From an uncultured Porphyromonadaceae bacterium (GTDB lineage Bacteria > Bacteroidota > Bacteroidia > Bacteroidales > Muribaculaceae): 35,720 nucleotides of DNA. The notes beneath the pieces were generated by a model, which worked only from the letters and a program-made list of their open reading frames with translations, was not told the origin of the DNA and did not search any database. Positions 1 to 35,720 of this stretch are shown one piece after another. The position numbers and the translations under genes are program-made. Where the stretch lies: positions 1 through 35,720 of the forward strand of contig CAMWUY010000005.1 in assembly GCA_947177615.1 (NCBI GenBank). The letters are read 5' to 3'. The stretch's first letter is position 1, and each line of letters opens with the position of its first letter.

Positions 1-743
1 TCTCCCTCGCAACCTTTGAGCAGTTCGCAAAGGTTCAGTTCTTTTGCTTCGTCTTTTGCATCCTTTTGCTTTTCTTTTGCTTCCATAGTTTCTTTGTTTT
101 CTTCGGTGTAGGGTTCAAGGTCTGTTTGATGTAGTACATAAGCACCGCAAGGTGTAACTTTCACCTCATACATATCAGGGTTATAGGTGTAGTTAAACCC
201 TATTATCTCTCCTATGTGAAAGCATTTGTCTATTGCGGTGGCTTTTATAGTCACCTTATCTCCAACCTTGAACTCCGGCTTTGGCTCGACTTGAACAGAT
301 TCTTGTACGGTTTGTTCAAGTCTGTGTTCAAGTTCGGACTTCGCGAAGCTATCTTCTTTAGGTTCTGTGGTAGTTGCATTTTTTGCAACAACCACTTCTG
401 GTTCATCTTTTCCAATGTTTGAAAAATTGGAAGAGTCTGGAGTGTCGGGCAGGCACTTGTCGCCAAAAAGGTTCTTTAGAAGTTCTCGCTTGCCTTCATA
501 TTTTAAATTGCCAGTCCTTGACAAGTCAGCAGTGGCTTGATTAAATTCTTCGATAATGTCTTTGCGGAGAATCGTTAATACTTCCTCCGGCTCGGTGTCC
601 GAGGTGAGGTTGTGGTGGCCGAAGAAATTGCAAAGAAAGTTCCTTAGACCCATATTTATGCTTTCTCTATATCGTTTTCTTATGTGGGTTCTGGTCTCTT
701 TGGGCAAACTTGCCCAAGCAAGGTCTTGTTGTTCTCTTTTCAT
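1..743 (-). CDS. Hypothetical phage protein, C-terminus cut by window edge
   Basis: An open frame runs from an ATG at 743-741 to the left edge with no stop (about 247 codons), so the C-terminus lies outside the window. The start overlaps the stop of the preceding gene as ATGA, which supports the choice and implies translational coupling. The N-terminal half is charged and helical. Around residues 120-150 it is rich in acidic and Thr residues, like a linker. After that comes a stretch beginning FKVGDKVTIKA that looks like a small beta-barrel (KOW/SH3-like). The last visible part is rich in Lys and Glu. I do not recognise a function. It is the last visible gene of the leftward operon that starts near 2586. 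Confidence 0.75.
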   Translation of the reverse strand, partial: MKREQQDLAWASLPKETRTHIRKRYRESINMGLRNFLCNFFGHHNLTSDTEPEEVLTILRKDIIEEFNQATADLSRTGNLKYEGKRELLKNLFGDKCLPDTPDSSNFSNIGKDEPEVVVAKNATTTEPKEDSFAKSELEHRLEQTVQESVQVEPKPEFKVGDKVTIKATAIDKCFHIGEIIGFNYTYNPDMYEVKVTPCGAYVLHQTDLEPYTEENKETMEAKEKQKDAKDEAKELNLCELLKGCEG

Positions 744-1027
744 TTTATTGATTGTTGAGTCTGGTTAGATAGATTTATATTTGCAGGGATCTCGACTTCT
801 TCGATTGGGTCAAACCACTCATCGAGTTTCCCATGCTCATCCAATCCCCCTACTTCGATAAAGAGCACACAATCTTTGTCGGGTGGAGATTCTCTCAGTT
901 CCGCAAGCCAATTTGCATGAACTTTCTTCGCATCATCAAGATACCATGTGTGTCTTTTGGGCCGACGTTCCCAACGATATTTCGGCACACCAACAACTTT
1001 CAGGACTACCTGATAAACCAACTTCAT
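740..1027 (-). CDS. Hypothetical protein, 95 aa
   Basis: Small acidic protein of 95 aa with no recognised domain. The N-terminal 30 residues are basic and hydrophobic (a beta-rich start ending in a WERRPKRHTWY segment). The C-terminal half is acidic and contains LFIEVGGLDEHGKLDEWFDP. Its TGA stop overlaps the ATG of the downstream gene (ATGA at 743-740). It sits in a compact leftward operon of small genes typical of phage accessory regions. The function is unknown. Confidence 0.7.
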   Translation of the reverse strand: MKLVYQVVLKVVGVPKYRWERRPKRHTWYLDDAKKVHANWLAELRESPPDKDCVLFIEVGGLDEHGKLDEWFDPIEEVEIPANINLSNQTQQSIK

Positions 1028-1063
1028 AGCTATATCAAATCAATTTAGTGGAGTAAACACCCA

Positions 1064-1474
1064 TTATTGGAGATTGTCTGTTACATATTCTTTGTCTGCT
1101 TTACTCAGTAAGAAGTCTTTACTTAACTTCCACTTTATACAGTCCTTTCGACCGATAAGACTTTCGGCTATCTTGTCTATTTGGTCAGCCGAGTCTTCAA
1201 TACAGGAGGATCGGAGCTCTTCCGCTTCATTGAGCAGTGCGTGGGCGATTTGTCTCTCTTTGGTCTCCTTATCCCGGTAGGCTATTTCCCGGCGATTTGC
1301 GGCTTCCGCAAGAATATGAACAAGGGAACTGTGTCCGACCTCTTTGTATTCCTTGCAGAAGGTATGCTTATCCATCTTTCCTGCCATCATGTAAATGAAG
1401 TTGGCTGTCTCGTACTCTGCCGCTTCGCAGGTCTCCTCGTAGCCGATAAGGGTGCTGTATTCTTGTATTGTCAT
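1064..1474 (-). CDS. Hypothetical helical phage protein, 136 aa
   Basis: A largely alpha-helical protein of 136 aa. A motif around residues 28-45 (YMMAGKMDKHTFCKEYKE) looks like small proteins I associate with Bacteroidales phages and conjugative elements, but I cannot name a family. The C-terminal half has long charged helices rich in Glu, Lys and Arg. It is third from the left edge in the operon and separated from the upstream gene by 11 bp, so cotranscription is likely. No catalytic motif is visible. Confidence 0.75.
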   Translation of the reverse strand: MTIQEYSTLIGYEETCEAAEYETANFIYMMAGKMDKHTFCKEYKEVGHSSLVHILAEAANRREIAYRDKETKERQIAHALLNEAEELRSSCIEDSADQIDKIAESLIGRKDCIKWKLSKDFLLSKADKEYVTDNLQ

Positions 1475-1485
1475 GGTCGCGTGAG

Positions 1486-1809
1486 TTAGATTATTTCAGC
1501 GTTCTCTGCTTCAAACCATTTGTTGTAATCATCTTCATCGCAGTGCCCTGCGAGGGATGTGAGGAAGTGCCACGCCTTTTGGTCGATTTCATCATCTTCG
1601 TTGCTAACGTATGTTCCCCAGTAGGAATCGTCGCTATGGTATTCGACTTGAACCGTTGCTTCGAGGGCTTCTTTGAAATACTTTTGTCCTTCTGGGGTAA
1701 TCTTTACCGGAGGGCATACTGCGATTGCGTCCACGCCATCTACTGTTACGTCAAAATCATCACCAATAATATTAATTGCGTGCAGGAGGTCTTTCAATGT
1801 CGTTTCCAT
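1486..1809 (-). CDS. Hypothetical acidic protein, 107 aa
   Basis: Strongly acidic protein of 107 aa with many Asp/Glu and aromatic residues and no recognised domain. The N-terminus has a DDFDVTVDGVDAIAVCPPVK stretch suggestive of a small beta-sheet fold. The C-terminus is HCDEDDYNKWFEAENAEII. Acidic small phage proteins are sometimes DNA mimics or inhibitors, but nothing here demonstrates that. It follows the 145-aa gene after a gap of 68 bp and belongs to the same leftward operon. Confidence 0.7.
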   Translation of the reverse strand: METTLKDLLHAINIIGDDFDVTVDGVDAIAVCPPVKITPEGQKYFKEALEATVQVEYHSDDSYWGTYVSNEDDEIDQKAWHFLTSLAGHCDEDDYNKWFEAENAEII

Positions 1810-1877
1810 GTTTGATAGATTTTAGTATTTAGTCTATATTCCATATTTATGTCTGTAATATTCTGTCACTGCTTTCA

Positions 1878-2315
1878 TCAACGTATATATCGCATTGGCG
1901 TACTCGCTTTCAGGTAGCGCTCAAACCTATCTCCTACGCTGGTAGCAACTTCCGGCCAACCGTACAAGGCTCCAAGAAGTATTTTCATTCCGATTTGAGG
2001 TATATAACCATCGGCGCCGCCAACTTCGGCATAACTGTCAGGATAAACCTCAGCGTATTCATACGCCGCTTTCATCAGAGCTTCTTTGTTGAGTTGGAAT
2101 TTCTGCCCGGTTTCAATATCTGTGAAACACAAATCGCGTCCATCAAACAACGCTGACACCGTTTGCTCAAAGAAAGGATCGGCGTCCACTGGATTGTCAA
2201 TAGTTAAAAGGTTTGATAATCCAAACTGATAGCTATAATCCATCGCGCTCGTTATGAGAGAGCACAGTTCTTGGCAGTCTATTACCAGGGAATTAGTCAA
2301 CAATGCCATCGCCAT
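1878..2315 (-). CDS. Hypothetical protein, 145 aa
   Basis: Protein of 145 aa without a recognised domain. Two ATGs are possible, at 2315 and 2309, giving nearly the same product. The start overlaps the end of the upstream gene by about 20 bp, as is usual in this operon. The sequence is a mix of helices (including FQLNKEALMKAAYEYAEVYP) and a Gly-rich middle (EVGGADGYIPQIGMK). No signal peptide or membrane segment is apparent. Confidence 0.7.
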   Translation of the reverse strand: MAMALLTNSLVIDCQELCSLITSAMDYSYQFGLSNLLTIDNPVDADPFFEQTVSALFDGRDLCFTDIETGQKFQLNKEALMKAAYEYAEVYPDSYAEVGGADGYIPQIGMKILLGALYGWPEVATSVGDRFERYLKASTPMRYIR

Positions 2316-2586
2316 AGTACATATCGAAACGTGTCATTTCTGAGAGAGAGTTGTACCATTTGTTGTACTCTTCCTCCACAGCCTTATCCTCAAATTTGTA
2401 ATACATGCCGTTGCAGTATCTGAGGGTCCGGTTCATCTCATAAAACTCTCGGAAGAGTTCTTCTTTTGAGTCTGCCTCTTTCACAAATGTACGGTCGGGC
2501 TCGTTGTAGTCTCTAAAATAGATTATCTTCGCAGAGAATTTCCCCTCCGCCTGAGGTGTCTCGATTGTTGAGGTTTCTTTTGTCAT
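2293..2586 (-). CDS. Hypothetical protein, first gene of the left operon
   Basis: A 97-aa protein. A longer reading frame extends to 2640, but the promoter -7 box lies at 2628-2635 inside that extension, so translation must start downstream. The ATG at 2586-2584 is preceded by CCGACAACA, the same bases that precede the ATG of the XRE gene at 15590, and it gives a product starting MTKETSTIE. The rest has alternating charged and aromatic residues with a Tyr-rich C-terminus. No known domain is recognised. It is the first gene after the promoter module at 2612-2658. Confidence 0.75.
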   Translation of the reverse strand: MTKETSTIETPQAEGKFSAKIIYFRDYNEPDRTFVKEADSKEELFREFYEMNRTLRYCNGMYYKFEDKAVEEEYNKWYNSLSEMTRFDMYYGDGIVD

Positions 2587-2611
2587 TGTTGTCGGATTTT
2601 TGATTACTTTA

Positions 2612-2658
2612 ATCTTATTTGCATACGCAAAATTAGTCAAAAATAATCATTCCTGCAA
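2612..2658 (-). promoter_or_regulatory. Leftward promoter P1 with conserved leader motif
   Basis: Read on the minus strand: TTGC (2658-2655), a 19-nt spacer, TAATTTTG (2635-2628), 5 nt, then GCAAATAAGAT (2622-2612). This fits the Bacteroidetes promoter consensus of a TTG-type box at -33 and TAnnTTTG at -7. The spacer contains TGATTATTTTTGAC directly against the -7 box. The same arrangement with the same spacing occurs at 18382-18428 and 30555-30601. It drives the leftward operon beginning at 2586. Confidence 0.75.
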
Positions 2659-2708
2659 GTTTTTGAGAGATTATTTTAATCAAATCTGCAAATTTTCCCG
2701 TTGAGAGT

Positions 2709-2739
2709 TAGGCATTCTCGGATATTTTTCGTACCTTTG
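2709..2739 (+). promoter_or_regulatory. Rightward promoter P5 of locus A
   Basis: TACCTTTG at 2732-2739 fits the Bacteroidetes -7 consensus. The -33 box 19 nt upstream is poor (TAGG). The 14 bases TTCGTACCTTTGCA at 2728-2741 are repeated exactly at 21421-21434, the start of locus B. It is divergent from P1, with about 50 bp between the outer boxes. It should drive the structured RNA and the two plus-strand genes. Confidence 0.6.
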
Positions 2740-2745
2740 CACCGA

Positions 2746-2952
2746 AGTTGAGTTACAGACAAGAGAGTCAAAAATCAACAGACATACAATAGCCTAACCG
2801 TCGTCGAACTACCACCTTGATAACTCCAGGCTATCTTAAGTTTACCCACTGGGCATTGTGCCTCTGTGTGCATACACACGCAGGACGCAACCTATTGGGT
2901 AAACGGCTGTGGTAGGCCGGACGACGTTAGGCTGCTGTCCTGCGTCTTTTTT
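2746..2952 (+). ncRNA. Candidate structured RNA or leader, locus A
   Basis: About 200 nt with nested pairing: P1 2791-2805 with 2920-2933 (14 bp, one bulge), P2 2809-2815 with 2909-2915 (7 bp), P3 2840-2848 with 2896-2904 (9 perfect bp) and P4 2861-2870 with 2875-2884 (10 positions, one mismatch, one wobble, CATA loop). A further perfect 9-bp match, ACGCAGGAC (2878-2886) with GTCCTGCGT (2937-2945), would compete with P4 and cross P1 as a pseudoknot. It is followed by TTTTTT at 2947-2952. It lies between a promoter and the gene at 2991. It may be a free small RNA ended by the T-tract or a cis-acting leader. The 5' end is estimated from the promoter. I match it to no known RNA family. Confidence 0.6.
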
Positions 2953-2990
2953 GTGGATAGTTGCCTTTAACGAGCAAATATGAAGTAACA

Positions 2991-3476
2991 ATGGTAACTA
3001 TCAGACACAACATCGACGAAAGTAAATTCAAATATCTCTGGGCCAAATACGTCAAAGGCTCCAACCTAAATAGGCACTGCGCCCAATGTGTGCCGGGAAC
3101 ATTCAGTAAGAAGTTCTCCGGTGCTTGGAATAAGGACTTACTCAGCCAACCTATACTTGCGATGGACGAGGTGCACGACGGAGATTATCAGGCTATATAC
3201 TTTTGTGGCGTTTTCAAGCAGGGTTTTTCAACAAAGAAGAACTATCCCCATAATTTACACCTTGCAGTTATCCCGGCCGAAGGGAGAACCGATACATTCA
3301 ACTTTGAAAACTGGCACATCGAGATTGAGAATGGATATATCTCTCGGATTCCAGGAGAAAATGAGTTGGACGAGCAATTCTTCAAGGAACCTTACGACTA
3401 TCATTACTACACCTGCCGCATCTTTCGGTGGATGGTGGGCTTCTTTCATCCTGAACTAATTAAACAACCGATATGA
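2991..3476 (+). CDS. Paralogue A: unknown protein with W-YV-G-NLN-HC motif
   Basis: A 161-aa protein. An upstream in-frame ATG exists at 2961, but the ATG at 2991 aligns without gaps with the start of the gene at 18363: 13 of the first 30 residues are identical. Shared motifs along the length are W..YV.G.NLN.HC (residues 17-30), Y.CGV, NLH.A, and TCR near the C-terminus. No known domain is recognised. The conserved His and Cys residues could be catalytic or metal-binding, but this is speculation. It is on the plus strand, against the general direction, downstream of the folded RNA, and its stop overlaps the next start (ATGA at 3473-3476). Confidence 0.75.
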   Translation: MVTIRHNIDESKFKYLWAKYVKGSNLNRHCAQCVPGTFSKKFSGAWNKDLLSQPILAMDEVHDGDYQAIYFCGVFKQGFSTKKNYPHNLHLAVIPAEGRTDTFNFENWHIEIENGYISRIPGENELDEQFFKEPYDYHYYTCRIFRWMVGFFHPELIKQPI

Positions 3477-4033
3477 AACAAATATTACTTACCTTATTGT
3501 GCCTAGTAGCAATCATTCCAATGCAAGCACAGAAGATCCTGAGCGATGACACTGCTAATGGAACACGCTCAATCATTACGAGCAAGGAGAATGTAAAATC
3601 CGGCAATGACCGCGTTGTAGTATACGCCGGTCTAAGCCTTATGCAATCAGATGGGGAACCGCATTATTTCCTCTCCCTCAAACTCTCGGCGATGAAGCAT
3701 TTGGCAATTAGCAAAGAAAACCGAATACTTCTAAAAGACCAAAACGGAGAAGTCATAACCCTAACAACACCGCAGGGAAGCTACGGCGCCGACACTCGCA
3801 ACGTCGGTGGATTCAATCTCTATGAGATTAACGTAGATTACCCGGTTACCTTGGAGCAGCTACAACAGTTGGCAGACGGCGTAACGAAAATTAGGATTGA
3901 GTTAGATAATGATGAACCTTTCGAGAAAGACTATAAGAAAGATAAAATCGGAAAGGTAATTCAAACCGATTTAAGCCTAATCGCCGGCGCTCTTGGCACC
4001 GACAAAAAGGCTTCATTCTCGGACGGCTTCTGA
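3473..4033 (+). CDS. Secreted protein with signal peptide, 186 aa
   Basis: The N-terminus is a clear Sec signal peptide: MK, a hydrophobic core (ILLTLLCLVAIIP) and a cleavage-like MQAQ-K at about residue 20. There is no lipobox cysteine, so the mature protein is probably periplasmic or outer-membrane associated. The mature part looks beta-rich (repeated YAGLSLMQSDG, YFLSLKLSA and VITLTTPQGSYG strands), with an acidic segment near 145-155. Start and stop overlap with paralogue A (ATGA) shows translational coupling. Host-type export from a phage gene on the opposite strand suggests a lysogenic-conversion (moron) gene. I do not recognise the family. Confidence 0.75.
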   Translation: MKQILLTLLCLVAIIPMQAQKILSDDTANGTRSIITSKENVKSGNDRVVVYAGLSLMQSDGEPHYFLSLKLSAMKHLAISKENRILLKDQNGEVITLTTPQGSYGADTRNVGGFNLYEINVDYPVTLEQLQQLADGVTKIRIELDNDEPFEKDYKKDKIGKVIQTDLSLIAGALGTDKKASFSDGF

Positions 4034-4042
4034 ACCGATATG

Positions 4043-4070
4043 AGGGTCGACGTAACACGCCGGCCCTTTA
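4043..4070 (+). terminator. Weak terminator after the plus-strand pair
   Basis: AGGGTCG-AC (4043-4051) can pair with CGCCGGCCCT (4058-4067) with one mismatch and a wobble, followed by TTTATAATT. It sits 10 bp after the stop of the secreted-protein gene, where two converging units meet. The T-tract is short, so efficiency is uncertain. Confidence 0.4.
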
Positions 4071-4301
4071 TAATTCTACTTTAGCGCGGAAGTGGTTTAT
4101 GATGTTGTAGATGGTTCGCTGGGATTTTCCATACTTATCTCCGAGTACCGCCACGCAATAGGTCGTTTTATGATCATGTTTCTTCATGGCGCGGAATTCC
4201 TCGTAGATGCAGAGGTCTTCAATGTCATTCACGTTAATTTGATTCTTCATCAGAATCTGAAGAAGGCTCTCGTTAGCCTTTATGAGTTCGTAACAGTTCA
4301 T
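4068..4301 (-). CDS. Small helix-turn-helix protein, 77 aa
   Basis: A 77-aa basic protein whose C-terminal part (residues about 42-73, including YCVAVLGDKYGKSQRTIYNI) reads as a helix-turn-helix of the Mor/TrfB type. The N-terminal 35 residues are helical. It lies 5 bp after the tape measure stop and is the last gene of the morphogenesis operon, meeting the plus-strand pair tail to tail. It could be a late or accessory transcriptional regulator. No target site can be assigned. Confidence 0.6.
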   Translation of the reverse strand: MNCYELIKANESLLQILMKNQINVNDIEDLCIYEEFRAMKKHDHKTTYCVAVLGDKYGKSQRTIYNIINHFRAKVEL

Positions 4302-4306
4302 ATCGG

Positions 4307-7300
4307 TTAGATGTTATCAAGATTTTCTATCATTTCTACACGGGCTTGCGTCTCAGTGATTTCTACAACAGACACAACTGGTTTAATCTCTTTGGCGGCT
4401 TCCTTAAAGCCGTCAGTCATCATTTCAGCATTGTCGATGGTGGTGTATGAGTTGGCGACCTGAATGGGGACACCGGCCCCAATTCCATTCATGGCAGCGA
4501 GAAGTGGTTCATACAAGCGAGTGGCCCTGGCTGTCATTACATATTCGCCGTTTGAGAGCATTGCAGGTATGCTGTCGCTCGTTCCAGAGCCTGGACCGGT
4601 AACTTTACCACCAGTCGCAAACTTGGCGCTCTTAACGGTAGATATGGCGGTCGCTACGTTGGCAAGGACTGTCGCAACAGTAGTAGCAATCGCGGCCATA
4701 TTAGCCGGGAATGGAAGAGCAGAAGCACTGGCGATACCAGACGAAAGGGCTCGGCCGGTATCAATGGCTATCTGTGCAAGAGTGATAACCTTCGCCATTT
4801 TTGCAAATGCCGAGTTTTCATCACCCAGAGCATTGAGCAAACTAATAAGACCGTTTGATACAGCTCGCGCGGCTTGTTGCTTGGCCTGCTCGTTCTTTAT
4901 ATAGGCTTCGTTGATTGCAACCTGCTTATTCAACCACTCTTGTTTAGCGGCGTTCTGCTCGGCAATCCATTCAGCATCGGTCTGTGTAGATAACTGTCCT
5001 CTTTCGATGAGAGCTTCATAAGACTTTTGAGCACTTTCTTCCTCTAATTGGAGTTTCTGTGCTTCGTAACCTCCAATAGCTTCGAGCTTGCGAGTCCTGT
5101 CGGCTTCCATTTCTTCATCAGTCATGGTGCGCCAACTATCTCGGTGGAGTTGCTTCTCGGTTTCAGAGATTGTGAGCTGTTCTATCTCGTTCCGAAGGAC
5201 CTCTCTTTGACGCTCGATAAGGATGGTTTTATTATCTTCCTCGGTCTGGGCACGTTCCTTACGGTACTTCTCACGGATAGCTTCGAGAGCTTCCTGTTTT
5301 TCGGTTTCGTTTTCATACTCTCTCTCAGCAGCCGCCAGATCAAGTTTCTCTTTGTCTTCAATAAGTTTGAGCTTGAGTGCCAACTCTTCTGCAGAACCCT
5401 TTTCAACAGCAGAGAGTTTGAGTTCAATGAGTTTGCTATCGTGCTCGATTTGGACTTTGAGTTCATCCTCATTAAACTTAGCAATAGCCTGAGCTTTCTG
5501 CTTTTCAAGAGAGTCAATAATACTGAGAATTGCGGCCCGGCTCTTCTCGGTCAGCGTAGCATCCTCTGCCAGTTTCTTCTTGTATTCCTCAATCTGGCGG
5601 TCATAGGACAATTCGAGAACCTTACGACGGGTTTCAACGGCCTGCTTGGTAATCTTGAGCAACTCATCTTCCGCCTTGCGGAGTAGTTCGGCTTCGGTCT
5701 TAGCCGGGTCTGCAGAAGAGGTTGAGGGTTTATTGGTGGAACCTCCACCTCCGCCACCAGTACCAGTGTTGCCGGTTGGTTCAGGCGTTCCGCCCCCGTT
5801 ATTATTTTTATTACCGCTATCTCCATTGCCAACAACAGTAGCATCACCACCCGAAGCCGGCTTATTCAGTGTTACCTTCTCTAATTTGGTATCCATATTG
5901 GCAAAACTGTCAAGAACGTCATCACGTATCTCTTTGGCAGTGCTTACGGCAACATCTTTTTGATTCTTATAGAAGTTGGTGACGGCACGGCCAAGGTCCT
6001 TCACACCTTCTACAGCATCTCCCCAGTGGAGAGTGAACAAACCTTTGAGTGCTCGTGCAACGCCACTGATAATGTCGCCCAGTAGTTTGAACGAATTGCC
6101 AATCGAGGCAATGCCGGCTTTAAGTATGGCCCATACAGCTTTGAAGACTGTACCTATCGTTGCAACAACACCACGAACAAGAATGGAGTCATTGTAAAAT
6201 TCGATAAACCAGTTTATGACATCTACGATTACCTCTTTGAGCTTATTCAGTGCCCCTCCTATGAAGCTCTTAATTGCTCCACCTATGCGACCAATCACAC
6301 CCTCTCCACTGTTGAAGGCATCCCACAGCTTCATTACCAGTTCAAAACAAAGAGAGATTACAGCGGTAATGATGAAGCCCTTGAACGCTGTTTTTGCAGT
6401 AGTGATAAAGCCCTTTACAGCAATACCGGCGGTCTGCATGGCACCTTTCCACCCGGTAGCCGTCGACACGGCAGCCGCATTTTCCATTGCGGTAATCTCC
6501 GCTGTCTTGGCCTTGGCGAGAGCCTTTTCTGTTTCAGCCAACTGCTTCTTCTGTACGGTGAGTTTATTAGCGATCAATTCTTTCTCCGCGCCCGATGCTC
6601 TCTCATATTGGGTTTCGAGCCGGCACATCTGCTGGGTCTGGAGTCCTCTCTGCTTCTGCAGGTCATTCACACGCTTAGTGGCGGTTTCTGCATTGGTGAT
6701 AATATCAGACTTCATTGTGGTTACGGAAGTCTTAACCATCTTAATGAGAGCCGTCAGAGAGATACCGCCAATTACAGCAGCTATCATCGTTGCCAACTCA
6801 TTCAGATTCTCCCGACAATATGCGATAATGTCAGTAATCATCTGTAATGGGCCAGTGAGAGATTCAGCCATACCACCGGAAGCCTCAGCCATCATTGCTT
6901 CTGCATCAGCGGCCAATTCTGCTTTTTGCTGTTCATACTGTGTCTGTGCCTCTTCCAACTTGGCAAGTCCTTCCTCACTCTGTCCGAACCGGGCTTCAAT
7001 AGCTGCTTTCTCCTGTTCATAGCCATCATCGATAGCCTGAGCTCTTGCAAGGATTTCTCCCTCTATCTTCTTGCTATCTCCGTGCCAGATTGATATGAGC
7101 AGACCTTCCCATGCAGACTTGAGAGAGTCAGCAGCTACTGTATAGTTCGAGAATGACTGTTCAAACATACGGGCCACTGTGTCGGCGGCATTTACACCAT
7201 TCACACCGAGATTGTCAGTCATGAAAGCGTCGAGGTCTTCGATACTATTCAAGAGAGCCATTACAGAACCGGCGGCTCTACTACCAAAGATGTCAGCAAG

Positions 7301-8527
7301 ATCCTGCATCTTCGTATTGGACTCCATGATACCGCTATCATTAAGACGCTTGAGCGTAGCAATAAGACCTTCCTCCTTGATGGTATTTTCGTCGATAGAC
7401 AAATTCCATTTCTGCATTGCCTGAAGACCCTGCGGAGAAGTGGCTACAAGGCCCGTGAGAGCCTGCTTCATCACGGTACCGGCATCAGCACCCTTGATAC
7501 CATTGTTTGCAAGGATGGCAAGGGCGGCATTAGTTTCTTCCAGCGATATACCAAGAGTATAAGAGAGCGGCGCTGTGTTCTTCAAACCATCAGCGAGCAA
7601 CTTTATATCGGTAGCTGACTTCGCACATACGGCCGACATAACATCTCCGACACGGTTCACTTGGTCGACACTGAGGTGGAAGGCGTTGAGTTGGTTGGTT
7701 ACAATATCAGCGGCTTCTGCAAGCTCTATTTTGTTAGCCTGAGCCAACTGCAGTGTACCGGCAAGTACCGAAGTCGCATTGGCGGCGCTCAAACCGTTTC
7801 GGGTCAGGTTTTCCAACGCCTCGGCAGCTTCGGTCGCGGTGTATCGAGTGGTAGAGCCCAAACGTTCAGCTTCCCGACGCATCATTATAAACTCGACGGT
7901 CGTGGCATTGGTAATTGATTGTACCTTTGCCATCTGGTCGTCAAATGTGGTACCGGCTTGTTTTACCTGGTCTGTGAAAGACTTGAAGCCAGTTATACCA
8001 GCGACTGCGAGAAATGCTTTCGTAAGGTCTTTAACCTTGCTCTCCACCTTACCCAGTCCGTCAACTGCTTCCGGGTAATTACCTACGTTTCGGTAGAAGC
8101 GGAGTGTTTCCCCCTCTGCCTCTTTGAGCTCGGTGGTAATACCGACAATCTTTTTCTTCAATTCCTCTCCGGCGGCGCTTTCTCGTTCACTCCGGGACAT
8201 GGCATCGTAAGCCCGCGTAGCCTCCGAGAGTTGTGCGCGCAGTTGGTTAAGGGAACCTACCTGTTCCTGATTGGCTTTATTTTGGGTCTGGATTTGCCGT
8301 GTCAGCACGTTAGAAGCCTGCTGACTGAATCTCAACTGTTGATCGGCGGCCGCCATACTGCGGTGGTATTCTTCCGTTGAGATTTGACCGCTCTTGTGCA
8401 TTTCGGATAGAGTCTTCATCGCCTGGCGAGTATCTTCGATTTCCTTGCGATACTTGCCGAGCGCGTTCACTGCCGATTCATAGCGGACCTGTATATCAAG
8501 TATTTTGGTTTGAACGTCTGATGCCAT
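4307..8527 (-). CDS. Phage tail tape measure protein, 1406 aa
   Basis: The length of this protein sets the tail length, and it scaffolds tail tube assembly. Residues 1-150 are coiled coil. A TP901-type tape measure core follows at about 170-450, with FDDQMAKVQSITNAT at 195-209 and the typical TRYTATEAAEAL region. Hydrophobic segments lie near 565-590 and 715-740, probably for membrane insertion during DNA entry. A Gly/Thr/Ser-rich linker is near residue 920, followed by a long Glu/Lys coiled coil. The C-terminus has GGKVTGPGSGTSDSIPAMLS, a common ending of Bacteroidetes tape measures. It follows the 744-aa tail protein directly. A tape measure implies a long-tailed (siphovirus or myovirus) particle. 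Confidence 0.93.
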   Translation of the reverse strand: MASDVQTKILDIQVRYESAVNALGKYRKEIEDTRQAMKTLSEMHKSGQISTEEYHRSMAAADQQLRFSQQASNVLTRQIQTQNKANQEQVGSLNQLRAQLSEATRAYDAMSRSERESAAGEELKKKIVGITTELKEAEGETLRFYRNVGNYPEAVDGLGKVESKVKDLTKAFLAVAGITGFKSFTDQVKQAGTTFDDQMAKVQSITNATTVEFIMMRREAERLGSTTRYTATEAAEALENLTRNGLSAANATSVLAGTLQLAQANKIELAEAADIVTNQLNAFHLSVDQVNRVGDVMSAVCAKSATDIKLLADGLKNTAPLSYTLGISLEETNAALAILANNGIKGADAGTVMKQALTGLVATSPQGLQAMQKWNLSIDENTIKEEGLIATLKRLNDSGIMESNTKMQDLADIFGSRAAGSVMALLNSIEDLDAFMTDNLGVNGVNAADTVARMFEQSFSNYTVAADSLKSAWEGLLISIWHGDSKKIEGEILARAQAIDDGYEQEKAAIEARFGQSEEGLAKLEEAQTQYEQQKAELAADAEAMMAEASGGMAESLTGPLQMITDIIAYCRENLNELATMIAAVIGGISLTALIKMVKTSVTTMKSDIITNAETATKRVNDLQKQRGLQTQQMCRLETQYERASGAEKELIANKLTVQKKQLAETEKALAKAKTAEITAMENAAAVSTATGWKGAMQTAGIAVKGFITTAKTAFKGFIITAVISLCFELVMKLWDAFNSGEGVIGRIGGAIKSFIGGALNKLKEVIVDVINWFIEFYNDSILVRGVVATIGTVFKAVWAILKAGIASIGNSFKLLGDIISGVARALKGLFTLHWGDAVEGVKDLGRAVTNFYKNQKDVAVSTAKEIRDDVLDSFANMDTKLEKVTLNKPASGGDATVVGNGDSGNKNNNGGGTPEPTGNTGTGGGGGGSTNKPSTSSADPAKTEAELLRKAEDELLKITKQAVETRRKVLELSYDRQIEEYKKKLAEDATLTEKSRAAILSIIDSLEKQKAQAIAKFNEDELKVQIEHDSKLIELKLSAVEKGSAEELALKLKLIEDKEKLDLAAAEREYENETEKQEALEAIREKYRKERAQTEEDNKTILIERQREVLRNEIEQLTISETEKQLHRDSWRTMTDEEMEADRTRKLEAIGGYEAQKLQLEEESAQKSYEALIERGQLSTQTDAEWIAEQNAAKQEWLNKQVAINEAYIKNEQAKQQAARAVSNGLISLLNALGDENSAFAKMAKVITLAQIAIDTGRALSSGIASASALPFPANMAAIATTVATVLANVATAISTVKSAKFATGGKVTGPGSGTSDSIPAMLSNGEYVMTARATRLYEPLLAAMNGIGAGVPIQVANSYTTIDNAEMMTDGFKEAAKEIKPVVSVVEITETQARVEMIENLDNI

Positions 8528-10762
8528 TTAGTTCGGTATTTTAATTAATTCACATTTACACTTACCTTTATTGTCGCGCTGGATTGATACGACGGCAAAG
8601 AAGCTATTATACTTATTGAGGTAGATAGGTTTCGTATAGTCTATATCTCTCAAATCCAACTCCGATAGATTCAGATACTCAGTAATCACTACCGGCGCCA
8701 TCATTATTTGCTGAAGAGAGTCGTATGAGCCATTCTCATCTATATTCTTGAAGCCGTCCCATATATGAAGTAGCATCGTATAGGTGCCGAGGCCTTGAAA
8801 TGTCGGTGGATTAGTTGTACCATATTTGAATTGTTCTATGGGTCTAATTATGCCGATTGCAGGTTTAGCTTCACAGAAGCTCGTAGAATCATCGTCATTG
8901 AACTTCTTATATTTCATATCATGGCCCGTATCATATTTCGGGCGAGAGGCATCCTGCAGGAACGCTCCGTAGAAAGGTATTTGGATAATTGTTTTGGTCT
9001 TATCCAGTGTTTCGTTCTTGCAGACAATACACCCCATGCCAGACTCGTAGACATCCTCCCGCTCGTTGGAATTCTTCGGTTCGAGGCTATCATTCTTCAT
9101 CAGATAGTAATTCTTCTGACCGAAGCCTGATACGGAGAACGCAATCTTCTCAGGCACATCGCTATTTTTGCTTGTAAGTTTGTCCGACCAATCCGAAGCC
9201 TCATATTGGGCTATTTTCTTATAAATATCGCTATAAAAGAGTGGTACAATACGACCTTCGGCATCCAACGATGGGAAGGCTCCCATCATATAGTACAGCG
9301 ACTTCATGAACGTAAGACAACTTATATCTGGCAGATTAGACATTATATCTATCTCCCATCCTTTGTTTACGTTGTCGGTCATATTACCACTGGGGATAAT
9401 CTTGAAGTCGCTCACTTCATCAACCGAGCGTATTGTATCGTTTATCGACATGAAGTATGGGTATGTCTCATGCGAAGAATCGAAATTCTCTAAAGTTATT
9501 CTATTGCGTCCGGCTTCATCCCGGAAGTCGAATTCAAATATATCAAGCTGGAAGAAGTATTCGCCTTCTGTAAAGGCACTAACACCAACTCTTTTACCTT
9601 CGAGAGTAGCGGCTTCATCATATACAATTTCACCGTTAGTCGAACTTCCTTCTTTGAGCTTAAAATTTCTCTTGTAGACAATTAACTTGGGGATAATTCC
9701 TTCTCTGGCCATATCGAGCTTGCTACCCTTCCACCGAGTGCCGATGTTAGCCATGGTTACTCGAATATAGCCGTTCAATTCCACCTTTTCAACCAACGCA
9801 TTTTGTTTCTTGAAGAAGGTATATTTTCTTGTCGTGCCAGAGGTAGAGCCATTATTGCCAATATCAAAATAATTATTGACTTGGGGAGCTTGATAATCAA
9901 AGGAGATAACATTATACGCCGTACAATCATCCCACACTTTGAGAGCGATGCCCCAAAAAGAGTTATTAAGGACCTGAACATTCTTGAGCGTGCCGGTTCT
10001 TGCGACATACTCATCATCCGTCAAGTCTCTTTTTACCAATGGTACTGCACCATAAGCGATCAATTCATTAACACCACTTTGTGCGAAAGAGTGGGTCGAT
10101 GAATTCCAAAGATTGGAGCCTTTGACCTCTCCGCCGAAATAGAACTGAGTCCCATATCGAGCGTTAATCATATCAATCAATCGTTTTACTGGTACCACAG
10201 GAAGCATAGCAGATCCTGATGTTACCTCGTAGCCATAGATATATCTCTGCCCAGAATAGAAATAACTGCCCTCGCTTGTACGATAAGGGATATAATACTC
10301 TGCCTCATTTGTCCAGTCCGTTGGGCGAGGTACTGCAGTCTTAATTCCAAATCGAGCAATACCACTTCCCGTTAATGGTGTAAGCTCTCTAAGTGATACA
10401 TCATCGTCTTTTAGAGCTTCCATACCACGCACAACACCCCATGTTAGAACCGCAGCATATCCTCCCTGAATAGTATCAATGTAGAGGTTGGCATCATCGA
10501 ATATCTTGATACCGTTCTGATAAAACTCAGCAACAAGTTTCTTCCTTACCATATTGGATTCATGGCGAATGTCTTCTGCAGAATCCAATACAAGGCGATT
10601 ATTGAGAGTATGGGGTAATTTGAACGTGTAAGAATATGAGCAGGTAATCTTCGACAAGTCGCCGAAAATGTTGCTCTTGAAATTCAGAGTTATTCCGCTT
10701 GGAGTGTTGAGGTCCAAACGGTATCTCTCATCGTTCTTTATGACGTATAATTCTTCTACCAT
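8528..10762 (-). CDS. Putative tail protein (distal tail or baseplate), 744 aa
   Basis: A 744-aa beta-rich protein in the tail block between the 492-aa protein and the tape measure. It begins MVEELYVIKNDERYRLDL followed by a fold resembling distal-tail or hub proteins (TLNFKSNIFGDLSKITCSYS). Similar large proteins sit next to the tape measure in Bacteroidales prophages, but I cannot name the family. The stop is next to the tape measure start and its own start is 2 bp after the upstream stop, so the three genes are translated as a block. The tail role is inferred from position and length. Confidence 0.7.
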   Translation of the reverse strand: MVEELYVIKNDERYRLDLNTPSGITLNFKSNIFGDLSKITCSYSYTFKLPHTLNNRLVLDSAEDIRHESNMVRKKLVAEFYQNGIKIFDDANLYIDTIQGGYAAVLTWGVVRGMEALKDDDVSLRELTPLTGSGIARFGIKTAVPRPTDWTNEAEYYIPYRTSEGSYFYSGQRYIYGYEVTSGSAMLPVVPVKRLIDMINARYGTQFYFGGEVKGSNLWNSSTHSFAQSGVNELIAYGAVPLVKRDLTDDEYVARTGTLKNVQVLNNSFWGIALKVWDDCTAYNVISFDYQAPQVNNYFDIGNNGSTSGTTRKYTFFKKQNALVEKVELNGYIRVTMANIGTRWKGSKLDMAREGIIPKLIVYKRNFKLKEGSSTNGEIVYDEAATLEGKRVGVSAFTEGEYFFQLDIFEFDFRDEAGRNRITLENFDSSHETYPYFMSINDTIRSVDEVSDFKIIPSGNMTDNVNKGWEIDIMSNLPDISCLTFMKSLYYMMGAFPSLDAEGRIVPLFYSDIYKKIAQYEASDWSDKLTSKNSDVPEKIAFSVSGFGQKNYYLMKNDSLEPKNSNEREDVYESGMGCIVCKNETLDKTKTIIQIPFYGAFLQDASRPKYDTGHDMKYKKFNDDDSTSFCEAKPAIGIIRPIEQFKYGTTNPPTFQGLGTYTMLLHIWDGFKNIDENGSYDSLQQIMMAPVVITEYLNLSELDLRDIDYTKPIYLNKYNSFFAVVSIQRDNKGKCKCELIKIPN

Positions 10763-10764
10763 AA

Positions 10765-12243
10765 TCAGAGGGTTTGAGCATTTACTGGGGGCAAGGTAAA
10801 TGAGATTTCAAGGTCATGCAAAATCGACTGAGGGTCGAAAGAATGGTCGGAGGCAACTATATTCACAGGCACCCACATTTCATCTCCGAATCGGGTTTTC
10901 CCAACATAGAGGTCGATAATTGGCGATGTGATAATCGACGCTACATAATCGTAGATTTCTTCGCGCAGTGATACAGCACAGCCTTTATATGTTCTGGTGC
11001 CCTCGATATGGGTAGTTCTTTCGTGATTGGCGAAGTACATACCGCCTACAGTGTAATCCTCGACTACTGTGTTAGAGCCGAGCTTATTCTTAAGCGATTG
11101 CTTGCCTTTGACGAATAAGAAATATTGAAACATTCCGAAGCGGTCAATCCAACGCAGGTAATGGCCGGTGGTAGAATTGTCTATCTCGAGAATAGTGATT
11201 GTAGACATTTCGTTAGCCATCCAGAACGTGTAGTCAAACGACTCATCAAAAGTGCTTGACTTTACTTCCGTCTGTTCTCCTTTCTGCTTGAGTGTAACTG
11301 TTCGCTGAGCATTTGAGAAAGCAAGAGCCGGGTTGATTTCATAAATGCCAATTTCATGGCTTCGTCCGTATGGGACTTCTACAAGATCGCCAATCTGCGC
11401 GTCATATCTAACAAGACGACCGTTAGGCATAGACCAAACACGGTCTGTTCTCGCTTTACCACGAGAATTATATTCTTCCGGCCCTGGCATATATCGGCCG
11501 GCAGTCCAATTCTCATAGAGAGTGTAATCATCGGTAGAACCATAGAACTTCTGCTCCTGTTTATCAAATACAGCTCCTTCCAGATAGTCTGCACTAATGA
11601 CTGTTGTAGCTGGATACGGCCCGTCTATATCTTCATCTTCGATAGAGTTAATAGTTCCCCACACCGGTGGATAATGCACATTGAGGTTAGCCTGATATGG
11701 GTTTCCGTCATATCGACCGCTTACACCTCTGTCTTTGCTTCCCCAACCGTGAGCAAACATCGATACCGTGAAAGGAAAATTCTTAAACCAGATGCGCTTG
11801 CGCTCAAAATAAGGGCGGTTCTTATCAAGTTTGAACGCTCCATAGTGAGAGAATCGCTCGCCGACTGCCAGGTTGCCCCAAATGGCAATAAACGAAATAG
11901 ATTTGAACACTACGTTATTCCCAACGGTCATGAGGTTCAGATAGAGAGTTTTGCTCCTCTCAAATCGAACATCATCAAAGAAAAGTTCCATAAGTTTAGA
12001 CAGATAGACTCTGGCCTTACCCTTATATAGAGTTACCTCAATCTTCTTCGATGTGCCGAGATTGTTAGCGCCAGTGCTAATACTAAGGTTTAGCCGACGC
12101 ATACGGTACGTATCCATTACCTGTCCCAACTCAATATTCAGATAGAGGGGATTAAATACGAATACTACCTCATCGGGATATTCAAGAACCATCTGCCCGT
12201 AGTAGTACGAACTCGCATTGACTGATATTTCTTCTCTTCTCAT
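10765..12243 (-). CDS. Putative tail protein, 492 aa
   Basis: A 492-aa protein rich in beta strands and aromatic residues, with no signal peptide. It lies between the HK97-gp10-like protein and the 744-aa tail protein and overlaps the former by 4 bp (ATGA at 12240-12243). Its length and position fit a tail tube or tail-tip component specific to Bacteroidetes phages. The central part (about 170-300) is rich in Gly, Tyr and Asp, as in structural proteins that bind glycans, but no motif proves binding. The function is inferred from synteny only. Confidence 0.65.
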   Translation of the reverse strand: MRREEISVNASSYYYGQMVLEYPDEVVFVFNPLYLNIELGQVMDTYRMRRLNLSISTGANNLGTSKKIEVTLYKGKARVYLSKLMELFFDDVRFERSKTLYLNLMTVGNNVVFKSISFIAIWGNLAVGERFSHYGAFKLDKNRPYFERKRIWFKNFPFTVSMFAHGWGSKDRGVSGRYDGNPYQANLNVHYPPVWGTINSIEDEDIDGPYPATTVISADYLEGAVFDKQEQKFYGSTDDYTLYENWTAGRYMPGPEEYNSRGKARTDRVWSMPNGRLVRYDAQIGDLVEVPYGRSHEIGIYEINPALAFSNAQRTVTLKQKGEQTEVKSSTFDESFDYTFWMANEMSTITILEIDNSTTGHYLRWIDRFGMFQYFLFVKGKQSLKNKLGSNTVVEDYTVGGMYFANHERTTHIEGTRTYKGCAVSLREEIYDYVASIITSPIIDLYVGKTRFGDEMWVPVNIVASDHSFDPQSILHDLEISFTLPPVNAQTL

Positions 12244-12719
12244 TCTACATTGTCATTTATGGTCGACACTTGGTCGAGCAGATTGATAACCATTGCCTCG
12301 CTCATCTTATCCAGTTCCTCATTGAGAACCGAGGTATAGATGTCGTTATACTGTTTGTTTCGGAAGAGTCTGGTGCCCTTCTTCATTATGTTGAAAGCCA
12401 CAGCGCCGGCAAACGAGCGCATAGCTGTATCTTTATCCTGACGTACACCTGCTTTGGAATGAGCAGATATACCCTTAGCCTTAGCCCATGCCGCTATGAT
12501 CTCAACGAACCCCATAGGAATAGCACCCGGGCCACGTCCACGCTCCATTGCAAGGAAAGATTTCGAGCCCCAAAGAATACCATGCCCGTCACTGACCTCA
12601 ACTCGCAGTGAGGCCACACTCTTACCACTGGCATTACGGCCACTGGAAGCCATACGCTCGGCTATCTTGGTCTTGATATTCTCAAGATGAGATTTCAGAA
12701 GGTCGTTGGTCGTCGGCAT
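12240..12719 (-). CDS. HK97-gp10-like head-tail joining or tail completion protein
   Basis: A 159-aa basic protein. The middle has RGRGPGAIPMGFVEIIAAW (about 80-98) followed by a charged segment and FAGAVAFNIMKKGTRLFRN. This resembles HK97-gp10-type neck or tail completion proteins and Mu-like virion morphogenesis proteins. Such proteins join the filled head to the tail. Its place, immediately after the acidic 176-aa protein and before the tail proteins, fits that role. It overlaps the next gene by 4 bp. Confidence 0.6.
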   Translation of the reverse strand: MPTTNDLLKSHLENIKTKIAERMASSGRNASGKSVASLRVEVSDGHGILWGSKSFLAMERGRGPGAIPMGFVEIIAAWAKAKGISAHSKAGVRQDKDTAMRSFAGAVAFNIMKKGTRLFRNKQYNDIYTSVLNEELDKMSEAMVINLLDQVSTINDNVE

Positions 12720-12721
12720 GG

Positions 12722-13252
12722 TTATTCGTTATCTTCGGCAGTTTCTTCATTCGGTTCTTCCTCCGGAATCTCAGGCTCAATATCGCAGAGGGATACACCT
12801 TCTTCTTCTTCGAGCTTCGGAGTTATGACAACGCCGGTTACATTCTCGTCAAGGTGGTCGTATAGGATTTGATATGGGAGCTTTCCTTCTAACTGAGAAA
12901 AATATCCACTGTCATTGAGTGCTTTGATGAAGCGATAGCAGAGCCGCTTCATAGACTCTACAATGGCATCGTTTTCATCACTCTCAAAATCAAATTCCGT
13001 AGAGCATAGGAACGCAATCTGCGCTTCCGGGTAATCCCTTATCTCCTGACGGTAGCCATCGATGTAGAAATCGCCGGAGGGAGGAAGGACATACACGATA
13101 GTCGGTTTGGTGATTTTATCCATATCCACATTGAGCTGAGCCCAATTATGGAAGCGATACTCAATATTACCACCCATTTTATTCACGATGTCGTGAATTT
13201 TACCCTCGACTGTGCCGAGAGCCGTTTCGTTGTCAAATGCCGGATTACTCAT
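12722..13252 (-). CDS. Putative tail terminator/completion protein, 176 aa
   Basis: A 176-aa protein with a folded N-terminal part (about 1-150, including TIVYVLPPSGDFYIDGYRQE) and a very acidic C-terminal tail (last 25 residues mostly Glu, Pro and Asp). Position between the chaperone-like and gp10-like genes suggests a tail terminator that caps the tail tube before head joining. The segment VTGVVITPKLEEEEGVSLC is typical of a C-terminal strand in such proteins in Bacteroidales prophages, by my recollection. It overlaps the stop of the 200-aa gene by 4 bp. The role is inferred. Confidence 0.55.
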   Translation of the reverse strand: MSNPAFDNETALGTVEGKIHDIVNKMGGNIEYRFHNWAQLNVDMDKITKPTIVYVLPPSGDFYIDGYRQEIRDYPEAQIAFLCSTEFDFESDENDAIVESMKRLCYRFIKALNDSGYFSQLEGKLPYQILYDHLDENVTGVVITPKLEEEEGVSLCDIEPEIPEEEPNEETAEDNE

Positions 13253-13851
13253 TTTCTCTTGGATTGGTTCATATATTGTTTGTGGAGCCTGCGCTCATAG
13301 TTATTCTGGTCGATATCGTTCTTCATGCAGTTGTAGATACGTACCCACGCCACATCACGAACTTCGTTCTGGTTGGTAATTCCCATTCGTTTGGCATACC
13401 AGTCAAGCACTCCAAACGAGCCAAACTCAAGGTCTTTCACCCCAGCGGCCAACTCTTCGGAAGAATAATTGACCTTCAATGAAGCAAAGAGCTTGTTTAT
13501 CTTTTCAATCTGTTCCCGGCAGAAGTGCATGAAGCCGAATACATCACAGGCATTAAGTTGGTATATTTCGGCAGGCTTCAAGCCCATAATGATACGTAGG
13601 CACTCTGCGGCCGGGTCCTGAGCTGAGGACGCATCGTGTAGTTCGTCAAGCATACCGTAGCTAATGGAGAAAAGGTCTTTGGGGACTTCTTTCCCACATA
13701 CGAAAGCCGGACATTTTGCCTTATTAACAGTCGCCATCAGCTCTTCCTGGTGCTCTTTGGTGCAACACGGCAGGAGTATCAGGAACTCACCATAGGTATA
13801 GCGAGCTCTGGTAGACTTGCGGCGTCCGTTATGTTTCTTTCTCTTTTTCAT
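13249..13851 (-). CDS. Putative tail assembly chaperone-like protein, 200 aa
   Basis: A 200-aa protein with a very basic N-terminus (KKRKKHNGRRKSTRAR). The middle is helical and contains a CGKEVPKDLFSISYGMLDEL segment. The C-terminus (FGVLDWYAKRMGITNQNEVR, then a basic tail) resembles the end of tail assembly chaperones. It is the first gene after the large terminase. No portal or capsid gene lies between, which is unusual. A frameshift product typical of such chaperones cannot be shown here. The call rests on composition and position only. Confidence 0.4.
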   Translation of the reverse strand: MKKRKKHNGRRKSTRARYTYGEFLILLPCCTKEHQEELMATVNKAKCPAFVCGKEVPKDLFSISYGMLDELHDASSAQDPAAECLRIIMGLKPAEIYQLNACDVFGFMHFCREQIEKINKLFASLKVNYSSEELAAGVKDLEFGSFGVLDWYAKRMGITNQNEVRDVAWVRIYNCMKNDIDQNNYERRLHKQYMNQSKRK

Positions 13852-13917
13852 AGGGTCAAATTTACTTAGATTCCTACTGCTGAATTGGTAATTTTGGTTA
13901 CTACTAACTGCACTGTT

Positions 13918-15279
13918 TTATTCAGTGGGGTGGGATTTTACTTTCATTTTCGCACCGTTAGTCGGCTTAGTCCTTCGGAAGAACATGCTCATCATAAGTG
14001 CATCCATATAGTCCGGGGAGCGCCCTATGATAATCTTCATTGTTTCCTTCGGGATTATTCCCTTACGGCGCACATCGTTGTCAATATACGCCTGCTTGAG
14101 AGCTCCCAGTTCTTCCATCAGCCTCTCCCTTTGTTCGGGAGTGCAGATTACACGGATCTTTCGGTCATTGATGAGTTCCGCCAGTTTGAAGTAGCACTCC
14201 GCACGTAGGTTCTCATACTTGAGCATATTGTTCGGCCGGCTACCACCGTGGAATTCTTTTATTCCGGGTAAGAAGCTCTCCAAGAAGCTGCCGACACCGT
14301 CTGCGTCCACTATCGTATATGAGCGGGGGACTTTCTCATTCTTCAGCACATCGCGCAAGGTTTCATATACCTGCTTGCCGGGAGAATAGACCTCATCAAC
14401 CACGAAGCGATATACGTTGCCCTCAGATACCGCAACTACAAACCTATCGTGGCCCTTCAGTGCAATATCGGCCGAGCATGTACGGGCAGCTTTCGGTTGA
14501 ATATGCTCATTTGTGAAGAGGTCATTGATAGCGTCAAAGTCACACAGCGTTGCAGGGTCATCATCATATTCAAAGTTGCCGAAGTAGAGGCGCTGAACAG
14601 TGATTTTGTCAGCTTTGAGCAAGTTATCGATGTAGGCTTGGTCCACATGGGGGTTATCAAGAGGCAGGGATTTTATGAACCGTCTATGTGGGGCCATTGT
14701 TCCCATCTTAGCAGGCTTCACAAAATCAGTGTATATCCAATTGCGTCGAGGGTTACATGTGTATAGAGCCTTGGGAACAGTACGCCAACGAGTGCCATCG
14801 GGATTCTTGCCACTGAGTACAGAGAAACGGCCTTTGAGAACAGAAATAGCCTTAGCACATATCTGCTGGGCCTCATCGATGAAGCAGTCAGTGATACCAT
14901 ACGAACCGAGTCGGTCATACTCTGGGTCAGACGGCATCAATTTCAGGTCTCGGAAGTAAATCACACTCCCGTTAGAGAAATTGGCTATCAATCGGGTGGA
15001 GTTAAACTCTACAACCGAGTTCAGGCGCAAATCTGTCAAAACTTCAAAAAAAGTAACGACAGTCGTATCGCGCAGCTTCACACTCTCTTCTCGACAGATG
15101 AAGCCTACGGATCCGGCCATCGTTATTCTACGCAGGATTTGCCACAAGCAACCGAGGTAAGTCTTTCCTCCACGTGCTCCGCCACCATACAAGACTTCGG
15201 ACACCTCACTATTATCCGGAGATAAGAAGTCAAGTGCCTGCGCTTGTTTGCTGAAAACATGGACGTCGACTGCGCTCAT
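13918..15279 (-). CDS. terL: Terminase large subunit
   Basis: ATP-driven motor and nuclease that packages DNA into the prohead. The Walker A motif is GGGARGGKT at 32-40. The Walker B with catalytic acid is CFIDEAQ at about 132-138. The C-terminal RNase H-like nuclease has the expected acidic residues: D271 (SADIALKG), D325/D327 (IVDADGVG) and D423/D426 (SPDYMDAL). The length of 453 aa is normal. Its neighbours are unusual: two XRE repressor-like genes and an SNF2 helicase lie upstream, and tail genes follow directly downstream with no portal, protease or capsid gene. Confidence 0.93.
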   Translation of the reverse strand: MSAVDVHVFSKQAQALDFLSPDNSEVSEVLYGGGARGGKTYLGCLWQILRRITMAGSVGFICREESVKLRDTTVVTFFEVLTDLRLNSVVEFNSTRLIANFSNGSVIYFRDLKLMPSDPEYDRLGSYGITDCFIDEAQQICAKAISVLKGRFSVLSGKNPDGTRWRTVPKALYTCNPRRNWIYTDFVKPAKMGTMAPHRRFIKSLPLDNPHVDQAYIDNLLKADKITVQRLYFGNFEYDDDPATLCDFDAINDLFTNEHIQPKAARTCSADIALKGHDRFVVAVSEGNVYRFVVDEVYSPGKQVYETLRDVLKNEKVPRSYTIVDADGVGSFLESFLPGIKEFHGGSRPNNMLKYENLRAECYFKLAELINDRKIRVICTPEQRERLMEELGALKQAYIDNDVRRKGIIPKETMKIIIGRSPDYMDALMMSMFFRRTKPTNGAKMKVKSHPTE

Positions 15280-15353
15280 TCACTGCTGAAAGTTTGACAA
15301 GTTTCCTCTATTTCATGGGGACTGTAAAAATTGTAAATACTCAACCAAAGAAA

Positions 15354-15590
15354 TCATATTCTTACGCCGGGGTCAATCTGAGGTTCTTTACCTTGATAGA
15401 CGAACTTGGATTTCGGCACCAATGTGAGCTCAAGTGACTCAAGAATAGTGTCGAGATTTTCATTACTGATGGCGCGATTGCCAACAAGAAATGAAGAAAT
15501 TGTTGAGGCGTTAATCTTAGTCATTTCCGCGAGTTGCTTTACAGAAATGCCAGATTCGTTCATTTTACCTTTAATCTTCTCTCTGAACAT
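15354..15590 (-). CDS. XRE-family HTH regulator, second of a tandem pair
   Basis: A 78-aa cI/Cro-like DNA-binding protein. A longer frame reaches 15698, but the ATG at 15590-15588 is preceded by CCGACAACA (also found before the ATG at 2586) and starts exactly at the HTH domain (MFREKIKGKMNESG). The HTH spans about residues 5-60, with KQLAEMTKINASTISSFLVG as helix 2, turn and helix 3. It overlaps the end of the first XRE gene by 20 bp, and both proteins have the same architecture, so the pair arose by duplication. A likely role is repression of the phage promoters. Confidence 0.85.
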   Translation of the reverse strand: MFREKIKGKMNESGISVKQLAEMTKINASTISSFLVGNRAISNENLDTILESLELTLVPKSKFVYQGKEPQIDPGVRI

Positions 15591-15810
15591 TGTTGTCGGG
15601 TTTAGCGGATTTATAAACTTCGTCTGTACTACCGAGCGTAAGGCCCAGTACCATACATATTTTTTCAAGCACATCGAAAGGGATCGTGCGCTTGCCACGC
15701 AGATAAGCAGAGAGGTTCTGGGTTTTGATACCGACCTTCTCGCTCAATTCAGTCTGCTTAACATCGAGCTCCTTCATGCGAAGGAAGATTTTCTCTCTTA
15801 CTGTTGCCAT
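15571..15810 (-). CDS. XRE-family HTH regulator, first of a tandem pair
   Basis: A 79-aa XRE/Cro-like protein. The HTH at about residues 5-60 includes KQTELSEKVGIKTQNLSAYL followed by RGKRTIPFDVLEKI. It starts 5 bp after the SNF2 helicase stop, so it belongs to the same operon and has no visible promoter of its own. It resembles the second XRE protein downstream. Candidate operators are the palindromic GATTATT-type elements next to the shared promoters, but no contact is shown by the sequence. Confidence 0.88.
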   Translation of the reverse strand: MATVREKIFLRMKELDVKQTELSEKVGIKTQNLSAYLRGKRTIPFDVLEKICMVLGLTLGSTDEVYKSAKPDNNVQRED

Positions 15811-15815
15811 ATTGC

Positions 15816-17489
15816 TTAAATCTTATTCTTGTTTTTGTAATGTCGGAGGGCCACATCAACGATGCTTTCCTCTATGTCATTGACGGCGCCGGTTACAACG
15901 CTTGCATCTTCACGTTCCTTCTGGATTATTTCAAGTATTCTTTCATCGATGGTATTGCGCGCAAGGAGGTAGTAGCAGTTGACCGCGTTCTTCTGACCGT
16001 TTCGGTGCGCCCTACATTCTGCCTGTTCACAGTCCGAAGCCGTCCAAGGAAATTCAATGAAAAGTATTCTTGAAGCAGCCGTCAAGGTTATGCCAACTCC
16101 GCCGGACTTATAATTGAGAGCAATGAGTTTGCAGTCGGGATCATTCTGGAACTTATCGATTGCTTCCTGCTTCTTCTCTTGGGAGTCAGAGCCGGTAACC
16201 TGAACACTTCCGGGGAATGAGGATAATATCTCACTCATTACAGCCTTATGAAAAGCGAATACTATTAGCTTGTCGCCACCATCAATGACATCGTGAATGA
16301 AATTCTTGGCTTCATCCATTTTGCCGCGCGCGGAGATTTGCCGTAAATGGTTAATCTGAACCATAGCGGTAGCCTTAGCCGCACCTTTGAGTTTATCATC
16401 AGTGGCAGACTCATATTCGATTAGATAGCGGATGAGGTCATTCTCGGCAAATTCATACTCTTGGCGGTTCTTGATTTCCACTGTAAGATACTGGCGAGTC
16501 TTTTCCGGAAGATCAGGAAGAGCGATAGCCTTATCTCTACGGAAGTAGCAGTTTTCCCATAGGCGATAATGCAATTCATATAGATTGGATGATTTGTCCG
16601 GTCCTTGACAGTAGCGTTCTTTGTAGCGGGCGACCCCTCCGAAGTCATCAATGCGACGCATAATTTTCAACTGCTGTATCAAATCCACGTTGCTGGTAAT
16701 ACGGGGTGTGCCGGTAAGTAGCCAAATGTACTCCTTATTGGCACAGATAGCCTCAAGATACAAAGACCATAGCGCAGTATCATTACAGCAGCGATGTGAT
16801 TCATCAATGATTACGGACTTGAACATAGCGGCTCTCTTGTCGAGAACAATGTTCTTAACAGTAGTTCGGCCACGCACACGGCTTACGAAATACTTCTTGA
16901 CACTTTCATAATTCGTGATGAAGATATTACAGGTGCCGGTTTCCATATGGCGATGCCATGTGTCTTTGTTCTCATTGGAAAGAATCATGGCCTGCTTGCC
17001 GATGAAACGCTGAAATTCTCTTTGCCAGGTTACTTTCATTGTGGCCGGCGCGATTACCAGACAAGGGTAGGCACGAGCAATCGATACAGCGGCAATCGAC
17101 TGAAATGTCTTACCGAGGCCCATATCATCACCATTGAAGCAGCGTTTGTGGTCTACCATGTACTGAATGCCTTTGCGCTGATAGTCGTAGGGCTGGAGCT
17201 TCAGATGCGTTATCGGATATTGTAATTCCGGCATTTTATCAGGATAGCCCTGAACCTCGGCTCTATCTCCAACTTTGCATATCGAAGATGCTAACCGGCG
17301 CTTTACGGCAAAGTCACAGAACTCACGCACGAACAATCTGTCTTTGAGTGCTACTCTCCAACAGCGATCGCGCATGATAAAGCGTGCAGAAGGTATCTTT
17401 TGGATATAATATGCCAAAGCGGGGCTATTATAAAAATACAATTCATAATAGCCCTCCGCACTCTTTTCTATGAGGTAGATTTCATTCAC
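15816..17489 (-). CDS. SNF2-family DEAD/DEAH helicase
   Basis: A 557-aa SNF2/SMARCAL1-like ATPase. Motif I is GDDMGLGKT (120-128), motif II DESH (229-232), motif III LTGTP (258-262) and motif VI QAECRAHRNGQ (489-499), so the motor is complete. Residues 1-90 form an additional N-terminal domain like the HARP-type region of phage SNF2 proteins. Proteins of this kind remodel or anneal DNA during phage replication or recombination. The start is probably the GTG at 17489, overlapping the upstream stop by 8 bp. The next in-frame ATG would remove the conserved N-terminus. Confidence 0.9.
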   Translation of the reverse strand: MNEIYLIEKSAEGYYELYFYNSPALAYYIQKIPSARFIMRDRCWRVALKDRLFVREFCDFAVKRRLASSICKVGDRAEVQGYPDKMPELQYPITHLKLQPYDYQRKGIQYMVDHKRCFNGDDMGLGKTFQSIAAVSIARAYPCLVIAPATMKVTWQREFQRFIGKQAMILSNENKDTWHRHMETGTCNIFITNYESVKKYFVSRVRGRTTVKNIVLDKRAAMFKSVIIDESHRCCNDTALWSLYLEAICANKEYIWLLTGTPRITSNVDLIQQLKIMRRIDDFGGVARYKERYCQGPDKSSNLYELHYRLWENCYFRRDKAIALPDLPEKTRQYLTVEIKNRQEYEFAENDLIRYLIEYESATDDKLKGAAKATAMVQINHLRQISARGKMDEAKNFIHDVIDGGDKLIVFAFHKAVMSEILSSFPGSVQVTGSDSQEKKQEAIDKFQNDPDCKLIALNYKSGGVGITLTAASRILFIEFPWTASDCEQAECRAHRNGQKNAVNCYYLLARNTIDERILEIIQKEREDASVVTGAVNDIEESIVDVALRHYKNKNKI

Positions 17490-17880
17490 GTACTACGTCT
17501 GGGTCTCTGACAATATTGATGACTGTTGGTAACGGGTTCTCAAGGTTTACGTTCACTGAATCGCCAAAGCCCTCATCACGGCCAAGGGTAGACAGCAGGT
17601 AGCGAAGCATCTGGCCGTCGGGCTTTTCTTTCCAGCCGAGGATTTGGCCGGATGCGGGATCAATGTGTGGAACACCAAGAGCGACAATACGGGCCGCGTC
17701 AAGGCATTGGTCGAATAACCTTTTACGGGAGTCTTGAACGACGCTTTTGAATTGCTCGTCTTCCCGGAGCCAGTTGTGGACTGTCTGTCGGGTGACACCC
17801 AAAAGGCCGGCGGCCTGTGATAGGTTTCCGCCAGTCTTTCGGATAGCGTCTTCAAATTCGTCGAGGGATGGTTTTCTCAT
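17482..17880 (-). CDS. HTH protein, candidate small terminase subunit
   Basis: A 132-aa protein. Residues 8-40 form a Fis/terS-type helix-turn-helix (GNLSQAAGLLGVTRQTVHNW). The C-terminus has LRYLLSTLGRDEGFGDSVNV, which resembles the ends of small terminase-like HTH proteins in Bacteroidales phages. A small terminase would recognise the packaging site. It is unusual that an SNF2 gene and two XRE genes separate it from the large terminase. A simple transcription factor is the alternative. Confidence 0.6.
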   Translation of the reverse strand: MRKPSLDEFEDAIRKTGGNLSQAAGLLGVTRQTVHNWLREDEQFKSVVQDSRKRLFDQCLDAARIVALGVPHIDPASGQILGWKEKPDGQMLRYLLSTLGRDEGFGDSVNVNLENPLPTVINIVRDPDVVRE

Positions 17881-17892
17881 ACGAAATTTGTT

Positions 17893-18363
17893 TTACTTAT
17901 CGAATAGTCCGAGTTGTGTATGGGTGGGTGTCTGAGGAACATCGGGCAACGATGCAAGCATATTCGCAAATTGCCAATTACGACAAGTGCTGAACAGCCT
18001 GTTTCTTGATTGCGGGAGGTTCCAATTGATGTACTTGGTGTCAATTATGATCTGACGGGCGTTGTTTATTTTGATGTTGACAAATTCGTTGTCAATGACA
18101 ATCTCTCGTCCGACACTTCTTACGAAAGCGATGTGGAGATTCTTATTCCAATTGAAGTCTTTATCAACGCCACAGAGATAGTAGAATCTACTCTCTTCAA
18201 GCACCATGTTTTCAGGGAGGGACCGCATGAAACCCTTAACTCGTTTGTCATTATGGCCGAGCAAGGATTTCATGCAGTGGGTATTCAGGTTTACGCCGTA
18301 GACGTAGCGCAACCATATGATTTTATATGTGTTGCGGAAATGACAATATTCTATTTCAACCAT
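17893..18363 (-). CDS. Paralogue B: unknown protein with W-YV-G-NLN-HC motif and clamp-type tail
   Basis: A 156-aa protein homologous along its length to the plus-strand protein at 2991-3476. Shared motifs are W..YV.G.NLN.HC (17-30), YLCGV, NLHIA and TCR. It differs in ending QLGLFDK, which matches the sliding-clamp binding motif QLxLF. Paralogue A lacks this tail. It is the first gene after promoter P2, so it leads the operon that carries helicase, repressors, terminase and tail. The function is unknown. Copy number and position suggest a regulatory or DNA-related role. Confidence 0.78.
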   Translation of the reverse strand: MVEIEYCHFRNTYKIIWLRYVYGVNLNTHCMKSLLGHNDKRVKGFMRSLPENMVLEESRFYYLCGVDKDFNWNKNLHIAFVRSVGREIVIDNEFVNIKINNARQIIIDTKYINWNLPQSRNRLFSTCRNWQFANMLASLPDVPQTPTHTQLGLFDK

Positions 18364-18381
18364 TTCGTTTTTGATTAAATA

Positions 18382-18428
18382 ATCTTATTTGCAATTACAA
18401 AGATACTGAAATTTAATCACTTATGCAA
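18382..18428 (-). promoter_or_regulatory. Leftward promoter P2 with conserved leader motif
   Basis: On the minus strand: TTGC (18428-18425), a 19-nt spacer, TATCTTTG (18405-18398), 5 nt, then GCAAATAAGAT (18392-18382) and AATCAAAAA before the ATG at 18363. Spacing is identical to P1 and P4. The spacer carries TGATTAAATTTCAG, a diverged form of the spacer element in P1. It should drive paralogue B and the helicase-repressor-terminase-tail operon. Confidence 0.75.
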
Positions 18429-18466
18429 ATTTCAGCGATGGATTTATAATCCTATCTGCAAGATTT

Positions 18467-19855
18467 TCAGGCTTCCTTATCGGATAGTCCGAATAGAGGC
18501 AGAATGTCCCCCTGACGATTGTACGACTGATTGTTGGGAAGGTTGAGATTGAACTCATAGTTAATGGCGGCGATGTATTCCTCACGTGTCAGCTCACGTA
18601 CCTTATAGGCACCCCAACCCCAATAGCCGGACTTGTTATACTGCATGAACGGCTCGAAGCCGAAGCGGCCGAACATTGCCTGCACCTGCTCCTTCGTGAG
18701 GAACTTCTGGAAGAACCATTGACCTTCCTGCATGAAGGCTGTGAGTCCGTTCTCGTCGAAGAATTGAACGGTAGTAGTACTGTCGACGGTGTTGCGTTTT
18801 GCTCCATACTGTTTCAGGGCCACCTCCTTTGAACGGCCGGATACGAATACCTTGCCACCCATCTTTGTGAATAGATTCAGGCAGGTCAGTACAGCGTCTT
18901 CCGCGTACTGAGTATTTACAGAGTTGAGTACAGCATCGCAGATTGTGTAGTCAAATACGCCACCGTCATGGATGCCATTCTCCTTGATGTAGGAAATGAA
19001 TGCGTCGATCATTTCATGGCCTTTTGCAATGGAGATTCCACGCAGATTGTGGTTGAAGAACTCCAAGCCGATAGCATAGCGGTAGCCCAGTTCCTTGCGG
19101 AGCTTGTTGATGAACATAGCCTTACCACAGCCGAAGTCAAGAATTTTTACTTTCTTGCGGTCTTCTTTCTCCAGATGGGGCACGACCTCGCGGTAAAGAA
19201 CCGACCAGTCTATACCTTTGTGGCGCGGAGGCTGAGCACGGCCCTGCATGAAGTCAGCGCGCTCGATATGCTCATAGTTGAACACGCCGTAGTCTTTCTT
19301 GAAATAGTAGTCGAAGATGCCACGCTTGCCGGCTTCCAGGAAGTAGCAGTGTACGGGATAGCCGATAGCGGCGGCAGCCTTGATATAGTTGTTTCCGAAG
19401 ACAACCTCATCGCCACACACAATGGCACAGAGCGCGTCACCGTGCTTTACGATAAGACGGCAAATATCCTTAACGATAGATGCGTTAGCGTCCTTGATGT
19501 CGAAGTCTGACGTTGGAATGTTATCGTAGAATTTGCCGACTTCGCGGGGGGCCTTACAGACACTGAGTGTTTCGGGTTCCAGCTCCACGCCGTTGTGTAT
19601 CTGGTTGAAGAGAATTTCCGACTCGATGTCAACACCACTGATGAAGTATACCGGCGCTTCCTCGATGCCAACAGCCTTAGCTGCTTTTGTGCGCTGGTGC
19701 CCGGCAACGATTGTCATGTTGTCACGATTCACGATAATAGGGAGGATGAAGCCGAGGGTCTTGAGGCTACCCTGCAATTCTTCAAATGCACCCTCTGTGA
19801 TTTTTCGGGGATTGTAAGATGCCGGCTTAATGTCGGCGAATTTTACGTAGTCCAT
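18467..19855 (-). CDS. ParB-N domain fused to a SAM-dependent methyltransferase
   Basis: A 462-aa protein. Residues 1-95 are a ParB/sulfiredoxin-like N domain with the nucleotide-binding motif AGHQRT (51-56). Residues 100-200 form a linker domain with Asp/Lys-rich segments. Residues about 215-440 are a class I methyltransferase with SAM motif I ILDFGCGKA (238-246) and a later acidic motif. No DPPY or NPPY motif is seen, so a DNA amino-methyltransferase is unlikely, and I cannot name the substrate. It is the third of three consecutive ParB-N genes and follows the second by 28 bp. The ParB part could position the methyltransferase on DNA. Confidence 0.85.
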   Translation of the reverse strand: MDYVKFADIKPASYNPRKITEGAFEELQGSLKTLGFILPIIVNRDNMTIVAGHQRTKAAKAVGIEEAPVYFISGVDIESEILFNQIHNGVELEPETLSVCKAPREVGKFYDNIPTSDFDIKDANASIVKDICRLIVKHGDALCAIVCGDEVVFGNNYIKAAAAIGYPVHCYFLEAGKRGIFDYYFKKDYGVFNYEHIERADFMQGRAQPPRHKGIDWSVLYREVVPHLEKEDRKKVKILDFGCGKAMFINKLRKELGYRYAIGLEFFNHNLRGISIAKGHEMIDAFISYIKENGIHDGGVFDYTICDAVLNSVNTQYAEDAVLTCLNLFTKMGGKVFVSGRSKEVALKQYGAKRNTVDSTTTVQFFDENGLTAFMQEGQWFFQKFLTKEQVQAMFGRFGFEPFMQYNKSGYWGWGAYKVRELTREEYIAAINYEFNLNLPNNQSYNRQGDILPLFGLSDKEA

Positions 19856-19883
19856 TTTCTTGGGTCTTAGATGTTATTGATAT

Positions 19884-20597
19884 TTATTGGGGAAGTTCAA
19901 AAACTACATCAGAGTCGTCCTGTTGATTGCTTTCAGATTGCTCAAGCAGGCTCTTGACAAATCCGAAGTTTACGCCGGTCTCATCGACGTAATCATTGTA
20001 TCGTTCCACAAGTAAATCGTATTCCTCCTTGGTAACAGACACAACATTTTTGCCGAAAGAAAGCATATTGATTTTCTTCGGGGTGGAGCCCTTAATCTTA
20101 GTCATTACGGTGTCGTCATCATCAGGATTGTAGAACAGTCCTTCATCGAAGCCGAAATTAACGAGATTGATTTCATCGTAGATTTGCTGGAGTTTTTCGT
20201 AATTAAATTCGCCAAACTCGTTGTTATCTTTGATGATTAACTCCTTTTCTTCCTCTTCGGATAGGTCGGCTTCTGTTACGTCGACAACGGGATTTTCAAC
20301 CCAGGCTTTCCAATGATCGATTACAGCGTCGCGCTGCTTCTCGGTCATTTCTTGCCATTTTTCGTTCTCCTGAAGAATTACCATCCAGTCCATCGGAGTA
20401 GACGTGAGGATTTCTTTGAGTATAGTCGTGCGCTGATTGCCGGCAAGGACAACATTGTCTTTGTTTACGATAATGTCACGGTAGTAGAGCATCTTCGGAA
20501 AAAGCATAATGCTCTGCTGAAGACGGCGCTTCTGACTCACGATAATCTTGCGAGGATTTATCGGGTTGATTGAGAGTTCTTTTATATCTTTTTTCAT
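19884..20597 (-). CDS. ParB-N domain protein, second of three
   Basis: A 237-aa protein. The frame is open further upstream, but the ATG at 20597-20595 overlaps the upstream stop (ATGA) and starts exactly like its paralogue (MKKDIKELSINPINPRKI). The ParB-N domain is at about 1-110 with motif AGNQRT near residue 48. After that comes an Asp/Glu-rich region with a conserved EEEEKELIIKDNNEFGEFNY that matches EEEKEILVKDN-type residues in the first ParB. The C-terminus (last 30 residues) is Ser, Gln and Asp-rich. The family binds CTP or uses related chemistry in DNA partition, but a centromere site is not identified. Confidence 0.85.
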   Translation of the reverse strand: MKKDIKELSINPINPRKIIVSQKRRLQQSIMLFPKMLYYRDIIVNKDNVVLAGNQRTTILKEILTSTPMDWMVILQENEKWQEMTEKQRDAVIDHWKAWVENPVVDVTEADLSEEEEKELIIKDNNEFGEFNYEKLQQIYDEINLVNFGFDEGLFYNPDDDDTVMTKIKGSTPKKINMLSFGKNVVSVTKEEYDLLVERYNDYVDETGVNFGFVKSLLEQSESNQQDDSDVVFELPQ

Positions 20598-21265
20598 TGT
20601 CCGAGAAGTAGTGAGGTTAAAAATCCATCGCTGATGCCTTCGTGTTCTTCCAGATACTTGTCGAGGCGAGCGCACAGTCCTTTGAATTCCTGGTCTGTCA
20701 TTTGACATTCCACATAGCCGCACTTGAACTTTTCGGGATAAGTCTTCGTGAGGTCAAGGTTCTTGTCATTGATTTTGTCAGTGTAATCGTAGAGATTCCA
20801 CGCAACGGTACCGAGATAATCACCGATAGCTTCACGCTCAAAGTGCTGTTTCATTATCTCGATATCATCCTCTCCGTAATGGAGATTATCTTTCACGAGA
20901 ATTTCTTTTTCTTCTTCGGCCGACACATCATCGAGTACACGCACCGGCACAACCGGCTTTTTCTTCCATTTGGCCCAATATGCGAGAAGCTCGGTTTGCT
21001 CATCTTCCGAAGCCATTCGGAATTTCTTCTGATTGAAGAGATAGTCTTCGATTTCATTGTCGTCAAGTTCAAGAATCTTATTCAGACACTCGACGCGACC
21101 ATTGCCACCGACAATCACATCCTCTTTGTTGATGAGGATAGGACGAAGCTCAAGCATCTTGGGAAATACCAGGATGCTCTCAATCAGCTTTCCTTCCATG
21201 AACTCACTCATAGTGCGAGGATTATCAGGGTTGGGTTTTAATTTACGTATGTCCTTTTTGTTCAT
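20594..21265 (-). CDS. ParB-N domain protein, first of three
   Basis: A 223-aa ParB-like protein. It starts MNKKDIRKLKPNPDNPRTMS, which is nearly the same as the start of the downstream copy. Motif GGNGRVECL lies near residue 54, in place of the more common GHQR, followed by EEEKEILVKDNLHYGEDD. The C-terminal third differs from the second copy. It overlaps the next gene by 4 bp. It is the first gene after promoter P3, which is divergent to the locus B RNA. Tandem duplication explains the similarity of the two genes. Confidence 0.85.
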   Translation of the reverse strand: MNKKDIRKLKPNPDNPRTMSEFMEGKLIESILVFPKMLELRPILINKEDVIVGGNGRVECLNKILELDDNEIEDYLFNQKKFRMASEDEQTELLAYWAKWKKKPVVPVRVLDDVSAEEEKEILVKDNLHYGEDDIEIMKQHFEREAIGDYLGTVAWNLYDYTDKINDKNLDLTKTYPEKFKCGYVECQMTDQEFKGLCARLDKYLEEHEGISDGFLTSLLLGQ

Positions 21266-21290
21266 TGCAGATATGATTATATTTCAAGTG

Positions 21291-21321
21291 CAAAGATAGT
21301 CAAAAATAACGATATAGCCAA
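21291..21321 (-). promoter_or_regulatory. Leftward promoter P3 of the ParB operon
   Basis: On the minus strand: TTGG (21321-21318), a 19-nt spacer, TATCTTTG (21298-21291). The spacer ends GTTATTTTTGAC, matching P1. The GCAAATAAGAT leader element is only vaguely present (GAAATATAAT), so this promoter is a diverged member of the group. The ATG of the first ParB lies about 25 nt downstream. Confidence 0.7.
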
Positions 21322-21385
21322 CTATTACTAAAAGAAATAATCAATATGATTATTTTGGTCTTGATTGGCCGTTATTTTTGACTAT
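21296..21385. repeat. 16-bp perfect inverted repeat plus central palindrome between divergent promoters
   Basis: ATAGTCAAAAATAACG at 21296-21311 is repeated exactly in inverted orientation at 21370-21385. One arm overlaps the -7 box of P3, and the other lies just upstream of the P6 -33 box. In the middle, AATAATCA-ATA-TGATTATT (21336-21354) is a perfect 8-bp palindrome with a 3-nt centre. The layout resembles an operator region bound by a dimeric repressor at several sites. Confidence 0.6.
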
Positions 21386-21401
21386 TTTAACCCCTAAATA
21401 A

Positions 21402-21432
21402 TTGGAGATTTGGCTGAAAATTCGTACCTTTG
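21402..21432 (+). promoter_or_regulatory. Rightward promoter P6 of locus B
   Basis: TTGG at 21402-21405, a 19-nt spacer, then TACCTTTG at 21425-21432, a good Bacteroidetes promoter. The core TTCGTACCTTTGCA (21421-21434) is identical to that of P5 in locus A. It points away from the ParB operon and towards a region with hairpins and no credible gene. Confidence 0.7.
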
Positions 21433-21437
21433 CATCA

Positions 21438-21557
21438 TTGATATTTAATTAGAGTCCCGGAACGCTCACAAAAGAGCGCTCCTCTTGGGTTTTTGATTGA
21501 ATATCTTATTTGCATTTAAGCGAGTTTGCCCGTGAGGGTCGACTCGCCTTTTTATTT
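21438..21557 (+). ncRNA. Candidate small RNA, locus B
   Basis: Downstream of P6 there is no plus-strand gene but two hairpins with T-tracts. Hairpin 1: CCC..CGCTC (21456-21467) pairs with GAGCG..GGG (21474-21489), followed by TTTTT. Hairpin 2: GCGAGT..CCC (21520-21531), GTGA tetraloop, GGG..ACTCGC (21536-21547), followed by CTTTTTATTT. A transcript of about 55 or 115 nt would result. Between the hairpins lies an inverted copy of the conserved leader motif (21503-21513). The 5' end is estimated from the promoter. Confidence 0.5.
21520..21557 (+). terminator. Terminator with GTGA tetraloop
   Basis: GCGAGT-TTG-CCC pairs with GGG-TCG-ACTCGC around a GTGA loop, a near-continuous 12-bp stem with one mismatch. 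The T-tract CTTTTTATTT follows on the plus strand. It ends the candidate locus B transcript just before the converging gene at 21552. Confidence 0.65.
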
Positions 21558-21737
21558 GGGAGACGGCGGGCACCATATATGGGGATTAGCTCGACCGTCA
21601 AAAAGATACTTTCCACATCTCTTGGCTAAATCGGTTGTACCTCCGGAATGCCTTTTGTCGGATTTCATGTACTCTTCACGGATTTTGCAGATGGCTTCGT
21701 TCTTGCAAAATCCACATGCAATATAATCTATTTCCAT
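21552..21737 (-). CDS. Small Cys-rich protein, 61 aa
   Basis: A 61-aa protein with Cys at CGFCKNEAIC, one near residue 41 and one close to the C-terminus. This arrangement could bind a zinc ion or an Fe-S cluster. No domain is recognised. It is the last gene of the accessory operon, 2 bp after the upstream gene, and ends against the terminator of the locus B transcript. Confidence 0.6.
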   Translation of the reverse strand: MEIDYIACGFCKNEAICKIREEYMKSDKRHSGGTTDLAKRCGKYLFDGRANPHIWCPPSPK

Positions 21738-21739
21738 CT

Positions 21740-22105
21740 TTATATGTCCCAGAACTTACGCCATAAATACGGTAGCCATATTTTGATTTTTGCTTTTAGA
21801 GAGCACTTCACCGATTTGGCATAGAAGTAAGTCCGCGAGTACGGCCCCCTTATAACACACGGATTTGGATGGTGCTTGTAGCCCAATTCTTCCATTAGTT
21901 TAACGCTTTCAAGGGCTACGCCAATTGTCGGAACAGCCTTATTGTGTCCGCAACAACTTCCGATTGTCTTGACACCTTTATGTAGCAAATCAATAATTTC
22001 ATCTGCTATACACGCATCCACCCATACAGGGTGAAGTAAACTCGGATGATCTATCTGCAATTGATTGTCAAACGAGCCGATTTCAACATTCTTACAGTTA
22101 CACAT
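21740..22105 (-). CDS. Phage protein with conserved GSCCGHNK motif, 121 aa
   Basis: A 121-aa protein with the region VDACIADEIIDLLHKGVKTI followed by GSCCGHNKAVPTIGV (about 50-65), a motif I recall from many small phage proteins of unknown role. The two Cys and His residues may bind a metal. Residues 75-90 have LEELGY-type helical sequence with HHPNPC. The C-terminus is basic and hydrophobic (KIKIWLPYLWRKFW). It lies 11 bp after the radical SAM gene. Confidence 0.7.
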   Translation of the reverse strand: MCNCKNVEIGSFDNQLQIDHPSLLHPVWVDACIADEIIDLLHKGVKTIGSCCGHNKAVPTIGVALESVKLMEELGYKHHPNPCVIRGPYSRTYFYAKSVKCSLKAKIKIWLPYLWRKFWDI

Positions 22106-22116
22106 ATTGTTGGCAT

Positions 22117-23193
22117 TTATAAGTTCTTATCTCTCCCTGAATAGATTAGAGTGTCGTTAGTTGCGTATGGGAGAAGCACATCATCATCCTCTATCCACGA
22201 ACCGTTGAGGTTTCCATTGGGGTGTAAAACCATTTCAAAAACCATACCGGGAACCTTGGCCTTTTGATGGTCTATAGCAGCGAGATTTGCGCTTTCGGTA
22301 ACCATATCAATCCCTTTGAACTTATAGACCTCACAGTAGTAATAATATCCGAGAACCTGCACAATGGGTTTGAATACTTGAGGCATCATATCGATCTTAC
22401 TCCAAACATCATCGAGCGGGACTTTATTCTCTTCAAGAAAACGCATTTTAGGTACATTGAGCATGGCCGTCACGTCGTAGTCCATTGTTTCCCTGAAGAT
22501 GATATTATCTACTCCCATCGAACCGAAGAAATCAAGGTATTGCATCATGCCATCGATATCATGAATACCACTCTTTAAGAGTAGACAACTCAATCGAGGG
22601 CGCACTTTGCCAGCCAATGCTATTTTCACAACTTCGGCCATTTGCTCGTTAGTGAAATAGCTGTTGTCGTACTGCATTACCTCCGCATTGATTCCTTCGA
22701 TAAAATGTGTCTTTGAGATATTGAGATGGTGAAAACCATTCTCCACGATATGATCTATTACGCGCTTGCCATCCATCTTATCAAGAAGCCCACTCCCGTT
22801 GGTCGTTATCACTCTTTTTCGGAAATTGTACTTCGCGACAAGCTGTAAGATACGGGGTAACCGTTTGGATTTTGTGGGTTCGCCACCGGTAATTGAGATA
22901 GATGTATTAAGCGGCCTAAGAGTTTCCAGCACTTCCTCAAGCCGTGCGAAGTATTCTTCATCATCTGCAATGCGCCCTTTGACGAAAGTCTTACCCTTAC
23001 CCTCAAATCGCAACTGGTCCACACAGAACTTGCAGTTCGCATTGCAGGATTCATTTACAAATATTGATAGGTTGGCATTTTCATATACCGATTTCTTCTT
23101 ACCGTTGAAAATGAACGGTTTTGTCTTGTATTTCTCGGCATTAAACTCTATCTGCCTATTGGCTCGAAGAATTGAGAATTGATTTGTATTCAT
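22117..23193 (-). CDS. Radical SAM protein (MoaA-like), 358 aa
   Basis: The CxxxCxxC cluster motif is CNANCKFC (C50, C54, C57), which binds the 4Fe-4S cluster that cleaves SAM. A SAM-binding stretch ITGGEPT lies near residue 100. The rest has the alternating strand/helix pattern of a partial TIM barrel. The N-terminal 40 residues are an extra segment. There is no extra Cys-rich SPASM domain at the C-terminus. The substrate is unknown. No queuosine or folate genes accompany it. Upstream is a 182-bp region without a gene. Confidence 0.88.
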   Translation of the reverse strand: MNTNQFSILRANRQIEFNAEKYKTKPFIFNGKKKSVYENANLSIFVNESCNANCKFCVDQLRFEGKGKTFVKGRIADDEEYFARLEEVLETLRPLNTSISITGGEPTKSKRLPRILQLVAKYNFRKRVITTNGSGLLDKMDGKRVIDHIVENGFHHLNISKTHFIEGINAEVMQYDNSYFTNEQMAEVVKIALAGKVRPRLSCLLLKSGIHDIDGMMQYLDFFGSMGVDNIIFRETMDYDVTAMLNVPKMRFLEENKVPLDDVWSKIDMMPQVFKPIVQVLGYYYYCEVYKFKGIDMVTESANLAAIDHQKAKVPGMVFEMVLHPNGNLNGSWIEDDDVLLPYATNDTLIYSGRDKNL

Positions 23194-23375
23194 TAAGTAT
23201 CTTGTATTAAAACCGATTTCCCGCCGGCTACTTTACGCAACCTACCGAGGCCACTGGTATCTCGTACTTAAATTGCACTGGCGAGGACTTACGCGATAGT
23301 TCCATGCTCCTTATTTGCGTAGGGCAATCACTACAAGGAGGAATGTAGCCGACTGATTTCTGTCGGGTGTGTCGG
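23194..23375. other. 182-bp region without a gene
   Basis: Between the ASCH gene and the radical SAM gene. A short hairpin CCGAC-N8-GTCGG lies near 23351-23372, just after the ASCH stop, followed by TTATTTTC on the plus strand. Two direct copies of CACTGG (about 23253 and 23277) are seen. No clear promoter or open frame was found. The region may hold a leader or attenuator for the radical SAM gene, but I see no solid structure. Confidence 0.3.
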
Positions 23376-24080
23376 TTATTTTCTTGACATTGCTAATTTT
23401 ATTCTATTTTCAAACTCAATGAGCTCTGATGCATCGAGTATATAGCTTTTATCGGGCGTGGCCCATATTTCTGCTATTCTCTGACCTTGCTTATTCTGGA
23501 AATACTGTATGTCAAGCCACTCCGATACGTAAGGGGTCTGAGCGATGATTTCAGCCATTTTTTCCAGGAATTGACCTTTAGGGAGAGCTGCCATTTTATT
23601 ATTCATGTGCCAGAACCAATTACCTTTCGGTCTATGGTCGGCTTTTGTCAGACTTGTCATATATTCAGTATAAAGACTGAGTTTGTCGGCATCCACATCT
23701 TCTCTATGGTTATACTCCCATAAAGACAGCTTGCCGGGGACATTGTAAATTGGAGTTTCGTACTGTATTGGATTAGCCAGTACCCAATTCCACACGTCCT
23801 CTTCGGCCCACTCTGACGGATGTCCCTTAACACAGTCCACAACCTCCACGCTTCCGATAATTGTTCCAGTCATATAGTTGCGTACTTCCGAGAGATTTGG
23901 GATTTCTCGACGTAAAGCTGGCAGTGGATATGCCTGCAAGTCCTCAACCGGGACAATGCTTTTCGCGGCGTGAATAAGTATACGTCCCCGGAATTTGGTC
24001 TGCCAAGTTCTATTTTCAATATCTTTGGCGCCGGTTACAATAAGATCGGCCCAGGGTTGCTTTACTGTTAGAGCTTTCAT
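23376..24080 (-). CDS. ASCH-domain protein, 234 aa
   Basis: The N-terminal 130 residues are an ASCH domain: MKALTVKQPWADLIVTGAKD, then IENRTW and GRILIHAAK, with a later GTIIGSVEVVDCV strand. ASCH domains bind RNA or modified nucleosides and some hydrolyse N4-acetylcytidine. The C-terminal 100 residues (WFWHMNNKMAALPKGQFLEK and on) are an extra part with no known match. The gene lies between the 78-aa gene and the radical SAM gene. The activity is not determined. Confidence 0.85.
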   Translation of the reverse strand: MKALTVKQPWADLIVTGAKDIENRTWQTKFRGRILIHAAKSIVPVEDLQAYPLPALRREIPNLSEVRNYMTGTIIGSVEVVDCVKGHPSEWAEEDVWNWVLANPIQYETPIYNVPGKLSLWEYNHREDVDADKLSLYTEYMTSLTKADHRPKGNWFWHMNNKMAALPKGQFLEKMAEIIAQTPYVSEWLDIQYFQNKQGQRIAEIWATPDKSYILDASELIEFENRIKLAMSRK

Positions 24081-24081
24081 C

Positions 24082-24318
24082 TTAAAAGAGTTTTAGTTGA
24101 ATGGGGTGATTCTTGACTGTGCTTGCGAAATTAGGGCATTCTGAAAAGTATCGACATTGTCCTTGAGCGGCTTCTGTATGAGCTCCATGCCAGTCGCTCC
24201 AATCCTTGACTTTATCACGAGTGAGGAAAGAGATAAGTCGCATACAATTAAAGCCACGTTCCTTTACTGTCTTTGAAGTGGCAACTTCAAAAAGACCATT
24301 ACTTTCAGGTGCTACCAT
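24082..24318 (-). CDS. Small protein with clamp-type C-terminus, 78 aa
   Basis: A 78-aa protein with no known domain. It has two pairs of Cys/His-containing motifs (ERGFNCM and GQCRYFSECPNFAS). The C-terminus is NHPIQLKLF, ending exactly at a QLxLF-type motif, as expected for sliding-clamp binding. The start overlaps the end of the PD-(D/E)XK gene. The compact size suggests an accessory factor recruited by a clamp. Confidence 0.65.
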   Translation of the reverse strand: MVAPESNGLFEVATSKTVKERGFNCMRLISFLTRDKVKDWSDWHGAHTEAAQGQCRYFSECPNFASTVKNHPIQLKLF

Positions 24319-24787
24319 TCTTTTTTCGATAGTTGAATACTTGTGCTTTTATACCCTCCCGGCGCATGATAGAGCAAAGTGTGGCAACACTTCCCAATGA
24401 TGATGACTCTTGGTAAGCAGCTATCTTCACTAAATGCACGTACTTACCATTCTCATCAGCCTCTGCCAACCCCCAATTCTCCGGAAGTTCATCTTCTTTA
24501 ATCAATCCTTTGGGTGCGAAATACCACCTGAAATTTCCAATCCCTTCAATGGGATTCTTACGGCATTTCTTTTTCTTATCTCTGAGAAAATCTGCGCGAG
24601 AAGTCTTGACTTCTACAACTGAAACAGACCAGCCATTAGTGGCCCATACATCAGGGATTTCTTCGCCATAGGTCATTAACTCTACAGCGACGTATTTATG
24701 ACCCATGCGACAATCAAAACCTCCTTTGTGGAGTATTCTCGCGGCTTCCTCACACATCGTGTGATGGAGTGTATTGCTTTTACTCAT
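24305..24787 (-). CDS. PD-(D/E)XK nuclease-like protein (MmcB-type), 160 aa
   Basis: A 160-aa protein with the core D46 (IPDVWA), then E59-V-K61 (VVEVKTS) and a following SRADFLRDKK, which matches the active site of PD-(D/E)XK nucleases resembling MmcB-like repair proteins. The later aromatic WYFAPKG stretch is also typical. It may act in DNA repair, recombination or processing of phage DNA. It overlaps the HTH gene upstream by 4 bp. Confidence 0.8.
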   Translation of the reverse strand: MSKSNTLHHTMCEEAARILHKGGFDCRMGHKYVAVELMTYGEEIPDVWATNGWSVSVVEVKTSRADFLRDKKKKCRKNPIEGIGNFRWYFAPKGLIKEDELPENWGLAEADENGKYVHLVKIAAYQESSSLGSVATLCSIMRREGIKAQVFNYRKKNGST

Positions 24788-25530
24788 GATACTTTTTTTG
24801 CTGGTTGGAACTTTATCCCGAACTTCCTTGCATTGCTTTCTATTCTCGGCCGACGCATTTCTTCGTTCGGATAGAAATAGAGGTTATGATCATCCGGGCT
24901 TTCAACATAACCTCGTTTGCGAAGATTGTATCTGCAGTTTATTTTGCTTTGAGGCTGCTTCACAAAACGAAATTTGGTACGCTGTTCAAAGCCCCATGCA
25001 AGAGTTCTACGCTTATCACTGTCATAGGTTCTGCGCCATGAAGCACGTCGCTTTTCTTGACATTCAGCATATTTTTTAGGAGATAGTCTATCTCGATTAC
25101 TTTCTCCCGGCTTAAAACGAGGACTATTCGGAATCTTAAATCCTTTGGGTGGATAGGTTCCATTCTTTCTATGACTTTCAGCAGCGGCTTTTTGAGCGGC
25201 ATCTTGGGTCTTTTTCATGAATTGCCTCGTCTTGGTTAAGCCATTTTCTCTTGCGACTCGGTGCAAAGTCGAATGGCTTATACCGAATTTGCTCATTATG
25301 TCTTCGTTCCTGGTATGCTTATAATGGTTGATAATCCAAGTAAGCTCTTTTTCAGTAAGAGTCTTTCCGGGAGAAACAGCCTGAGGAATAGGTCTGCCAT
25401 ATAATTTATGCTCCAGAGATTTTGAAGTGCGGCCAAGCCTTACGGCTATTTCGCTTAATGGCAATCCCAATTCTTTCAACCGATGAAGCTCGTCAATTTC
25501 TTCTTGCGACCACTGCTTATTTTTCGCCAT
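24784..25530 (-). CDS. DNA-binding protein with two HTH motifs, 248 aa
   Basis: Residues 1-45 look like a SANT/GcrA-type HTH (WSQEEIDELHRLKELGLPLS, then EIAVRLGRT). Residues 55-100 hold a second HTH (TEKELTWIINHYK, then DIMSKFGISHSTLHRVAREN). The following part is basic and rich in Arg and Lys (KRRASWRRTYDSDKRR). No nuclease motif is visible, although such proteins resemble the DNA-recognition parts of homing endonucleases. It overlaps both neighbours. Confidence 0.75.
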   Translation of the reverse strand: MAKNKQWSQEEIDELHRLKELGLPLSEIAVRLGRTSKSLEHKLYGRPIPQAVSPGKTLTEKELTWIINHYKHTRNEDIMSKFGISHSTLHRVARENGLTKTRQFMKKTQDAAQKAAAESHRKNGTYPPKGFKIPNSPRFKPGESNRDRLSPKKYAECQEKRRASWRRTYDSDKRRTLAWGFEQRTKFRFVKQPQSKINCRYNLRKRGYVESPDDHNLYFYPNEEMRRPRIESNARKFGIKFQPAKKVS

Positions 25531-25882
25531 AATCTATTTTCGATTTTCTAATGTTACAGCACTCTTCTCTGGTGTTTAACAGAGTCAAATGGCATGCGCG
25601 AAAGTCTTTGTTCTCTTTACCATAATTATACAATTTACATAGTTCGGACCACCGCCGAATTATAGGTTCAAACCATGGAAATATTGCTATTATAGATGGA
25701 AAATCCTTGTCTGGTTCAACTTCGCAGTATTCCACGAGGTCAATGCAATATTCTAAGTCGGCGCTATCATATGGAATATCATATTTCCAACTATTCGGGT
25801 TCGAAGGTTTGACACCCATAAGACCGGCCCACATTGTCCGCGATGAAATACCGTTGTTATGAGTGATAATCTACTCTGTCAT
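25517..25882 (-). pseudogene. Small phage gene with an in-frame TAG near its start
   Basis: The frame is open from 25517 to an ATG at 25834 (105 aa). Upstream of that ATG the frame stays open (residues IITHNNGISSRT) back to a TAG at 25873-25871, preceded by ATG-ACA-GAG at 25882-25874. I recall related proteins that begin with an NNGISS-like segment directly after a short start, so the TAG probably replaces one codon of the original gene. It may be a nonsense mutation, a suppressed stop, or a truncated gene that begins at 25834. The function is unknown. Residues include FPWFEPIIRRWSELCKLY, a helical end. Confidence 0.55.
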
Positions 25883-25904
25883 TTTATTTCTGTTCATCAG
25901 ATAC

Positions 25905-25935
25905 TTATATTTTTAATTCCCCCGAATTCGGGGTA
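25905..25935 (-). terminator. Palindrome after the frameshifted gene
   Basis: CCCCGAATTCGGGG at about 25921-25934 is a perfect 14-bp palindrome. On the minus strand it is followed by AATTAAAAATAT, which is T-poor and so a weak terminator at best. It lies just after the stop of the gene at 25942. Confidence 0.35.
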
Positions 25936-25941
25936 TTTAGA

Positions 25942-26339
25942 TTACACGAATAGCGTAGGAAACAATTTCTTTAACTCAGAGTGGTTCGGAGCATAAGTTG
26001 AATATTTTGTAGTGGAGTCTATCAGCCTGAAGCGGTAGTTGTCATACGTCTTAGTGCAATATTCATCCTTATACATTGCTCCTCGCAGATCTACTGTACT
26101 ATATCTGCCTCTTGACTTCTTGACATCAGAATCATCGACCTCAACTGTAATGCACACATCGAAATCTACAATACCCGATAACCAGTGCTTTGCGTCCTCT
26201 GGATCTTCCTTGAAAAACAAAAGCCTACCGACGTGGAAGCACCGCCTCTTTTCACACTATGGTCTGTGTTATTCACAAGCAAGTCGCCACGCTGGAAGGC
26301 TTCAAATTCTTTGGCAGAACAAAATCTATGAAGTATCAT
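25942..26339 (-). pseudogene. Phage gene split by a one-base frameshift
   Basis: An ATG at 26339 overlaps the upstream stop (ATGA) and begins an open frame MILHRFCSAKEFEAFQRGDL continuing to FCF at about 26214, then it runs off into TAG. The correct continuation, FKEDPEDAKHWLSGIVDFDV, is in the next frame and is open to 25942. Adding one T to the run of five T's (26213-26217 as A's on the plus strand) restores one protein of about 132 aa. I recall similar full-length proteins in Bacteroidales phages. The cause may be a real mutation, an assembly error, or a programmed -1 shift (no classic slip site seen). Confidence 0.7.
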
Positions 26340-26602
26340 AACTTTTTATCTTGTGGGAATTCATTGAACCTACGACAAATTTCTTCGCCTAACTTACAGG
26401 CATCTTCATAAGTTTCTCTGAAATCGACATATAGTCCAGATGAATACAACTTTATTTCTCCAATTGGGATATTCCATCCGCAACCGGGCTCCTTCACACA
26501 TAGCAGAATTTCACCATGGTTATCAGAGGGAACTAAGACAAGCGAGCTTTCCTTCGTATCGAAGCTACCCGACACAAACTTTATTTTAGGGGTTATTTCC
26601 AT
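26336..26602 (-). CDS. Hypothetical protein, 88 aa
   Basis: An 88-aa protein with strand-rich N-terminal part (TPKIKFVSGSFDTKES, then SLVLVPSDNHGEILLCV) and helical C-terminus (FRETYEDACKLGEEICRRFN). No domain is recognised. It overlaps the upstream gene by 17 bp and the downstream gene by 4 bp (ATGA), so it is likely coupled to both. Confidence 0.7.
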   Translation of the reverse strand: MEITPKIKFVSGSFDTKESSLVLVPSDNHGEILLCVKEPGCGWNIPIGEIKLYSSGLYVDFRETYEDACKLGEEICRRFNEFPQDKKL

Positions 26603-27245
26603 TTTCTACGAGTGATATTTCTCTGTCGACCTCGACATCAACAGCAGCCATAATTATTATATCGATATTGGGTTCTAACTGAAATCTGGCGGGAGAGCAA
26701 GACTTAGGAAGATGTAGGATTTTAATAGAATCAAGACCAAGATCATGCGCGGCCTCAGCCATTATTATTAGTTCATTGTTGCGGAAAGCCACTCCATTGA
26801 TTGAAGTGTAGAGCCATTCGCGATAGAAATTCTTTGTCTTAACTTTACCATATCCATTGCAGATAGGACAATCAAAATATTTCTGATGTTCCTCTCCGTC
26901 CGAGTCTTCATAGGTCCACTCAACTTCGCCACTCCCTTCACATTCATCACACTCAGCAGCTTTACCTTCTACGCGACGTTCTTCACATTGGGGTATGCTT
27001 TTAAAGGTTTCCACAAGCACACTGATAGGCAATTCAATATCACAAGTTGGTTCAGGGAATTGCGGCAAGTTTTTAGGCGATTCTACGGGTTCATACACTC
27101 GTTTCAAATCGTTATATGGAACACGCACCATAATAGTACGATTTGTAGCATATACAAATCCCTCCCTGTAAAAAGGCTTATTGATACTTTCGGGCCACTC
27201 TAACGTGTTTACAAACCTATTGAGAAATTTCTCTTCGTCTTTCAT
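26586..27245 (-). CDS. Clamp-like protein with zinc-finger insertion, about 219 aa
   Basis: The start is the ATG at 27245, or the GTG at 27251 which would give a GTGA overlap. The N-terminus has FVYATNRTIMVRVPYNDLK, which resembles the ATDG-type segment of beta clamps. The middle (about 98-135) is a DnaJ-like zinc finger: CDECEGSGEVE and CPICNGYGKVK. The C-terminus again has clamp-like strands (LIIMAEAAHDLGLDSIKIL). A phage sliding clamp or clamp-like fold with a zinc insertion is my inference. Several proteins of the window end in clamp-binding-like peptides. Confidence 0.6.
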   Translation of the reverse strand: MKDEEKFLNRFVNTLEWPESINKPFYREGFVYATNRTIMVRVPYNDLKRVYEPVESPKNLPQFPEPTCDIELPISVLVETFKSIPQCEERRVEGKAAECDECEGSGEVEWTYEDSDGEEHQKYFDCPICNGYGKVKTKNFYREWLYTSINGVAFRNNELIIMAEAAHDLGLDSIKILHLPKSCSPARFQLEPNIDIIIMAAVDVEVDREISLVENGNNP

Positions 27246-27247
27246 CT

Positions 27248-27430
27248 TCACGTAATTATGAATTGAACATTGAGATAGAACTCACGTTGAAGTCGAACAA
27301 TTTGCACATAGTCTTCCACTCTCTCGCCATACGGAAGAAAGATTACACGTTCTTTGGTATTTACGCGAATTCCTTTCTTCCGTAGACGATAGATTAGGCA
27401 GTGGGCTGCTATGCAAAGAGGCTTTGACAT
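27248..27430 (-). CDS. Small hypothetical protein, 60 aa
   Basis: A 60-aa basic protein (RLRKKGIRVNTKERVIFLPY) with no recognised domain. It lies between the Tad2-like and the clamp-like genes, 3 bp after the former, and its stop overlaps the possible GTG start of the latter. The role is unknown. Confidence 0.55.
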   Translation of the reverse strand: MSKPLCIAAHCLIYRLRKKGIRVNTKERVIFLPYGERVEDYVQIVRLQREFYLNVQFIIT

Positions 27431-27433
27431 CTA

Positions 27434-28135
27434 TCAGCGGACGACCTCCCAGTCTTTAGCGAAGACATCACTGATTGACGGCACCCAAGAATCAGCTCGG
27501 CCGGTGGTGTCATTATAAATCAGGCATTGACTGGTATAGTCGATAACCTCTTTACCTTCCATAATGAAATCTTTGGCGGCTTGTGGCAGGGATTGCATTT
27601 TGGGAATAATCTCTGACGTGATATGCGCCGGCACCTGCTTGAAGACTACAAGTCCCTTACCGTTCCAACCTTCACGACGGAGAACAAAGCCTTTTTCAAG
27701 CAGGGTGATAGCGATGCCGAAAGAGAAAGTACCCATACTCCCTTCGCCGGTTTCCATCAGTGTAGTACGAGTTGCAAGGAGATTCATGTAGTCTCCCATT
27801 GCAACATTCTGGGCTACCAAGAGTGCCCGGATATCGGTTCCGCAACTGTTGAACTTGTCGCTCCGAATGAACGCATTGATGTTGCCACTTTTCTTGGCGA
27901 GCTCATCGTACTCAAGATGCATTCTTTCGACAGGAGTATCGGCCAGACGGTAGAGATTTTCAAAAACCTCCTTGGGGAGCCATCCCTTGTCTTTGTAATC
28001 ATCTTGCATGAGGTAACCCTCACTTTCGCTCAGTTCCTCAACGTAAGCAGATGGAGGAATAATACCCTCCTTGAATGCCTCACCGTAGGTCATAGGTTTG
28101 GCTTGCACCTCTTCGATTCCTATATACTTTTTCAT
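27434..28135 (-). CDS. Three-domain protein with C-terminal DUF2829 (Tad2-like anti-Thoeris) domain
   Basis: A 233-aa protein in three parts. Residues 1-65 match an N-terminal domain common in Bacteroidales phages (PMTYGEAFKEGI, GWLPKEVFENLYRLAD). Residues 68-125 resemble the crAss001_48 family (ERMHLEYDELAKK, helical). Residues 136-233 are DUF2829: FGIAITLLEKGFVLRREGWN, GKGLVVFKQVPAHI, then WVPSISDVFAKDWEVV. DUF2829 is the fold of Tad2, which sequesters the cyclic ADP-ribose signal of Thoeris defence. Whether this fused form binds a signal is unproven. Confidence 0.78.
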   Translation of the reverse strand: MKKYIGIEEVQAKPMTYGEAFKEGIIPPSAYVEELSESEGYLMQDDYKDKGWLPKEVFENLYRLADTPVERMHLEYDELAKKSGNINAFIRSDKFNSCGTDIRALLVAQNVAMGDYMNLLATRTTLMETGEGSMGTFSFGIAITLLEKGFVLRREGWNGKGLVVFKQVPAHITSEIIPKMQSLPQAAKDFIMEGKEVIDYTSQCLIYNDTTGRADSWVPSISDVFAKDWEVVR

Positions 28136-28151
28136 ACTTAGTATGTGGAGT

Positions 28152-28454
28152 TTATTTAGCCGCTCCAGGGCTTACTTGATTGATTTTAACTTCAAATATT
28201 CGGCAATATGTATTAAACATAATGCTTTCAACATGGCTATCTTCCGGGAATGGAGTATTTCCGGCGATGAAATCTTGATAGCACTCAGGACACAACCATT
28301 GATCGAGAACTGCAACATAATATCCCATAGTGGGAGATTTCATACAGTAGTCACAAACTCCAATAGCTCCTTTCGGGCCTAGCTTTTCAACTATCTCCGC
28401 TCTGCTAATTTTGAGAACTTTGAAGCCAGAAGCATTTTCAGCAATCTCAGCCAT
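28152..28454 (-). CDS. Zinc-ribbon protein, 100 aa
   Basis: A 100-aa protein. CDYC at residues 34-37 and CPEC at 55-58 (VCDYCMKSP and LCPECYQDF) form a four-Cys zinc ribbon. The rest has no known domain. The start is 3 nt after the TAG stop of the upstream gene and in the same frame. Small zinc-ribbon proteins of this kind are common in Bacteroidales phages. Confidence 0.75.
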   Translation of the reverse strand: MAEIAENASGFKVLKISRAEIVEKLGPKGAIGVCDYCMKSPTMGYYVAVLDQWLCPECYQDFIAGNTPFPEDSHVESIMFNTYCRIFEVKINQVSPGAAK

Positions 28455-28457
28455 ATC

Positions 28458-28907
28458 CTATGAAAAGATTGCAAAGCAGGCTACAAGCCAACCTGTGAGA
28501 GATAGTATGAGGAAAAGCACATTCCACTTCCATTGGTTTTGCAGTCGAGCCCGGCATTTGTTTACCATTTCAAGGTCGAGTTTATACCGTTTACGTATCT
28601 GCTTCTCCATCCACTTCTGGACCGCAGCTTGAACTTTACCGACTTCCTTATACGATAGTGCAGATACTGAATTTTGGAATGGTTTAGAATCAGGGCTGGA
28701 GTATATTCCTGAATGCGCATAGACTACCGGTTTGATGTGATACACGTCATCCCAATCTCTGCCGACATCCATTTTCAATTCGATAGTGAGATTGCAATGA
28801 TTTTTCATCTCGCGCTTGATTTCTTCTTCGAGAGTCTTAGTGCTTAGGTCAGCCCTTTTCTTGAGCTGTTCATATTCATACTCTGAGAGTTGTACTATTT
28901 TATTCAT
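28458..28907 (-). CDS. Membrane-anchored hypothetical protein, 149 aa
   Basis: A 149-aa protein. The N-terminus (KIVQLSEYEYEQLKKRAD) and the following helical part are soluble. The C-terminus has one hydrophobic segment (NVLFLILSLTGWLVACFAIF) consistent with a tail-anchored membrane protein. It ends with TAG, showing that TAG is used as an ordinary stop here. The function is unknown. It lies next to a second small membrane protein. Confidence 0.7.
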   Translation of the reverse strand: MNKIVQLSEYEYEQLKKRADLSTKTLEEEIKREMKNHCNLTIELKMDVGRDWDDVYHIKPVVYAHSGIYSSPDSKPFQNSVSALSYKEVGKVQAAVQKWMEKQIRKRYKLDLEMVNKCRARLQNQWKWNVLFLILSLTGWLVACFAIFS

Positions 28908-28908
28908 A

Positions 28909-29094
28909 TTAGCGTCGCTTTTTGGTATCGAGTTTTGCTATTATCCAGTGACATAGCTTGGTCCACCACTTATAGAGGATTTCACAGGTGGAATCAACAA
29001 TGCTAAGTGCCAACAGTATTGGAAAGAATAAGATCGTGAGAAGCATTACAATGACGCGCCCCCACATAATCTTCATTTTAGGTCTACTTCTCAT
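28909..29094 (-). CDS. Small membrane protein, 61 aa
   Basis: A 61-aa protein with a basic N-terminus, a hydrophobic segment (VIVMLLTILFFPILLALSIV), then an amphipathic basic tail (LDTKKRR). It overlaps the end of the radical SAM gene by 11 bp and is followed closely by another membrane protein. A role in superinfection or envelope effects is possible but not shown. Confidence 0.6.
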   Translation of the reverse strand: MRSRPKMKIMWGRVIVMLLTILFFPILLALSIVDSTCEILYKWWTKLCHWIIAKLDTKKRR

Positions 29095-29914
29095 TTTCAG
29101 GAAACATGTTATATGATGAACTTACAAAGTGAGGAGGTAAATCGTCACGTGAAATACCGAGATAATCTATGAAGCTATCTTTTAGGTAAATACGGCAGTC
29201 TGTGGCTTCTTTGACAAGCCATTCAAAAAGTTTCTCTAAGTGATTGCGATTGTAGAAGTTTTTACCTTTGCCGGAGATAAGTCCAACTTTATACAAATCG
29301 CAGAATCCGCGCGTCGCAGCAATCATATTTCGGGACATTGCCGGTGTTATTATGGGCTCGATGCTTGCAAAAGTCTTGAAGCCTAAATCGTGAAGCTCTC
29401 GCATTGCCTCAATTCGCTCATCGGTAAGTGAGGCTCTTGGCTCCTTTTCGTCAAATCCTGTGAGGGTAAAGCCGAATGCAATACGGTGTTTACCTTCTCC
29501 ATAAAGAATAGTTTGGATTTCGGTTCGCGTAATAAATTCATCAAGCCAATCGACTCTCTTAGTGAGAATCTTTACATTGATACCTCTAAAAATGGCTTCC
29601 TCCATTGCCTTGAATGTGAGGTCTCTTGTTTCTAGGAGTAGAGGATCAGTTGTGAATGAGAATAACAGTCCGGATGAGCCTATCTTATCTTCGCATTTAT
29701 CTAACTCCTGGCAAAATACGTTAAAAGCATGTCGCTCTGAGGTAAAACACTTCTTGAGGTGAGGCATGGTGTCCCATGCGTGGCTCATAACGCCACGTTT
29801 GCAAAAGCAGTATTCACAATCGTTGGAGCAACCAGTAAAGAAGTTGCAGGCCCATTGTGCGTATTCGCCGGCTTTACCTTTTGGCGTATATATGGCTTTT
29901 CCCTTAAAATTCAT
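29084..29914 (-). CDS. Radical SAM protein (SPL/DUF-type), about 276 aa
   Basis: The cluster motif CSNDCEYC (CxxxCxxC) is near residue 30, with TTDPLL and LTKRVDWLD later, and GFTLTGFDE in the second half, as in SPL-like radical SAM proteins. The ATG at 29914 is preferred. A TTG three codons earlier would overlap the upstream stop. It ends in TAG. It is the second radical SAM gene of the window and is not closely related to the one at 22117. The substrate is unknown, with DNA or nucleotide lesions as one option. Confidence 0.85.
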   Translation of the reverse strand: MNFKGKAIYTPKGKAGEYAQWACNFFTGCSNDCEYCFCKRGVMSHAWDTMPHLKKCFTSERHAFNVFCQELDKCEDKIGSSGLLFSFTTDPLLLETRDLTFKAMEEAIFRGINVKILTKRVDWLDEFITRTEIQTILYGEGKHRIAFGFTLTGFDEKEPRASLTDERIEAMRELHDLGFKTFASIEPIITPAMSRNMIAATRGFCDLYKVGLISGKGKNFYNRNHLEKLFEWLVKEATDCRIYLKDSFIDYLGISRDDLPPHFVSSSYNMFPENEK

Positions 29915-29919
29915 GTTTA

Positions 29920-30177
29920 TCAATTTAGGTTTATGGTATTCATTTCTCGAATCCTCATAATTCTCACATACTCTTCCACAGCCTCGACAACTACGGAAGC
30001 ATAATCCTCTTCTTTGAGCATTATTGTTACCAATCCTCTTTTAAGAGTATCTCGGTCTGTGCATGAGAAAACTTTTACTTTTTCACTTTCCGGCACCAGA
30101 GCAAACCAGCTATTCGCTGTTATGAGTTCATCAATAATGCTGGACCGAAGTTGGTCTTTGCTACTTTTACCTCCCAT
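29920..30177 (-). CDS. Small hypothetical protein, 85 aa
   Basis: An 85-aa protein with an N-terminal helical part (LRSSIIDELITANSWFALVP) and strand-rich centre. No domain is recognised. It lies 2 bp after the upstream gene and is followed by the radical SAM gene after 5 bp. The function is unknown. Confidence 0.65.
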   Translation of the reverse strand: MGGKSSKDQLRSSIIDELITANSWFALVPESEKVKVFSCTDRDTLKRGLVTIMLKEEDYASVVVEAVEEYVRIMRIREMNTINLN

Positions 30178-30179
30178 TA

Positions 30180-30524
30180 TTAGTCCTCGGAATTTTTATT
30201 GCAGAGTTTTGTTATTACCCATTCCGCAAAATCATCTTGAATTTTAGCAGCATCTTCAGGCGTAGAACATAACGATTTTAAGGCACCCCAACCTCTGACA
30301 GTGAGGAATGGTTTGCCGTTCATTAGAATCTCCGGTGTTGAATATGTGAGATTGGGATTTTTAGTTGAGGTCTGCTCGTCATTTAAAATTTGGCATAGCC
30401 TATCGAGCATCGCTTCGATATTATGGTCGAGAGTTGCGGCCATAAGAGCCATGTGGCCGTTATTGGACCACACATATACTCCGTCGGAGTAAAAAGGGGG
30501 TTCGTAGAACTCTCTAAATGTCAT
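30180..30524 (-). CDS. Hypothetical protein, first gene of the accessory operon
   Basis: A 114-aa protein with aromatic N-terminus (FREFYEPPFYSDGVYVW) and helical C-terminal half. No domain is recognised. It is the first gene after promoter P4, whose leader has the conserved AATCAAAAATCCGAC sequence before this ATG. The position suggests early or regulated expression. The function is unknown. Confidence 0.7.
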   Translation of the reverse strand: MTFREFYEPPFYSDGVYVWSNNGHMALMAATLDHNIEAMLDRLCQILNDEQTSTKNPNLTYSTPEILMNGKPFLTVRGWGALKSLCSTPEDAAKIQDDFAEWVITKLCNKNSED

Positions 30525-30554
30525 TTGTAGAGTCGGATTTTTGATTATTAAATC

Positions 30555-30601
30555 ATCTTATTTGCACCTGCAAAGATAGTAATAAATAATCATATACGCA
30601 A
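30555..30601 (-). promoter_or_regulatory. Leftward promoter P4 with conserved leader motif
   Basis: On the minus strand: TTGC (30601-30598), a 19-nt spacer, TATCTTTG (30578-30571), 5 nt, GCAAATAAGAT (30565-30555), then AATCAAAAATCCGAC and the ATG at 30524. The spacer contains TGATTATTTATTAC against the -7 box. Geometry is the same as P1 and P2. It starts the long accessory operon. Confidence 0.75.
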
Positions 30602-30621
30602 GCGAGAGAGCCTAAAAATCA

Positions 30622-31071
30622 TCATTTCTGCAACATTTCGCAGATTTCCGAAATTTCGGTTGATTTTTCGTCGAGCCATTCCTTAGCGACAAGCCAAGAG
30701 AGGGACTTTTTGGGTACGAAATTATCCACTCTCGTCGTGTGGTGGGACAACTTACCTTCGGTGGGTTTTAATCCGAGGCTGTGCAGTTCGCATTTCCCAT
30801 CGTGGAAGAATGTGCAGTAGCCATTATTTTCCCGGATAGCTTGAATCATATAAACGGGCTCTTTACAAACACCCATTATTACTCCCGGCCACCATTCAGT
30901 AGGGGTCAATCGGTCGCCATAGCCGGCTTTAACCAATTTCAGTATGTCTTCAGGTGTTCCGAGGCAAGGCGTCTTACATTGGGACTGGCATTTTTCGCAC
31001 TGACAGCTTATAGGCTTGCGACCAGACTTTCGCATGATGTAACTAAATGTACTTTCTCCAAAGTGACTCAT
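30622..31071 (-). CDS. YkgJ-like Cys-cluster protein, 149 aa
   Basis: A 149-aa protein with a Cys cluster near the N-terminus (CQCEKCQSQCKTPC, residues 23-36) and GYCTFFHDGKCELHSLGLKP near residues 84-103. This pattern matches the YkgJ-type zinc or iron-chelating family. The biological role is unknown. It is the last gene of the PRTRC operon, and P4 lies immediately downstream. Confidence 0.75.
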   Translation of the reverse strand: MSHFGESTFSYIMRKSGRKPISCQCEKCQSQCKTPCLGTPEDILKLVKAGYGDRLTPTEWWPGVIMGVCKEPVYMIQAIRENNGYCTFFHDGKCELHSLGLKPTEGKLSHHTTRVDNFVPKKSLSWLVAKEWLDEKSTEISEICEMLQK

Positions 31072-31379
31072 TGTTCGTTCTTTATTTGCTTTATTAGTGT
31101 TTCTATATATTTATCTGCTCTTTTGAAATCTGCCAATACAGCGGTATAAGAAGATTTCTTCCCATTGATATGGAAATTTATATTTAAGCCCTTATGCCTG
31201 CCGTAAACTTGAAAGACCCTAACAATCGATTCGGAGTTAGTCTTTATCTCGAACTTAGTATCAGGCATACCGAGTATCTTGTCAATCATTCTTTTGGAAG
31301 CCATCGCACATGAAAGGGGATGCGTTGGAGAAGTCATTGGCAAGTCGGTGCCGACGTAAACATTCACTGTCTTTTTCAT
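31068..31379 (-). CDS. Hypothetical protein, 103 aa
   Basis: A 103-aa basic protein with no recognised domain. Both ends overlap neighbours by 4 bp, so it is coupled to the methyltransferase gene upstream and the Cys-cluster gene downstream. It contains VGTDLPMTSPTHPLSCAMAS near the N-terminus. The function is unknown. Confidence 0.7.
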   Translation of the reverse strand: MKKTVNVYVGTDLPMTSPTHPLSCAMASKRMIDKILGMPDTKFEIKTNSESIVRVFQVYGRHKGLNINFHINGKKSSYTAVLADFKRADKYIETLIKQIKNEQ

Positions 31380-32152
31380 TCAAAATCGAATAAACTATAT
31401 TGTATGGGCTGGGGTGATTCTTTCTTAGGACTCTTCTTTGCAGGAGCATTACTTTTAGCCGGTTTCGACGTTTTCATTTCATCAAGAGTGGCTAAACTCC
31501 CGCGATAGGTTGTTGACTCCATCATATCCATTTTGCGGACGCATGGAATTCCTGTTAGATGGAGCACTTCATTTGTTCTCCATCCATCGCGATAGTCAGT
31601 TGGGTCCAAACTATCTCCGCAGACTACCTCACCATTTACCCCGTGAATAATGAAGTTGCAGACAGTCATAAGACAGCAGATTCTATCCATATCCTGAGCA
31701 CAGCAATAATTTCCGGGATGAAGAACATGGGAAGCAAGAAGCATACGCCCACTGCCACACGCGCAATCCATTACTCGCTCTCCAACTTTCTCGCCCGGAT
31801 CTGTTATCTTAGCCATCATATCGCAAATGTGCATGGGTGTGAAATACTGGCCGGTCCAGTGCTTTTTCATGGTTCCTGAAAGGTAATCCATATAAACCTC
31901 CCCCAATAGATCGTACCATTCGTGTTGTTTCAGAGCTTCATTCATTGATGTAGTCCACGATACAAGGAGTTCCATGCAAATTTTAGCTTCTTCTTCTATG
32001 AGTGGTCTTTCTACTTTGGAAAATGTTATGTCAAAGCCAACTATGACAAATTCAAGGAAGCGTTCAAAGAGAGAATATGGGTCGTACTTGTGACGATATG
32101 TCTCAAATACTTTTATCATATCCTTTTTATAGTCAAGTATCTTAGCACTCAT
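31376..32152 (-). CDS. N6-adenine-type DNA methyltransferase lacking an NPPY motif
   Basis: A 258-aa protein. GQYFTP (101-106) matches motif X of N6-type methyltransferases, and DCACGSGRM (129-137) is SAM-binding motif I. GDSL at 179-182 follows as expected, but the catalytic NPPY/F that should come next is absent (the sequence reads DPTDYRDGWRTNEV). The protein may be inactive or have a different role. The C-terminus is basic and ends QYSLFDFE, which contains a QxxLF clamp-type motif. It overlaps the ThiF gene by 4 bp. Confidence 0.75.
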   Translation of the reverse strand: MSAKILDYKKDMIKVFETYRHKYDPYSLFERFLEFVIVGFDITFSKVERPLIEEEAKICMELLVSWTTSMNEALKQHEWYDLLGEVYMDYLSGTMKKHWTGQYFTPMHICDMMAKITDPGEKVGERVMDCACGSGRMLLASHVLHPGNYCCAQDMDRICCLMTVCNFIIHGVNGEVVCGDSLDPTDYRDGWRTNEVLHLTGIPCVRKMDMMESTTYRGSLATLDEMKTSKPAKSNAPAKKSPKKESPQPIQYSLFDFE

Positions 32153-32913
32153 AACTTAATTGGGTTTACGTTCATAGTCGCGAGATTTACATAAGCGCCC
32201 TGCATATCGATGAGACCATCGTATATGAGTTTCCACAGCAAAGCACATCCGGTTTGGGCTATGAAAGAGTTGATGAATAAATCCTGTTTGCGTAGAGCTT
32301 CAGCGAGTGAGCAACTCGGCCCACTTTCAGATTCATCTACGGCCGACAGATCAAACAGCTCATCAACGCATTTAAGTTTCTCAATCGTTGTGTATTTCTT
32401 ACTCTTAGGCTGAGAGATTTTACGAACAGTCCCTAACACAACTTGACCTCGGTCGAGTTGGTTACCAAAGTCAAGCCAATATAAGGGTTTCATATCATCA
32501 TGACAAATGCTTCGACGTAATATACTACCGATTTCTAATCTTGATTTGACATTATCTACACATGTTATAGTGATATTCGCCGGAGGAATGTTATTGCCTT
32601 CATACCGTACCGGTTTCGCCTCCCAATCAAGACCGTAGAATGAATTTATGCGAGTTGCAAGCACATTGGCTTTATTCAACCCTATATCAGTGGCGCTGAA
32701 TAATTGCCGGCCTATATTGGCTTCTGTCACAATATCATCATCGACAACCTTAACATATAGTCCGGGGTGGCCTAACTTATACAGAGCATAGTCCATACGG
32801 GCTAAAGCACTTATTACCTGACTGCCCGTTCCGCCGGCTCCAATAAGATTTACTGTTACTCTATGTACCGGATCTGTGATGTATGGGTCTGCAAAATGCG
32901 TTTTGGTTTTCAT
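32149..32913 (-). CDS. PRTRC system ThiF-family protein
   Basis: A 254-aa E1-like adenylyltransferase. GAGGTGS (25-31) is the ATP-binding loop, NIGRQ (66-70) the conserved Arg loop, and CVDN (118-121) the Mg-binding region. A Cys at 201 (GPSCSLAEAL) lies where PRTRC ThiF proteins have a conserved Cys. The zinc-binding CxxC pairs of classical ThiF are missing. It overlaps the B gene by 4 bp and the methyltransferase by 4 bp. A substrate protein is not identified. Confidence 0.9.
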   Translation of the reverse strand: MKTKTHFADPYITDPVHRVTVNLIGAGGTGSQVISALARMDYALYKLGHPGLYVKVVDDDIVTEANIGRQLFSATDIGLNKANVLATRINSFYGLDWEAKPVRYEGNNIPPANITITCVDNVKSRLEIGSILRRSICHDDMKPLYWLDFGNQLDRGQVVLGTVRKISQPKSKKYTTIEKLKCVDELFDLSAVDESESGPSCSLAEALRKQDLFINSFIAQTGCALLWKLIYDGLIDMQGAYVNLATMNVNPIKL

Positions 32914-33602
32914 TTCAGCAAATCAGTTAATTTTCTATTTGATTTAATAAGTACCTTTGTCGGAAACGGAATACCATCTTCAATACAAGACTTCGTTATT
33001 ACAGCGAGATTGCCGTTAATGGGATTAGAGCCATACAAATGTGAAAACTCCGAGTTCCAGAACATTTTCTCCCAATATTCTATCGCTTCCTGATACGTGA
33101 GATTCTTAGGCTTTGTGACTTTCGCTGAACCCAAACACACAGCATGGTTATTGACATTAAAGAAGGGTGCTTGGAATAATTTGTCTTTAGGTTCTTTGCC
33201 CTTGAACACATATACACTGAGCGAATTGTTGTCAGCAGCATACACAATACCAGGCACCATAATTTCGCCCTCAGGAATACCCAAACTTTTAGTGAAGAAC
33301 ATCCTTCGCTTCATTGGAGGATTATACCATACAAGGCGTGTACGGCCAGTTGTTGTGTCAGCGAAAAGAAGATTTCGAGGAATGATACCATGAAAGCCTA
33401 CCTCCAACTCATCGGAGTCTTCTGCAATGGCCTTAATGATACTTGTTATACACTCCTTAGAGAGTGGCTTCCCTGCACCCATTTTGCCATCAGTTATATC
33501 TCTACGCTCTAAGTATACTCTATTTTCAGAGCATGAATAGACAATAATTGCCATTTCTGGAATGTACTCTTCTTTCAGAAGATTTGTTAGTCCGTTACTC
33601 AT
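32910..33602 (-). CDS. PRTRC system protein B
   Basis: A 230-aa protein. Recognisable PRTRC-B segments are LVWYNPPMKRRMFF, IPEGEIMVPGIVYAAD, APFFNVNNHAVCLGS and a following EYWEKMFWNSEFSH. The function of protein B is unknown. It overlaps both the F-position gene and the ThiF gene by 4 bp, so the cassette is translated as a unit. Confidence 0.85.
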   Translation of the reverse strand: MSNGLTNLLKEEYIPEMAIIVYSCSENRVYLERRDITDGKMGAGKPLSKECITSIIKAIAEDSDELEVGFHGIIPRNLLFADTTTGRTRLVWYNPPMKRRMFFTKSLGIPEGEIMVPGIVYAADNNSLSVYVFKGKEPKDKLFQAPFFNVNNHAVCLGSAKVTKPKNLTYQEAIEYWEKMFWNSEFSHLYGSNPINGNLAVITKSCIEDGIPFPTKVLIKSNRKLTDLLK

Positions 33603-34759
33603 AAGCTCATAATAATACTTGTCATTTTATCGAACCATGCACACCACCTCATTGGGAAATCCGAGGCTACAAATGGTGTGCTTACTTCAGGAGTTAAAAT
33701 TCTATGATCGTATAGAGGTATAAGTTCTAAGCTCCCGGCTTCTCCATTGATGCAGTCTTCAGCTTGCTCAACTATTTCATCGTGAAAATCATAAACTATA
33801 GCAAAGAGTCTCGAATGGTCTATGTGCTCTTCACGACAGTCAAAGTCATCAATCCAGCAATGCTCTGGAGACCACACAAAATCAGACCATGTCCCTTCAT
33901 CACGGAGAACAATGCCATTTTTTAATACATTTAACAGAGGACCATACTTTGTTTCTTCATACTTTTTTATGGCCTCGTTTACTTCGTTCATTGTACACTC
34001 TACATCATTGGGGAAAGATGAACACTCCGAAATCAATTCGGAAATCTCACCTTCAAGATATGAGTGAACTAATTCTTTGGTTATTTCATATTGCTCTGGA
34101 TCTTCCTCTTTTAATAGCTCTATTTGTTCGCCATCATCCCATATTCCGAGCGCAAATGAAAGGTCCATGTGATCGCTTGGCTCCAACAGATGATAATATG
34201 CCTTTATCATTGCAATCAGGTGCTTTACTAAAGGTTTCAAATCTTCCGGAAGTCTATTTACGAAACTTACTGGCAAAAAATATAAAGTATTATAGTCGAA
34301 ATCGCAATAGACATACTCATGGATTACTACCATATTTAGCTTTTCGTCATAATCCAATCCCAATTCTCTTCCTTCGGGAGCGGCATCCTGCGCTATTGAG
34401 AGTAATACTGACAAGTCCACCAAAGGATTTTGAGATTTTTCAAATGAGAAGTTCTTACGATAAATTCCACAATAAGCCTTTACGGCCCCGCTGACAAATT
34501 CTATATTTTTCAGCGCATCAATCTTTATTTCTTTTCCATGGACCCAGAAGATTGTTCCATTATCAGAAACCTGCCCGAATGGAGCTTCACAAACGGGCAG
34601 GTTAATTGATAGAACTGGTTTGAATACTTCTGTTAGAAAGGAATATTGATTTTGTGCTTGGGTATCAAAATTTTGTCGCGTTCCTCTCTGGACCGAAGCT
34701 TTCCTCTTCGCGATTTTTCGTTTAGGAGTATTCTTCCGACTTTTGACAAGAGCATCCAT
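33599..34759 (-). CDS. PRTRC cassette protein in the F position, 386 aa
   Basis: A 386-aa acidic protein between PRTRC C and B. The N-terminal 30 residues are strongly basic (KSRKNTPKRKIAKRKAS), the rest is acidic and helical. I cannot confirm that it belongs to the PRTRC F family from sequence alone, so the call rests on position. The JAB-domain protein A that often lies near this place is absent. Confidence 0.6.
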   Translation of the reverse strand: MDALVKSRKNTPKRKIAKRKASVQRGTRQNFDTQAQNQYSFLTEVFKPVLSINLPVCEAPFGQVSDNGTIFWVHGKEIKIDALKNIEFVSGAVKAYCGIYRKNFSFEKSQNPLVDLSVLLSIAQDAAPEGRELGLDYDEKLNMVVIHEYVYCDFDYNTLYFLPVSFVNRLPEDLKPLVKHLIAMIKAYYHLLEPSDHMDLSFALGIWDDGEQIELLKEEDPEQYEITKELVHSYLEGEISELISECSSFPNDVECTMNEVNEAIKKYEETKYGPLLNVLKNGIVLRDEGTWSDFVWSPEHCWIDDFDCREEHIDHSRLFAIVYDFHDEIVEQAEDCINGEAGSLELIPLYDHRILTPEVSTPFVASDFPMRWCAWFDKMTSIIMSL

Positions 34760-34781
34760 TCTGCTGATTTGTTATTTGGTG

Positions 34782-34991
34782 TCATCCCTTGGTTCCGACG
34801 GTAGTCTTAAATTCATACACAGCCTGATCGTTTTCAATCTTGGGACCGAATACGTTTGAGGTTGTCAGTTCGGGATACTGATTGGAGTAAAAAGCCATGA
34901 CCTCTTCAGGCGTGAGCGATGGATTGGGGTCCGGGAGCATATCGTTGTTCTTCTTGAACACGCGAGGAAATTTTGTAGTATTGAGTGCCAT
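34782..34991 (-). CDS. PRTRC system protein C
   Basis: A 69-aa protein with the typical PRTRC-C pattern: FPRVFKKNNDMLPDPNPSLT, EEVMAFYSNQYPELTTSNVF, then GP and a final GTKG. Length and motifs fit the family. It begins 2 bp after the E gene, and the next gene starts 22 bp downstream. The function is unknown, possibly a small partner of the ThiF protein. Confidence 0.88.
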   Translation of the reverse strand: MALNTTKFPRVFKKNNDMLPDPNPSLTPEEVMAFYSNQYPELTTSNVFGPKIENDQAVYEFKTTVGTKG

Positions 34992-34993
34992 GA

Positions 34994-35614
34994 TTATTCC
35001 TCCTCTTCGTTAAAATCATCGTCATCATTTGACTTGGTCGCCGGATTTTTCTTGCCGGACTTCTGAGCATTGAGGCTCACGTTTTTGCCGTCAGACTTAT
35101 CTTCTGCCGGACCGAACAGAGCGCCTTGGCCTGATTTCGAGTTTATCTCGCTCTCAAGAGCGTCAAGAGTGGCTTTGTCGCCGGCGGTCGCAACTTTGCG
35201 GGCGGATTCAACACACTTAAGTGCGTCGCGGTACTTTTCTTCACTGAGGTTGGTTTTGGCGAGGGTTACATAGCCATCGTATTCTTTCTTACGATTGGCT
35301 TCTGCAGATTTCTTTTCCTCTTCCATTTTGGATTTGGCTTTTGCCTCTTCCTGGGCTTTCTCGTAAGCCGCCATGTTGACAAGGAGTCCCGACGTTTGGC
35401 GGATCGGTTCAGCGATAGCAGCTACAAAGCCGGTATCGAGTTCATCGGGGGTTCCCGATACGTTGAGAGGAACGAGTTTGTTCTTTGCGGCGTCCTTAAC
35501 GAGGTCATTGCCGGGGAGGACGCTAACGGTCATAATGCCGTCCTTCTGTGCGATGGTAATAGTAGCGGTACAACCATTGCCAAGCACTTCTGATAGTGTT
35601 TTGAATAAATCCAT
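34994..35614 (-). CDS. PRTRC system protein E
   Basis: A 206-aa protein. The N-terminal 90 residues match PRTRC-E (LVPLNVSGTPDELDTGFVAA, IAEPIRQTSGLLVNM). The middle is a Glu/Lys-rich coiled coil, and the C-terminus is acidic. Residues GQGALFGP near 160 resemble a QxxLF clamp-type motif. It begins the visible part of the PRTRC operon, with the end of another gene 28 bp upstream. Confidence 0.88.
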   Translation of the reverse strand: MDLFKTLSEVLGNGCTATITIAQKDGIMTVSVLPGNDLVKDAAKNKLVPLNVSGTPDELDTGFVAAIAEPIRQTSGLLVNMAAYEKAQEEAKAKSKMEEEKKSAEANRKKEYDGYVTLAKTNLSEEKYRDALKCVESARKVATAGDKATLDALESEINSKSGQGALFGPAEDKSDGKNVSLNAQKSGKKNPATKSNDDDDFNEEEE

Positions 35615-35641
35615 AAAATATTTAATTAGAAAATGTTGTGA

Positions 35642-35720
35642 TTATTCTACGAAGTAGACGTATGTAGTCGTGGTATGGTAGTCAATGTCTTGCTCGGACC
35701 ACCCCATGCCTTTTTTCTCT
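35642..35720 (-). CDS. C-terminal end of an unknown gene cut by the window edge
   Basis: An open minus-strand frame of 25 codons enters from the right edge and ends with TAA at 35644-35642 (last residues TTTYVYFVE). It lies 28 bp before the PRTRC E start, so it probably belongs to the same operon. Too little is visible to name it. Confidence 0.5.
   Translation of the reverse strand, partial: EKKGMGWSEQDIDYHTTTTYVYFVE

Follow-up and report, generated by a model that had tools for sequence, protein, structure and literature searches.

A putative phage antisense RNA and its repeated leader target in the dispersed operons of a Bacteroidales phage family

The window is the whole analysed stretch of 35,720 nt from an uncultured Porphyromonadaceae bacterium (GTDB family Muribaculaceae; assembly GCA_947177615.1, contig CAMWUY010000005.1, positions 1 to 35,720). 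On its minus strand are three near-identical promoter-plus-leader modules, P1, P2 and P4, with the layout originally predicted: TTGC-N19-TAnnTTTG-N5-GCAAATAAGAT, followed by AATCAAAAA ahead of the ATG. The promoter of the Bacteroidota primary sigma factor has TTTG at -33 and TAnnTTTG at -7; in P1, P2 and P4 the -7 box is TAnnTTTG and the -33 element, about 19 nt upstream, is TTGC, not TTTG. The modules extend further upstream, with a copy of TGCANNNNNGATKA 32-33 bp upstream of the copy overlapping the -33 box; in P4 the second copy of this type reads TGCG. The leader word has a fourth exact match, overlooked in the original prediction, at 21503-21514, where the relevant strand is the opposite one, that of a predicted small RNA. 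The small RNA locus adjoins a further promoter, P3. It is predicted to be transcribed from a promoter of its own, to form a long stem-loop followed by UUAUUUGCAU as an unpaired linker, and to end in an intrinsic terminator. The 5′ end of this RNA, placed 5 nt after the -7 box, is an estimate. The features are as follows.

2293-2586, minus strand: first gene under P1
2597-2623, minus strand: target site in the P1 leader, TGCAAATAAGAT...AATCAAAAA; predicted duplex with the small RNA, -32.0 kcal/mol
2628-2690, minus strand: P1 promoter module; -33/-7 boxes and TGATTA spacer at 2628-2658, upstream copy TGCAGATTTGATTA at 2677-2690
17893-18363, minus strand: first gene under P2; helicase, XRE and terminase genes lie downstream of it
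18368-18393, minus strand: target site in the P2 leader; predicted duplex, -30.9 kcal/mol
18398-18460, minus strand: P2 promoter module; upstream copy at 18447-18460
20594-21265, minus strand: first gene under P3 (cluster 3), ParB-like by a reading of its sequence alone
21291-21321, minus strand: P3 promoter, divergent from the small RNA; module score 5.2, leader-region duplex -12.2, not a predicted target
21336-21354, no strand assigned: candidate operator in the gap separating the small RNA promoter from P3, an inverted repeat AATAATCA-ATA-TGATTATT
21402-21432, plus strand: small RNA promoter, TTGG-N19-TACCTTTG; it lacks the TGATTA spacer seen in the modules
21438-21553, plus strand: predicted gene of the small antisense RNA, about 116 nt long; folding energy -48.2 kcal/mol (z -6.81)
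21440-21505, plus strand: 5′ stem-loop of the small RNA, with the second pairing block TTTTTGATT in its 3′ arm; helices 1 and 2 covary
21506-21519, plus strand: linker TTATTTGCATTTAA, unpaired in the fold, an exposed seed complementary to the P1, P2 and P4 leaders
21520-21553, plus strand: intrinsic terminator hairpin and T-run in the fold; helix 3 covaries, with 94.7% of cells paired
30180-30524, minus strand: first gene under P4
30538-30566, minus strand: target site in the P4 leader; predicted duplex, -32.4 kcal/mol
30571-30632, minus strand: P4 promoter module; upstream copy at 30619-30632

The module layout is far above chance, since the full-module scores of the P1, P2 and P4 set (96.6, 79.9, and 62.3) compare with a best score of -36.6 in three mononucleotide-shuffled windows; the score was built from 71 sequences, which include P1, P2 and P4 themselves. 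In the 2.2-Mb MAG, the 12-mer TGCAAATAAGAT occurs nine times, every time on contigs C5, C12, and C14, and read backwards it does not occur. The motif is not equally frequent across the host chromosome, an outcome that would have refuted the original prediction. P3 had been described as a diverged form of the module with a worn leader. It does have the promoter boxes but, by the low module score and weak duplex listed above, it lacks the leader and is not a worn copy of it. The inverted repeat beside it is exact in G002 and G300, and the G302 and BARN versions each differ from it at one or two positions.

These modules recur across a family of Bacteroidales phages, probably prophages, of roughly 90-100 kb, and each nearly complete contig carries 9-15 of them. 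The phage in the window extends onto three further contigs of its MAG (C12, C14, and C66). Counting the window, where P2 is the case in point, 9 of 11 contigs have a module ahead of a cluster-0 gene. The terminase matched 45 phage records, the closest being a 5-kb fragment (64.7% identity) and the next having 44.4% identity; by this gene, no close complete relative was present among the phage records searched. A distant blastn search of the phage collection with one module gave a single weak match (E 0.2). A first viral pattern scan returned 14 stretches, five of which (L006, L008, L011, L015, and L018) resemble chance matches, and a genome pattern scan gave 33 stretches. One or two module-like matches were seen in each of G303-G307 and G309-G312, and G302 has four besides the two on contig C27.

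The original prediction of a regulator binding in the promoter spacer is plausible, given that this spacer is shared among the phages and seldom occurs in host sequence. Candidates for such a protein are a 77-aa protein encoded after the tape measure gene in 8 of 11 contigs, with a weak Mor match in G002, and the WYL_2 and ParB-like proteins. The XRE proteins, which had been proposed as the binder, were set aside; cluster 4 is present in 9 of 11 contigs and the window has two XRE genes, with no tie to the modules.

The small RNA is present in 14 contigs as 13 distinct sequences. The first ten RNAs were located through the exact complement of the seed, so the identity of their seeds is by construction. 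Fold z-scores range from -3.4 to -7.8 in all ten. Compared with the complementary strand, the RNA strand gives the better fold in nine of these, the exception being G301, and in all four found later. Of 37 base pairs, 25 change on both sides, a count reached in none of 500 shuffles; the alignment was fitted to the covariance model, and its group-B and group-D rows carry just a shortened 5′ stem. By eye, the -7 box is present in 10/10 RNAs and a TTG at the usual spacing in 8/10, including that in the window, the exceptions being G302 and G308 (one base shorter). The two promoter types are not fully separate, as the small RNA promoter itself scores as a weak module in the group-B phages G313 (12.8) and G003 (8.4).

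The covariance model retrieves relatives of the small RNA. At E 0.001 there was no match in 10 of 14 further module-bearing records, a set that includes G315; by their listed lengths, nine of these ten are fragments of 4-31 kb and the tenth is 20 kb. The 34-kb record G004 has modules, with a best match at E 0.178. With E up to 1, 18 of 21 records were matched, many of them weakly. Across the whole window, Rfam gave no match at the gathering score.

Among 7,930 pieces of 37 nt, taken from both strands of the window, the best pairer with all three leaders is the piece at 21484 (plus strand), for which the worst of the three duplexes is -31.2, against a mean of -6.4 (sd 1.9) over all pieces; the other seven pieces listed are the antisense of the leaders themselves or small RNA pieces adjoining 21484. 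In the window, 3 of the 46 minus-strand genes have an upstream region pairing at -24 kcal/mol or below, the cut-off that sets targets apart from shuffled seeds. The top three in rank are the genes lying first under P4, P1, and P2, and the next one reaches -22.4. A cut-off of -13 kcal/mol was dropped, as it did not separate targets from shuffled seeds. In each of ten phages, the observed count (2-12 genes per phage) was reached by none of 40 shuffled seeds. On contigs C12, C14, and C66, six of seven module-like matches pair with the RNA from the window at -26.7 to -39.3. Some module leaders pair poorly, for example BARN 61903 (-13.0). Genome-wide, 29 opposite-strand sites also reach -24, therefore the weaker main-strand sites outside the modules (22 start-associated and 51 other) include background.

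Of 82 leaders, 60 have an assigned start, and 53 of these pair at -22 or below; in these 53 the median distance from the end of the predicted duplex to the start codon is 2 nt. Pairing begins a median of 3 nt after the -7 box. At P1, P2, and P4 it lowers the predicted openness of the start region. The estimated leader lengths of these targets (36, 29, and 41 nt) would leave scant room for premature transcription termination. In relatives, the leader word is also present shortly before start codons within operons, where there is no promoter, which argues for an element acting at the RNA level. A predicted promoter and terminator, a conserved fold with an exposed pairing region, and several separately encoded complementary targets beyond chance are features of a trans-acting base-pairing small RNA, and each was found here.

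The pairing arm and the leaders change together across five lineages. The cognate pairing is the best of the 120 possible assignments of the five, and every leader group is paired best by the RNA of its own group. Specificity, on these predicted duplexes, is between lineages, not between single phages: leaders of G313 slightly prefer group-A RNAs (-26.1) over their own RNA (-24.1), and those of group B, taken together, favour their own RNAs by just 0.6 kcal/mol. In G315, which was held out and found by the covariance model, the RNA has TTCTTATTT where the other ten RNAs carry ATCTTATTT. Its leaders have AAATAAGAA in 9 of 12 cases, versus 0 of 82 in the other ten phages, in which 71 of 82 have AAATAAGAT.

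The original prediction of a phage-wide regulon, in which dispersed operons share a leader function, is supported; on the sequence comparison, base pairing with a phage small RNA from the same window, and not a protein, accounts for the leader. The shared leader is very probably the target of a phage trans-acting antisense RNA, probably a translational repressor, which controls a dispersed regulon. Sequence and comparison support the RNA gene and its fold, as well as its complementarity to the leaders and their co-change; the RNA is presumably expressed, repression would be the outcome to judge from the geometry alone, and a role in lysogeny may follow. Transcription of the small RNA would start from its own promoter (21402-21432, plus strand), against the direction of nearly all phage genes, giving an RNA in which an unpaired linker separates a 5′ stem-loop from the terminator hairpin. 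This linker, UUAUUUGCAU, would nucleate on UGCAAAUAAGAU, close to the 5′ end of each module transcript, and pairing would then extend through a second block (AAUCAAAAA in the lineage of the window), opening the stem of the small RNA itself. As the duplex would span the leader almost up to the start codon, a block of translation is the likeliest effect. Blocking many phage operons jointly could keep the prophage quiet or time lytic expression. The promoter half of the module would be a separate layer, probably read by a putative phage DNA-binding protein.

The small RNA might instead activate or stabilise its target mRNAs, for example through protection of the 5′ end. This is a variant of the same explanation, with odds that overlap, and is possible but unlikely: pairing does start near the predicted mRNA 5′ end, however predicted openness of the start region falls at all three targets in the window. 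A regulon run by protein only, in which a phage DNA-binding protein occupies copies of TGCANNNNNGATTA upstream, at the -33 box and, as a third operator, in the leader, is improbable. The copies do follow one another at 33/34-bp steps in the window and its close relatives, with no such clustering of the reversed motif, and the promoter spacer is conserved and scarce in host sequence. However, the leader word stands promoterless ahead of internal genes, the leaders of G308 and G315 lose the operator-like form yet still pair with their own small RNA, and co-change with an antisense RNA is not expected of a DNA operator. Reading the leader as a third direct-repeat operator was also rejected because it fails in groups C and E and because pairing explains the leader better; the two upstream copies of TGCANNNNNGATTA still stand.

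The position of leader copies, often shortly before start codons and inside operons too, would also suit an element that mainly serves translation start in a host group not relying on Shine-Dalgarno sequences. The SAS of Cluster K mycobacteriophages, as presented in the portion of PMC3203893 used here, is a known comparable element. The antisense locus would then be an incidental inverted copy, which is highly improbable: in many phages the locus combines a covarying fold with a promoter and a terminator, and its arm changes with the leaders in five lineages, as an incidental copy would not be expected to do. Least credible of all are ordinary strong host promoters, homogenised by recombination between copies and under no regulator. 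Several cores inside one phage (G003) are identical, and the -33 and -7 boxes match the usual Bacteroidota promoter. The P2 locus, however, retains its own spacer ending, AAATTTCAG, in WIN, BARN, G002, G300, and G302, therefore the copies are not simply homogenised, and the co-change with the small RNA would be left unexplained.

Comparison with known systems relies on extracts of the cited accounts. Like the RNA predicted here, the CI RNA of satellite phage P4, which provides prophage immunity, is a phage RNA that pairs with untranslated sequence of phage transcripts and keeps phage genes off (PMC4825925). In that extract, processing of a primary transcript yields CI RNA, the targets seqA and seqC lie in this transcript up- and downstream of CI, and the RNA acts through transcription termination (PMC4825925). 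Here, in contrast, the RNA would not come from a target-bearing transcript: its gene is read from the other strand and has a predicted promoter of its own, and the predicted targets are many distant, separate operons, with pairing up to the start codon. P22 sar, lambda OOP, and STnc6030 of BTP1 likewise control phage genes through antisense pairing, as is predicted here, but each mainly acts on one mRNA (ant, cII, and tailspike, respectively), whereas the repeated target element here would make a regulon (extract of PMC12197685). VpdS of phage VP882 is also a phage small RNA and affects several mRNAs, of phage and host; that extract describes no dispersed repeated target element for it (PMC12197685).

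Among repeats, SAS and ESAS of Cluster K mycobacteriophages are short, precede many phage start codons, lie nearly all in one orientation and have no exact copy in the hosts named (extract of PMC3203893). Unlike the leader here, SAS was proposed to act in translation initiation, with an RNA or protein partner considered possible and none named in that extract (PMC3203893). The leader resembles SAS by position only, shortly before many start codons, and is likened to it, not classed with it. The 17-bp repeats of Cluster O mycobacteriophages are also conserved and dispersed within one phage group; according to the extract, these differ in being dyad-symmetric, mostly away from promoters, and proposed as sites for a dimeric protein (PMC4351075).

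The phage antisense RNAs compared here have one or a few mRNA targets each in the extracts used. If true, the present finding would be regulon-scale RNA control of a phage, with a repeated target element co-evolving with one small RNA. Since the exposed stretch of the RNA matches the tags at many operon starts, and RNA and tags change together, a single small RNA probably controls much of the virus simultaneously. Tentatively, with the chances somewhat short of even, one small RNA could be the master regulator of a large temperate phage family, reading a tag on most operons through a lineage-specific tag-RNA code, the RNA counterpart of a repressor protein. If each lineage does have its own code, lineage-specific superinfection immunity may result. 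Swaps of variants among the five natural tag-RNA pairs would put specificity to a direct test, and these pairs are possible RNA regulators for Bacteroidales, for which, to our knowledge, few tools exist. The finding is also a way into a large phage family without a close complete relative among the phage records searched.

The leaders shared by three promoters in the window are predicted with high confidence, from sequence comparison, to form a base-pairing regulon with a small RNA of the phage. Four features are central to this analysis:

2612-2658, minus strand: P1, promoter-plus-leader module preceding an operon
18382-18428, minus strand: P2, promoter-plus-leader module preceding the terminase operon
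30555-30601, minus strand: P4, promoter-plus-leader module preceding another operon
21438-21553, plus strand: predicted small RNA gene of ~116 nt, with a 5′ stem-loop, an unpaired linker (the seed), and a terminator hairpin

P1, P2, and P4 have the layout TTGC-N19-TAnnTTTG-N5-GCAAATAAGAT, with AATCAAAAA preceding the start codon and a second TGCANNNNNGATKA copy 32-33 bp upstream of the copy overlapping each -33 box; at P4 this second copy is TGCG. This common layout is as originally predicted, confirmed by the sequence and by module scores of 96.6, 79.9, and 62.3, respectively (maximum in three shuffled windows -36.6); these modules belong to the set of 71 sequences from which the score was derived. 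The fourth promoter, P3, beside the small RNA gene, had been regarded as a diverged copy of the module, which is not borne out: its score is 5.2 and it is without the shared leader. The original prediction is largely right for the modules, and P3 is no copy.

When the motif search that had been proposed was run on the element and its relatives, matches were concentrated on phage contigs, both in the MAG holding the window and in four related genomes. In this MAG, TGCAAATAAGAT occurs nine times, always on contigs C5, C12, or C14, and the reversed pattern has no occurrences. A loose core-promoter pattern is present in 13 places, eight on C5, C12, and C14, two on C66, and three elsewhere. Homologues of genes from a related contig, G300:C5, are present on C12 (24, mean identity 64 %), C14 (22, 68 %), and C66 (13, 72 %), so the phage of the window extends across four or more contigs, ~94 kb in total. 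Core-pattern matches are on the phage contig in Barnesiella sp. WM24 (G299, 8 out of 9), G300 (10 out of 10), G301 (7 out of 7), and G308 (7 out of 7); nine other genomes have one or two matches each. Of 295 genomes sampled from the order, the window's own is the only one in which the doubled element was found.

Eleven phage contigs were compared (the window, the WM24 contig BARN, G002, G003, G004, G300, G301, G302, G308, G313, and G314). There are 88 module matches scoring >12, 86 of which are on the main coding strand; the two others are at G300 98476 (score 30.7) and G313 73422 (score 12.8), the latter being the small RNA promoter of that phage. G300:C5 from ~1.5 to 98.5 kb carries mostly genes with homologues in other contigs or the MAG, with ~15 kb of unshared genes on one side, and the WM24 contig extends ~46 kb past virus record G001; this arrangement of sequence suggests that phages of the family are integrated prophages. 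Family scans identified a terminase, a SNF2-type helicase, and XRE regulators in the window, and PRTRC proteins, a reverse transcriptase, ParB-like proteins, and WYL_2 proteins in relatives. The terminase is matched by 45 phage records, the nearest a 5-kb fragment (64.7 % identity) and the next at 44.4 %. A PRTRC-like cassette, with ThiF, lies at 31376-35614 (minus strand) of the window, and proteins of G002 include PRTRC_E, Prok-E2_D, and Prok_Ub. At G300 L135:2334-3812 (minus strand), a reverse transcriptase gene adjoins a gene for a 2,752-aa protein, possibly a diversity-generating element.

Promoterless GCAAATAAGAT copies are present inside operons, just ahead of the start codon that follows (as at G300 12275, 55541, and 6021, and BARN 60180), so the leader is separable from the promoter; it is an RNA-level element. 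Tandem double leader copies were also seen at internal start sites (G300 12256-12291 and G002 81684-81719), with complementarity extending into the terminator arm (GCAAACTCGCTCA). The window has an extra copy of the leader word at 21503-21514, and nine of ten relatives examined likewise have one such locus. Read on the opposite strand, this copy is part of a predicted short gene that has a -7 box, stem-loop, anti-leader sequence, and terminator with a T-run, features that the G004 copy is without.

Predicted seed-region duplexes reach -32.0, -30.9, and -32.4 kcal/mol with the P1, P2, and P4 leaders, and -12.2 with that of P3. Among 7,930 pieces from both window strands, none pairs better with all three leaders than a piece of the small RNA; the other seven pieces listed are antisense of the leaders themselves or neighbours inside the small RNA. 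Between two and 12 genes per phage pair at -24 or below, a count reached by none of 40 shuffled seeds in each of ten phages. Scanning ten whole contigs gave 72 module, 22 start-associated non-module, and 51 other sites on the main strand; the opposite strand gave 29, so trust should be limited to the module sites and, among start-associated sites, the strongest. On C12, C14, and C66, which are outside every model, six of seven module-like matches pair with the window RNA at -26.7 to -39.3, and the seventh at -15.8. Words resembling AATTAAATATCAAT, which match the complement of the small RNA 5′ arm, are present 3-20 nt before start codons (window 35630 and 19886, minus strand; G002 46994; G300 46821). 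Likewise, G003 and G313 have GGAATTGTATTA 15-22 nt ahead of starts, a match to the 5′-arm complement of the RNA of the respective phage. Such words are possibly a second pairing arm.

Comparison of five lineages of RNAs and leaders (groups A-E) shows co-change. The second block, a pairing stretch in the 3′ arm of the 5′ stem-loop, is AATCAAAAA versus TTTTTGATT in group A, CTTCAAAAC versus GTTTTGAAG in group C (G308), and CATTTAACC versus GGTTAAATG in group D (G301). Group E (G315) differs even in its seed, the RNA having TTCTTATTT and nine of 12 leaders AAATAAGAA, which is in none of the 82 leaders of the other ten phages, 71 of which have AAATAAGAT. Cognate pairing ranks best of 120 possible assignments, and every leader group has its strongest pairing with the RNAs of its own group, by a margin of only 0.6 kcal/mol in group B. 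For G313 leaders taken singly, group-A RNAs are slightly stronger partners (-26.1) than the phage's own RNA (-24.1), and in group A, too, another phage's RNA is sometimes the best partner; the specificity is therefore between lineages. The shared leader function originally proposed is supported by pairing and co-change, which point to a small RNA of the phage, co-evolving with the leaders, as their putative partner.

The first ten RNAs were found via the exact seed complement, so their seed identity is by construction. Their fold z-scores are -3.4 to -7.8, and the RNA strand is more stably folded than its complement in all except G301. A covariance model built from five group-A sequences matched the other five (E 1.3e-7 to 4.8e-5; in four of these the match spans a truncated 5′ stem) as well as G315 (E 1.5e-9). 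Among 14 records with module matches, four were positive (G315, G421, G422, and G424) and ten had no match, the misses including fragments of 4-31 kb. At E ≤1, 18 of 21 records matched, many weakly, and the weak matches were treated as background. Stricter filters, which miss weak matches, were applied to 393 genomes sampled from the order, and there the window's own genome alone matched at E ≤1e-4. An alignment of 14 matches (13 of them distinct) has both partners changed in 25 of 37 pairs, a level that none of 500 shuffles attains; this figure is not a probability, as kinship among the sequences can beat shuffles. As the model itself guided the alignment, the cleanest covariation is that of the terminator helix, present in all rows. 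A second structured RNA-like region lies at 2740-2960 (plus strand; z -5.64, none of 200 shuffles as stable), with a TACCTTTG box upstream and a T-run close to its end; identity is 90 % in BARN, 88 % in G300, 84 % in G002, and 69 % over part in G004, and it has no Rfam match.

RNA pairing does not explain the TGATTA spacer or the upstream copy, since both precede the expected transcription start. It is likely that a separate DNA-binding regulator acts on the promoter half. The window's small RNA promoter is without the TGATTA spacer, and those of G313 (12.8) and G003 (8.4) score weakly as modules. In the interval separating P3 from the small RNA promoter, an inverted repeat (21336-21354) is exact in two and near-exact in two further group-A phages and may belong to this regulator's layer. 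After the tape measure gene, a 77-aa protein gene (4068-4301, minus strand) is present in eight of 11 contigs; the relative in G002 weakly matches the Mor activator (E 0.0017), and the protein is a candidate promoter-layer regulator.

In its logic, the CI RNA of satellite phage P4 is the closest known system, but, unlike the window's RNA, it is processed from a transcript bearing its own targets (PMC4825925). Phage small RNAs as described in sections of a review published in 2025 have one or a few targets and no dispersed target element. Cluster K start-associated sequences of mycobacteriophages resemble the leader in position. No report of such a repeated-leader and small RNA system was found in searches of an open-licence library, judged mostly from listings.

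The exposed linker probably nucleates pairing and, as the second block is within the RNA's own stem, strand exchange would be needed. For P1, P2, and P4, joint folding is predicted to be 11.7 to 13.1 kcal/mol more favourable than separate folding, and the predicted openness of positions -20 to +3 drops upon pairing from 0.72 to 0.33, 0.59 to 0.18, and 0.48 to 0.12, respectively. The duplex ends a median of 2 nt ahead of the start codon in the 53 leaders at -22 or below, out of 60 with an assigned start and 82 overall. This modelled geometry moderately favours translational repression. We infer, for both sign and purpose, that the small RNA would be a global off-switch, which fits the operon positions of P1, P2, and P4, and with low to moderate confidence it may have a role in phage immunity.
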